DNA from: Eutreptiella sp. 'Long Island Sound 2002'
Taxonomy: Eukaryota; Euglenozoa; Euglenophyceae; Eutreptiales; Eutreptiaceae
Assembly (NCBI GenBank): GCA_964036045.1
Contig: OZ038380.1
Location: forward strand, 69,486,186 to 69,550,185
Length of the DNA stretch: 64,000 nucleotides
Reading direction: 5' to 3'
Below are positions 1 to 64,000 of the stretch, one piece after another. The notes under the pieces were generated by a model, which was not told where the DNA came from, did no database searches, and saw only the letters and a list, made by a program, of their open reading frames with translations. A program made the position numbers and the translations under genes. Position 1 is the stretch's first letter. Each line of letters starts with the position of its first letter.

Positions 1-195
1 CGCAAGTGGCGGACCTCAGTTTCAAAAATTGCAGTTTAGGGCCACAAACAGCCATTTTCGGGCCAAAAAAGCCTTGGAACACATTCAAATTGGCCAAACG
101 CAGGGAAACCGTGGGTACACCAAACGTGCGGCTTGACTTCCTCGTGTCAACGAGCTCTTTGCGGCCCTCTAACTCCATGATATGTCCCGGTAACG
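1..195 (+). repeat. Fragment of the TA-associated 1.19-kb repeat family (copy A)
   Basis: The first ~195 bases match, with substitutions, an internal part of the repeats at 57.1, 61.6 and 63.2 kb (compare 63,390-63,545): the same order of 'ggccaaaaacagccatt', 'gtgcggcttgact' and 'aactccatgatatgtcc' blocks. It abuts, and truncates, the D-type gene that follows. No coding content. Confidence 0.75.
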
Positions 196-1404
196 CTCTA
201 GGCAAGCATCTATTATCTTCTCCCAACCCCTATTCAGCATGAAATGGATGGCAGCAGCACACCCCATCCTCACCTTCCCCTTGCTGTTTGCCTTGTCATT
301 ATTTAATGAGGCACGGGTGCAAGTTCGTGCAGCAAGCCGTGCCTCATCTAGAACCGGTTGCAGCATGGTGCGTGCCACACAGGCCGGTGCCTTCCCTGTC
401 AATTGTACAACTAGGTCCCTTGTCCCGTTGACTGCACACAACAGGACACGAAGGACCCCATGGAGGCCATAATCAGGCACTCGCCTATCACTCGTAATGG
501 TCCTATATATAGCATTTAGGGCAACGGCTGGTTCCCAGTTGCCGTCTATGGCACTTGCTGTGCCAAAGGTAGCAAGACACAGAGCACGGTTACGCATGCA
601 GACCCTACACACAGTGGCACCGGGGGATTCTGCCTTCCAGTTTTGGCAGCCTGCCATGAGCACCTGTGCTTTACCATCTGCACACAGAAAAAAGAGGGAC
701 TGCCTATCGTTCCCTGCCGTATCCTTAAAACTTACGGTTGCGGCCTTGCGCAACTCATCATCAAAATCAATTTCTTGGGAGGCCGCGTAGAGGGTCTCCC
801 ACTTTTCACTGCCCCCTAGTAGCCACCAACTAGATAGTTGGTTGGGGCTGGCGGTGCCACCAAGCGTGCAATGGACGTACGAGGCCTCATGCCTGGATGT
901 ACCGTCCACCGCAATAGGCAACCAATGCAGCCGTCGGTCCCCGGGCTGCATGATGGCCGAGGGTGGGGGTGGTCGACACTTGAATAGGTGGCCGATGCGG
1001 TCAGGTAGGTAGCAGGCCGCACCATTGATGGCCGTGTTGTCTCCCGTATAGGCGGTGAACGCCCGGGACTCCGGCAACGCTAGCTGCCGAAGCATGCCGT
1101 ACACCTGGTCCCATACCACACCGTACGTCATGCTCCCCACTAGGTACCGGGACTCCGTCCTAGAGAGGTGCAATGACCGGATCCTCCAGACGGCCATAAT
1201 CAACCTCTCCTCCTGGGTGGGCTCAGGCTGGACGCTGGCTACAACGCTTGTTTCGGGGGTAAGCACTATTTGCCCCGTGTCGGGCAGGTACTTGACGGTG
1301 TAGGGTGCTGCAAGCTCCTTGGTGACAACCTCCTGGAGCTCTTGCAGGCGCCGCCGTCGTGTACGATCCGCTAGCAGATGGAATGGCTCCTTGGGCCGCG
1401 GCAT
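169..1404 (-). pseudogene. D-family RNase-H-like D-D-E protein, 3'-truncated (element E1)
   Basis: An open frame of 411 codons that lacks the C-terminal third of its family. It aligns with the intact D protein at 39.7 kb and the split one at 34.8/41.8 kb. The catalytic-type Asp in 'IAVDGTS' is residue 167, the second in 'CADGKA' is residue 243, a CxxC follows at 266-269, and a conserved 'DRRxxDY' block comes after. The Glu-containing C-terminal block is missing because the gene runs into a repeat near position 195. The start follows a splice-acceptor-like 'caacag' by 17 bases. The role as transposase is inferred from the D-D-E layout and from its place in a mobile cassette; the superfamily is not identified. 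Confidence 0.7.
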
Positions 1405-1500
1405 GGTGTGGTATACGAGACCTGTTGAATGGAGAGGCAGTCATCGCAAGGTTTCTACCATCCCCCTCCCGCAGACAACTCTCTCTACTGTGATTCGCAT

Positions 1501-1664
1501 GCAATTTGAAGAAATTCACATAAATTCGCACGAAATTCGTACGACATTCGTACGAATTTCGTGCGAATTTCACGTGAATAGAAATGTGTGAATATTCTGA
1601 AAATGTGCAATTCGCATGAAATTCGTAAAAATTTCGTACGAATTTCGTACGAATTTCACATGAC
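1501..1664. repeat. Palindrome cluster P1a (ATTCGTACGAAT)
   Basis: Repeated full and half copies of the self-complementary word ATTCGTACGAAT, with variants ('cgcacgaaatt', 'cacgtgaat'). It lies directly upstream of the D-type start at 1,404, between B and D of element E1. The same word fills the other two spacers of this element. Confidence 0.9.
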
Positions 1665-2078
1665 TGTCACAGAATTTCTGCCGAAGCCTCATCCTTCTGC
1701 CCTCGTTGACCCTCACAAAGCAAGCACAGGATGGTGCACATGGGTTATCACACACCCAGTCCAGTGGTTGTCATTCCGGCTGACACTCAGCCAGCAGTGT
1801 AACACGTAAGGGGGCATAGCATACCCCAAATAAAATACAAACAGTTCCGCAGAAAATATCGCAAACAGGTCAGGGGGCATAGCGTACCCCAAATAATGTA
1901 CAAACAGTGCTGCAGAAAATTTCGCACAGTGGGGGGGGAGTGCCCCAGATATCGGTCAAACTGCCCATGCTTGGGGGGGGGAGGGGGCAGGATAACATTC
2001 GTGGTGGTTAGAAAGGACAGGTGGTCCGGAGGGTAAAGGGTCAGCTACGCACCCCCCCCCCCTGGAGCAGAGCTCCGG
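1665..2078. other. Spacer between B and D remnants
   Basis: No gene seen. A ~61-bp unit containing 'gggggcatagc' and 'taccccaaataa' occurs twice in tandem (about 1,809 and 1,870), followed by G-rich sequence. Confidence 0.5.
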
Positions 2079-3555
2079 CTAGCGGAGCCCTGGGAGCTCT
2101 GCTCCCCCACCGCCTCCACAAAGGAGGGGTCCATGACCCGCGGACGTGAGGCGGTGGGGGGGGTATTGCCGGCGCACGTCCTCCATTGCGGCAGTCACCT
2201 TGGGGGCGTCGGGGGCCACGCTGTCCACATCGACCTGCTGGCCACTCGCCATCATGGCCATCCGCCGGCCGGTCGACACTGCCGACATCTGGCCGGCGCA
2301 TGCCTCGGCCTGGGCATGCCAGGCCTGTGCGCCGGCCAGGAGGTACCGGACACCGGCAGCACTGGCCCCCCCGTTGTCACCCAGGGGGGGGGGGGGGGCT
2401 CGGCACCCTCAGCCCTCTCCACTGCCTCTGCTGGCTGTGCCGCTGGCTTTGCCTTGCGCAACGTCGCCACATCGCGCTCAAGAGTCTTCACCTTGGTGGC
2501 CAGCCGGTCACGCTCCTTGGTGACGTCCGCCAACCGCGACTCGCAGTCCCGCCTGTCCTCGTTGGCACTGGACAGACGGGCCTCGAGGTCACGGTTGGCG
2601 GCCTCCGCGTTGATCGCGCGTGCCTCCCACGCCCCCGCCCGCTGCCGGTCCACCCACTCCTGCACCACCCCCCTCTGCCCCCGCCCCCCCACCGGCTCCG
2701 CCTGCTCCGCCCGCACTGCCCGCTCCGCCGGGGTGGCCGTACGCGGGGCTTTGGGGGGGGGGGGGGGGTGTCCCCTTCGGGGCGCCCTTTGCGCTTGCGC
2801 GTGAGGGGGGGTTCGTCCTCCTCGACGTCAGTGACGTCAGCCACCCCCATCTTCCGCTTCCTCCACACATGGACGCGCATGGCAAGCCATGCCACGTCCA
2901 CCCACTCCGCCCTCCGCTGCTCCCAACCCGTGAGCACATTCAGCCCAAAAACCCCAGCCGTCGTCACCGTCCCCGCCTCCCCAGTCCGCGCCACCCCCGT
3001 CTGCACCCGCCAGTGCCCACTCACAAGCCGGTAGGCAAACATGCCCACCAGCTCCTGCCCCGCAGGCAGGTTGGCCCCCCCCCGGACCACAATGGGGCAG
3101 GAGAAGGAGATGCGGAGGGTGCCCTGCTGCCCCCGCGACTCCAACACCATGTCCCACACGGCACTGAGATGCCGCTGCCGCCCATCCGGCCCGGGCGGCA
3201 CCTGCTGGGTCCAGGCCGGATCCGGCCGCCTGGCGGCCAGGGTGACCCGGTCCAGGGGGGGGTCGTTGTGGGCGTCGCCCAAATTGTCGCAGGACGGCTG
3301 GGGCACCACCACCTCGCGCGCCACATGTCCCCTGGCGGTGCTGGCCTCGCTGCCTCCCGAACGTCGAGAGCGCTACGACCCCTCATTGCGCACACTGCCG
3401 GCCTCGCTTGGCGCCCGTCCACCGCCGGTGCCTGCGGGCTGGTCGCCACCGGGGCCTTCGGCGGGCTCGGCGTGCTCCTCGGGCAATCGTGGCCGGGGCT
3501 TGTACTTGCGCTTGGTGTGGTGCCGAATATCCGGCGACCAAGCAGTGAGCGGGAC
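2079..3555 (-). pseudogene. B-family coiled-coil protein, frameshifted (element E1)
   Basis: Reading from an acceptor 'catctgcag' at 3,556, coherent protein segments continue through three frames. First comes a basic/Pro-rich N-terminus, then a domain around 'RISFSCPIVVRGG...GMFAYRLVSGHW', then a charged linker, and finally a long heptad-like coiled coil rich in Glu/Arg/Lys/Ala (about 2,450-2,640). The breaks fall at or next to G/C runs, notably the ~15-G run near 2,754 and the ~12-G run near 2,385. It corresponds in position and layout to the intact B at 37.4 kb. No enzymatic motif is seen; a structural or DNA-end-binding partner role is a guess. Some breaks could be homopolymer sequencing errors. 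Confidence 0.6.
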
Positions 3556-3813
3556 CTGCAGATGTGGGGAGGTGTGCCAGGCACAAATTGAGAAAGGGGG
3601 AGTGGACACGAGGCAATGCAAGAGCAAAAGGAGGAAATTGGACGAAATTCACAGAAATTCGTACGAAATTGGTACGAATTTCGTACGAATTTCACATTTC
3701 CAGAATATTCACACAAATTTATTCACGTGAAATTCGTGCGAAATTCCTACGAAATTCGTACGAATTTCGTACGAATTTCACGTGACACAAAGCAAACACA
3801 CAAGTAAGGACAC
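3556..3813 (-). other. Probable A-B intron with palindrome cluster P1b
   Basis: The A coding segment ends 'tgcgagtgcaag' before a donor 'gtgtcc' (3,813 downwards), and the B segment begins after 'catctgcag' (3,556). Between them, 3,634-3,786 is packed with ATTCGTACGAAT full and half palindromes. Equivalent donor positions occur in three other A copies, which supports this as an intron. Confidence 0.6.
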
Positions 3814-5733
3814 CTTGCACTCGCATGGGCAGGTGATGCTCCATGCCCCGGTCTTCGCGCACTTGGGCGACCGCCACGCCGGGACCGTGTTCACCAGGTG
3901 CCACAGTGTGGTCGGCCGACCCGGGGGGGCAATGCCAGACATGGCGAAGTGGATCTCCGACTCCACATCGACATTGTCCCCCTTGCAGACCTCCAGCTGC
4001 TGCACGCTGCCCACGAAGAACAGCATGCACTGCTCGCCGACGTCGATGACGGCGAGGTCGGAGGCCGGGGCCGACCAGGAGATGAAGGTGGGGTGGAAGG
4101 GGCAGGTGGGGGGGCCTGCCACGACCGTCTGGGGGGGGTCGACGAAGAGGGCTTGGGCAGCCTCCCCCTCCCACAACCGCACCCTCCCAACCGCCCCCTT
4201 CCCCACCCACAACACCTGGTCCACGCTGGGGCAGTCCCAGCTGGACAAATCCCCAGCAACGTCCAGGGCCTCCTTGGGGGGGGTGGCGTCCAAGTGTGTG
4301 GTGTTGGCCTGGTGGTGTTTGTGTCGGGTGTCGGGGGTCCACAAATTAAAAAGAGCCCCCTGCAGCCCATCCTTGGAGTCGGGGAGGGCAGGCAACCCAT
4401 GATGGCGGCTGGTGGCCACCATCAGCAGCATGTCAACCCGATGCAGCTCAACGGTGTCCCAGCGCGCCTCCCCCGCCTCCCCCAGGGCCGTCCCCGCCTG
4501 CACCGCCACCTAGGGTCCTCTGACAAGCAGAGGAAGCTACTCAGGTGGCACCCCCCCACCTCCCTGTCGTGGGGGGGGAGGACCTCGGGGTGGGTGGCCA
4601 CGTCGGTGTGGGGGAGCTGCGGCCCACTCCCCACACTCGCCACAATGACGCTGCCTGGCGTCATTGGGTGGAGGTCCCCAACCCCAGGGACACTTTCGGT
4701 GAGGTGGGGGTGGAACTTCTTGAAGAGAGCCCCCCCCACCCCCGACCCCAAGGTGCTCTTGCTTTGCCAACGGCGGGGGAGCGCAGGATCCTTGGCCTGC
4801 TCCTCACTGTGCGCGGCGTTGAAAAGGAGCTCAAAATTTTTTGCGACGACTTTTTCGTCGCCGTTGCCCCACGCCTTCATCACCTTGTTCCACCCCACCT
4901 CACAATCCCGTGCCTCCACAAGCCCCCGAAGCACAATGTAGCCGTTCCCATCAACAAAGTTGAGGGGCGGCTGAGAGGGGCCAACCTTGTCGGGGGCGGG
5001 GTCAGGGCTGCCCATCACCCCATGAGAGGGGTCGGGAAGGGGTTCGGTGCGGACGGGGGGCTCACTTGAAATGAAGGGGGGGGCGCATGAGGCACCACGG
5101 TACCATTGCAAAGAAGTTGTGCTATAGAAGGTGGGGTGGGTGACATCGGGGACGTGCACCTGGGGGGGGATGGTGGGATGGAAAGGGGCGATGCCCAAAT
5201 CATCCCACAACCGGGGGTTGGCAAGGTGCCAAGAAAAGGGAAAAAAAGAGTGGTCTGCTGGTGCACCTGCAGCAAGATCCTGCAGGCACACCATATCGCA
5301 GTGGGGGGGGGGTGTGGACGAGGTTAGTGGTGGGGTACACCTGGACGTGGGCGTCCTTAGGCTTCCCCACAGGGTTAGTCCTCATCGAGTTGAGGAGCTG
5401 GTCAACAGTGGAGGGGAGAGGGGTTAGATGGAGAAATTTGAGGGAGGGGAGTTGGCGGCGCAGTTATCTCCACAGGGTTGTGGCCCATCCCCTCCCCCCG
5501 AGGTAGCTGTTGCGGGTGGGGCTGCGCATGTCGATGTGGATGACATCGGGGGAGGGGTCGAGGGAGGCTGCCCAGCCCACGATGTCATCCACCCCCAGTG
5601 CCCCCGACTCGTACGTCGCCTCCTCCAATTGATGGTGGGCGACGAGGAGGGCTTGGTAGTGGGCGAGGGTGTCGGCGGCGGGGTCGGGGCGCGAGGCCAG
5701 GCTTGCGAGTTGGGACATAGTCTGCTGGGACAT
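3814..5733 (-). pseudogene. A-family 2OG-Fe(II) dioxygenase-like gene, broken (element E1)
   Basis: Start at 5,733 ('MSQQTMSQL'). Homology to the A genes at 6.1-7.15, 31.7 and 53.1 kb continues across several frames. Visible parts are the N-terminal domain, a central 'FVDGNGYIVLRG' block, then an HxD-type iron-binding motif in 'GPQLPHTDVATHP' and a downstream His in 'SRHHGLPAL', as expected for a double-stranded beta-helix 2OG oxygenase. The C-terminus ends in the Cys motif 'CPCECK' just before a donor site. Frames change near 5,464, 5,300 and 4,500, mostly at poly-G/C runs. The intact relative's zinc-knuckle segment is not evident here. Substrate unknown. Confidence 0.65.
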
Positions 5734-5798
5734 GATTCAAAGAGAAGAATGCGAAGGCTTTGAGAGCTGTAACAAAGCGAAAGAGTGGAAAGGAGGGT

Positions 5799-5960
5799 AA
5801 ATTCGTGCGAAATTCGTACGAAATTCGTACGAAATTGGTACGAATTCCGTACGAATTCGTACGAAATTGGTGCGAACCTCACATTCTCGTGAATCTGTGA
5901 ATCTACCGTGAATTTTTGCGTGAATTTAGGTGCGTGAATTTCACATTCACGCGAATCTCA
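5799..5960. repeat. Palindrome cluster P1c (ATTCGTACGAAT)
   Basis: The third cluster of the E1 word, directly upstream of the A start, with degenerate 'cgtgaat' repeats trailing to about 5,960. It defines the 5' side of element E1. Confidence 0.85.
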
Positions 5961-6123
5961 CCAAATGTGTTAAACCATGCGGGGACTTGAAACCTCTAAA
6001 TTGCACCTATTTGTTGCATCTTACTTTGGGCGAAGGTAGCACGACAAAAGCACACGATAGCACCAAGTTACGAGCAAAACATAGCAACATTGGGTGAAAT
6101 TCACGGTACCATGAATCTCGTAT

Positions 6124-7151
6124 TCAAACGGCCGGTTCACGAAGGGTACATGCCATGCCCGAGCTTTTGGAGGGCTTTGACATGTACCGCTTGGGGGGGG
6201 CGGGGTCCTTCCTCTGCTCCTCCACCGGTTTCACATTGAACACCGGATCAAAATGTTGAGGAACTTGGTTCCCCCCCGCCCAAATTTTTCCCACCCTCCC
6301 CCAGGTGGTCTTGGAGTCCTCCGCGGCAAGAATGTCGCCGTGAACTGTGTAGCCGAGGCCATCCACGAAATTACCAGCCATCGGCGGGGCTGGGCGTTCA
6401 GCCAAAACGGAGGGGTTGGCGGTGGCATACGAGGGGGGGTCCTGCAGGGGTGCCTTGCGCAACGGGGGCTCGGGCGCAATGAAGGGGGGGGGGGGTCCGC
6501 GATTCCCTGATACCAACTGGACCCCTTCATCCTATGGAGAGTGGGCAGAGTGATATTGGGGATGTGGTGGAGAGGGGGCACGGTCGGGTGGCTAGGCAAG
6601 ATGCCCGGATCGTCCCACCACTGGGCCTTCAATGCCTGCCATTCAAAAGGAAGGTTGGAGTGGTCAGCCCGCGGCTTACCGGCAGGAAACTAGTTATTGA
6701 TGGCAATCATGGTCATCCGCATGGGGCAGTGAACAACGCTAGTGGTGGGGTAGATGGCACAGAGGCCGGGCTTGGGTTTGCCCACGGTGTGCGTGACCAT
6801 GATTCCCAAAAGGGTGCCACGGTTGAACCCGCGGGAATGAGCCGGACGGCCCGCAACTCCGGGAGGGCCACCTGCAACTCCCGAAAAAGGTGAGTGGCCC
6901 AACCTTTTTTCCCAAACCATCCCGTCCTTTCGGGTGTTCGCATGTGAATATGAATCAGCTGGGGGGGGAGTGGCCACCCCTTCGCCCACCCCACCACATC
7001 CTCCACTGCCAGCCCCCCCCGTGTACGTGGCCTTCTCCAATGTGCCGGAGCGAAGGGGGATGCCCTGGTAGTGGCCTAGGGTGCCATCGGACGGGTCGGG
7101 CAGTGAGGGTGACCCCTTCTGGGAAAGGGGACGCGACTGTTGAGTAGACAT
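6124..7151 (-). pseudogene. A-family dioxygenase-like gene, N-terminal half (element E3)
   Basis: Start at 7,151 ('MSTQQSRPLS'). It parallels the gene at 3.8-5.7 kb block by block: 'GHYQGIPL', 'VGKPK...YPTT', 'ADHSNLPFEWQ', 'WWDDPGILPSHPT' and 'NFVDGLGYTVHGD'. Several frames are used and the match stops near 6,130, before the iron-binding HxD motif, so no catalytic core remains. The G-runs at 6,191 and 6,485 coincide with frame changes. It is a separate, more diverged copy in the same orientation, between palindrome types P2 (upstream) and P1 (downstream). Confidence 0.65.
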
Positions 7152-7228
7152 TTTCACAAAGAAAGCGAAGGTGAGGTCTGAACAAAAGACATACGACAAG
7201 AACAGCATGCTCATGCAAAAATCAAAGG

Positions 7229-7264
7229 ATATTTGCGCGAACTTGGCGCGAACTTCGCGCCAAT
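7229..7264. repeat. Palindrome P2 (GGCGCGAA / TTCGCGCC)
   Basis: 'ggcgcgaac' followed by 'ttcgcgcc' gives a near-perfect inverted word with a second half copy beside it. It lies upstream of the A remnant starting at 7,151, in the position palindrome clusters take in other elements. Confidence 0.6.
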
Positions 7265-7771
7265 GTTAATGCGGATACAGATGCGAACACGAGGTTGCCA
7301 ATTGGAACGCGAATTCTTTTTTTTGCGAATTTAGAGTACATTATGACCGATGCAGGCTACAATTCACGTCGTTTGAATTTTTATGAATTTTTGGCGAAGG
7401 AAGCATAGCAAACGGGCAGAGAGACAAAGCACCACGGGCAAAACGGGCAAGAAATCAACAAAGTGAGTGTACTCATTCAAAAATTCCGTTCCCAGTGGGT
7501 ACATATGGGTGCCCTACGGGTTGCTAGAGGTGCACCGGAGGTGGCTAGAGATGTGCTAGAGCGGGGATGCCGGTCACCACACAACATGAGAGGCATATCC
7601 GGTGAAAATCGTTGGCTAGGATTTGAGGTGGTGGGTCCTATAGCTTGGTTGACAACCCCCTTGTAGGGGGACCCACCAAAGGTCGCCGCGGCCCCTAGTT
7701 TCTAAGAGCACCTCACTGGCCCACATACAATGCCGTGAGGCCTACCTTGGACTCTTGCGTGCCTCGAATGC
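7265..7771. other. Spacer with a hairpin
   Basis: No gene seen. At 7,628-7,676 'ggtgggtcc' is mirrored by 'ggacccacc', with a nested 'ccccc...ggggg', which could form a hairpin. Confidence 0.4.
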
Positions 7772-8035
7772 TTAGCACCTGTGGTTGCACCAATTGCGTC
7801 GCGCCGGTGACGAAGATGCCGCGGTCACCCACAATCCGGTGCGCCTACTTATGGCATTGGCCTTTGCCCAACCCCCTGGATCCCACATTAAGGCAGCATG
7901 TACATTGGCCTTACGCTGGCCACATGCATTACACTTGCCACATGCATTATACTGTGTTGGTGCACCGCATGATGTCAACATCGAGAACCAACCAAAATTG
8001 CCGCCTCCCGCCAAAAACCCCACCGCGGCTGCCAC
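7772..8035 (-). pseudogene. D-like fragment with Cys cluster (element E2)
   Basis: The frame contains 'CGKCNACGQRK', then 'WDPGGWAKANAISRR'. It parallels the CxxC and 'W-EPAVALNAIYR' region of the D gene at 0.2-1.4 kb. No catalytic Asp is visible and the fragment is short. Its place after B-like and A-like remnants on the same strand fits the A-B-D order. Weak without an alignment. Confidence 0.35.
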
Positions 8036-8141
8036 GTGCTAATTCATAACCGACGGTCCCCCGTTTTGCTGCATAATCCATCGCTCTGGGGTGTGGGGGG
8101 GGGAGGGGGGCATTGTACCCACGGCTGCCGGTGCGTGCACA

Positions 8142-8231
8142 CTAACGAATTGTCACCGCCTCTTGCAACGCTGCGCGATTGGTATCCCGCCCACATGTAC
8201 CGCCGCCCAGCGGCATTCGGAGATCATTGGC

Positions 8232-8280
<49 letters not shown>

Positions 8281-8285
8281 TCTCC

Positions 8286-8337
<52 letters not shown>

Positions 8338-9015
8338 CGCTCTACCCCGCCACCTCTCTCTAGCTCTCTAGGCATTGGGGTGAACAACAGTGGGCTTTGG
8401 GGGGGATGGGGACGCTTGGCGGCAAGCGACCTCATAGGCTTTGCGGAGGCGAATGCATAGCCAAAATTTATAGGCCCCACCATTCCTTGCGACGGTGGGA
8501 CGGCATTGGCACCCGCATCCCCTTCTTGATCCACAGCCTGCACCCCAAGGTCATTGGGATGGTCCGGGCAAAGTTGTGCACGGGCAACAACGTCTCATCT
8601 TGGTGGTCTGCAACCCCATGCCCCTACCATCAGATCGCAATGGACAGCAAAACGTTGTATTGGCAGATTTCCCTCCCTGCATTTTTGCACGCCCCTCAAT
8701 GGCACATTCCATTCTCCAATGTACGCCTGTGACGTTGAAGATAAAGCAAGCAACAACCTTAGGGCCACTGAAAACTTATGGGCTATCCGGATGGAACGCT
8801 ATTGCCATCCAGACCAATGAGTTCGCCGCCATGACCTTCAACCCTACACCTGGTGACACAAACTTATAGAGGGGGAGATGGTTGCCACATGGCAGTTGGC
8901 GGTGGAAAGTCAAGTAGGGCCCCAAGACCTTCTCCTTGCCATGTCTTGTTCTTGCCCTTCGGGGTAGAGCTAGTGGCACTGATGCGGGCAAAAAGCTAGG
9001 AAACCAATGTAACAA
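8142..9015 (-). pseudogene. B-like remnant with (RE)n coiled segment (element E2)
   Basis: The segment 'VWMAIAFH...FIFNVTGVHWRMEC' matches the B domain of E1 ('VGMFAYRL...FGLNVLTGWEQRR'). Downstream on the same strand a continuous frame passes through the CT microsatellite, which there reads as alternating Arg-Glu, where other B proteins have their charged coiled coil. At least one stop and one frame change interrupt it. B-family membership is inferred from these matches and from gene order. Confidence 0.4.
8231..8340. repeat. (CT)n microsatellite
   Basis: About 110 bases of nearly pure CT repeat with occasional 'cg' and 'ccc' interruptions. Confidence 0.95.
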
Positions 9016-9481
9016 GCAACTCCACTGGGGTTTTGTGCACGGAGGGCGAGTGGGGGTTGTGTAGCCCCGCTACCGAAGGGTTGGTGCCGACCTAGTGCTG
9101 CTTCATGGGACATCCCCACTGAAGTGCACACTTGTGACACGGCGGGTCACCCAGTTGGGTGGTGTAGGCCAACGGCTTGGCGGAAGTGCTCGGTCGCATT
9201 AACCTCAGCTTTCACCAGACGATCAAGCTAACGGCAGAGAAAATCCTCCTATACTTGAAAATAGCTGACTTTGGGGTGGGGGTTGCAAAGCGAAACGATG
9301 GGAATTCGTGACACACATGCGCAAAAGTCACAAACTCCAATGAGGGAAGTGCACAAGTACAATGGTGCATCTGCACCAAAATGGCGCGGAGAGCAGGTGA
9401 AAAACACGCCATGATGGAACCCAAATCAGCATTGGTGCACATATATAGCTGGGTAATTGTGTGCTAGTGATGGGAGGACAC

Positions 9482-10290
9482 CTCAAATTGACACGGGCAT
9501 TGCATGCATGAACCGCCGCCTTTTTGTGGCCACACTATGGGGAAGAGTGTGGTCGCCGGGACGGGTTGCTTGCAAGTGGCACGGCACTCTAGAGCGAGGT
9601 TCACAACCAAGGCGCAGGTCATGACCGCGCCCCTCTTTGTGCCCGCCCTCTTCAGTATCTCCAGTTGCTGGGGGTCCTTGAACAACACCACCTTCCCCAC
9701 GTTGATTGTCATGTTGTGGAGGCTAGCCGCAGTGTAGACGAGGAACGAGGGATGGTATAAACACATAGATAAGGCACGAACGTCACCACCAATGACTGAA
9801 ATGAGATAGATGACCAAAGATGGTGCATAACAACTTGCATGTCAAATGATGCTACATGATTACGATCACTACCCATGATAGGGGGATCGCGATCCAACTT
9901 GGCATCACAGGTGTAAATGCTGCCTGGAGGCAATGGCACCATTTTGAGTCGTCTTCCGTAAAAAATGCCAATTGGTCACTCAATCGGTCACAACCATATA
10001 CTTAGAATCGAAATCTGAAATTTTATTGCTATGGCCATAATGAAAATGAGGCACCTTCAACGCGTGATGCATGATGCCTGATACTGAAACATGAAACAAG
10101 TCATGATTCCAAATATCCATTGCCGACCCAAAAATGACTTGGCTGCACTTGACACCTGGGGCAATTGGAAACTTTGAGGGGTCACCTCTCTCCCCAAAAG
10201 CTTGCATTGGGTGTCGTTGATGCTGTACTGGGTGACCAAGCGCGTCCAAAGTGAACCACTTCCTCTGTTTGCGGTAACGTGCTGCAATTG
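9482..10290 (-). pseudogene. A-family C-terminal remnant (element E2)
   Basis: Segments 'CLYHPSFLVYTAASLHNMTINVGK' (read in parts) and 'LFKDPQQLEILK' match the A gene at 3.8-5.7 kb ('CPFHPTFISWSAPASDL', 'SVQQLEVCK'). The C-terminal Cys motif 'CMQCPCQFE' precedes a donor 'gtgtcc' at the conserved place. Upstream, 'VPLPPGSI' resembles the 'VPAGTI' of the guest A protein. Frames shift near 9,760 and 9,950. The dioxygenase core is not recognisable, so this is a decayed 3' half. Confidence 0.45.
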
Positions 10291-12739
10291 TTACATTTAG
10301 CTATTGTATAGGCCTGCTGTAATGCAAGCTCTAATAACAATGAGGGCCATGCTCATTATGATCAAAATCGACATGATACAGATCATGATAATCGACATGC
10401 CAATAATGATGAAGATTGCCATGCCAACGATCACCAATATCAGCAAAATGGTCACAATGGCCGCACAATTATACTCGTGGACATAATGGTCGAAAAATGA
10501 GTAGAGACCACACCAAGCGGATGGAGTTTGGGAACGGTCATTGGGCGAACCGTGGTTAGAGGTGATTGGTCCTAGAGTGCCAAAGAGCGATACATGACAG
10601 AGATCGTCGTAGTTCCACTTCAGGGCCGGAGGGAGGGGGGATCGGGGAAAGTGTGCGTGTTGGGTTTATGATGAGGTGAAGGGAGAGTGTGCCTTTCTTT
10701 TTGTTCGCGTTCTGCTTTTCAAAAAAGTGAAAAATTCAACGTCCTCATGTGCTATTTTTCTTGGAACAAATGTGTCACTCCTACCCTGTGGGGAGCGGCG
10801 AGGTGTGTTGGGTTGGGGGGTGGTGTGGAGCAGTGTGGTGCTCCAAGGGGAGGGCGTTTTAGCCCCCCTCTTTTACCAAACCACCCGCTCTTCGATAAGT
10901 ACGCCAATGCCCATTTTAAAAAATTGGAATGTTCAAAATTCAAAACTTTGTTCAAAAAACAGACACGAACGCCCAGATAACGTAACCCATTGCTGATTAA
11001 CTCAACACCATTGGATTGCCATACACTTCCATGCCTGTGTGAACTCCCCAAGTGATGTACAATGGCATTCCCCAAAGCAACCAGCCGCCTACCCCAAATA
11101 CCTCCGTACATAAGAACTCTGCAATGTCCCATTTTGTCTATTGCGCAGGATATCCCCTAGTGCACGATGTTGAAATATACAATGGTGTACGGTACACTAC
11201 CCAGTGGGGGCGGAACAGTTTGGTGGGAGACTCGGTGCACCCTGAAACGACTCATGAAAGCTGAAGGCAAGCTAGGCTGGAGCTACCCATAAATCGTGGC
11301 AGGACTCTTGGCATCTCTTGCACGTGCAGCATCGGAAGGAGGGCACGGTGATGGTCCGTCATGGACAAACAGGCAATTGGACATTTGCATGTATCAAGAT
11401 TGGGCACAACCTTGCTTCGCCGCCCGCAATGTGATTTGTTTCTTGAGTGCTAATGTGCACCCCCTAGGACATGCAGTTGCTTATTGCTTGCTGCCATGCT
11501 GCTGCATTGCAATGCCTTGCCCCTTTCCCCCAGCTAATCAACTGACTAGCACTCGTCGTCAATGCTAATGGAATGCTTTGCAGTTGCCACTGCCCACACA
11601 CCTTGGTTGGCTGGTATCCCCAATCCTTTCGGTCCTTCGTCATGCTGTGCGCCGGGTCAAGCAGCCTTGAGACCCGCGCGATTGAGCAACGTAGGAACCA
11701 CTTGCCAGTGTGGGATGCCCGGTAACTCCATTAGACGGCAAGGTAGGTGATTCTGAGTTTGACTATATGCACTTATATATGTACGTATGTACGGCCATGC
11801 TGAGGCAAGGGGGTCTTTAAGGAAACAATTTCTTTCGTTAAGGACCCCCTTAAAGGACCACAGATAAAATCTCAAAAGTAACTGCAGGAAGAACATCAAC
11901 AGTGCACCAAAAATCCTTGGCTCCTAGACCGTGGGGAGAAACTCGAATTCACCAGTGTCCTAAGTGACCGCGAGACCGACAGCACAATTTTTGCCAAGAA
12001 GGAGGAGCACGCAAAGGTGATGACAAAAATCTTGAACGACTTTGTAGAGCTTAATTGGACCTACTCTTGCAACACAGAATGTGCCCCGTGTTTGTGGCGC
12101 TTGAGAAGATCAAGAGGAAGTGACAAATGGCTATAGACCACCACAAATTAAACTCCGTGACGGAATGTAACAACTATGGTATCCTTATGGTATAATTGTC
12201 AATAAGCACGTACTACAAAAAAAAACGCGAAATCGGATCTTCGGGCGTGCTATATCATGGGTATCATCACATGCCCCTTGATGAGGAGGGTAATGCACTT
12301 GGATGAGTCCCACCTTGGGCACATATGCCCGGAAAATAATACTGGTGGGAGCGACCAATGTGAACACTTCATTCCGGTGTATGACTAAGTGCATTCTATG
12401 GAGTGGTCGGGCCATAGCCTAGATATCAGTATTAGATCGCATGGCACTAGATGGAAGAAGTTGTGAAGAACCACTCTTGAACTAATTGTGGTCACATTCC
12501 CTCACCTTCACCCTCTGCAAAGGTGATCTCTTGCTGGATGAGGTAGATTTCAGTGATCATGTAGCCGGCAATGGCTTAACCAGCCCCACCTTCCAGTAAG
12601 TACGTGCTTGGAGGAATGTGAACGCCTGTCTACAGTAAAACAACTCCAAGCATCCCCGGGCTTTTGCAAATATTGTACCTGTTTCAGCCAAATATGCATC
12701 GAGCAATCCTTTATGTTATTCGCCCTTTTGCATTGACAT
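10291..12739. other. Gene-poor stretch
   Basis: No supportable gene. At 10,340-10,460 imperfect 'atgatca/atgccaat' repetition gives spurious Met/Ile-rich frames. At 11,808-11,849 'gggggtctttaa' faces 'ttaaggaccccc' across a short AT loop, a strong hairpin of unknown role. Confidence 0.4.
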
Positions 12740-13170
12740 TGCCCCATGTGCAATAGTCAACTCCAAACCCTATACACATGCGAATGGAATTTTTGTTTTG
12801 TCTTCCACATGATGATTTGATATGTGGGGGAGGGGTGGGCATTTTTGGATACTCACCCATGTGGTATAGCCAATTCCTAACACTATACACATAGGATTGA
12901 AATTGATGTTTTACGTCCAACATCAAGATGTCATCCATTTGTGAAGTTTCCCCCTGGTGACATAGTCATTTCCTAACGCTATATCCATACAATTGAAACT
13001 TTGATGGCGGGGATCCAAACCTGCGTAACCCCCGAGTAATAGTGAGCTCGTAACCTAATACACATAAGATTAGAGTTTTGATTTTGTGTTTCGCATGAAG
13101 ATTTGATGTGGGGGGCAATCCCTAATTGAATATTCCCCACGTGACATAGTTAACTCCTAACTCCATGTCC
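12740..13170. repeat. Degenerate tandem repeat, ~90-110-bp unit
   Basis: The block 'catagtcaattcctaac...atacacataggattg...cacatgaagatttgatgtgggg' recurs about five times with substitutions. The same unit is arrayed again at 21,070-21,340. Confidence 0.7.
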
Positions 13171-14792
13171 TTAGGCGGCACGTTAGGCATGTGCCCAGCG
13201 CAAAAGAACTGGGCCAAATACACGGGATCATAATTACACATTTTTGCCCATGAAAACTTGTGACAAATTAATCCACCGAAATTGGACCAATACACACTAG
13301 GGGGTGCGGACTTGCCATTTCCCTGGTCGTTGTTGCCACATTTTTTGCTAGTGTTTCTTCGTGAGGTTGTGTGTCGGGGGAGATGTTCCCCAACTTTGGA
13401 AAGGGAGGGAACTTTCTTCCGTAAAAATCAGTGGTTGAACAGTGCTGCTCCGTAGTCAGTGCAGTCTCTTGTTGAAATATACCGCATATGTTACTTTCAT
13501 CCAAATATACCTTTGCACAGCGTTCTTGGAGGAAAAAATTGTTCTTCCGTAGGGGTTTTTCAATTTTGTGCCAAAAGAAAGCCCTGTATAGCACTCTTTG
13601 ATATTCATTCTATTTGACACCCACCTGCTGTCATGTTGTGAGTTACCGGTCTTCACTTTGTACCACATACCGATAGTACACAAATTTATTCTCTTTTATA
13701 CCCATCATGTGTGTAATGCATGCCAGTGGCTTGCCTAACAGATCCCATGTACCCCACTATATACCATCTCTCCTAGGGCTAGTTTTGCTTGGTGTGGCAA
13801 ATCTTTGTTTTGCACTTCGTATTGCTAACACCAATGCCCGCCTCACATTCTGCACTCAAGATACACTGCTCGTTGCTTTCTATGCCTGCCTCATTTACAT
13901 CAATGTTGTGGAAGGTGCTACACGCTGCTGTGGTAATCATGGATAACTACAAAGTATGTAAACTTGCATTGCCTATGTAGATGGGAACTTATTCAGTGAC
14001 ACAACTCCTCAACGATGATGTAAAAAGTGTAAAAAAAAAGCCCTCTACCCCGCACCTTGGGTATGTCCCCAAATAAAAAACCTTGTGTGCCATTGCCTAC
14101 TATGTTTCTCTCATCTGCTGCTCCCATAGGCTTTTCCATTCCGCGGTAACTTGCCTCACCGCGGCTGTTCCGGAATTCATCAGAAATTTTGGAAGTATGG
14201 GTCCCCATCGCCTTTACCTTTTGCGGGCCCGGCATGTTTGTTGTGTTCGGTGGTGCTCAGGACATGGAACTCAATGCGCGTATTGAATGTTTCCTACTAT
14301 GATCTGATGGCACATTTATGTTACAATGCTTTTTTTTTTTGCTGCTCTGTCGCGCCACACCACTATTACGTCAACGGCGCTCTGTAGACCGTTTTTTGTG
14401 TAAAATAATTGTGAAAATATGGTATAAAAAGCATAAAAGCTTCCACCGATTGCTCGGCACGATGCTTTTCGGGTCTTACGAGGGAAACGTAGAGTTTGGA
14501 GGGCCTAGCAGCCCGTTCCATGAAACCTTGCTGTAATGTGTTGATGAGTGAAGGTTGCAACCGTCCTTGTCGTTTTGTTGCAATCGCCCACCGGTCCTAT
14601 TGTGGTTGCAAAGCCGTTTTAGTTGCGGTGCTATGGAGCCTAATCCCTTCCGGCAGTTTCTTATTACGTCCGCATTCAATGTTCCGACGGAGCCGATTGC
14701 TGCAGTTGCGACGGATGATGTGGCTGGGAATTTTGCATGTTGGTCCGATGGTTTAAGAGCGGACAGTCCGACAAGGAATGGATGAGGTGCAA
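13171..14792. other. Gene-poor stretch
   Basis: Only short, unconvincing frames; no recognisable protein, RNA or repeat. Confidence 0.35.
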
Positions 14793-16096
14793 TTAGACAG
14801 CAAGCTGCAGCTGCTGCTTTGGGCAACTGTTCCCTAGCACCGCTGTGGGTAGCAATTGGCTATGCAGGTCAGCGGCAGCCCCAGCATCCTTCCGACTGCT
14901 GGCCGCGGCAATGAGGCGAACCCGGTAATGCTTCTCCGGGCGGCCAAAGGTCACGTCGTACTGCACTAGCGCGGACTCCAGAATGTGAAAGACGCGAAAT
15001 ACGTAGGAGCGTCCCCCATAAGCATGTACGGAAGTAGACGACCGCAACGAGGAGAAAGCGGAAAACGTGGCTGACGCCTCCAGAAGAGTGGGTGGAGGCA
15101 GCCAAAGGAGGACGAGCAGCATGCGCAAAACTCCTCAATGTCCCTCAAAGGCGGCATCGACTGCCGGTGCTGCTCGAAGTGCAACGTTTTCGCCGGATTG
15201 CTCTTCTGGGGGCCCACACCTCCTTCAACGTTGAAAGCCACCTTCCCCCTGCTTTCGTTTCCCCTGCTTCTTCTACTTCTCCTTCCTCTTTTCTTCATTC
15301 TTCTCCTTTTCCTTCGGATCTGCACCCTTCCCATTTGGCACGACCTCCTCAGCCTCTGGTTGCCTGTGCGACGCGGCAGCTATAAGCTCCGTCTTCTTTG
15401 CCCCGATTGCCACCCTAGCTGCCTCGACGTCCTGTGTCGGCTTCTCGAATACCATACTCTGTGGGGTCTTCTTCTTGGGCGGTGTGGCGCCACTGCTCTT
15501 GCTCCTGCTGCCATCCTCATCCTTGCTGCTGCTGGTCTCCCATTCCTCATGCTCATCCGGGTCTCCTTCGCTTTCCTCCTCCGGCTTGTCCTCCGCCCAT
15601 GCCAAAAACAGGTCCTCCCGAAGCTGTAGAGGACAATGAGGACGTGGAAAACATAGAAATTGCATCCACAAGCATGTGCAAAGGCAACGGACCGGAACGC
15701 GGATAACGCAGAAAACGCGCAGAACATTTTCACAAGCAGTTGCGGAAGCTAGACATTCAAAATGAAAAACGCACGATGAAGGGAGTTGGGACGTAAGAGA
15801 GGTGGCAGTGGAGGCACGCAGCACAGTGCACCAAATGCCATTTTGAATTGGAGCCATTGGTTTGTCTTGCTGCGGGTAGTGCAAACTTGGGGCACGGGCC
15901 CCTTCCTCGCGCCCTTCAGCACCTTCACGTGGTAGAGCTGGGCAGTGGTGAGGTCACTATGTGGCTCTGGGTTCACTTTAACTCGCGAACGGATACAAGT
16001 AGTGGACTTGTATTGTACACCGTAAGAAGCTTCATGTTTACAGGGCGTTGTCTTGCCCACTGAACATTGACTTTTCAAGCTTAAGTGAACAGTCAT
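14793..16096 (-). pseudogene. piggyBac partner-gene-like remnant
   Basis: Three coding-like segments lie in order on the minus strand. 15.8-16.0 kb contains 'HSDLTTAQLYHVKV...GPVPQV', resembling the first exons of the partner gene at 47 kb ('HKELTAGSTLYSVRW...GAPVVLQ'). Next, at 15.27-15.62 kb after an acceptor 'cctctacag', comes an acidic/Ser segment followed by 'TPPKKKTPQS', like the acidic exons at 46.6 and 59.85 kb. A third segment (14.79-15.0 kb, 'VQYDVTFGRPEKHYRVRL') ends in a stop. Joining donors are not all visible and no transposase is beside it. Assignment rests on weak similarity and composition. Confidence 0.35.
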
Positions 16097-16184
16097 GCTT
16101 GTCTTTTTGTGTGTTTATTTGTGGAGGTGTGGGATTTGGGAACCAAGAACGGTGTAGTTCATTTTACAAAAAACCAATGGAAAA

Positions 16185-16327
16185 ACGCTTGGAAGTTTTT
16201 GAAATCCCCGGGAAAGATGCTAGGAAGTTTTGGCAGCCAGATCGAGTCCCAAAACACAAACGATATCGGTAGGAATGTTCCATGGACTTCCCAGGCAACC
16301 GTGCCGGGGGAGCTCGGAAGAAATTTT
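16185..16327 (+). repeat. Dispersed repeat, inverted copy of 19,897-20,037
   Basis: About 140 bases roughly 80% alike to the reverse complement of 19,897-20,037. Both copies keep the same peptide ('RLEVFE-P-KDARKFWQ-DR') in one frame, suggesting a former exon. Confidence 0.7.
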
Positions 16328-16854
16328 GCCTAGGACCTCCGAAATCAACCCTGCTACATGAGTCCCATTTGCTGAGCATAACCGCTGAGCATCTCCAAAT
16401 ATCCTTAGCAATATGCTCACCATTTTTGTGCTATTTTTTACCTTCTATGCTGTGTGTTCCAGCACCATGTGTGGGGCTTCTTTGTCACGTCATGATTGCT
16501 GCCCCACTGTATACCAAAAACTACAAGCAGTGGTTGAAGGCCAGGGGTACATTCGATAAGTGGAAGCCAAAGGTGGTGTTCCAATGCAAGGCCCAAACAT
16601 GTATGTGCCCAATATGTAACATGCATTGGTGTTTGTCTTCGTTGCGTTTGCTTTCGATTTCTCATGCCATATCCTGTCCGTCCCACCGCGGGGCATGTTC
16701 TCCTTCTCTTACGAATGTTCCGTCCTTTACAACAGGCTACTAGTGCGGGTGCATCGGGAAGAGGGCCCACAAGCCGTAGATCCCCAAAGGGTGGAACACG
16801 AAGAAATCTTTCTACAGGCCAAGGTGAAAGGCCCATTCGATGTCTGTGAGGACA

Positions 16855-18222
16855 TCCTCCAGGTCTCTGTGTGTGTGCGAGCACATGACCTAAAATAAAG
16901 TTCTGGTGAGAGCTACTGGTTGGGGCTTTCCAAAACAGCCTTGTTTGCTAGAAACTGAAACAGTGGGCCCCTGGAAGGGGGTGGATAGTAGAGCACTTTT
17001 CAAGCCTCCAAATCTCTGTGTGGGTGCGAGCAAATGACCTAAAATAAAGTTCTGGTGAGAGCTACTGGTCGGGGGTCTCCAAAAAAGCCTTGTTTGCTAG
17101 GAACTGAAACAGTGGGCCCCTGGAAGGGGGCGGATAGTGGAGCACTTTTCCAGCCTCCAGATCCCCATGTAGGTGTGAGCAAACGACCTAAAATAAAAGT
17201 TTGATGAGAGCTACTGGTCGGGGCTTTCCAAAAAGACCTTGTATGCTAAAAACTGAAACAGTGGGCCACTGGAGGGGGGCGGATAGTAGAGCACTTTTCA
17301 AGCCACCACATCTCTGTGTGTGTGTGAGCAAACGACCTAAAATAAAGGTGTGGTGAGAGGTACTGGTCGGGGCTTTCCAAAAAACCCTTGTTCGCTAGAA
17401 ATTGAAAGAGTGGGCCCCTGAAAGGGGGCGGATAGTAGAGCACTTTTCGAGCTTGCATATCTCCATGTAGGTGTGAGCAAATGACCTAAAATAAAATTCT
17501 GATGAGAGCTTTTGGTCGGGGCTTTCCTAAAAAGCCTTGTTTGCTAGAATTTGAAACAGTGGGCCCCTGGAAGGGCGCGGATAGTAGAGCAGTTTTCAAG
17601 CCACCAGATCTCTCTGTGTGTGTGAGCAAATGACCTAAAATAAAGTTGTGGTGAGAGGGCTTGGTCGGGGTTTTCCAAAAAAGGCTTGTTTGCTAGAAAC
17701 TGAAAAAGTGGGCCCCTGGAAGGGCGCGGATAGTAGAGCACTTTTCAAGCCTCCACATCTCTGTGTGGGTGTGAGCAAATGACCTAAAATAAAAGTCTGG
17801 TGAGAGCTACTGGTCGGGGCTTTCCAAAAAAGCCTTGTTTGCTAGAAACTGCAACAATGAGCCCATGGAAGGGGACGGATAGTGGAGCACCTTTCAAGCC
17901 TCCAGATCTCTGTGTGTGTGAGCAAATGACCTAAAATAAGATTCTAATGAGAGGTACTAGTCGGGGCTTTCCAAAAAAGCCTTGTTTGGTAGAAACTGAA
18001 ATAGTGGGCCCCTGGAAGGGGGCGGACAGTAGAGCACTTTTCAAGGCTCCAAATCTCTGTGTGGGTGTGAGCAAACGATCTAAAATAAACTTCTGGTGAG
18101 AGCTATTGGTCGGGGCTTTCCAAACAAGCCTTGTTTGCTAGGAACTGAAACAGTGGGCCCCTGGAAGGGGGCGGATAGTAGAGCACTTTTCAAGCCTCCA
18201 AATCTCTGTGTGGGTGTCCTAT
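16855..18222 (+). repeat. 149-bp satellite array, about nine units
   Basis: The landmark 'gacctaaaataaa' recurs at 16,887, 17,036, 17,185, 17,334, 17,483, 17,632, 17,781, 17,928 and, as 'gatctaaaataaa', at 18,077: spacing 149 with one unit of 147. Units also share 'gtgggcccctggaag' and 'ggatagtagagcactttt'. Divergence between units is modest. Not CRISPR: no conserved-repeat/unique-spacer pattern. Confidence 0.97.
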
Positions 18223-19896
18223 GCATACACACTTTGAAACTCAAATTCACTGTCTCTATCTGCCGATTTTCCCAGACCTGCGCGAAATTTGCCCAAGCCC
18301 CCCCAAAATAGCAAAAAAGGTATACATATGTTGATGTCTTGATGACCCCGGGCAAAATTTCCCCCAGCTCCGCCTCTTTTGGAAAAATTTGTAGGTCAAA
18401 AACACCAATCAGTGATCCTGGGCGAAATTTCTTCCAGCCCCCCTCTTGTTGTTTCTTTGCTTGTGCTGTGCCTGATATGTTGCCCTTTGCCTCATTGTCA
18501 CTTAGGCCCACCAGTCGATAAAGTTGAACCTGGGGGAAATTTCTTCCAGCTTGCCTTTATACCCTTGTACCTATGGGGTGGTACCTGTGTTGGGTTGTGT
18601 TCATTGACTCTTAGGGGTGCTTCTGCCAATGTGGCTGTGAGACATGATTGATGTGCATCTTCTTCGAACAGCCGTGGGGGGTACTCGCGTTCGGACCCCG
18701 AAGGCTGTGATTCGGGTGGCATTGACCAAAGGGAGGACACTCCCACAATACCAGAGTATCAACACAGCCGGTGGTAATGCTCCGAAACCAGCCGCCCAAC
18801 CCCCCGCCCGCGGTGTGCCAGTGGTAGTCCCCTAGCCCCCCCCCCCCCTCCCCCGAGACCCCCCCCCACAAAACCCCCTGCCCTCTACTCCATGCCTGCT
18901 ACTGTACCGGTGGTAGATGATTTTAATTATGTTGACAGTGCCAGTGAGGGCCCAAAAGAGGTGCCTAGTGACGCGTCCCTCGAAACGCTGCATGAGGAAG
19001 AGGAGTTGGGACGGAGGGCACATGGTTGGGATTGATTTGACTGTGTTATATGCCATTGTGCTTCCAGCTGGGCAAAATTTCGCCCCCGACTTTCATGATT
19101 TTGAGCCTGGTGTTATTTGAAACTGCCAGACTTGGGTGACATATAGAAGGCATCGTTTATGATAACCCTCAAAACCTCGAACGGAACATGAATAAATGAG
19201 AGGGGGTCTGTGTCCACTTTAACTCCGGGTGTGTGGACAGTATTGATTTCAAGTACATGTAATGTACACGCAGCCTCTCATCAAATTCCTCTGCAAAGGT
19301 CCGGTCCGTGTTGTATTTCGGATCCGGACCAACAATGCATAGGTTTTCTGTATTGTACACCGTAAGAAGTTTCATGTTTGCTCGGGCTTGTCTTGCCCAC
19401 AGCCTCCCGTGTCGTCAAGACAGGGATTGAAAAATGTTTATGCATCAACATAGCCATCAAGGTATCCTTTGGCTGGATGCGGTATGCATCAGGGCACAAG
19501 AAGGGAATACAATAGTGAGTCTACTCAAAGGGGCCAAGGTAAAAAAGCGACACAAATGCAAAAAGAAAACCACAAAAGCAGGCACAAAGCTTCACAAGGC
19601 ACAAAGGGCAAACAGTCATAAGCTTGAGTACAGTGTTCTCCATGCAAGTTTCTAGGCAAAGCAGGCACCAAGGATCAAACTGGCATTGCACATGTCAAAA
19701 CGAAAAGTGCAAATTCACAAATGAGCTCAAAGGGGAAGCAATCATAAGCTTGAGCACCGTGTTCTCCATGCAATTTTGTAGGCAAAGCAAACAAAGGGTA
19801 GACAAACATTAGCTTCAACGTACTGTTCGCCATGGCATCTTGCAGGCAAGGTAGGCACCAAGCATCCAACCAAAGTTCCACTGGGTTCGAGCTAAA
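18223..19896. other. Gene-poor stretch with dispersed repeat
   Basis: No intact gene. 'tattgtacaccgtaagaag' with flanks at 19,349-19,400 is a direct repeat of 16,010-16,060. A recurrent 'gggcaaaatttc' motif appears at 18,280-18,550 and 19,070. Confidence 0.4.
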
Positions 19897-20037
19897 AAAT
19901 TTCTTCCGAGCTCCCATGGCACGGCCGGCTGGGAAATCCATGGAACATTCCTACCAATATTGGTTGCGTTTTGGGGGGCCGATCTAGTTGCCAAAACTTC
20001 CGAGCATCTTTCCAAGGGTTTTCGAAAACTTCCAAGC
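19897..20037 (-). repeat. Dispersed repeat, inverted partner of 16,185-16,327
   Basis: See 16,185. On the minus strand it reads 'RLEVFENPWKDARKFWQLDR' and continues open, so this copy preserves more of the possible exon. Confidence 0.7.
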
Positions 20038-21069
20038 GGCGGACTGAAGCATATCGCATGCACGTCGGTACAGATTTCCTAAATTTGCCACCGGTAACGG
20101 GACAATATTGGTCTCTCTTCCAATGTTCTATGCTGGGCACCGGTGGTACATGTGAGGGAGGGTAGGGAAAATGAATACAACGTGGATGGCGTACACACCT
20201 TGCTTCCGGAAGCACATGTGCAGGCGGTGACAGGGGAATACGCATAACACGAATAACGGCCGGATCATTCAGAACGCTCGTAACGGTGGAAGCGGAACCA
20301 GAGGTAACATGCAAAGTGCTTCTTGAGTGGAAATATGCTGAATCAAATGAAAATTCATGCACCAGCGCACCGGGCTACCCCTAAAAACCCCAGAAGCGTC
20401 CCAAAAGCAAGCATGTTTCTCCGGTCCCCTAGAAGCGCCCCCTATCCATCATGGGCATCGTAGACAAAAGAATATGCTAGCTCATGCTCTTGAACTATGA
20501 GCCCACAAACTGACTCCCCCGGTTGCTGCAAATGACGGCTGGGACGCTCGAAGATTGTCAACCAATGCCTAATCATGGCTTGGGTGAAGGTCTTGGCTTG
20601 GAGACCCACTCCATGCTTGTCTTTCAAATCCTTCTTCTTGGACTTCTTGCATAGAACCGCCACAATAGAGGAGAACCATGGTGGCGCTCATTTTGCCGTC
20701 CACAAAGAGGGAGAAAAAAGCGTGACACTAAGTAAACAAAGGCATGTAGGGCGCACCAATACCATAGTACCATAGTAGGCCGCCCTCAACGCCTACCCAC
20801 CATCAACGGTGCACACCAAAGCGTGCCATAGGCCGTGCACAACAAGCGGCAGGCTGTGAAAAAAGGGCAGTAAAAGGCGTCCAAGAAAGAAATTTTCAAT
20901 CAAAAAGCGAGGTCGCCTGAAAAAGAAAAGTTCAAAATCGAAAGTTTCCTTTTTGAACGATATTATGTTTTAGATAGGTATGCGCGGCGAACCCTATATG
21001 CACAGGATCAGAATTTCTATTCTATATCGGAGATGAAGATCTGATCCAATTGTAGATTTTGCCCCATAA
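20038..21069. other. Gene-poor stretch
   Basis: No gene, RNA or clear repeat recognised. Confidence 0.35.
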
Positions 21070-21340
21070 AACATAGTGAATTCAGAACCCTATACCAATA
21101 TGATTGGACTTTTTATTTGCTGTCCCACATGGACATTGATGTGGGGTGGATCCATTTCTGGATATTCCCCCACGTGGCATAGTCAATTCCCAACCCGATA
21201 CCCATAGGATTGGAATTTTTCTATTTTGTGTCCCACATGAAGATTTGATGTGGGGGGGGGGATCCTTTTTCTGATATTCCCCCATGTGACATAGTCAATT
21301 CCTGAGCCTACGCCGATAGGATAGGAATTTTCATTTTGTG
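21070..21340. repeat. Tandem repeat, 106-112-bp unit
   Basis: 'catagt(c/g)aattc' begins units at 21,072, 21,178 and 21,290. Same family as 12,740-13,170. Confidence 0.8.
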
Positions 21341-21948
21341 TCGAACAAAAAGCAGCCAACAACAGGGTAGCAGGGTAGCATGGATCCGGCAAGATGGTTG
21401 CCCTAAACTGCAGTCTGGGACTGCGGGAGTGCTTCGGTTTCTACCTTTGATAGAGACTGATTGACACATTTAAAAAAATGAACCCCTAAATTATCCCCCT
21501 CATCAGCTGCGGAGCCCATTCATGAATTGAGGGTTGAGCTTCCAAAATGGCCAAGAGGATCACTTTTGAGTCTAGGGGTATGGCGTTTCATCCCAGTGAC
21601 CCAAATCACCATGTTTGGGGGATGATGGGCAAACCTTCCATGGATGGAGCTCTCAATTCTATCATTGATGAGACCAGTTCAATCATTGCTCAAACTCATC
21701 CATAGATTTGAGGGCCCTATGTGACTCAGCCTGAGCCAAGCTGCGTCCGCACACACATGGGGTAGCAGGGGAGGGGAAGGCGAGGAGGATGTCAAGGGGC
21801 TCATCCAAGCAGATTGTTCCCTAACTCCCCCATCCTCCCCTGCTTTGATTTCAGGCTGCATATGAATTCTGCAGCACAATTCAACAGTGGAGCAGGTGCA
21901 GAGGATCAAGGGCACACAACAGTGAACTGAGCGCCGGAGCGTTCCAGT

Positions 21949-22107
21949 TTGGCTAACCTCCTCGTCAGGCCTGGCACTTGTGATGCGAGCAACTTCCGTA
22001 CTGAAGATATCCTCCAGCCACAGCCGCTGATACCCACGGCGGACACAATAGCCCCTCCAAAAGCTCTGGATGGCGAGAGCTGCAGTCGCTTGGCCCGAGG
22101 CAGTCAC
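21949..22107 (-). CDS. Putative exon with an IQ (calmodulin-binding) motif
   Basis: After an acceptor 'ttctgcacag' the frame reads '...ALAIQSFWRGYCVRRGYQRL...', a good match to the IQxxxRGxxxR calmodulin-binding consensus, and ends at a donor 'gaggag|gttagc'. A second IQ-like segment lies upstream at 23.1-23.3 kb. This may be a host gene or part of one. A full model could not be built, because exon phases do not join cleanly and a stop intervenes near 22,840. Confidence 0.4.
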
Positions 22108-23131
22108 AGGGGCCTGTGCAGAATGGTTCATGGCAGGACCATACCAAAACACCAAACTTCTAAGGGGGTTCTGATGTTCTCAGCAAATTCTGATGTGGAA
22201 TGCCGATGCTCAAGAACACGCTTCTTAAAATAAGTGTGAGGGCACGAATGAATCGTTTCGATATTAGCACTCATGCATGCTGCTTGCAACATCTTCTTCA
22301 CCTTAAACTGCAGTTGCTATGCATTGTTGACAGAAACCTTGGTGCATTGGAGGGCATATTGCAAAAGGACGTGCATTGTATCACTTTTGAGTGGTGCATA
22401 CTGGTCATCACACATGGTGGCCTCAACTCACTTGCCGGGCACACAGGCGGCACTGGAAACACCAAGCCGCATGGTTTGTTGCGGTGCCGTGTTGTGTGTT
22501 GCCGCGTTGTTTCTGGTGTGCTGTGCTGTTTTGCTATATGCGTCGCGCTGCTCGGCGGGGTTCTGAGCTCTGCTGCGTCTTGCTGTTTGTGATGCGCCGT
22601 GTCCTGTTGGCTCCTGCTGTTTTCCGGCGCTGTGTGTGGCGCTCCTTCCGTGGGCGCTGTGCCTTAGAGCTCTACGTTCATTCTTTTGGAAAGATGCATC
22701 TTCGTCGTCCCTCTGTGCATTGCATGGAAAACATGCAGAGCGGAATAACCAGAGACCTTCTTCATTGTCAGAGATTCGACCAACAAATGCACTGCAATGG
22801 TTGCAACAAGCAATACCCCAGCTGATGCAATAGACATGTTTAGCACAAAATCATTTGCGCTGGACAGTTGTACGGAGCTCTACCAGATTGGCTCCTGTGC
22901 ATTTCTCCTGCACCAGCCTCTGCTTTCTCCCGGTTTCCCACTCTGGAGAGTCCAGCCGCATCAACATTGTTCGGAGAAGCATCACTTCTTTTGGCCAAAA
23001 ATATCCTGGGCATCCACCAGACCGTCATTGTGGTCTGAACACTCTTAAACAGAACAACAGCAGGATCATCCGCAACTCCATGTGCCCAGCTGAACCTCAG
23101 CACCCACAGGGATAGATCAAGGCAGAATTAC
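22108..23131. other. Between IQ-motif segments; one further coding-like stretch
   Basis: Minus strand 22,840-22,985 reads '...FWPKEVMLLRTMLMRLDSPEW...' to a stop, reminiscent of the helical segments that follow IQ motifs in some plant BAG-type proteins, but its phase does not match the upstream exon. 22,450-22,640 (+) is simple 'tgttgc/gctgtg' sequence. Confidence 0.3.
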
Positions 23132-23323
23132 CTGAACTGTCGCGAACCACTTTAGCGCCTCCTTCAAGAGCTGCTCTGTGGCAATTTCATGGCGTGCCTC
23201 CAGCTCCTGCCTCTCAAAGTGCCACTCCATCTCGTCATCGTCGTCGCATGCTTGGCGGCAGTGGTCGTGATAAACCCTCAGCATTTCTGGATACTTTCGC
23301 CAAGCGTTGTATCCCCGCCAAAT
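23132..23323 (-). CDS. Putative exon with IQ-like motif and charged helix
   Basis: Exactly 64 codons lie between an acceptor 'ccatttacag' and a donor 'gttcag|gtaatt'. The frame starts 'IWRGYNAWRKYPEML', continues through an acidic run of four Asp and a helical Glu/Arg segment, and ends '...ALKWFATVQ'. Intron-like boundaries and coding character are good; gene identity is unknown. Possibly the same gene as the IQ segment at 21.95-22.1 kb, or a duplicate exon. Confidence 0.4.
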
Positions 23324-23469
23324 CTGTAAATGGTAATTGTAAATGGTATGGTATGGGAAAATGGAATGGCAAGGGTTCGAGCAGGGCCAGTGAGGTACGG
23401 CAAGGTATTCACTCCTACCAGGCACGAACTACAGGGCTACAGCGGGTCACGCTGCAGGAGGGGCTTGGT

Positions 23470-23550
23470 AGGTTTGGCGCAGTTGGCGCAAGGTTCGTGC
23501 GCCAACAGCGTGCCAACCCTCCACCTCCCTTGCACCGACACACTGTTGGC
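23470..23550. repeat. Palindrome cluster (TTGGCGCA / TGCGCCAA)
   Basis: 'ttggcgca' and 'tgcgccaa' alternate four times, including 'gttggcgcaaggttcgtgcgcca'-type inverted copies (read in parts). Related in style to the TTGGCGCGCCAA clusters at 55 kb. No recognisable gene beside it. Confidence 0.6.
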
Positions 23551-24545
23551 GCAGAAGGATGGTGAAACTATGGGCTGCTAACAAACGAATCTGTATCCAC
23601 ACTTGCGCTCTATCTCCAAACGACTGCACAACAGGGATGGATACAATGGGGGGGGTGCCCTCCCTCCCCACCCCCACGAATTGTGGGACTCCTAAACCCG
23701 AACCGACACTGCACCGGAGGGGACCCGGACCCAATTTTAGAAAAAATGAATGTGCCTGGTATTCAGTGAAAAAATTTTGACCCCTAAAAATCATAGTGGC
23801 TGACAGCTCATTTCATAATCCGTAAGCCGAAAAATCTGCCCCTCCGGACCCTCCCCCCCCCCCCAACACACCTCACCAAATTAGTGCCCGGACCAAGCCG
23901 GGATAAGGGTGCCAGCAAGGGGCCCATCACACCTCCACCCAATACGGGGCAACAACCTCAACCCAGCAAAAACTCGCTCCTATGTGGAGGTGGTCCGGGG
24001 AGTCGCGCCAAGAAGTGGGCGGCCAACCATGGCAACTGGCCCACCCCACAGCGTCCGCTACAATTTATACCCCCGCGCACCCACACACATCTTGCAACAC
24101 CCACCTACACGTGGGGCAACAGCCATTCTCCGCTCTTCAATCTACAGCACCCACCGCGCCACCGACCGACAACACCCGCCTCAACCCACACCCGTGCGCG
24201 CCATGCGTGGGAAAGGGGACGCAACACACGCAGCAATGGCATAAAGGAGAGGGTAGGGGGTTCGTGTTGCGCTCACCAAAGGAAGGACTGAGCGCGGGAA
24301 TTTGGAGGCGAAAGGTTGTTATGTGCCCCCGTCGGGGAAACGACCCCGCAAGTGGACATCCCAGGGCCCACCAGCCGCCGTTGGGGAAAGGTACCTCACC
24401 GCCGGCTTGGGATGGCCGCTTGAACGCACCTGGCCAACGGCGAAGGTAGTTGCCTTCCTCCATGTGGACTCGACACAGAGAAGTGAAACAGGGCAAGTCC
24501 GGGGGCTCTGTTGGCACAACCGACCAAGGGAATGGAAAGGGAGGG
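23551..24545. other. Gene-poor, C/G-run-rich stretch
   Basis: Pro/His-rich frames here are composition artefacts. No gene supported. Confidence 0.35.
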
Positions 24546-24700
24546 AGTGGTGAGAGGCCGATGGGCACCATGGCTTATGGAGGGAAAGGCCAAGGGAAAG
24601 GAAAGGGAAGTAGAGAGGGAAGGATAGGAGGAAGGTCACGGGGTGGTGAGAAGCCGATGGGCACCACCGCCTATGGAGGGAAAGGGTCCAAGGGAAGGGC
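24546..24700 (+). repeat. ~95-bp tandem duplication
   Basis: 'gtggtgaga(g/a)gccgatgggcacca' followed by 'tatggagggaaagg' occurs at about 24,548 and 24,643. Confidence 0.75.
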
Positions 24701-24879
24701 GGCGAATGGCGATCGGCTCGCAGACGAGAACAACACACCATGGCGTCATGCCAAAACCCCCACCAAATTAAATACACATTAATCATGCTCTCTTCAATCA
24801 CCCATGTCACGCCCTCTCGTGATCTTAGCCGGTTTCATGATATTACTGTTGCTGTTAAATGTTATATCCGTTATCGGTC

Positions 24880-25160
24880 TCACAATTTCTCGACGAAGAA
24901 ATGTGATCACCGACCCCGCTGGCTGATAACGTTTAGGGGCCCCTACCCCTCACATTTCTTGGCCAACAAATGTTTCATGTCACGTTTCCTGTATAATATC
25001 CGCTACCTGCCTCATAATTTCTCAATGAAGAAACGCTATCACCGACCCTTGTGGCAGATAGCATTTCTTCCCAAAGAAATGCTAGTTGATAGCATTTCAT
25101 GATAGCATTTCTTGATTAGTGATAACATTTCTTCCCCAAGAAACGCTATCTCATCCACTT
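24880..25160. repeat. Palindrome cluster P3a (GATAGCATTTCTT / AAGAAACGCTATC)
   Basis: Alternating direct and inverted copies of the 13-base word 'aagaaacgctatc' and its complement 'gatagcatttctt', ending just upstream of the ORF at 25,177. Confidence 0.85.
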
Positions 25161-25176
25161 TCAGGATATTGACAAA

Positions 25177-25635
25177 ATGCCGAAGAAAGATGCCAAGGTT
25201 TCGGAAGCACAATTGCCAACACTGCCACTTGTGACAGAGTTCATCCAAACCCTAAAAGAGTGGAAAGACAAGAAACGGGATGCCCCAGCAAGAAGCAACA
25301 TGTTTGAGGATGAATCCGATCATGAACAACATGTGGGGAAGCCCATCAACACCAAAAGGATGGAGGCAGTGGCAGTAAATGTTGCCATGGACTTTCATAG
25401 TGTCTCCGAGGCAAACAACCAAGAGTACAAAAACCTAGACGACTAGTTTGTTGGGTTTGTGAAATTTACGGTGGATGTCCGTGCCATGCACGTGGATAAA
25501 ACAAAGCAAGATAAGTATCTTGAGATTCAAAAGAAGTTGTGTGGGGATAGTTTCAAGGTGCGATCCCTATCAACGTCAACAATTAAGACGTACATCAATG
25601 CATCGTTCACCCCTCTTGATGCCATAGTGTTATGA
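25177..25635 (+). pseudogene. Small unknown ORF with one in-frame stop, flanked by P3 palindromes
   Basis: Starts 'MPKKDAKVSEAQ', is highly charged, reaches a TAG at 25,444, then continues in the same frame for 62 more sensible codons ('FVGFVKFTVDVRAMHVDKTK...') to a TGA: 153 codons including both stops. No known domain recognised. Its position, bounded on both sides by clusters of one palindrome type, copies the layout of the transposon genes elsewhere in the window. It may be the remnant of another element; the TAG could also be read through or reassigned. Confidence 0.45.
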
Positions 25636-25654
25636 ATGTGGGTTTTGCCATCCA

Positions 25655-25780
25655 GGCTTGGTGATAGCGTTTCTTCATTGAGAAATTGTGAGACTCAGAT
25701 AGCGGATATAAAGAAACGCTATCATGATAGCATTTCTTGGGGAAGAGATGCTATCATGCAGCGTTTCTTGTATAAAACGA
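25655..25780. repeat. Palindrome cluster P3b
   Basis: 'aagaaacgctatc' joined head to head with 'gatagcatttctt' around an ATG spacer (25,712-25,740), plus further half copies. Downstream boundary of the ORF at 25,177. Confidence 0.85.
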
Positions 25781-28700
25781 ACAGCATAACTCGGCCCCTT
25801 GCCCAACAGACATTGAGAGGTGTGAATGCTCAATAGCCCGTGCACACCTTTTGGATGGTGACACAAGCCGCTACTCTTCGACTTGCAGGGCCTTGCTTCC
25901 CAACGGCCTCCTGAGAATAACAGCGAAATTGTTGCTATTGCACAGACGGCGTCTGAACCGTGCAACATTACCCAACCCTACTTTGGCAGTCGAAACAATC
26001 CCCACAGTTCCCTACAGCCTACTTGTCAACAACAGTTCTCCACTGGGACACACTCGTGGCAGGGTGCTGCATCCCTTCCACCATCGCTTTGTCAGATTCG
26101 TATTGTCATCTACCATCCGCATCCATCACTTGCAGAGAACAATGCGCCGTCCCATTCCATCGGTGCCCATTTTTTCGATGTCACATTGGGTCTTCAGGAG
26201 TGATCAATTCATCTCATGGCCTTCGAGCCTTGTTTGAAGGGCTTCACGTACCATCAAAATTGCAGAAGATGTCCTCGAAATGCACTTTTCAAGTGCTAGC
26301 AATGGGTCAAATGGCACCCTTTGTTTGTAGGTACATGAGGTATATCCCGTTCGAAAGTGGTTTGAAATGCTGGCAGAATGATCTATTTTCCAATCAAAAG
26401 GACTTCTTGCGTAAGACGGGCACGTGCCACGGTGCTTATGAACAGGATGAATGCGTCGCCACTTGGTCACCGGGGTCAAAAGAATTGAATTTAGGTGCTG
26501 AATGCAAATATTTCCAATCATCATCGTCATCCGATGCAAAACAACGAAACAGCACCCAAAATTTTTTTGCCGCGTGCCATCATTTCATGGCAACAAAACC
26601 ATGTGTGTGACCTATCTGGCTCCCTTGCACGGCGCATTCCATGCCCCCCCCCCTTGATGTGATGCAAACCCTAGTTCCCCTTGTTTCAGTCAGTTGTCGC
26701 CCCATGCGTGCTTATCCTGTTACTCACAATGGAAACCCCTCGTTCCCAAGGCTTCCTGGTACTATTGAGCCCCGGATCCTTTGAATGACAACTCACGCAT
26801 AATGACACGCAAACCCCAAAGATGACCCCCATCGTAAAATTGTATCCTATTCCAGGACCTGGCGATCTTGGCCTTCACGAAAATACAACGCACTTGATCT
26901 TTGTGCACGCTTATCCTCCACAATGGGGCTATTGTCCGCCTTGCCACTAAAGCACAAAGAGCGTGAAGGAAGCCATGCGCAAAAGCTCGGGTTTATGGCA
27001 AATTAACGGGACAAAACATTCTCAGAAGCTTGCAAGGGGCATGTTGCGATCTGCCTTTCCCAATGGGTCGATCCATGTGCCTTGTTGTTAGAACAGCGGG
27101 TTGCAACCCCTTGATCTACACATACGATGATCGAGAAACCCCGTCTGCCGTGAAGACAAATTAGGGTCAATTAGTGACACATGAGTGTACCATGCATGCG
27201 TGCATACACATGAGGCACAGTTGCATACAAGAAGGTGTGATTGAAATTTTGCCGATCATACAATGATGCACTTGACCAATGCCACTCTCGACTGGGTTAT
27301 GGCCGTTTGAGATTCTTCTTTCACTTTGTGCTCATTGTGGTAGCAATGAAGGGTCCGGAGAAGGTGCGCACCGGGACTGGAGGCCATCCCTTTGTGCCGG
27401 CACCCGATGCTACTGGTTTGATGTCATGTTAAACTTTGTGGATGATGATGATGGCCGCAAAGGCAAGGCTCTGTCGTAGCATTGCCAACGCTTAAAAATG
27501 TATTTGACGATTTTTTGTTTTTAACTCCAGGTGACCCTTGAGTGAACCCCTCCTCTCTTGTATCCCAAGGCTCACTAGAACAAGATGTGGTGTCGGCATG
27601 GATTCGGTTCACATGTCAAAGGGCCTCTAGTGCGGAGGCGTTTGCGATGGACCACTAGTATAGTTCCTCCAAGTGCTCCACACGTACAAAGGGCATTGGA
27701 GGTAGCGTACGGGCGCTCAAAATGAACTTTCTTTCGGTACACATCAATGCATACACATCTGCCACGCACAAGTATTGCTACGCTCAAGGCATTCACAGGT
27801 AGAGCAGGGGGTATTGGCATTGCCTTTCCTATGCGTACTTTATGTGATGTGCTATGCAAAACAAAGAAAAATTGCCGTGGGACTAAGTGATGCGGTTCGA
27901 AAAAGGTGGCAATTTGACACCACCGTGCTCCGCATCTCTCCTATGCGGCTACTTGCTCATTGCGAGAAACGACACAAATATCACCAGAGCGGCCAAACAC
28001 GGATGAAAAATAAAACATAAAATGACTCCGACCAAGCCGGGTCTAGTGCAAAAAGGTTCTGTGAGCGGCTCATTCATTTTTCATTCATGATTAAACATTT
28101 TCATTTTGGTGTTAAAGGTTGGAGGAAATGAGCTCCATCCACACCAATCGCCTCTTCGTCGCTCTATTTTATGAAACCAAAACTCATTTTGCGGGGGCAA
28201 TGCTGTGGGATGCCTGAGCAAACAATTTCACAATCCTTCATGCACTTCACTGTCTTGCGTGGACACACGCTCATTCACACCTTTGGATAGATTGCTTGCA
28301 TTTGCTTCCATCGTCCTACCACAACGTTTGTGCATGAGAGCCATAGAAGGTTAAAATTGCATCACATATTCATCAAACAACACATTAAAGCACGGCAAAG
28401 GAGCTAAGCACGATTTTTAGTTCGGACGATGTTGTTTCCTACTTTGCAAACCCATGAGCTGTGCACGGAGGAGGAGTTACAATTTTTGGTGTCCCACGAT
28501 CTTCGGGGCCCGGCATTTACTGTTGGCGGGACGCGGTGAGCATGGTGCTTGTGCACATGGCGAACATGGGCCCCGTACTATCGAGAAGTTAATTGTGCTC
28601 GCATGCGTTTCATGCATTACGTTGTGTGTGGGTCGTTCCCTTTTGCCATTCGCAAAAGGCTCATGCACCATGACATTGGCACGGTAGGCCTACAGGCTTA

Positions 28701-30553
28701 CAAGCTTGAAATCAATAAACAACAACTCAAAGTCACCAACGGTGTCATCACAACTACCCCACACTAAAATGCGAAAATGCGGGAAGTGAAACATCGAAGT
28801 GCAACCTTTACAAAGGTGATTGCATTCTAGCGAATACCTTGTGAGGAGGTGCTGTTGCTTGAAGGTTCCTCATTCGGATTGGAACCTCACTCGGCTATCT
28901 TTAGTTCATCGAAGTGAATTTTAGAAGAGAGCTTCTCAAAAATCTGAGAAAGCACAAAAGCAGAACCTCTTCAAATACCCATGAAATTCTATTGAGGAGC
29001 GTATGATCGCTGTCACCGAACACGCTTCATTGCTTTGGTCTAGAGTTCCCTCAGTCAATCTCTCGCAATTTGCCGTGCAAAATAATTACATCATGATGGA
29101 TGGGGGACCGGACTCGGCAGTAACTTCACTAGATGGGGATAATGGTGACTGGGGAAGAAAAATGCCTAAAATAAGGAAGATTTTGGAGGAGAAAAAGGAA
29201 GATTTGGATCTATGTACTGGAAGGATTTGGGATGCATGGAGAGGGTGTAATCCAATGTGGGGAAGGGACTTGGAAGAGGAAATCCTATAAATCAAATGGA
29301 TGCGAATTCTTATGGCTGCACGAGGGATGTGAGATCCGACGGGAATGGCTATGCGACTAGCGCTCAGGACTACCCGTCGGACTAAAGAATGGGAATGGCT
29401 ATGAAGCACTAGTCCTTAGGCCTACGACTGAAGGATATGCCCACATTGCGCACGCGCATCCACTGTAAAATTTGGACGGCACTGAGTTCACTGTGGTAGG
29501 GGATTATCCATGGTAGGAGAGTACTTTGAAGTGCTGCACATTAGTTTGCGCAGATCTGAAAAAGCAGCCTGATTCCAGGAGGGGTAAGGTAAACTGGCCT
29601 AATCGACGCAGCTGCTCTAATTGAGGGCCATTTTGGTCTTAGGTTGTCTCTTTGTGCAAAACCCTTTGAAAATCGCGACTCATGGCCCGAGCACCGTCCC
29701 CATTCTCCCTCCTAGCAAGGCAACACATCAAAGGCAAGGAAACGACTCGGAAGTAAGGCACATCCTTCATCTGAAAAACTACCAAACCCAAACATGCCAC
29801 ATGAAAATAATGTTGTGGAGTAACCAAAACACCATTTGGGATGTAACAGACATCTTGTGTCTTCTCTTTTATCTTCTTCTTCCATCACCTTCTTGTGTTG
29901 TTATTTCTTCGTGTTTTCTTTTTGTTTATGGTTCACATCAAGTGATGCGATGGAGAAGCCATTGCTTGTTACTATTGCACCCAACCTCAATGCATTTCAC
30001 GACAACTTCCTCCGACGCCCAACGCCTTTGCCACCTTCATCTCACTTGTTTGCGAAAAACCATAGCCAAAACACCCGTTGCATATTGATAGCATCGTTGT
30101 TTAAAAGGTAAGAAAAAAGACCCCCCTTTTGGGAGATCCGTCAGGCCCTATACTGTTTGCTTTGGTGTTCTCCATGCCACTACATCCATGATCCAACAAT
30201 CAAAAACGGCCTGACAATGTCAATGTGGTATGTTTTTGTTGATGTGTTGTGATTTGGAGCAATGTTCTACCTCAACAATGTAGGTTGTGGCCGCAAATTT
30301 AGAAAAAAAACCTTTGCTGAAATTGGTCGATGCATGGGTGGCCTCGAACTGGCGACGGGTCTGGAGCGCCGCTTTTTAGGCCATTTCTATTTAATTGTTT
30401 CTCCATGGTGCTGCGACCAAAAACTGTTCTGTAAACGGCAATCTGAGGCCCCAGGCGGCATTTGTTACCTGAAAAAAGCTGGCACCCCAGACGTGCAAAA
30501 ATTGGGCAGAAAATGCCACATTGAAAGTGGCCCCCGACAGAGGCAATTTACCT
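25781..30553. other. Gene-poor stretch
   Basis: Frames up to 216 codons (25,960-26,610) show no motif and no coding bias I can defend. No repeats of note seen. Confidence 0.35.
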
Positions 30554-30599
30554 TAACTCGCCGCCACCGACCTAGTGCTGGGTTCGAGGCGGCGAGTTA
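30554..30599. repeat. Inverted repeat with a B-box-like motif
   Basis: 'taactcgccgcc' (30,554) is mirrored perfectly by 'ggcggcgagtta' (30,588). The loop holds 'gggttcgaggc', resembling a tRNA B box. Could be a decayed tRNA-derived element. Confidence 0.5.
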
Positions 30600-30651
30600 G
30601 CCCTAGAATCAGGCTGTTTTTAGGATCTGCAGACAATACTCATAACGCGAA

Positions 30652-30735
30652 TGGTAGACAAAATACGTCTACCGGAACAGTAAGACTGCTATTTCTGGAA
30701 CAGCTATACAGTTCCACAAGACGTAAGAGTTGTTC
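30652..30735 (-). repeat. Palindrome cluster P7 (left), inverted to 47,974-48,165
   Basis: 'aaatacgtctaccggaacag' matches the reverse complement of sequence at about 48,125-48,160 almost perfectly. 'ggaac/gttcc' words repeat nearby. It lies ~420 bp left of the giant element, whose right end is ~60 bp from the other P7 cluster. Confidence 0.7.
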
Positions 30736-31153
30736 CATCGACGATACAGAGTCATCCAAACTATTTGCAATCATAGATTGATTGAACTGAATTTAAAAAT
30801 CTGATATCTCTTTTGAAACAAATGAGGGAGCGCTACAAACTTTTTGAACGTACTAGCCCTTGGAATGGAGAAGTGGTCTGAACGAGTGCAAACATTGTCT
30901 AACAAATGACAACGAGGGGTGGAAAGTCTAGACTAGTCTAGTATTTGAAGGAAAAACAAATGATTTAGATGGGGTACAAAAGCTACTACAAAAAAATGGT
31001 ATCCCTACACGACAGTTGAATAAAGACGTCAAAGATTTCCAAAACGGAATTACAGCAAAGTTGCTTATGAAATGAAAGCTGAAAAGTAAAAAAATGAAAA
31101 TGTACGAAATAATTGTGTAGTAGTATATGATATAATAGTAATATGATAGTAAT

Positions 31154-31169
31154 ATTCCTTTATCTAGGG
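31154..31169 (+). repeat. Left terminal inverted repeat of the 16.8-kb element
   Basis: attcctttatctaggg; perfect inverse of 47,901-47,916. Confidence 0.8.
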
Positions 31170-31194
31170 TTAGTACTCAGGGATCCATGTGGTC

Positions 31195-31285
31195 TGGGTA
31201 ACCCATTTCTGCCCCAGAAAACAGGTGAAGATATTTGACCTTTTTTATTTTTCGAACGGGGTAACATGCTTGTTACCTGGGTATG
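31195..31285. repeat. P6 palindrome words in left subterminal region
   Basis: 'gggtaaccc', 'ggggtaac' and 'gttacctggg' repeat the GTTACC word that otherwise occurs only at 43.2-47.9 kb, showing that this flank belongs to the piggyBac-type element. Confidence 0.7.
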
Positions 31286-31456
31286 GGGTGTTGCGCGACA
31301 GGCAGACCTGGAAAAGGGTATTAATTTTGAGCTGTCGATTTCTCACAGACGGATTTGAAAATCGTGTTGAAATCACTAAATTTGTTGATAATTTTATTTT
31401 GTTTCAAGAGAATTCCAACAATTAAATGCAGAACTTTCTGTTTTACTTGTCTGTTT

Positions 31457-31615
31457 TAGCGCGATAAGCACCTTGTTGCACCCTTGTTGCGCCCCTTGTC
31501 GCGCCCTTATCGCGCCCCTTATCGCGCGATAAGGGGCGCGATAACCCCCTTGTCGCGCCCCCTTGTCGCGCGATAAGGGGCGCGATAACCCCCTTGTTGC
31601 GCCCCTTATCGCGAC
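31457..31615. repeat. Palindrome cluster P4a (CCTTATCGCGCGATAAGG)
   Basis: Dense full and half copies of the 14-base palindrome TTATCGCGCGATAA in a C/G-run context, upstream of the A start. 3' splice-site-like sequence ('ttgtcttag') follows before the ATG. Confidence 0.95.
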
Positions 31616-31694
31616 TTACTTTGTTCTTCTTTTCATATTTCTCTTACCCAATTGCCCTTTTCCTTGTCTTAGGGGCTCCTATCTGCCCTACACC

Positions 31695-33680
31695 ATGTCT
31701 TTGGAGGACCTTGGGGTGAGCGGCCTCACCATCCAGGAGTGGTTGGATGCCCACAAGAGGGTTGTGGGTACAAGAAGGGTTGCGGGTAACTCACTAGTAG
31801 TGCAAGCTGCCAGCATCACAACAGTTGACCAACCTGTCAGTTTTGCTGAGACTGCTAACTTTGCTCTTATTCGGTGTTGTGCCCCCCTTCTGAAGGCAAG
31901 GGAAGGGTGCCACTTGAGTGATTTACTTTTTTCCATTCTTCAAACCAACCCCCACTTGGATGGTTTCCTATTTGATTTGTCCCTTGCTGACACAAACGAT
32001 CTTAGCAAGGTGCTTGGTGAGCGTGTTGCCAAGGGTGCAGGTACCCGAGTTGCTAATTTCGTTAACCCCATGTATCCTGACGATGAGCCTGAGCAACCTG
32101 TTAAGCGAGTTGGTTGCACATTTAGTTCCCAAAAGGTTCGTGCCTATGAGAAACCAGTTGTTCATAATGAAAGAGTGTTTGAGGTTCGTGATTGCAACCG
32201 GGTTTTGCCTGTGTACTCCCTACAGAATAGTTCTGGCTTGCAGTGGAGTGAACCTTTGTGGGGAATGACAACCCCACACCTGTTTACTTCCACCAATTGT
32301 GTTTCATGGCCCGTGCATACACAGGATCCGCTTATTGGGCCAGGTGATGAACCCATTGAGGTTTCTCCTTTTAAAGGGTTCAATGTTGATTTGAAGCAGT
32401 TGCCGGAGCTGCAACATGTAAAGCTTGAGGGTTGTGTTGGTCCCCGTTTAGCCGCTTTGCAAAATGAGGTGGCACGGTTGGATATCACAAGGGCAGAGAC
32501 CATTTTTAATGCTCAATTCCCCTCTGCCACTCGCTATGATGACACCCATGAACGTTTTATGTTCTATGGTAGGCATAATTCCATTCCTCAAGATGATTGG
32601 GAGGAAGGGTGGGAGGACCTGCCTGAATTGGAAGTTGTGACCATGGAAATTTATAACTCCATGTTGCAAGCCATGACCCTTCCCCTTCAAATTCTGGGTG
32701 TTGGTTACATTGGTGCTGTGGCTGGGGACCAACACTGGCATCGCGATCTTCCTAAGAATCTTGTTCCCAATGGTGACAGGGTTTTTGGGGTCTTCATTCC
32801 ACTCACCTACCCCTTGAACAATAAATGGATTCCAGGTTCATCGGGTGGGTTTCCTATGCCATGGGAGGAGCAAGTGATGGAGGCTGGACTAGGTGATGCA
32901 TTCATTTTGGATGCTCTACTTGTGCATAGAGGTGGTGGACGTCCACAAGACATCCCTGCCATGGATCCTGTGTCACAAGTGCCCAATGTTCGTTGGGTTG
33001 CATTTATGCATGTCGCCACATGTCAGCTTCCAAAGAATGTGACTGATGGTATCCGCCCCCCTTTTTGGGCCTCGAATCCTAAGTTTGGGCAAGGTGGCAA
33101 GGTTTGTTATTCCTGCAAGGAAGTTAGGCTATGCCCGTCCCACAAGATGAGCCTTTGCTCTACCTGTGACATTCCTTCTTCAAGTGTGAGTAGTGCTCCA
33201 GTTGTTGAGCCTGTCCAAGCATCTGCTGCTGCTGCCCCTATTGCCGATTCTGTTGCACTGGATTTCCCTGTCCAATGCTTTTTTCCTGTTGGAACCACTA
33301 CTTTGTCTCTTGCTTGGTCAAGCAAGAAGCCTTGCTTGAGAAAAGATGTGGGCTCCACTGAATGCCCTGGGGTGGAAGCCCTCCATGGAGACTATGAGTT
33401 GCCTGCACCTGACCCCACCACCACTGCTTTGATCCGTTGTGATGCTGGCAGCATCCTTGCACTCAGGCATGGTCGGTGGGGGGGGTTTGGTGTACGGGCA
33501 GAGGAGAAGGAGAAGGTTCAAGTGTATGGGTGGTACCTCGTGGCACCCGACGCCCACATGGTGGACATGCAGATGCTCCTTCGCGCGGGAGCTGCCACCC
33601 CAGCCATCAATCGGAAGACCGGGGCCACCATGGCAGGCCAGTACTGGTGTACGTGCCATCAGGTGTGCGTATGCACATGA
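31695..33680 (+). CDS. A protein: 2OG-Fe(II) dioxygenase-like, 661 aa, intact
   Basis: The ATG sits in 'acaccatgt' 16-18 bases after an acceptor-like 'ttag'. Residues 1-130 form the conserved N-terminal domain ('LSDLLFSILQTNPHLDGFL'). Iron ligands would be H349 and D351 in 'DQHWHRDLP' and H411 in 'ALLVHRGGG', with R433 as a candidate 2-oxoglutarate contact: the usual double-stranded beta-helix layout. Residues 471-491 form a C-x2-C-x5-C-x2-H-x4-C-x2-C zinc knuckle shared with the guest copy. The C-terminal domain ends in 'WCTCHQ'. A donor (cag|gtgtgc) after codon 656 would splice A to B in frame. Substrate unknown; nucleic-acid oxidation is a reasonable guess given the transposon setting, not shown. 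Confidence 0.75.
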   Translation: MSLEDLGVSGLTIQEWLDAHKRVVGTRRVAGNSLVVQAASITTVDQPVSFAETANFALIRCCAPLLKAREGCHLSDLLFSILQTNPHLDGFLFDLSLADTNDLSKVLGERVAKGAGTRVANFVNPMYPDDEPEQPVKRVGCTFSSQKVRAYEKPVVHNERVFEVRDCNRVLPVYSLQNSSGLQWSEPLWGMTTPHLFTSTNCVSWPVHTQDPLIGPGDEPIEVSPFKGFNVDLKQLPELQHVKLEGCVGPRLAALQNEVARLDITRAETIFNAQFPSATRYDDTHERFMFYGRHNSIPQDDWEEGWEDLPELEVVTMEIYNSMLQAMTLPLQILGVGYIGAVAGDQHWHRDLPKNLVPNGDRVFGVFIPLTYPLNNKWIPGSSGGFPMPWEEQVMEAGLGDAFILDALLVHRGGGRPQDIPAMDPVSQVPNVRWVAFMHVATCQLPKNVTDGIRPPFWASNPKFGQGGKVCYSCKEVRLCPSHKMSLCSTCDIPSSSVSSAPVVEPVQASAAAAPIADSVALDFPVQCFFPVGTTTLSLAWSSKKPCLRKDVGSTECPGVEALHGDYELPAPDPTTTALIRCDAGSILALRHGRWGGFGVRAEEKEKVQVYGWYLVAPDAHMVDMQMLLRAGAATPAINRKTGATMAGQYWCTCHQVCVCT

Positions 33681-33867
33681 TTTGTGACTGCTCTAAGGGG
33701 CGCACTAAGGGGTTGTCGCGCCCCCTTATCGCGCGATAAGGGGCGCACTAAGGGGGGTTATCGCGCCCCCTTATCGCGCGATAAGGGGGCGCGATAAGGG
33801 GGGTTATCGCGTCCCCTTATCGCGCGATAAGGGGCGCGATAAGGGGGGTTACCGCGCCCCCTTATCG
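33663..33867. repeat. Palindrome cluster P4b in A-B spacer/intron
   Basis: Begins at the A donor 'gtgtgc', then repeats of TTATCGCGCGATAA up to the truncated B segment. No acceptor in the right phase is visible, so the downstream B looks cut by a deletion. Confidence 0.9.
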
Positions 33868-34215
33868 CTGCTGAGGGCTGAAAGGGACAGTCGCCAAGAG
33901 ACCATTGCTCAGAAGGACAACTTGCATGCCCAGTTGTTGCAATCTGAGACTGAGCGTATGAGGTACAAGGGTGAGCGTGATGCCTTGAGAGTTGAGGTTG
34001 ATGCATTGGCAGTAGACAAGGCTACTTTGCAAGCCAATTTGACAAGTGCTTTGGGTGGAGGGGCATTGAGCCCTAGGTCTGCAGCTGTTGGTTCAGGTCT
34101 GAGTGTGACGAGCCCGGCCATGCCTGAGGTTCTGAGCACCCCTGTGAAACAGGTGGTTGCAAGGAAATGGCCGTCCAGCCCTCACCCGCCCTCACAACCC
34201 CCATTTAGTGAGTGA
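33868..34215 (+). pseudogene. B-family coiled-coil protein, C-terminal fragment
   Basis: Opens without a start as 'LLRAERDSRQETIAQKDNL' and continues as an Arg/Glu-rich helix, a Ser/Ala/Pro tail and a TGA. It corresponds to the coiled coil and tail of the guest B (38.2-38.6 kb). The N-terminal domain is missing; the deletion lies between the palindrome cluster and the coil, perhaps through palindrome-mediated recombination. Confidence 0.6.
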
Positions 34216-34230
34216 CAGGATTCCCCTCCC

Positions 34231-34550
34231 ATGGGGGCCCTCTTTGCAACCCCCAGTGTGGGAGATTTGTTTGATTGTGCCATGCGCTTGAAGTGCTTCA
34301 AACATAGCACCCGATTTGGTGCTCCTATTCGTGTCTGCCAGTTTGGGTATGGAAGGGTGGGGCCCACATGGCACACCTCCAAGATGCTCAAATCCACGGA
34401 ACATGATGGTGTGGACAAGTTTCTACACATTGTACACCTACTGTGGAGTGAACACGTGCAATTGAAGCTGTTGTGTTGCGTTGTGCACATGCCTGCTGTG
34501 CTTGGCAGTGAAGGAACATTAATGGGTAATGGCAGTGTTCTCAGTTTGCA
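34231..34550 (+). pseudogene. C-family dioxygenase-like, N-terminal fragment
   Basis: 'VGDLFDCAMRL', then 'RFGAPIRVCQFGYGRVGP', align with 'VDLLRGLPKG', then 'RYGAQVDMCHFGLVGSG', in the guest C gene at 38.6 kb. An acceptor-like 'ccccag' precedes the conserved start at 34,257. The second half, with the iron-binding residues, is gone; the frame runs into palindrome cluster P4c. Confidence 0.55.
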
Positions 34551-34551
34551 A

Positions 34552-34725
34552 CAAGGGGCGCAACAACCCCCCTTATCGCGCCCCTTATCGCGCGATAAGG
34601 TGCGCGATAACCCCCCTTATCGTGCCCCCTTATCGCGCGATAAGGTGCGCGATAACCCCCCTTATCGCGCCCCCTTATCGCGCGATAAGGGCGCACTAAC
34701 CCCCCTTAGTGCACCCCTTGGGGCA
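34552..34725. repeat. Palindrome cluster P4c
   Basis: Three near-identical ~60-bp units built on TTATCGCGCGATAA, with a TTAGTGC-type word (P5) at the 3' end (34,685-34,720). It precedes an acceptor 'gtttccag' and the D start. Confidence 0.95.
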
Positions 34726-34754
34726 CCTCTCCTACTTTGTTTCCAGCTGGCACC

Positions 34755-35376
34755 ATGAGCCTAGAGGCCATCGTTGACAAGTGCTGCACATCCCTAGAAG
34801 CCCTTCGCCAACACCCCTTTTCAACTGTCAAGGGGAAAACAAAACATAGAAGATTGAAGGCTGCTCAGAAGTTACTTCGAAGCCTGCTGCAAGATGGGGA
34901 TTTGGAGTTGAGCATGACACACAAAGGAGTGGTGTTTCTACGGGGGGGCTCTGCAGCATGGCATGAGGACCAGGAAGAGAAGGACCCAAAGACTCTAGAA
35001 GCGTTACGTGTGTTAACCATGGCCCGCACAATGAAGCTAAGTGTGAGGTCCATGCTAAAGGTTCCAAGGGCATGCAGGAGGAGTGACCTAATGAGGGTAA
35101 GGGAAATGAATACACCCTACAAGGCTCGACCTAGGGCCATAAGCACAGAGACAGGTCTAAGGAGAGCCTCCGCAGCCAATAAGCTGAGGGAGGTTGTAAC
35201 ATATCAGGTCAATTTGGCCCAAAGGGCCAATGCCTTCAATTGTGTGGGGAACACACTTTTTGTGGTGACCTCGGCAGATGCCACACCACTTTGGAAATCT
35301 AGTGCAACAAGGTGTGACACCTCTGTCCACTGTTGGCTAGAAGTGGGAGATGCCGGGGCCCCAAACCTTTGGCCCA
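34755..35376 (+). pseudogene. D-family D-D-E protein, 5' part, split by the guest element
   Basis: ATG in 'gcaccatga', 8 bases after acceptor 'ttccag'. It encodes about 207 codons, including the first catalytic-type Asp in 'VTSADATPLWKS'. The frame is cut at 35,376 by the guest element's left inverted repeat. Continuation is at 41,765: with one copy of the duplicated 'ca' removed, the two parts total 1,668 bases, or 556 codons in one open frame, against 553 in the intact relative at 39.7 kb. As it stands the gene is inactivated. Confidence 0.85.
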
Positions 35377-35412
35377 TGGGATGCAGCGTTCTAGGGCGTG
35401 GTGCGGAACCCC
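35377..35412 (+). repeat. Left 36-bp terminal inverted repeat of guest element
   Basis: Starts 'tgggatgcagcg' and ends 'gcggaacccc'. Identical, inverted, to 41,727-41,762. Confidence 0.95.
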
Positions 35413-35559
35413 CCCAATTTTGGGTGTTGTTAATATGGTTGGAACCCGGAATTTCACATGTTACATGGGTGCACTATGATGCAACAATGTGCCTTCCATG
35501 TTTCGTTTGCTCGATATTGCCCGTTTTGCACTTTTTGCGATTTGATCTTTGTGTGCTCT

Positions 35560-35705
35560 AACTAGTTATCGCGGGGTTAGAACGGGGTTAGAGCACTAGT
35601 TATCGCGTGGGTTATCGCGCGATAACCTAGTTATCGCGGGGGTTATCGCGGGGGTTATCGCGCGATAACTAGTTATCGCGTGGGTTATCGCGTGGGTTAT
35701 CGCGC
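35560..35705. repeat. Palindrome cluster P4-guest 1 (AGTTATCGCGCGATAACT)
   Basis: Repeats of 'ctagttatcgcg' and its inverse upstream of the guest A start. The core equals the host word but the flanks are CTAG rather than CCCC. Followed by 'cgctttag' (acceptor-like) before the ATG. Confidence 0.95.
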
Positions 35706-35762
35706 TTCATTTTATGTTTCCCCTTTTCGCTTTAGCTCTCAAAACTTTCATATTCTTTGATA

Positions 35763-37152
35763 ATGGCCCTTGCTGCTGCCCACGCTTGGTGCGAGCACCA
35801 TCAAAAGCTCCTTGGGGTCCGTCGCCTTGGCGGTCCTGAGGGGTTTACGATGGGTGATGCCAATGTGAGGCGCCCTGTGGCGACCCGCTTTGAACATGGT
35901 GTGGACTTTGGACTCCTTGTCCATAAGTCCCCCTTCATGGCGGACAACCGAGACCCCCTGGTTCTCAGCAACTACATCTTCGAGTTGCTAGAGGTAAATC
36001 CAGGGGTTGCTGGATTCTTGATCCAGCTTCATCCGGACGATGTGGACGCGGTGGTGGAGTCCGTCACCGCCCATGCCGAGAAGGGTGCGGGGACGAAGAC
36101 GACCCTCTATGTGGGTCAGGAGGAGGAGGAAGTGGAGGAAGTATGACCACACCCCCCAGCACCTCCATCGCGACGCCCCCCCCTACACCATTCCTGAAGG
36201 CACATTGATTGTCAATTGCCTTATTATGCTAACCCATAATCATGAGGAGGAGGATGGGTCACATTTTCTTTTTGTGCCCTCCAGCAGTTCGGGGTTCCCT
36301 GACCCTTGGGTGGAGAGGGCTGTGCCATTCAAGAGGGGCACTGCCTTTTTTTTTAATGCCCTTGATGTCCACAGGGGGTCGGGGATTCCCAAGGCCTCCC
36401 CCACGGGGGTGTCCCACCCCCGCCTCATGGCATTTTTTGCCATTGAGCTTACCGTGGGGGGGAATCTTCGATTCCCCAACCTGCACGTGACCCAGTCCAT
36501 TAAGAGGCCCCAGCTGGGGGCACCTGGTGGCCGGGTGGCCAGGACAGTCCAGTGTGATGGGGCGGTTAGGTGTAGGGGGAAGGTGGTAGCCAATTGCTAC
36601 GGATGCAATCGGCTGATTTTGTGCACCGCCCACAAAGATGGCCTTTGTGTGCCATGCCAGGAGGGGGAGGAGGTGGAGGGGGGGGAGGAGGAGGAGGTGG
36701 TGGTGGACCCCAATGGGGTCAGCATTGAGCAATCTGCTCAGTGCTTGCTCCCGGTGGGAACAACCACCGGGCATTTTTTGTTGTCGGGGTGGGGGGTTGG
36801 GAGGGAGGTGATTGCCCCCCTCACTAATGAGGAGGCGGGGGCGGTCGCAGGCCACCCCGATCAGTGCCCCTTGGCCAAGGTGTGCCATGGGGAGGCACTG
36901 CCCTGGCCCACCCTGCAAGGGCATGTTGGGATGAAGGTGCCGGCGGGCACCATTTTGGTGGTGAGGAGGGGGTTGTATGGGGGAGTGGCAAGGGTGGCCC
37001 CTGAGGCGGAGGGGGTGGCCCAGGTGGTGGAGTGGCGGCAGGTGGGGGAGTATGCGGCCGTCACGGACTTCGTGTGGCTGCGGAGGCTGGGCCTGGTGCT
37101 GGACGACGCCAAGAAGGAGGGCCAAGGCATGTGTCCATGTCACCAGGTGTGA
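35763..37152 (+). pseudogene. A-family dioxygenase-like gene with internal deletion and frameshift (guest)
   Basis: N-terminal 127 codons (to 36,146) match residues ~1-130 of the 661-aa A protein. The frame then changes and resumes directly at 'PQHLHRDAP', the HxD iron-binding motif, so about 215 residues are missing. The rest is well kept: distal His in 'ALDVHRGSG', Arg in 'VSHPRLMAF', the C-x2-C-x5-C-x2-H-x4-C-x2-C knuckle ('CYGCNRLILC...'), and a C-terminal 'GMCPCHQ' ending at donor cag|gtgtga (37,146). This donor is in phase with B's acceptor. A full oxygenase fold is unlikely, yet the element moved, so A may be dispensable or supplied in trans. Confidence 0.75.
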
Positions 37153-37388
37153 AAACCTCCCACAACACCCTGCTCTAACCCCTGCTCTAACTAGTTATCG
37201 CGCTAGGTTATCGCGTTCTAACTAGGTGCTCTAACTAGTTATCGCGCTAGGTTATCGCGTTCTAACTAGTTATCGCGGGGTTATCGCGGGGGGTTATCGC
37301 GGGGGTTATCGCGCGATAACCTAGTTATCGCGGGGGTTATCGCGCGGGTTATCGCGTGTTTTTTTTTTGTTTCTTTTGTTTTTTTCAG
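37147..37388. repeat. A-B intron with palindrome cluster P4-guest 2
   Basis: 242 bases from 'gtgtga' to a long T-rich tract and 'ttttttcag'. Both ends are phase 0, and the interior is a dense array of TTATCGCGCGATAA words. A classic branch/polypyrimidine-type 3' end is visible. Confidence 0.75.
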
Positions 37389-38597
37389 GCCACCATCTTG
37401 CAGCTGCCCCGCATCTTCGTCAAGGACGACGCCCAGGCAGCCGACGCAGCGGGCGGAGCAGCAGAAGCAGCAGGGGCACGGCCCGCCAAGCCGGTGGCGG
37501 CCCGGTTGGAGCTGGAGGGGGAGAAGAGGCTGCCGGAGGGGGCGTCGTGGCGGTTTGGGGAGCCTGGGGATGAGGCCTGCAGGATGGGGGGGACGGGATG
37601 GTACCGGCAGGTCACCATCACAGAGAAGGAGGGGGGGGTGGAGAGGAAGACCAACCTCACCCTCCCCTCCTATGTGTGGGTTGGGGGGGAAACGGCCAAG
37701 TGGCCGCAAGCCGCAGAGGGGGAAACGGTTGCGGCTTTTTTGTGTTTGTTTGGGATGAGCGACCCCCCCCAAAGGAAATCTTATTTCCTTTTGAGGGTGT
37801 GTTTTTTGTGGGAGGGGGAGTATACGGGGAGGGAAGTGTGGCAGAAGCTGCACAGGGGGGGGGACATCCACCAGGTTGGTGGGTATGACCCCCCCCCTTC
37901 TGTGGCGGACGCCACTGCCGAATGGATTCGGCAGTATGCACCCAAGGGGGGAAGGCCGGGAAAAGGCCAGACGAAGCGGGGACCAGACGTGGTGGTGGTT
38001 GAGCCGGATGCCCCCCCCCCCCTTAGGGGTAAGGGCCAAACCCCCGCCCCCAAGCCCTCCCCCAAGCCATCGAAGGTGGCAAAGGTGGCGGCAGCCCAGC
38101 CCCCCCATGAGGCCCTGGACGTGGAGGCCTTGGGGGCCAGTGTGGCCACCCACGTGACGGACGCTTGCCAGGTTTTGGTGGAGCAGGCGGCCGCCACGGG
38201 GGTCGAGGCCGCACTGGCCAAGGGTCGGTCGGCCGACCACAGGTCGGCCTTGGCAAAGGCCGAAAAGGCCCAGGGCAACACCCAGCGTGCCCTGGACCAG
38301 GCCCTCAACCTGGCCGCCAAGAGGGGGGAGGAGGTGGAGGCGATGAGGGAGGCCCTGAGGGAGGCCCAGGAGGGGAGGCGGAAGGCGGAGGTGGAGGTGG
38401 CCCAGCTTAGGGTGGAGGTGGAGGGGCAGCGGAGGAGGGGGGATGACCTTGGGCAGCGCTTGGGGGTGGCTGAGGCGCAGGTGCGCAGCCTCACCTCCAC
38501 CCTCTGTGCCTCCTTCGGGGCGCAGCAGGCCCAGCAGGGGCTGGCGCCGCAAGGGTTGCAGAGTCAGGGTAGCGGGAGTAGGAGTGGGAGCCAATGA
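37389..38597 (+). CDS. B protein: coiled-coil protein of the A-B-C-D cassette (guest)
   Basis: 402 codons from the acceptor to TGA. No ATG lies at the exon start, so it is probably translated as the downstream exon of A. Order: Ala/Glu-rich N-terminus, then a compact domain with 'WYRQVTI...NLTLPSYVWVGG' and 'VCFLWEGEYTG'. A Pro/Lys linker with 'GPDVVVVEPDAPPP' follows, then about 130 residues of Ala/Glu/Arg heptads (coiled coil) and a Gly/Ser/Gln tail. Homologous to the broken B genes at 2.1-3.6 and ~8.5 kb. No catalytic motif. The coil suggests dimerisation and could match the two-fold symmetry of the palindromes; this is inference. Confidence 0.7.
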   Translation, partial: ATILQLPRIFVKDDAQAADAAGGAAEAAGARPAKPVAARLELEGEKRLPEGASWRFGEPGDEACRMGGTGWYRQVTITEKEGGVERKTNLTLPSYVWVGGETAKWPQAAEGETVAAFLCLFGMSDPPQRKSYFLLRVCFLWEGEYTGREVWQKLHRGGDIHQVGGYDPPPSVADATAEWIRQYAPKGGRPGKGQTKRGPDVVVVEPDAPPPLRGKGQTPAPKPSPKPSKVAKVAAAQPPHEALDVEALGASVATHVTDACQVLVEQAAATGVEAALAKGRSADHRSALAKAEKAQGNTQRALDQALNLAAKRGEEVEAMREALREAQEGRRKAEVEVAQLRVEVEGQRRRGDDLGQRLGVAEAQVRSLTSTLCASFGAQQAQQGLAPQGLQSQGSGSRSGSQ

Positions 38598-38600
38598 CTA

Positions 38601-39233
38601 GTGGATTTGCTCAGGGGGTTGCCCAAGGGCATTTTTCGTGGGGAGGAGCGATATGGGGCCCAAGTGGACATGTGCCACTTTGGCCTCGTGGGAAGTGGAA
38701 ACCCCAACCCCTCTAATTTTAGGGCGACCCACATGGCCGCTGCTACCCTCAGGCCTGCCCTCACCCCCTTGGTAGCAGACCTCAATGGGTATTGCACCTC
38801 CAATGCTCCACCATGGTTCACATGGTGTAGCATCCAAATTGTTCGCCCCCAAGGGACGGACACCATGGGCCTCCACTCCCATTTGCGGGATGGGGCGCCC
38901 ATGGCGCTTATTGTGTGTGTGGGGTCTTTCACGGGGGGTGAGTTTTGGGTGGAGAGTGGTGGCCTGCTGAATCCCTCCTTGAGGGAAAAAAAGCGGCACA
39001 CCCGTGTGTGCCAGGGTAGGGCGGTGGAGGGTTGGGCATGCACCGCCACCCCCCAAGCCCCGGTGTTGTTCAACACCAGGGCACTACACGCTCCATTGCC
39101 ATGGGAGGGCGAGCGATGGAGCGTGATTTTTTATAGTGCGGGGGGGGTTCTGCACTGCACGCCTGTGTGGCGGCAGCAGCTGCTGTCCATGGGTTTTAGG
39201 GTGCCCAATGCTTCCTCTAACCCCTCCAGCTGA
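38601..39233 (+). CDS. C protein: second 2OG dioxygenase-like protein (guest)
   Basis: An open frame of ~210 codons with no ATG at its beginning (first codon GTG, right after 'gactag'), so it is probably an internal exon. The pattern fits a small TET/JBP-like or generic 2OG domain: 'WCSIQIVRP', then 'GLHSHLRDG' (H92, with His where the family usually has the metal-binding Asp), 'GSFTGGEFWVESGG', and 'NTRALHAPLPWEGERWSVIFYS' read in parts (H163, R172). A donor after 'GFR' (agg|gtgccc, 39,200) is in phase with D's acceptor, so C could be joined to D. Family assignment is by remembered motif layout. Confidence 0.6.
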   Translation: MDLLRGLPKGIFRGEERYGAQVDMCHFGLVGSGNPNPSNFRATHMAAATLRPALTPLVADLNGYCTSNAPPWFTWCSIQIVRPQGTDTMGLHSHLRDGAPMALIVCVGSFTGGEFWVESGGLLNPSLREKKRHTRVCQGRAVEGWACTATPQAPVLFNTRALHAPLPWEGERWSVIFYSAGGVLHCTPVWRQQLLSMGFRVPNASSNPSS

Positions 39234-39707
39234 TTCGATTATTGTTCACTATTTCTATTACTGTACTCTGTGGACTCTGAGGAGGGGCAACTGACTTGAC
39301 TGATTTGAGAGGCACCCTATCCAAATCATCCAAAAGACTGTGTGACTGATTTGAATTTGTGATTGTGGCGCCATGTACCCCGTGCCTGCACATTGTTGAC
39401 ATCTCCAAGGTTTCCTGGGTGCAAAATCAACGTTTGTGAAGGTTTTAGGGTGCCCAACGCTTGCTCTAACACCACCAGTTAGTGCGCACTAACCCCTGCT
39501 CTAACTAGTTATCGCGGGGGTTATCGCGCTCTAACTGGGTGCTCTAACTAGTTATCGCGGGGGGTTATCGCGCTCTAACTAGTTATCGCGGGGGGTTATC
39601 GCGGGGGTTATCGCGCGATAACCTAGTTATCGCGGGGGTTATCGCGTGGGTTATCGCGTGTGTTTTTTGGGCCCTTGCTTCAAAACCCTCCCTCATTTCG
39701 CGCCCAG
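39201..39707. repeat. C-D spacer/putative intron with palindrome cluster P4-guest 3
   Basis: Starts at donor 'gtgccc' inside the end of C and ends at 'gcgcccag' before D. It contains a direct repeat of 39,192-39,230 at 39,440-39,475 ('ttttagggtgcccaa') and, from 39,478 to 39,658, many CTAGTTATCGCG palindromes. Confidence 0.75.
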
Positions 39708-39722
39708 GTCCTCTTATTCTTC

Positions 39723-41381
39723 ATGGACAATGCTGTCAATGAGGCCCTGCGGGCTCTCAACACAGCCAACCTGCGGCGGTACACCGATCTGCAGTGCCCC
39801 AAGGCCCGGCGGCGGCGTTTGAAGGCGGTTCAGCGGCTGGTGCGAGTTCTATTGGGTGACCCAGACGTCGTGTGTGGCACCAACACCAAAGGCGAAGTTT
39901 GTTTAAGTGGTGGGGCGTGCACTGCCCTGTCTGGCCCACTTGGCGGCCATCTTGCATTAACAGCTCAGGAGCATGAGGCCCTGAGCATGCTACGCATGGC
40001 ATGCAGCATGCATCTCTCCCAACGGGCCCTTTTGCGAATGCCCCGCCGTTGCACACAACGGGACCTAAGGACCGTTCGGCAACGGATCATGCCCTACTTT
40101 CCCCAAACCACCATTGTAAAGTCTACCACAGGCCGCAATAGGGCAGCTGCCCATGTGCCTTTGCAATCAATTGTGCAAAATGCAATATCTATGGCCCGAG
40201 TTATTGGGAAACCCCCCCCTAGTGGCGTTGCCATTATTGTTATTTCAGTTGATGCGACTTCCTTGTGGAAGGCATCCTCTACCCGTGCGGATGTATGGGT
40301 TAATGTATGGGGGGGGGCAAAATATGCTTCGAAGGTGAAGCTATGGGCCTCATGGTTTTGCATGGATGGCGGGGATGAACAGGCTTTTTTGAGAAGCCTG
40401 GACATCTCCGCCAACCTCAACCAAGAGGTGAGGGATGTGGAAGAGGACGTTGTCCTCTTTCAAAACCAATTTTTGACTTGCACTGTCATTTTGACAGGGG
40501 ATGGGAAGGGGATGCAAGCAATGGGGGGGGCTGGGTCTAAGTGTTGGTTGTGCAAAGACCCCAATGGGATTGTTGAGCAAATGGGGGTGGAGTCCACCTC
40601 AAGATGGGGGTCATTCTTGAGAAGTGTGACCCCTGATAGGCGGCCGGGGGACTACCAACATGCAGCATGCCGCATCCTAAACGGCATTGCAAAGCGCATT
40701 GAGACCACCCTCCAGGCCCTCCCCCCTAGTACCCCTGGTAAGGCCCAAGCTCTTGCAGCTTTGCAGGCCTTCAAACAAGCCCTCAAGGATGAGACCGCAG
40801 GCATCCCTCTTAGGGAACGCCTCCCTTCGGCCTCGAGGGCCACAGAAAAAGATTTCGATCTAACCAGCACCAAAGTTTTCCTAACCTCCCCCCCCTTCCA
40901 AAGGCAATTTGTGGAATGCCTCAAAGAGCATGTCCCCACAGTGAGGACCCCTGGGGGACCTATGTTATGGGTTGTTGTGCATGTCATGGTGAAATGCATT
41001 GAGGGTTTGTATGAGCTTTGGAGGGTGAGGGAGTTGTACACTCTAACCCAAGTGGAACGCCACCGTGCGTTGACCACAAAATTTTCAAAAGCGTGGGGAG
41101 ACTCAGGTTGGTCCCCCACCAGGTGGATCCATTGGTGCTTGGCACATTCCACCTTTTTTGCCGAGAAATGGAGGAACATTTTTCAGTTTTCCTCCATCCC
41201 AACGGAGTATCGGCATGGGCCTTACAAGAGGAGGCTCAAAAATTGTTTTAAGGGTTGGTCTTTGGTGAGGCCAAGTATGTCCCTCCGCCACATGCACCAT
41301 TGCATGTCCATGAACGCCCTGGAGCAAGGGCTTTTGGGACTGGAGGCAGCCAAGGCCTCAGACATTGATGACTTTGTATGA
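39723..41381 (+). CDS. D protein: RNase-H-like D-D-E transposase candidate, 552 aa, intact (guest)
   Basis: Start 'MDNAVNEALRAL'; the frame is open upstream to the acceptor at 39,707, so it could also be fused to C. The N-terminal ~150 residues are basic and helical (DNA-binding candidate). D177 lies in 'VISVDATSLWK', D260 in 'VILTGDGKGM', a CxxC (274-277, 'KCWLC') follows at once, and E495 lies in 'SSIPTEYRHGPYK' near the C-terminus: spacing and context typical of a D-D-E RNase-H-fold transposase with a Cys-containing insertion. Copies at 0.2-1.4 and 34.8/41.8 kb share all blocks they retain. Being the only D-D-E protein in an element with its own ends, it is the likely transposase. Superfamily not determined. 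Confidence 0.8.
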   Translation: MDNAVNEALRALNTANLRRYTDLQCPKARRRRLKAVQRLVRVLLGDPDVVCGTNTKGEVCLSGGACTALSGPLGGHLALTAQEHEALSMLRMACSMHLSQRALLRMPRRCTQRDLRTVRQRIMPYFPQTTIVKSTTGRNRAAAHVPLQSIVQNAISMARVIGKPPPSGVAIIVISVDATSLWKASSTRADVWVNVWGGAKYASKVKLWASWFCMDGGDEQAFLRSLDISANLNQEVRDVEEDVVLFQNQFLTCTVILTGDGKGMQAMGGAGSKCWLCKDPNGIVEQMGVESTSRWGSFLRSVTPDRRPGDYQHAACRILNGIAKRIETTLQALPPSTPGKAQALAALQAFKQALKDETAGIPLRERLPSASRATEKDFDLTSTKVFLTSPPFQRQFVECLKEHVPTVRTPGGPMLWVVVHVMVKCIEGLYELWRVRELYTLTQVERHRALTTKFSKAWGDSGWSPTRWIHWCLAHSTFFAEKWRNIFQFSSIPTEYRHGPYKRRLKNCFKGWSLVRPSMSLRHMHHCMSMNALEQGLLGLEAAKASDIDDFV

Positions 41382-41447
41382 AAAACGACCACAGATGCTT
41401 TGTGCCAAGTGTTTTGTGTTGTTTGTCCTAGTGAGGGATGGAGGAGG

Positions 41448-41575
41448 GGTGCGCGATAACTACCCGCGATAACTGCGCGATAACTGAGTTATCGCGCGAT
41501 AACTAGCGCGATAACTAGTTAGAGCAAGGTGCTCTAACTGCGTTCTAACTCTGTTCTAACTGTGCTCTAACTCTT
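41448..41575. repeat. Palindrome cluster P4-guest 4
   Basis: 'gcgataactgagttatcgcgcgataactag' type repeats (given in part) after the D stop, then 'gttctaact' words toward the right inverted repeat. Confidence 0.9.
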
Positions 41576-41726
41576 TGACCCCCCCCCCAAAAACCACCCC
41601 CATGATGCGGGTTATGTGGGGAAAGAAAGGGGATGGGGGGTTTTTGAGGGTGCTGAATCCATTTTTTTAGGTGGTTTGCCCCAAAATTGAGGGTAGGTGG
41701 GTGTTCCAGAAATTGCGTTCTAACTA

Positions 41727-41762
41727 GGGGTTCCGCACCACGCCCTAGAACGCTGCATCCCA
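41727..41762 (-). repeat. Right 36-bp terminal inverted repeat of guest element
   Basis: Exact inverse of 35,377-35,412, followed by the duplicated 'ca'. Confidence 0.95.
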
Positions 41763-41764
41763 CA

Positions 41765-42810
41765 CATGGTGGGCAATGTGGGGGGGGGATGATGCAGCTT
41801 ATTTACTGGCCATGGATGCCACTCATGGCCTCAACGAACAAGTTGCTGACTTGGAGGCAAATGAGGATGTGGTTTGGCAAGGCAATGTATTAGGATTTAG
41901 CTGCATCATTACAGGGGACGGCAAGAATCTTCTTGCAGGAAATCCATCACGAGTATCCAAGTGTTGGATTTGTGATGATGACCAAAGCCTCCTTTTGTTC
42001 ACCGGGTGCATGGATGGTGTTAGGTGGGGGGCCTACTTGAGATGCATCCCAGTAAGTAGAAGAGTAGGGGACTATGTTCATGCCACCAGCCGGGTCCTTT
42101 GCATTTTGGTCAAAAGACTTAGGAAGGAGCTCCATAGTAGGGGCATCCATCCAGGTGTGCGAGCATTGGATGCTATAGTGAATGATGTTAAGGAAGCTTG
42201 CAAAGGCATCCCAGAAAGTGAGCGCATTGCCCCCAGAAGGGCTAAGGAGCACACTTTTGACCTAACCATGGCACTTGCATTTATGGCAAAACCTGTGTGG
42301 CATGGTGAGATGATTAACGTGGTGAAGCACTATATGCCCGATGTTGTTAGCCCTGCAGGGCCCTATATTTGGGTGGTGGTGCACACCTTGCTTCGCCAAT
42401 TTGCAACAATTCACCAATTTTGGCGACAAAAGTCATACTTCAATGAACCCGAGGTCCTTTGTTATTGCAAGGCTGTTGAACAATTTGCAACTGGGTGGGG
42501 TGACCTTGGGTGGAAAGTGAGCACATGGGTCCATTGGACATGTGCCCACTCCCCCTTTTTTGCAAAGAAGTATAGAAACTTCTATATTTTCTCTAGTATA
42601 CCTAGTGAAAAGAAAAATAGCCCTTTTAAAAGGGATTTGCACAATAGTTGCAAAGGTTGGGCATTGCTCAACCCCCGCCTATCAATTTTCTCCATGGGCC
42701 ATGTTGTAAATATGTCTAACCTTGACTTAGGTCTCTTGGCAAGGAAGATCATGCAAGCAAAAGAGAAGGAGAGGCGTGGCATCCTCTTGGGGAGGAAGTA
42801 CTTGAAATAA
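41765..42810 (+). pseudogene. D-family D-D-E protein, 3' part of the split host gene
   Basis: Resumes with 'TWWAMWGGDDAAYL', matching 'ASWFCMDGGDEQAFL' of the intact D. The second Asp lies in 'IITGDGKNLL', the CxxC in 'KCWICDDD', the conserved 'SRRVGDY', and the C-terminal Glu in 'SSIPSEKKNSPFK'. It ends '...LLGRKYLK' with TAA. Together with 34,755-35,376 it forms one complete family member, broken only by the guest insertion. Confidence 0.85.
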
Positions 42811-42876
42811 GGGGGCCCATTGTGTTATGTGTCATGCTTGCGAATGTGAAGGGCGTTCGGAGGGACCTTTGGGGGG

Positions 42877-43006
42877 GGTGCACTAAGGGGTGCACTAAGG
42901 GGTGCACTAAGGGGGGTTAGTGCGCACTAAGGGGGTGCACTAAGGGTGCAACAAGGGGGGGGTTGTTGCGCAACAAGGGGTGCACTAAGGGTGCACTAAG
43001 GGGTGA
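42877..43006. repeat. Palindrome cluster P5 (TTAGTGCGCACTAA)
   Basis: 'gtgcactaagggg' repeats with inverted joins 'gttagtgcgcactaa' and 'gttgttgcgcaacaa'. Follows the host D stop; a copy of the same word is at 34,690-34,715. Confidence 0.9.
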
Positions 43007-43192
43007 TGTGCAAATTTGAAAATCGGTGTTGTACCCCTAGGAACGAAGAACCCAGGGGTGCTAGGGCACAAACAAGCACTCCATGTGCCTATGAGGTCCC
43101 TCCAACCCCCCCCATGGCCTAGTAAGGTAGTTTAGGGGGCTTTGAAAAAAGGGTGCACTAAGGTACCCTTTTCCAGATGCGCCTGGTGCGTG

Positions 43193-43450
43193 ACACCCCA
43201 TAACACATGTTACCGACGGTGTTACCAATGTGTTACCCGAGGGACTTCCTATGTTACCGGTAACATGTATGTGTTACCCGAGCGCTCTGGTTGTTAATTG
43301 TTTTTGTTACCACCGCTGTAACCCTTGGGGTGTTACCCGGGTAACCATGCCCCCTTCCAATCCCACTTTGTCCCTATTAGTTACCCCCTGTGTTACCTTT
43401 CATGTAACCCCTTCATCACACTTTGTTTTAGTTACCCCATGGTGGCTGGG
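43193..43450. repeat. Palindrome cluster P6 (GTTACCCGGGTAAC), right block 1
   Basis: Many GTTACC/GGTAAC words, some joined as GTTACCCGGGTAAC. Lies downstream of the transposase stop on the minus strand. Further P6 blocks are at 45,035-45,100, 45,650-45,900, 46,133-46,180, 47,050-47,100, 47,300-47,455 and 47,640-47,900. Confidence 0.95.
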
Positions 43451-43457
43451 CACAACG

Positions 43458-44918
43458 TCATGCACACATAGTCCCTTCCCTCCCTGCCCTGCAAGAAGTA
43501 TCACTGCGCCGTAGGACTGCTGTTTCTTCTGAGTTCAAACTTTCAGTTCTGAATGCCACTTCTGGAAACAACCACTGTAGGAGTGCAAATGCACATCGCA
43601 ATGAGCACACTTGAACCAAGTGCGCCCCCTTGCATACTTTGCAAGTGCCTCGGGTATCTACAAGCACCGGCGTGTGCACAGCGTGCCCAGGGGAGACAAA
43701 CTTTTCCAAAATATCCCATTGGAAGTCCCAAAGGGATTTCTTTTTGGGTATCAAACCTTGGAGTCGGCAGACTGCAAAGGTATTTACAATCGCGTACCCA
43801 AACAAGAAAGCCTTCAAGGCACGGGTCCAACTCTTGAATCTGCCTGTCTCACGGTGTTCTAGTGCCATTTGATTGGCACTGTCAACACTGTTGGCTAGCT
43901 GCCTGTATGCAGCCACAACAGGTGGGAGCTCATAACCACCTCTGTGGCGCACCCACTCATTGTCGAACACACAGTTTGACAGAAATGGAACCACACGTGG
44001 TGGTTTGCTACCCACTTTTGGGTTTTTGTAGACATGGAGGCTATACTTGCCTCCTTTGACATACGTTTCTGCTGCAATGGAGGGTCGCATACTATCCCCA
44101 GCCAGGGAAACCCCTTCCTGATCCCTTTTGCATAGGAACAAGAAGGGTTGCTGACGCTGTGCCATTTGGTTTGCCACTAGGTGGCTTCCAAAGTATGAGT
44201 CGCACACAATTGCAGTGCGAGTAGGGAGTAGGTCAGCCCTTCGGTGTACCATCTCCCGGGCAGTCCGAGGTTCAGCCACCTGGGGGTGATCCCGGAAGAC
44301 CCTGACCCTTTTGCCTGCATACAAAAAAATATCAGTTATAAAAGGGTGCACTGAGTCACCCAGGACATACAATTTAATGCCTGTGCTATGCGGTTTTCTG
44401 GGGATGAACTGCCGCATGGGTCCAGCCCTTTTCCCCTTGTGGGGGACAATGGATTCATCCCTTGCGGCAGCCCACCCCCATACCCACAGGCTGGACCAAT
44501 GGGCATTAATAGCCTCAAGGAGCTCTGCAGTACCACAATTGGACAGGCGGTGTATTTTATAATACTCCTCCCTGGTTAATAGGGAGGCCAAGCCTTTGTG
44601 TGCACACAAAGCTGTGGGATGCCATACATCATCGACTCGTCTTGGTCGCCTCATCCCCAGCATAACCTTGAATAGGATGTAGTTGGTGAGCTTGGGTACC
44701 AATTCGCTGGCACCATTTTTTTCCAAAGCCTCACTCAGGCAGCGCAGGATTGGGTGGAACATGTCATCCATGGCCTCGGTAATGGTGGCATACTTCTTTT
44801 TAGGATGTCCCCCAAGGGTAGCTGCTGATAGGGCCCCTCTCACATGCTTGGGGGGTAGTCCCCTTCGTTCGAACACCATTGCTCTCCGCAATGGACGCCG
44901 GCTGGGTCGGATGGGCAT
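43458..44918 (-). CDS. piggyBac-type transposase, 486 aa, intact
   Basis: Start 44,918 ('MPIRPSRRPL') in a strong 'ccaccatgc' context 5 bases after an acceptor-like 'tttcacag'. The longer upstream frame only overlaps the partner gene out of phase. The DDE_Tnp_1_7-type core is clear: D154 in 'RDESIVPHKGKR', 'KPHSTGIKLYVLGDS', D240 in 'IVCDSYFGSHLVANQM', 'FLFLCKRDQEG', and D346 in 'NSVDSANQMALEH'. The C-terminal Cys/His cluster is C426-x2-C429-x3-H433-x4-C438-x3-C442, as in the DNA-end-binding tail of piggyBac proteins. It cuts and pastes the element using Asp-chelated metal; intact, so possibly active. Slightly shorter than the insect enzyme (~590 aa). Confidence 0.92.
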   Translation of the reverse strand: MPIRPSRRPLRRAMVFERRGLPPKHVRGALSAATLGGHPKKKYATITEAMDDMFHPILRCLSEALEKNGASELVPKLTNYILFKVMLGMRRPRRVDDVWHPTALCAHKGLASLLTREEYYKIHRLSNCGTAELLEAINAHWSSLWVWGWAAARDESIVPHKGKRAGPMRQFIPRKPHSTGIKLYVLGDSVHPFITDIFLYAGKRVRVFRDHPQVAEPRTAREMVHRRADLLPTRTAIVCDSYFGSHLVANQMAQRQQPFLFLCKRDQEGVSLAGDSMRPSIAAETYVKGGKYSLHVYKNPKVGSKPPRVVPFLSNCVFDNEWVRHRGGYELPPVVAAYRQLANSVDSANQMALEHRETGRFKSWTRALKAFLFGYAIVNTFAVCRLQGLIPKKKSLWDFQWDILEKFVSPGHAVHTPVLVDTRGTCKVCKGAHLVQVCSLRCAFALLQWLFPEVAFRTESLNSEETAVLRRSDTSCRAGREGTMCA

Positions 44919-45091
44919 GGTGGCTGTGAAAATGGGTGGACAGGAAAACACCCCCCCCCCTTGCACACGTGCACATCGTTCACAAATTACCCCTGAACCC
45001 TGAGGCAAAGCTAGAAGGAAAGAATGAGGACGTCGGGGTAACACCCCTGGTAACTGGGTAACTGGCAACTGGGATACAAGGGTGGTAACAT

Positions 45092-47255
45092 TCACCACTG
45101 ACAATCCAACCATTGTACAAACATAGAGGCCACAACAGGCCTGATCAAAATAAAAAGGCCAGGCAGTTCCAGTGGGGGTGGGCTCTTGTGGGTGGACCTC
45201 AGATGCAGCATGACCCCAATGTGGCGCCAGGTTTGAACAATCCTGGCATCCAGGTCTTCCTGGCTGAGTTCCGCCAGGTCCTGGGTCCTCAGCTGCAGTG
45301 ACCCGGGGATACTGGGACCACTCTGCAGGCCTGCACGGAGTTTCTCTAGGTGGGACAAACCTGCAGACAGAGAATATCATTACAGACAATTACATTTGTA
45401 TGTAAGTAGGTCAGTTAGTTCAACACCCCAAGATTGCAACACCATACCTGAGTATGCACTTTCAGTTTTGTGGGCTTTCTCGGGGCCTCCCTTGAGCTGC
45501 GCTGCTGTGGGGCCCTCCCCCAGCCTCTCCGGCTGCCTCTTCGGGGCTTCGGCATCATCATCCTCCACGTCCTTGAGGGCAGAGCACCCGTCGCAGCTGA
45601 GCTCCACCAGCAGCAGATTCACTGTGACAAAGAGTGCAAAGCATGTTACCAGGGACATAAAATGGGTGTTACCCGGTGTTACCCGGGAGCAAAAACCTGA
45701 CACACAGTGTTACCACCCATGTAACCCATGACCTGTTACCCGGGAAAAGTGTTACCCGGACACAAAAACCTGACACACAGTGTTACCACCCATGTAACCC
45801 ATGACCTGTTACCCGGGAAAAGTGTTACCCGGACACAAAAACCTGACACACAGTGTTACCACCCATGTAACCCTTGCCCTGTTACCCGCGATTTACGTTA
45901 CCCAGCAGGAAAAGACAACATACATGCTTCAGTTCGCGCTTCATCATCATTGAGCAACCCCTCGGTCCCCATCTCGTCCCGCCACTTGTGCTTCAGCCGA
46001 TCCAGGCACGTCGGGGAAGCTCCGGTGTGTGCCCCTCGAGCCCCAATTCGGTTCACCATGACAGGGATGGCGATTCCCAACCTACATGGGAACACAGTGG
46101 GGAACAGTGAGATGGCAGTTCAACATACCAATGTGCTGTTACCACGTGTGTAACCGTTGACCCGTTACCAGGGTAACACGAACCACACACCTTCCAGTCA
46201 GTGCCCATCCAAAGCTTTCTCTTCTTCTTGCACTTGTGGCTCTGGGGTCTTCGGCCGCGTTGAGGGGGGTCCCATCTTCAGCCACAATGGCCGCACCTGT
46301 CACCCCCAGACACAGCTGGTAGTGGGTTGCAACCTGTTTGAGGCTGGACCCCAACTCTTCCCTGACATGGGACTTCGCCCGTTCAAGGTGTTGTAGGTAG
46401 GTTGTTGAAGTAAGAGTTTTTTCTGCCCTTGTGGGGCGGGCAGAGATGGACTTTGCCCCACCAGAAGCCGGCCCGGTAAACATAAAACTGGGGTGTGCCG
46501 TCTTCCCTTTCGCCTTTTTTGTTTTCCCCTTGGTTTGTGGTACTGGTTCGTCCTCCTCAGGGGTTCCTTCCTCCTGGACCACCACCTCCTCGTCAGGATT
46601 TTCACCTGGTCCCTGGTCATCATCATCATCATCACTGTCCACCTCCTTGTCAACTGCCATTTGGGACCTCTGCCGGACTGCCTTGGCTGCAACTGAAGCT
46701 GGGGTGAGTGTTCGGGTCTGTTTTGGGGGCTTCAAGGCTGATTTGGTGGGGGCTTTGCTGGCTGCTGCTGAATGACTGCCACTGCCTGTTGCCTGCACCT
46801 CCTTGCCCTTGCCCTTCTCTTGCCCCCCTTTGTAAAATCCCCAGGTGTTCCCACACTCCTTTGCCTGAAAAGTCACTGGCCCGTGGAGGGTCTGGATGTC
46901 CAGACATTCCCCCTCATCAACGTCGTAGGCCAACGCCGTCTTCATGGTCAGGGCCGAATGGCTGCCCCTGGAAACCCAGCCGCAAACAAAGTTGGGCTGG
47001 CCTTGTTTCTTGGCCTTCAACTGCAAGGAAAGTAAGTGCAGTAAAAATGGGGGGTGTTACCACGTGTGTAACCGGTAACAGGTACGTGTTACCCAACCCG
47101 TTGAAAACAGGGCACACCAAGCAATGGTGCAAAGGGGATACCTGAAGGACCACAGGAGCCCCGGCACGGGCAACATCACCCCAGCGGACACTGTACAACG
47201 TCGATCCGGCAGTCAGCTCCTTGTGAAACTTCTTGGGAACCGGTGGAAGGGGCAT
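45092..47255 (-). CDS. piggyBac partner gene, five exons, 514-aa predicted product
   Basis: Exons 47,255-47,142, 47,020-46,191, 46,081-45,924, 45,621-45,448 and 45,360-45,092 join in one open frame of 515 codons with GT-AG borders throughout (for example ttcag|gtatcc, ccttgcag|ttg). The N-terminus is 'MPLPPVPKKFHKEL'. The middle is Lys/Ser/Thr-rich with a run of acidic residues ('VDSDDDDDDQ') and 'TKGKTKKAKGKT'. Exon 3 has 'RLKHKWRDEM', exon 4 a 'CDGC' next to acidic residues, and exon 5 is helical. Introns 1-3 are full of GTTACC palindromes. A homologue in the same order lies beside the second piggyBac-type element. Function unknown; perhaps an accessory DNA- or chromatin-binding protein. 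Confidence 0.75.
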
Positions 47256-47900
47256 AATGAGGAAAAACAGGGCCCTAATGGGACATGATTGGCATGTGTA
47301 GTGTTACCGCATGTGTAACCGCTGACCTGTTACCCAGGAAAAATGTTACCCAGAGTGAGAGATACCTCTGCAGATCTATTGGGCACATGTGTAGTGTTAC
47401 CGCAGGTGTAACCGCTGACCTGTTACCCAGGAAAATTGTTACCCAGAGGGAGAGATGCCTCTGCAGCTCTATTGAGCACAATTTTAGGTTTGCAAGAAAT
47501 AGGCACGTCAAATCAAGACAAAAAAATTCATTGTGGAGTGCAAGGGTGTTAAGATCAAACTGACAGGGTCCTGAAGGTCGCGTTTTCTTGAGGGAATTTT
47601 ATTTTCAATTATTATTGCACCTCTGCCCATTTGGTTGTTGTTACCGCTGATGTAACCGCTATGGTGTTACCCCGTATACCTGTTACCGCGAAACTCAAGG
47701 CTTGCAGCAGAACACACGACAGGCAGGTAACACATTTGTGGTAACAACAAGCACAAACAGGCAAACTTTGCAATTCTTCCTGTCACATGTGTTGAATGAG
47801 AGGGTGACACTATGTTACCAAGGTCAGGCACCTCAAAAAACCCCCATATAACCCAACTTCAAAAAAATGACCTGTTACCCCAAATTTGACCCTGTTACCG

Positions 47901-47916
47901 CCCTAGATAAAGGAAT
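47901..47916 (-). repeat. Right terminal inverted repeat of the 16.8-kb element
   Basis: ccctagataaaggaat; perfect inverse of 31,154-31,169. Confidence 0.8.
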
Positions 47917-47973
47917 ATGTAATATAGCATAATGGTGCGTCTAGTGGAACTATCTTTTGCGTCTAACATTTTG

Positions 47974-48532
47974 TCATACTGTTCCGATAGACGTATCACG
48001 TCTTTTGGAACAGTATAGACTTTTCCACAACGTCTAGCGAAGTGTCTTACTGTTCCGGTAGACGTATCACGTCTTCTGGAACAACTCTCACATCTTCTGG
48101 AACAGTATGGAATGTTCCAGCCTTAATAGTCTTACTGTTCCGGTAGACGTATTTCGTCTACATGCCGTGGTGGACTAGTTAGTTTTCTCCTAGCTGGGGC
48201 AAAAGTTGCCGGAACGTGAACTACAACTAAACATGCCATAAAAAGATGGTCAAATTGGCTAAAAATCTTCATGAGGTTATGCAAAGCAAAACCAGCAATG
48301 TGCACGCCACTCCTGGGCTTGGGGGTGCAAAACCAATTTTTTCACCAACTGCCCGATGGGAACCATGCACTTGATCTGTTTTACAGAGTTGTTTGTAGAA
48401 ACAATGTTTCTGTGACATTGCACTTGCCATCAATGTATTTAATCATTTCGCCCCTTTCACTTATTCCGTGCCATCCAACGTTGTTGTTTCTAAATGAAAA
48501 TGTACAATGCTCCCCCTGTCACCAAATTTTGC
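47974..48532 (+). repeat. 559-bp direct repeat, copy 1
   Basis: Identical to 49,974-50,532 except for about three substitutions; offset exactly 2,000. Its first ~190 bases are built of the P7 words 'actgttccggtagacgtat' and 'acgtctt(c/t)tggaacag', which can pair with each other. No retroviral-type TG...CA ends or primer site. Confidence 0.97.
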
Positions 48533-49973
48533 AAGTGGCAGAGCCTAAGAGATTGGGTGGTGCCGCGCCAACAGCATGTGTTTTTATCCCTGGAGCATAG
48601 TTGAGCGGTAAAACACTTGACTAACAACTCGACGACCTGAGTTCGATTCCTGTGCCAGTCTTCGTACTGCAACTGTCGAATAGCCGCTTGTCCTCGCGGC
48701 GATTACAACGACAGCTTAATCCGAGACACTTAAATCAAGAAGAGACAGGAGCGAGCAAAGCCGCGACGACCAAGGGGGATGGTGCCCTACAATACACCAC
48801 CGGACTGAGACAGAACAACGGACGACGAAGCGAGGAAGGGGATATCAACACACTGGGGGCAAGTGGCAGAGCCTAAGAGATTGGGTGGTGCCGCGCCAAC
48901 AGCATGTGTTTTTATCCCTGGAGCATAGTTGAGCGGTAAAACACTTGACTAACAACTCGACGACCTGAGTCCGATTCCCGTGCCAATCTTCGTACTGCAA
49001 CTGTCGAATAGCCGCTTGTCCTCGCGGCGATTACAACGACAGCTTAATCCGAGACACTTAAATCAAGAAGAGACAGGAGCGAGCAAAGCCGCGACGACCA
49101 AGGGGGATGGTGCCCTACAATACACCACCGGACTGAGACAGAACAACGGACGACGAAGCGAGGAAGGGGATATCAACACACTGGGGGCAAGTGGCAGAGC
49201 CTAAGAGATTGGGTGGTGCCGCGCCAACAGCATGTGTTTTTATCCCTGGAGCATAGTTGAGCGGTAAAACACTTGACTAACAACTCGACGACCTGAGTCC
49301 GATTCCTGTGCCAGTCTTCGTACTGCAACTGTCGAATAGCCGCTTGTCCTCGCGGCGATTACAACGACAGCTTAATCCGAGACACTTAAATCAAGAAGAG
49401 ACAGGAGCGAGCAAAGCCGCGACGACCAAGGGGGATGGTGCCCTACAATACACCACCGGACTGAGACAGAACAACGGACGACGAAGCGAGGAAGGGGATA
49501 TCAACACACTGGGGGCAAGTGGCAGAGCCTAAGAGATTGGGTGGTGCCGCGCCAACAGCATGTGTTTTTATCCCTGGAGCATAGTTGAGCGGTAAAACAC
49601 TTGACTAACAACTCGACGACCTGAGTCCGATTCCCGTGCCAATCTTCGTACTGCAACTGTCGAATAGCCGCTTGTCCTCGCGGCGATTACAACGACAGCT
49701 TAATCCGAGACACTTAAATCAAGAAGAGACAGGAGCGAGCAAAGCCGCGACGACCAAGGGGGATGGTGCCCTACAATACACCACCGGACTGAGACAGAAC
49801 AACGGACGACGAAGCGAGGAAGGGGATATCAACACACTGGGGGCAAGTGGCAGAGCCTAAGAGATTGGGTGGTGCCGCGCCAACAGCATGTGTTTTTATC
49901 CCTGGAGCATAGTTGAGCGGTAAAACACTTGACTAACAACTCGACGACCTGAGTTCGATTCCCGTGCCAGTCT
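48531..49973 (+). repeat. 328-bp tandem array, 4.4 units, each with a tRNA-like module
   Basis: Units start with 'gcaagtggcagagcc' at 48,531, 48,859, 49,187, 49,515 and 49,843 (the last 131 bases only). They are nearly identical; odd and even units alternate 'ccagtcttc' and 'ccaatcttc'. After the tRNA-like part, 'ctgtcg...gccgc...gcggc...cgacag' forms a strong hairpin. The array is enclosed by the 559-bp repeats. Confidence 0.98.
48590..48662 (+). ncRNA. tRNA-like / SINE-head-like module (first of five copies)
   Basis: A box 'tagttgagcgg' (48,598-48,608) matches TRGYNNARNNG, and B box 'gttcgattcc' (48,641-48,650) matches GWTCRANNC, 32 bases apart as in tRNA genes. The anticodon loop could be 'ctaacaa' (AAC). 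D-arm pairs exist, but the anticodon, T and acceptor stems are poor, so this is a tRNA-derived promoter module rather than a working tRNA. Repeats every 328 bp through 49,973. Confidence 0.6.
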
Positions 49974-50532
49974 TCATACTGTTCCGATAGACGTATCACG
50001 TCTTTTGGAACAGTATAGACTGTTCCACAACGTCTAGCGAAGTGTCTTACTGTTCCGGTAGACGTATCACGTCTTCTGGAACAACTCTCGCATCTTCTGG
50101 AACAGTATGGAATGTTCCAGCCTTAATAGTCTTACTGTTCCGGTAGACGTATTTCGTCTACATGCCGTGGTGGACTAGTTAGTTTTCTCCTAGCTGGGGC
50201 AAAAGTTGCCGGAACGTGAACTACAACTAAACATGCCATAAAAAGATGGTCAAATTGGCTAAAAATCTTCATGAGGTTATGCAAAGCAAAACCAGCAATG
50301 TGCACGCCACTCCTGGGCTTGGGGGTGCAAAACCAATTTTTTCACCAACTGCCCGATGGGAACCATGCACTTGATCTGTTTTACAGCGTTGTTTGTAGAA
50401 ACAATGTTTCTGTGACATTGCACTTGCCATCAATGTATTTAATCATTTCGCCCCTTTCACTTATTCCGTGCCATCCAACGTTGTTGTTTCTAAATGAAAA
50501 TGTACAATGCTCCCCCTGTCACCAAATTTTGC
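49974..50532 (+). repeat. 559-bp direct repeat, copy 2
   Basis: Second copy, see 47,974. Sequence diverges completely after 'accaaattttgct'. Confidence 0.97.
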
Positions 50533-50599
50533 TGCTTTCTCTCATGAACATTGACAAAAAGCCTTTTGTTTCGAAAAAAAACAATCTCTGCTTTCAGTG

Positions 50600-50880
50600 G
50601 AGCAAAAACAAAACACATCACACAAATGACACACAGAAGGCAAAAGGCAGACACACAAATGACACACAGATGGCAAAATGGCAGACACAAATGACACACA
50701 GATGGCAAAATGGCAGACACAAACGACACACACATTCACAAATGACAAATACATTCACAAATGACACACACATTCACAAATGACAGACAGGACAAATGAC
50801 ACACACATTGCGCGCTGACACACAGAAGACACACACACAGTGCACTAACACACACACACAGCGCTCTAACACACCAGAAA
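50600..50880 (+). repeat. Minisatellite ('acaaatgacacacagatggcaa' type, read in parts)
   Basis: Imperfect ~31-bp and shorter units of 'caaatgacacaca' and 'ggcaaaatggcag', fading into CA-rich sequence. Confidence 0.85.
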
Positions 50881-51311
50881 TTTAGCAGAAATTAAATTAT
50901 GGTCTGGCGCCAAATGCGCTTTCAAATTCACGACCCTTTTCAATCAGTGCTTGTCGCGCGACACCACACATGCATGAGAGGAGGCGGTACAATGTGGCAC
51001 TACGTATTTTGGCTGTCTTCCGGGGGCGCGCCAGCCAGCCAGCCAGCCAGCCAGAGGGGGGGGGGGAGGGGGGGGGGTTTCCAAAGCCTCCCAGCCACCC
51101 AGCCGCGGCTAGGCGCAGCTCTGTGGGCTTTCCGGCCCCATCTTTGATGTGTACATGTGCCCATTGATGCCACAGGGCACACTGGGTGGTAATTGGTAAG
51201 GATCTCGAGCCGGGGCGCCCGCCCCGGCCTTGTTTTTTTTAAAAATTTCAAACGTACTAGCACAAATCTATAAGCAAAAACACCGGCGGGCCAACCTGCG
51301 GTGGCGCTGCT

Positions 51312-51365
51312 CCAGCCGTCTAAGCGGAGTCACAGCTGACTAGCGTGGGTTCCATCCCCTGAGCC
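51312..51365 (+). ncRNA. Second, unrelated tRNA-like module
   Basis: 'ccgtctaagcgg' resembles an A box and 'ggttccatccc' (51,348-51,358) fits the B-box consensus; GC-rich inverted 'gccggcgc...gcgccggc' follows. Low certainty: no complete cloverleaf drawn. Confidence 0.35.
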
Positions 51366-52229
51366 GGCGCTGTCGGTTGATGGCGCCGGCGCAGAGATTT
51401 CCCCAATTTTTGAACAAAGTGTAAAGTTTTTTACAATGAAAATTTGACGCAACCCCAAAATGTGTCCGCTTCAGACAGGTAAATCTGGGATCCCCTGGCA
51501 ATTCCTCTCCCCCCACCTGGGATCGTATTCCCCATCAGCCGAGCTGCCAGGGCGTCCAAATCCGGGGTCGAAACTCGGTGGCAGCCAAGAGAAGACCCCA
51601 AAATTTGAACGCGGCTGTAAATATATTAACAGCCGCTGGTAGAGGTGCCGCAGGGCCGCGCGGCTTTTGGTTGCGGCCGTCAGAGGCAGTCCGGTAGTTG
51701 GGAAGGGCCGAATGGGGCTATTTGAATCGATTGTACTGGCTTGAGCCACATATTCTTAATTGATTTCTATGGTGGATTGCCTTTTGAAGGAGATTCTGAC
51801 GCTGATTTTTCCCCGTTTTTGGTCGAATCAATGAAAATCTCGAAACCCGCCATAGATGCCAAGGATTTCTTTGACGAACAACATTTCATTACAACGACGA
51901 TCGCATTCATGTATTTAGATTTATGGCCAGTGAGGCGCAAAAGCTGTGATGCCACCTTAGCAAGAAGTGGGTTCATAGCGCAGTGTGCCCTCTAGCCTTA
52001 ATGCACTGTACTTGCACAATGGTTTTATAAAGGAGTGTGTGGTACTGTCGGGTGCCACCTTTTGAAGACAACCAAAGCAGATTCAACACCCTTAGGGCCA
52101 GTTGCAAGCCACACAGCTCCCTGCTTTCTGAAAGTTGACGACACCTTGCATTACTTTATGCGCACCGAGCACATTTTGTTGTACTGCAGTCTTTGTCGTA
52201 TGGCTAACACCATTTTCTGCTTGCGTGTA
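51366..52229. other. Gene-poor stretch
   Basis: No supported gene; short frames only. Confidence 0.35.
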
Positions 52230-52479
52230 TGCCACTGAAGAGGATCCAAGGGAAAGCTTACGACCAAGACAGGAGGAGTTGCTAGTGCAGCTGGTGTTAG
52301 AGGTGCTAGAGGTTCCTAACGAAAATGGAAACCGTGACATCATCAACAAAGGGAGGGTGGGAGCACTTTCCTTTGTTATGGAGAGGCCTGCTACATCCTT
52401 TTTTTGCTTGGCCCGCCAACCAAAGTGTGTGGATGGATGTTACTGCCCCGAAGTCCAGTCTGGTGACCAGAGGTGCTGA
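52230..52479 (+). CDS. Unknown exon-like ORF segment
   Basis: From 'gccactgaag' the frame reads 'EDPRESLRPRQEELLVQLVL...' and ends with a Cys-containing tail ('CLARQPKCVDGCYCPE') and TGA. Coding character is reasonable (helix then Cys cluster), but no family is recognised and no upstream exon could be linked. Lies 300 bp before a palindrome cluster, so it may be the end of another element's gene. Confidence 0.3.
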
Positions 52480-52783
52480 CTCTCTCCTACCATAATATTA
52501 ATGTCATACTTGCATCATTGGTGTACGGGGTTTGGTGATGCCCCCCCCCGCCCCTATTTTGAGGATGCCGGAACCCATATGGTGAGCATAACGTGGCATA
52601 CCAGGATTACCTGGGAGTATACGGGTAAAAAAGGGGGTTTTGGGAGAAAGGGGTATGTGGCATGTACAGGTGGCTACGAATGTATAATGCGCAATGCATG
52701 CATAGGTGGGTTGGGAAATACCTCTAGTTTGCCAATTGTGATGATCAATGTTGTGTTTGAAACTACCCCATTTTGGGCTCTTG

Positions 52784-52884
52784 GGGTATACGGCCGTATA
52801 CTCAAGGCTCCAATACCTCAGCATACGGCCGTATACTCTGGAGTATACGGCCGTATACTTAGAGTATACGGCCGTATACTGGGG
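52784..52884. repeat. Palindrome cluster P8a (AGTATACGGCCGTATACT)
   Basis: Four copies of the 16-18-bp perfect palindrome within 100 bases, upstream of the A fragment at 53,109. Confidence 0.95.
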
Positions 52885-53108
52885 GTATTTGTTTGCACCA
52901 GGTGGTTGTTTCAAGTTGAAAAATTCCATTGTTGTGCCTTTTGTGCCCATCTTGTTGCATGCTTTTCCTTTGCCAAACAATTGCACACCACTTGAAACCA
53001 ATCCAGGCTCATACTTCACTCATGATTGCAATGTATGTCTCCATATGTGTCCATTCCAATCCATATTATGTTGCTTCTTGCTCTCCCAGGCCCTCTTTTT
53101 CTGGCACC

Positions 53109-53765
53109 ATGAATGATGTGGGCACTCATGCCTTGTTGAAGAAGTGGGCCGATGCCGTAGCTCTCCGCACAGGGCACAGAGGTGTTTACAGCCCCGACAG
53201 CACACGCACCGTGTCTTGGGCTTCTCTTGAGAAATGTGCTTGGTCCACCTTAGACACCCCTGTGGCCCTGGTGAAGGTAACGCAACCCGGCGTTGCCCAA
53301 CCCCACAGCCTCACTGACCCTTTGTTGTCGTTGTTTGACAACAACCCTAATCTGCAAGCTATTGTGCTGCAGGTCCATGATTCGGATGCTCGCGCTGTCG
53401 TGGAGCACGTTAAAAAAAGCTGTGGGGGACCAAATAGGGGGATGAGTTTCTATTTGAGGGAATGGAAGATGCCGGATGGCACTCCGGGGATTCATGTCTC
53501 GGGGGACGTGGCCGCTGGCTGGCGCAAATGGGAGTGCAAGGCCCAGCAAGTGCAGCGGGGGCATTGGGAGGACACCGCCCCCCTCTACTCCCTCCACTCC
53601 CAATCGCCATGGTCCTGGCATGCCGATTTGGAGGGCCACACCCTCCCCACCTGGTACAAGGGTACTGGGATGCACCCCTCCCTTTTCTTCCCCCTCACCA
53701 CCACCCCCCTTTTTGGTGTTGAACACCATCGTGTCTCCATCCCCGTTGACGTTTGGTTTGGATAG
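53109..53765 (+). pseudogene. A-family dioxygenase-like gene, N-terminal fragment (218 codons)
   Basis: ATG in 'ggcaccatga' 20 bases after an acceptor-like 'ctcccag', as in the 31.7-kb gene. 'LTDPLLSLFDNNPNLQAIVLQVHDSD' (read in parts) matches 'LSDLLFSILQTNPHLDGFLFDLSLAD'; later 'APLYSLHSQSPWSW' matches 'LPVYSLQNSSGLQW'. It stops at 53,763, well before the iron-binding motif, and the following sequence is unrelated. Flanked by P8 clusters, so it marks a further, largely deleted element. Confidence 0.7.
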
Positions 53766-53980
53766 AGATCAGGTTTGGCATGCAATGCATGCGGAAGAAG
53801 CATCGTGCACCAAAGCACATGTAGGTATATATCATGTGATATGATATGATTTGCAATATGCGTAAGTGTGTATATTAGGTATATATGACATAGGGAAGTG
53901 GATCACATTTGACATTTCGGATGGGACATCAAACAAGGATGCTTCTCGTGGTCTTCTGCTTTGCTCATATGGTGCTCTTT

Positions 53981-54231
53981 TGTAACTGCTGAGATGTGGC
54001 CTTTTTTGTTCACATGGACACGTACGCGTTGAAAGATCAACTCGTACGCACTGATTTTCCACACCGTACGCACTGGGTACCGAACGCGCACGCGCTGCGT
54101 ACGATTTTGCGCCAAAATCGTACGCAGTGCGTACGGTTTGGTAAATCAGTGCGTACCAGTTGGGATTTCAACACGTACGTGTCGGGGCTTTAACACGTAC
54201 GTGTCCATGTGAACAGATCTTAGCAGTTACA
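53981..54231. mobile_element. 251-bp foldback element with P9 words
   Basis: 'tgtaactgctgagat' (53,981) and 'gttcacatggacacgtac' (54,009) are mirrored by 'gtacgtgtccatgtgaac' (54,197) and 'atcttagcagttaca' (to 54,231). The interior alternates 'gtacgcactg' and 'cagtgcgtac', so the whole element can fold on itself. No ORF. Confidence 0.8.
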
Positions 54232-54338
54232 TTTGTGTGTACAATGTGTTTGGGGGTTGCAGGGTCATGAGTACTTGCAGGGGGGGGGGGGGGGTAGTTG
54301 ATGAGAATGGTGGCATGGGTGGGAGGCAGAAAGTCCCC

Positions 54339-54435
54339 GTATACTCCAAGTATACGGCCGTATACTTCTGAGTATACGGCCGTATACTCCGAAGTATACG
54401 GCAAGAATACTTCTCCAATACTTCGAGTATACTGC
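54339..54435. repeat. Palindrome cluster P8b
   Basis: AGTATACGGCCGTATACT and half copies, the downstream partner of 52,784-52,884. Confidence 0.95.
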
Positions 54436-55096
54436 CCAATACCTCAAAAAGTGTAGATTGCAACACACAGGTGTGGGTGTATGGAATTGGCTTTCTGGTT
54501 GTTTGACCCTGCCCCCCCCAATTTTCAGGGTGCTAAACTCATTTTTTCATATCCCAAGGGCACACGGAACGACTAGGTACATGTGCCAAAATGGCTGTTT
54601 TGAGGGGGTAACTTTGGTATGCCAGCTTATGCTCACCATACATGGAACCGTCCCCGGGCCGGGGTCACAATTTTGCATCCGCTACGCCTTTGTTGAGATG
54701 CTTCATTGGAAGGCGCCGAGTTGGTGTGGAGGGGTGTAGGGAGCATTCGCACCATACCGTGATCCTTTAAACAAAGAAGGAGTCCTCGAAGTATTAACAA
54801 TTTTTTGCAAACCCTTACCCTTTAGAACCAAAGCATGACACCGAATCTTCCACTTCTTCACACTTTTGTAACTACGAAGCCAACCCCAGATACTGTACAT
54901 TCGCCAACTCCTGGTCAACTCCATGTCGAGAGCATTCAACTTGCTTGTACTTGTGCACTGTGTTGTTGCTACGCCTTGTGCATGAAACGTGAGGAACTAT
55001 CTATATTTTACAGCTTATGGTTGCGTTGCTTTGTTGATATGTTGCAATATGTGGGTTTTTTGGGTCGAAGTCAACTTTTTGGAAGCCAAGTCAAAG
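54436..55096. other. Gene-poor stretch
   Basis: No gene seen. Confidence 0.35.
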
Positions 55097-55155
55097 TTGG
55101 CGCGCCAACTTGGCACTTGGCGCGCGCCAACTGCAAAGTTGGCGCGCCAAGTGCC
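55097..55155. repeat. Palindrome cluster P10a (TTGGCGCGCCAA)
   Basis: Three copies of the 12-base palindrome, one with a longer CGCGCG core. Confidence 0.95.
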
Positions 55156-55768
55156 AAGCTGTGGGCCCATCTTTGGATTGACCACCTGTTGGGATGGGCC
55201 CGCAGGTGGGGGCACATTGCCATTTTTGCCGCCTTCAAAGGAGAGGGGCGGCACAAAGCCCTGAAATGTGAAATTTCCAAGCGCAGCTTTTGAGGTGGAA
55301 GTAAAGGCGGCCGGGTGTCCAGACTGCGGGGGGCCAGAGTGCGGGTGAAGGGGGGCAAGGGGGATCACACGCGGAAGGGGTGGGGGGGAAGTGATCCGCT
55401 CAGATAATCTGGACTGGGGGTTGTATAATAAAAATTTTTCTGTTTGGGAGTCGTCGTGGACGAAGCAAAGGGGGTACATAGAGAATAAGGGGGTCTTCGT
55501 CCAGGCTGAACAGGGGTCCCAAGGCATGTGACCTCTATATATGATTGATATGCCTCCATGGCCCCCAGTTTTGAGCTACAGCTCCACAGTGTATACTACA
55601 TCGGGAAGCACATCTCTTGCACATTGTTTTACACAGTCTTTTGCACATTCATCAAGAAAAGATGGAACAATTCTTTCTTCGTGCCAAGTGTGCAAGGGCA
55701 GGTGAGGGACGGAATTTCCAGTGACAACAATAGTGTGCAAGTCGATGGTTTGATCGGTGGGGGGAGAT
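55156..55768. other. Segment between P10 clusters
   Basis: A minus-strand frame (55,160-55,527, '...TPLFSMYPLCFVHDD...') is open but matches nothing clearly; a distant resemblance to the 'PLYSL' region of A proteins is too weak to call. Confidence 0.3.
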
Positions 55769-55830
55769 TTGGCGCGCGCCAAGTCCGGACTTGGCGCGCC
55801 AACTTGCGACTTGGCGCGCCAACTTGTGAA
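55769..55830. repeat. Palindrome cluster P10b (TTGGCGCGCCAA)
   Basis: Three further copies, 610 bp from P10a. Confidence 0.95.
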
Positions 55831-56320
55831 TTTGCGCGAGCCCAGGCCCGGGAAGCCAACTTTGGGACTTGTTTACCGTGTAGGAGTGTTTTCAGCACGA
55901 GAGGGGCCTGAAACCCGGGGTTTTTCAGGGTAAGAAGTTTCCATTTACACCAAAAAGGAGGAAAAAATCCCTAGGTAGCCGGTGTAACAACATAATAGAC
56001 ACCCGCCATGATTTGGCTGCATTCCGAAGCAAGTTGGCGAATGTCTCTTGGCTTCGTAGTTACATTCCTTCGCACACACCTTCACAAAAGGGGCTTAGAG
56101 CCGAATGTACCGAGAGCCTAACTTGCTACAGTCTTGGAATTGTGTGCCTTGCATACAAGGGCGGGGCGAGTTTCTTTTGTCACGAGCTCTGCGTGTACCG
56201 ATTTTGCCGTTGGCATGTGAGGGTAGACCCACAATTGTGGAACGACCATGAGGAGAGAGGCTTCCACCATGTGTTCGGGTAACCTTCGCTTTCCAAGTCG
56301 TGGGTTCCTAAACTAATATA
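55831..56320. other. Gene-poor stretch
   Basis: No gene or repeat recognised. Confidence 0.35.
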
Positions 56321-56812
56321 TTATTACACCCCTCTCCCCTCAAATTTAGCTAGCAAGCAAGCAACAAGCAAGCAACAAGCAAGCACGTCACCATTCCGTT
56401 TTGGCCATTGCACCTTCCCAACGCCTCGGGCTTGACTCTCCTTTAGCCATCCTAGAGCCTAGTTGGTGGCCTTGCCAAATCCAAGTTTTGAGCCTAAAAC
56501 TCACCGGTGGCAGCCCGGGGCGGTGGCGCCAAGCCTCCCAAATCTGCGCGGTTTTGGGCCAAAAGTAGCCATTTTTCGCCCAAAGGGAGTCCCAAACCCG
56601 GGCGAAACGCCCAAACTAAGGGAAACGGTGGCTAGAGGCCACATGCGGCTGGACTTTGCCGTGTCAAAGAGCCCTCTAGTGCCCTTCAAGTCCACGATAT
56701 GTCCGAGAAACGGCCCAAAAAGGCACCAAAAAGCAACGTGCACCAACACCCCGAAACCAAGCACGGGCCGTATCTTGGACTATGTGTTTCAAAATCCGAT
56801 TCCAAGGGCACC
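56321..56812 (+). mobile_element. TA-associated 1.19-kb element, truncated copy B
   Basis: Begins 'attacacccctctcccctcaa' like the complete copies and follows them to 'gggcaccta', where it breaks into a TA tract. Non-coding. Confidence 0.9.
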
Positions 56813-58864
<2,052 letters not shown>

Positions 58865-58882
58865 CCTTTGTCTACCCGCCTA

Positions 58883-59250
58883 TGTGCAGCCGAAAAAAGC
58901 AGCCGAAAAATTTTTCGTCACAAAATTTTATGAAAAGTGGTACACCTATGTTTTTGAACGTGCCGAACGCGATGGAAACGTCCGTTTTTGATGGTTTGAA
59001 TTTTTTATTTTTGGCTGCATATGTGCAGCCGGTATGCACCCGAAAGCCTCAATTGGAGCAGCTTTTCAACAGAATTTTGGGTGCACTATGCACCCGGGTT
59101 GCACATATGCAGCCAAAAATGCACCCAGTGTCCCTAATTTTCCGGGAATCACACCGTTTGGCTGCATCTTTGCAGCCGATTGGCTGCACTGTGCATCCAA
59201 TCGGCTGCAAAGTGCAGCCATTTGGATGCATAGTGCAGCCGTTTAAATAA
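58883..59250. repeat. Palindrome cluster P11a (GGCTGCATATGCAGCC)
   Basis: Alternating 'ggctgca' and 'tgcagcc' with variable centres between the left end and the partner-gene start. Further clusters at 60,412-60,546 (an intron) and 61,262-61,500 (3' side). Confidence 0.95.
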
Positions 59251-59298
59251 AGATATGCATCTCTCTTGTTTCTCGTGTTTGTCCCAGAGTCACACATC

Positions 59299-60667
59299 AT
59301 GGCTTTGCCCCCCCTGCCTGACGACTATCAGCGGGAAGGTGGTTACCTCGCGGTGACCAAGCCGGAGGATTTGGAGTTTGAGACGTGCATCTGCTTCCAG
59401 GTTGGTTGCCCCTTGACTCCCGTTACACCCTGCTACGTGTGTTCCCCTGCATTCACGCTCCCTTCGCAGCCCTTAATTCCCATCCATTCCCTGCACTCAT
59501 CCACTTCGCATGCAGAGCACGGCGGCACCCAAGCTGTACTATGCAGCTTGGGTGCAGAAGAATGCTCCAAAGAGCAAGAAGCTGTGGTTGACGAGCATCG
59601 TCAGCTACAAGGTCACCGGTCGGGGCAACAACCGGGTGGCCGGTGCCACAACCAACGTGGCGGATGGTACATGGAAATACTCTGAGGTGTGCAGCTGTAG
59701 TCGCCTATCCTATAGCTTGCTTTTGTTCTTCATTGTTGTCGTGTGGTTTACCTAGGAATTTCCGTCTCCGTGCACTTGTTTTTCACATCACAGCGTTGTG
59801 GTCCCAATGGAAGGATGAGTCGGATGAGGAAGGACAGGAGGAGGAAGAGCAGCAGCAGGAGGAGGAGGAGGAGGAGGAGGAGGAGGAGGAAGGGGAAGAC
59901 CCAGGGAAGGTCCCCATCACCCCTCCCCCCAAGAAGGCCCCCCGCACCAGCCAAGGGAAGGAGATCGTGAAGAAGGGCAGCCCCAAGCCCGGCCCCAAGA
60001 AGAAGGCCAAGAAGGCACTCCCCGCCACAAGTTTCAAGAAGATCGTGGTCAAGGAGGGGCCAACCCGGAGGCAAGCAGACTTGCGGCGCCCTGGGTTCAG
60101 GCAGAAGATGCAGCAGGCCTTGGAGACCTGCGCAGAGGCCGGGTACAACTTTACCTGGGCCAAGTGGCGCAAGCACTACGCCGAGTGCATCGCCCACGCC
60201 GCCAGGGGGGCAGCGGGCCTACTACAAGGAGGTCTTCTGCCTGTCTACTACGTTGGTGTCCTTGGCCAGCGGCGACATTCTGCAGGCTGCCGGCAAATGC
60301 CACGCTGGTTGGGCCGGCTCAGTGCAGCGCGCCAAGGGGAAGCTGCAGGCGATGTGTACGGAGAACAAGGTTGACAAGGTCCCGTATGAATTTGCAGGTG
60401 TGCCTGCTGCATCCAGTCTTTTGGGCTGCCCTGTGCAGCCCGTCGGCTGCACAGTGCAGCCAATTTGCTGCATCATGCAGCCATTTGGCTGCATACCTGG
60501 CTGCATACCCGGCTGCACTGTGCACCCGAGTGGCTGCAAAGTGTAGCCCACAGTATATTCCTTGTTCTCTCATAGGAGACTGCCTTCAGTTTTTCCTCGA
60601 ATGCGAGAACTGCAACGATGCAGTGGACTCGGACGAACTGCCGGAGGATGAGGAGGGCGGCGACTGA
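59299..60667 (+). pseudogene. piggyBac partner gene homologue, four exons, frameshifted
   Basis: Exon 1 is 59,299-59,400 ('MALPPLPDDYQ'). Exon 2 is 59,516-59,686 (phase 0, 'STAAPKLYYAAWVQKN...WKYSE'). Exon 3 is about 59,794-60,397, with a long Glu run, 'TPPPKKAPRTSQGKE' and 'YNFTWAKWRKHYAEC'. Exon 4 is 60,576-60,667 ('GDCLQFFLECENCNDAVDSDE'). The last exon resembles exon 4 of the 45-47-kb gene ('LLLVELSCDGCSALKDVEDDD'). One base is out of phase at the exon 2/3 junction and one extra G in the run near 60,206 shifts exon 3. Intron 3 contains P11 palindromes. Function unknown. Confidence 0.65.
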
Positions 60668-60689
60668 GGGGGAACACTGTATCACCACC

Positions 60690-61209
60690 AATGTAGATGC
60701 AGGATATGCACTGCATGTGTACAAAAACCCCAAGGTCGGGGGGAAGGCTGCTCGTGTGGTCCCGCTGATGACCAATTGCGCACCTGAGGAGCAGAACACT
60801 GTCTCCAAATCAGGCAAACCAGTGCCTGGAGTAATTCAGGCGTACAGGGATTTGGCCGGGGGGGGTGGACACAACCAACCAACTCGCCTTACAATGGCGA
60901 GAAAGGGGGAGATTTATGAAATGGTCCGATTCTGTTCGGGCGTTCATGCTGCGCTACGCAGCAACAAATGCATATCTTGCAGCGCGGTACACAAAGTCCA
61001 TCCACCACGACTGCTCAATGTACGATTTTCAACTGCTTGCATTGGAACACATGTTCCCAAGAGAGTCAGCACCAGACCACACACCGTCAAAAAGCCCAAA
61101 TAAGAAACGATGTGCTGTTTGTTGGGGGCGCACCTACTGGCATTCCCCGACGTGTAATGTGCCATTGCATGTACAAGGACAATGTTGGAACGCACACCAC
61201 TGTCAATAG
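60690..61209 (+). pseudogene. piggyBac-type transposase, C-terminal remnant
   Basis: 'ALHVYKNPKVGGKAARVVPL' corresponds to 'SLHVYKNPKVGSKPPRVVPF' of the intact enzyme. After a frameshift in the G-run near 60,860 the frame continues 'VDTTNQLALQWRERGRFMKW', including the third catalytic Asp, and ends in a Cys/His-rich tail ('CAVCWGRTYWH...'). The first two catalytic Asp blocks are deleted, so this element cannot move itself. Confidence 0.85.
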
Positions 61210-61261
61210 TCTCCGATGAATGTCTCTTCGTGTTAACGTGCTTCTCACAGGGTTTGGGGTG

Positions 61262-61500
61262 TTTGGCTGCACATGGGCTGCACATTGGCTGCGCAGAGGT
61301 TACTGTGGCTGCGCATGGGCTTCGTTTTCTGGGCGTGGCTGCACACTGGCTGCATGTTTGCAGCCAAATGGCTGCAACTATTGGCCGCATAGTAATACAT
61401 ACTGGCTGCATGTATGCAGCCAGGTTGGCTGCATACATGCAGCCAGTTCGGCTGCATACATGCAGCCAGTTGGCTGCACCATGCAGCCACTTTTTTTGGC
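61262..61500. repeat. Palindrome cluster P11b
   Basis: At least ten 'ggctgca'/'tgcagcc' words, several joined as perfect palindromes ('ggctgcatgtatgcagcc'). Confidence 0.95.
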
Positions 61501-61610
61501 TGCTTTTTTTGGCCTTAGGCTGCACTTGGCTGCGTTGGTCCTATCGACAGCTGAAAATGCAGCCAAAATCTTGGCTGTCCGCGGCCGGACCAGCCGGTAG
61601 ACAAAGGAAT

Positions 61611-61643
61611 ATATATATATATATATTATATATATATATATAT
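61611..61643. repeat. (TA)n tract, short
   Basis: About 33 bp of TA between the right end of the piggyBac-type element and MITE copy D; probably the continuation of the 58.3-58.9-kb tract. Confidence 0.95.

Positions 61644-64000
<2,357 letters not shown>

What the first reader, a model, noticed from the sequence alone, without database searches (positions are those of the whole stretch)
1501..61500. Every element carries its own self-complementary word, clustered only in spacers and introns
At least ten distinct perfect palindromes of 12-18 bp occur in clusters: ATTCGTACGAAT (E1), GGCGCGAA/TTCGCGCC, AAGAAACGCTATC pairs, TTATCGCGCGATAA (host with C flanks, guest with CTAG flanks), TTAGTGCGCACTAA, GTTACCCGGGTAAC, AGTATACGGCCGTATACT, the GTACGCACTG foldback, TTGGCGCGCCAA, and GGCTGCATATGCAGCC. 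Each type is confined to one element and interrupts no recognised coding exon. Most contain CpG or other methylatable centres. They could be binding sites for a dimeric element protein, methylation/oxidation switches for the encoded oxygenases, hairpins for RNA processing, or products of intron-generating repeats (introners). I know of no description of this pattern.
Basis: partly seen in the sequence, partly recalled or inferred. Interest (0 to 1): 0.92.

Follow-up and report, generated by a model that had tools for sequence, protein, structure and literature searches.

The report
Jumping genes with private repeat-word arrays
Several families of DNA transposons in this large eukaryotic genome each carry clusters of their own short, often palindromic DNA word beside their genes, probably a private landing site for a protein made by the same element, as in a known plant anti-silencing system.

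Summary
The arrays are real: 16 word arrays in the window beat 20 dinucleotide shuffles, and three words occur 5,970, 1,934 and 3,118 times genome-wide against 0 for the reversed control. They belong to nested DNA transposons, e.g. guest 35377-41762 inside host 31284-43200, with terminal inverted repeats and 2-bp target duplications. Complete copies of two families are built array - A (oxygenase-like) - array - C/O2 - array - B (presumed transposase) - array. Families with homologous A and B proteins carry different words. Seven of 207 word hits fall in recognised genes.

Best reading (inferred): the arrays bind an element-encoded protein that regulates and perhaps de-silences its own family, like Arabidopsis VANDAL/VANC or maize Spm/TnpA. 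In the A/B-type families arrays are CpG-rich and genes CpG-depleted, but array CpGs mutate as fast as coding CpGs. Binding and oxygenase action are untested; both structure models failed.

The parts
1..6150 (.). E1 element, right end TGTACCC-type repeat at 6134-6150; left end outside the window
172..1407 (-). E1 B-type ORF (presumed transposase), 40% identical to the B piece of L011
1493..1657 (.). E1 word array (CGTACGAA, 11-bp units)
3634..3779 (.). E1 word array
5799..5876 (.). E1 word array
31284..43200 (+). Host element with TGGGGTGT ends and 2-bp duplication, interrupted by the guest
31440..31640 (.). Host array 1 (TTATCGCGC and variants)
31692..33677 (+). Host protein A, oxygenase-like
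33680..33880 (.). Host array 2
33881..34539 (+). Host C/O2 remnant, appears to lack its 5' part
34540..34720 (.). Host array 3
34752..35376 (+). Host B, part before the guest
35377..41762 (+). Guest element, ends TGGGATGCAGCGTTCTAGGG, 2-bp duplication CA
35553..35705 (.). Guest array 1 (TTATCGCG 9:2)
35763..37149 (+). Guest A, lacking about 740 bp found in other copies
37170..37356 (.). Guest array 2 (11:1)
37380..38594 (+). Guest C, coiled-coil region (start not proven)
38598..39230 (+). Guest O2, same frame as C after one stop; no Pfam match
39478..39658 (.). Guest array 3 (10:1)
39714..41378 (+). Guest B, presumed transposase; 79 scored genomic copies at 99-100% identity
41451..41575 (.). 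Guest array 4 (1:5)
41763..42807 (+). Host B, part after the guest
42875..43005 (.). Host array 4 (TTAGTGC variant, CpG-poor)
43208..43397 (.). pB1 word cluster (TGTTACC)
43461..45389 (-). pB1 transposase, PF13843
45644..45891 (.). pB1 word array
47293..47480 (.). pB1 word array
52578..54640 (+). E5a element copy, ends TATGGTGAGCATAA, 2-bp duplication
52786..52880 (.). E5a array (AGTATACGGCCGTATACT)
52920..53762 (+). E5a A remnant
54337..54442 (.). E5a array
54867..56064 (.). E5b short element, ends TGTAACTACGAAGCCAA, 2-bp duplication
55085..55158 (.). E5b array (TTGGCGCGCCAA)
55769..55838 (.). E5b array
59154..59241 (.). E6 array (GGCTGCA..TGCAGCC)
60424..60540. E6 array, not flagged by the scan
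60576..61206 (+). E6 fragments similar to the pB1 transposase
61403..61489 (.). E6 array

Best explanation
The arrays are family-specific docking platforms of multi-gene DNA transposons. Shown: each family repeats a short word of about 8-12 bp, in one or both orientations, in the short non-coding gaps before, between and after its genes; the layout is the same in complete copies of two families; words differ between families whose proteins are homologous. Inferred: a protein made by the element, most simply a dimer such as the coiled-coil C/O2 product or B, binds the words at high local density on one face of the helix, marks the element's own copies, controls their promoters and ends, and counteracts silencing. 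The oxygenase-like A and O2 products may be delivered to the methylated CpGs there. Different words keep families from acting on each other.
For: Enrichment and clustering of words. Four arrays around A, C/O2 and B in guest copies and in L025 of another family. Homologous proteins with different words: guest/host B 36-38% identical, both with TTATCGCG; E1/L011 B 40% identical with CGTACGAA against GCGCCAA; L025 B 29-33% to guest/host with CCGTATAC. piggyBac-type elements have arrays of their own. Spacing: 52 distinct distances from 8 families peak at a period of 10.5-10.75 bp, 0 of 2,000 random sets as strong, and each leave-one-family-out set peaks at 10.5 or 10.75. CpG o/e 1.2-3.0 in arrays against 0.25-0.82 in genes with TpG+CpA excess in the A/B families, one array excepted. 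Non-CpG word bases differ between guest copies in 6 of 1,229 cells, array spacers in 36 of 3,094. An E1-type copy without recognisable genes keeps four arrays. VANC targets have the same architecture (PMC5735166 sections 8-9).
Against: No binding, expression or methylation data. CpG transitions at array CpGs (10 of 1,211) are as frequent as at coding CpGs (25 of 3,150), so array CpGs are not visibly spared. pB1, E6 and host array 4 are CpG-poor. No DNA-binding domain was recognised; A reaches PhyH only weakly (E 0.015, 1 of 9 members); no TET/JBP match; B and A models have mean pLDDT 46 and 36. Tandem duplication inside arrays can create a spacing period without binding. In the full copy L012 array 3 has no intact palindrome and is not flagged by the scan.
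Confidence: 0.5

Rival explanations
1. Transposase-binding repeats only: the arrays are enlarged subterminal binding sites used in excision and integration, and the inner arrays are by-products of tandem and segmental duplication inside the element.
For: Guest terminal arrays 1 and 4 are mirror-oriented (9:2 against 1:5). Deletion derivatives L008, L010 and L014 keep both outer arrays and lack the inner ones; L013 and L020 keep both outer ones and one inner one. An E1-type copy without recognisable genes keeps arrays. CACTA elements have such repeats (PMC2613891, passages).
Against: The same inner positions before the C/O2 and B genes recur in two families, guest and E5a. L019, a very short derivative, has no array above threshold. 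Internal deletions keep the ends by definition.
Confidence: 0.25
2. RNA-level elements: the inverted words fold in a polycistronic transcript and guide cleavage, polyadenylation or trans-splicing between genes.
For: Arrays lie between stop and next start codon; z-scores -3.2 to -12.9 in 12 of 14 pieces; pyrimidine-rich stretch and AG between array and start codon in L015 and L016 (read by eye).
Against: Two pB1 pieces do not fold (z -1.5, +0.2); several arrays are almost one-directional; perfect palindromes fold by construction; arrays also lie beyond the last gene.
Confidence: 0.1
3. Selfish or mutational tandem repeats: replication slippage and gene conversion make word arrays in any non-coding gap, without function.
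For: Tandem duplications are visible inside arrays; number and order of words vary between diverged guest copies.
Against: Fixed position, one word per family, agreement of word between arrays kilobases apart, helical spacing, and words somewhat more conserved than spacers.
Confidence: 0.12

Closest known systems
Arabidopsis VANDAL transposons and VANC anti-silencing proteins
   Same: Family-specific short motif repeated at high density in non-coding parts of related DNA transposons; motif differs between related families; arrays evolve by tandem-repeat turnover (PMC5735166, abstract and sections 8-9; PMC10398659, passages)
   Different: VANC proteins carry DUF1985/DUF287, and VANDALs are Mutator-like. 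Here no such Pfam matches, 2-bp duplications, oxygenase-like genes, many self-complementary words, arrays at each gene boundary of the complete copies read
CACTA/EnSpm subterminal repeats bound by TnpA
   Same: Element-specific repeated motifs, some forming palindromes, near both ends; motif divergence said to be paralleled by the binding protein (PMC2613891, passages); TnpA linked to demethylation (PMC10398659, passage citing the original work)
   Different: In the passages read the repeats are at the two ends; here also between genes. Ends are not CACTA, duplication 2 bp rather than 3 bp, B matches no CACTA model
Fungal TET/JBP-bearing DNA transposons (KDZ and others)
   Same: DNA transposons that carry a dioxygenase gene with the transposase (PMC12730594, abstract and passages)
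   Different: A and O2 match no TET/JBP model here; Kyakuja and Zisupton make 7-8 bp duplications; no word arrays in the passages read
piggyBac (PF13843)
   Same: pB1 and L014 transposases match the family model
   Different: Multi-copy word arrays are not a feature I know of piggyBac (recalled, not searched)

Membership tests
VANDAL/VANC | Family-specific motif in dense non-coding arrays | tested here: met
VANDAL/VANC | Mutator-like transposase | tested here: not met
   No such Pfam match for B of guest (P0002, E up to 5) or L025 (E up to 1)
VANDAL/VANC | VANC protein with DUF1985/DUF287 | tested here: not met
   No such match in the A, C and O2 proteins scanned
VANDAL/VANC | Protein binds the motif and lowers methylation | not testable with these tools
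   needs bench work
CACTA/EnSpm | CACTA-type terminal inverted repeat | tested here: not met
   Ends are TGGGATGC, TGGGGTGT, TGTACCC, TGTAACTACG, TATGGTGAG
CACTA/EnSpm | 3-bp target duplication | tested here: not met
   2 bp in guest (9 of 10 copies with both ends), host (2 of 2), E1-type (1), E5a (2), E5b (1)
CACTA/EnSpm | Repeated subterminal motif | tested here: met
   arrays 1 and 4
TET/JBP transposons (KDZ) | TET/JBP domain | tested here: not met
   no Pfam match up to E=5 or 1
TET/JBP transposons (KDZ) | 7-8 bp target duplication | tested here: not met
   2 bp
2OG-Fe(II) dioxygenase (protein A) | HxD...H...R motif and fold | tested here: inconclusive
   HRD and VHRGG visible in most rows (meaning recalled), weak PhyH hit in 1 of 9, model pLDDT 36
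piggyBac (pB1, L014) | PF13843 transposase | tested here: met
   E 9e-19 and 1.3e-11
piggyBac (pB1, L014) | TTAA target site | not tested
   ends not mapped
Introners | element forms an intron of a host gene | tested here: not met
   arrays lie between stop and start codons, or beside end repeats, inside whole transposons

The most novel reading that the evidence does not exclude
A sequence-addressed self-demethylation system that arose independently of plants: each transposon family carries a private self-complementary CpG word as an address, read by its own coiled-coil/oxygenase-like product, which oxidises methylcytosine only in the family's own promoters and ends; families diversify by changing word and reader together.
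Probability: 0.2. Interest if true: 0.85.

Novelty: new variant of a known kind. Interest (0 to 1): 0.6.

Why it matters
Sequence-specific anti-silencing by transposons is described in Arabidopsis. If these arrays work the same way, the strategy evolved more than once, here beside element-encoded oxygenase-like proteins and in two transposase classes of one genome. Several homologous readers with different words in one genome would make the joint evolution of reader and word directly testable, and could supply sequence-addressed epigenome tools.

Tried and rejected
Introner, RNA-hairpin and universal CpG-switch readings were tested and set aside as the common principle. A protected-CpG signal was looked for and not found. 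Membership of KDZ, CACTA and VANDAL was tested and not met. Two AlphaFold2 jobs (B; A) gave models too poor for a fold search, so none was run. Rfam and ARAGORN found nothing in the window. A scan of IMG/VR for guest B found nothing. The organism was not identified: short fragments of dinoflagellate and Euglena spliced leaders were not found in the window or the 20 loci then held, and passages of a Euglena gracilis assembly paper did not settle it (PMC11252322; PMC12455990, passages). Genome counts for the TTGGCGCGC and GGCTGCA words were never obtained. First mutation counts included badly aligned stretches and were replaced, which keeps positions with local identity of 90% or more; the diverged copies L015 and L016 were left out of both counts. 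The spacing test had left out one distance under 60 bp and those over 60 bp; one search repeats it with all 52 distinct distances, and the peak moved from 10.25 to 10.5-10.75 bp.
Full report
What was checked. A scan for 8-mers present together with their reverse complement in 200-bp windows gave 17 regions above the maximum of 20 dinucleotide-preserving shuffles. Sixteen are word arrays; the other is a 162-bp tandem repeat. Not every item of the finding survives: one listed word is absent, one is a lone pair, the 25-kb group does not pass, and two words occur in more than one element.

Genome-wide control. TTATCGCGCGATAA has 5,970 places, AGTATACGGCCGTATACT 1,934 and AAATTCGTACGAATTT 3,118; the reversed words, of equal composition and also palindromic, have none. 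Of the first 50 listed places of each, 47, 45 and 40 have a neighbour within 10 kb, against 5%, 2% and 3% expected. These 50 are the first on contig C1, not a random sample. In four 10-kb stretches taken at round coordinates, one held an array, of a transposon word. The 16 loci were picked because they carry the guest word, so the further arrays around them are not a random sample either.

What carries the arrays. The guest element (35377-41762) has inverted ends TGGGATGCAGCGTTCTAGGG and a 2-bp duplication, seen in 9 of 10 copies with both ends, window included; L007 is the exception. It sits in the B gene of the host element (31284-43200); L018 is a host copy without it. Three full guest copies (L005, L006, L012) are 7.08-7.11 kb; their intact palindromes fall at 236/279, about 2,650, about 4,900 and about 6,820, except that L012 has none at the third place. 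In the majority letters of 13 aligned copies 308 word bases lie in the four arrays, none in coding, 2 elsewhere. L025, a complete element of the AGTATACGGCCGTATACT family, has the same order with its own word. L011 shows an ORF resembling the end of A by eye, then array - C - array - B with GCGCCAA (B confirmed by similarity). The window copies are partly decayed: guest A lacks about 740 bp, and host C appears to lack its 5' part. Of 79 scored genomic B copies at 99-100% identity, 78 have no internal stop, so the guest family looks young (7,740 candidates, only the best 79 scored).

Same proteins, different words. B proteins are homologous: guest/host 36-38%, E1/L011 40% over 160 residues, L025 to guest/host 29-33%, other pairs about 25%. 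A proteins of different families are mostly 23-28% identical, short matches higher; host A and P0046, a database protein, 44%. The words are TTATCGCG (guest and host), CGTACGAA, GCGCCAA, CCGTATAC and, beside an A gene in L016, CTTTCGTA. Three piggyBac-type cases, pB1 (PF13843, 9e-19), L014 (1.3e-11) and E6 (fragments similar to pB1), have their own words.

Word form. Some words are true palindromes repeated mostly every 20-22 bp; E1 has 11-bp units; the guest has an asymmetric word, mostly in one direction in arrays 1-3 and the other in array 4, with one or two abutting inverted pairs per array; host arrays are mixed (10:5, 7:7, 6:8, 2:9); pB1 is largely one-directional (8:1, 11:0, 8:1, 3:2). 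The 52 distinct distances between neighbouring words in 8 families favour a period of 10.5-10.75 bp, with 0 of 2,000 random sets as strong and the peak kept when any one family is left out (repeating with all distances). Tandem duplication can create such a period without binding.

CpG. In guest, host, E5a, E1 and the L011 family arrays have CpG o/e 1.2-3.0, genes 0.25-0.82; where TpG+CpA was counted (all but the guest) genes have an excess, the usual mark of CpG methylation. Exceptions: host array 4 (0.22), pB1 (0.57-0.67), E6 (0.13-0.59). The piggyBac-type L014 arrays are CpG-rich (1.35-1.39) beside a gene at 0.91. Between guest copies, C-to-T or G-to-A changes at array CpGs (10 of 1,211) are no rarer than at coding CpGs (25 of 3,150); so high CpG content is kept by selection or turnover, not by visible sparing. 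Non-CpG word bases differ in 6 of 1,229 cells, non-CpG spacer bases of the arrays in 36 of 3,094, a modest sign of constraint.

RNA. Of 14 array pieces folded, 12 have z from -3.2 to -12.9, two pB1 pieces -1.5 and +0.2. Palindromes fold by construction, so this is weak evidence, and it is absent in one family.

Mechanism. Dense, family-specific words in gene-flanking gaps, with homologous proteins but different words, match what Hosaka et al. found for VANC targets: a 9-base motif arrayed at high density in non-coding parts of one VANDAL family, differing between families and evolving by tandem repeats (PMC5735166, abstract and sections 8-9; PMC10398659, passages). CACTA elements also have element-specific subterminal repeats thought to be read by TnpA-like proteins (PMC2613891, passages). 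Fungal transposons carry TET/JBP genes (PMC12730594, outline, abstract and passages). I therefore think the arrays bind an element-encoded regulator. That this involves demethylation by A or O2 is a further guess: A has a visible HRD...HRGG pattern (meaning recalled) and one weak PhyH hit among 9 members, and O2 has no match. My paper searches listed no description of such arrays in oxygenase-bearing transposons; I saw only the listed titles and abstract starts, and the library lacks most subscription journals.

Verdict. A real and recurrent pattern, partly misdescribed, best filed as a new variant of a known kind of transposon architecture, with the functional step untested.

Noticed in passing
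window 38595-38597; 34213-34215; L025:5279-5281: C and O2 are in one frame separated by a single stop in guest, host and the E5a family. L026 lacks 84 nt spanning this stop. Intron, readthrough or chance deletion was not resolved.
   Followed up: partly
window 31284 and 43200: The host element itself sits in a stretch of TGTTACC words of the pB1 piggyBac-type element: nested insertion into another family's array.
   Followed up: partly
window 53981-54231: Short foldback element with ends TGTAACTGCTGAGAT and its own GTACGCACTG / ACACGTACGTGT words, inside E5a.
   Followed up: partly
window 48531-49981: 4.4 copies of a 328-bp tandem repeat at 99% match; ARAGORN found no tRNA in the window.
   Followed up: no
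window 16856-18217: About 9 copies of a 149-bp tandem repeat at 86% match.
   Followed up: no
window 56813-57109, 58294-58860, 62841-63155: Long AT-dinucleotide runs within larger repeated blocks (57074-58608 and 61609-63155 are 91% identical).
   Followed up: no
L009:4453-9048: E1-type copy rich in CA repeats, without recognisable genes, yet with four dense word arrays, inserted in a guest copy with a 2-bp duplication.
   Followed up: partly
L007:5881-6200, L013:3981-4260, L016:1101-1400, L017:9621-9900: Further arrays with other words (CAGTAAGG, TGGCCGAA, CTTTCGTA, CGGATATC), so there are more word families than in the window.
   Followed up: partly
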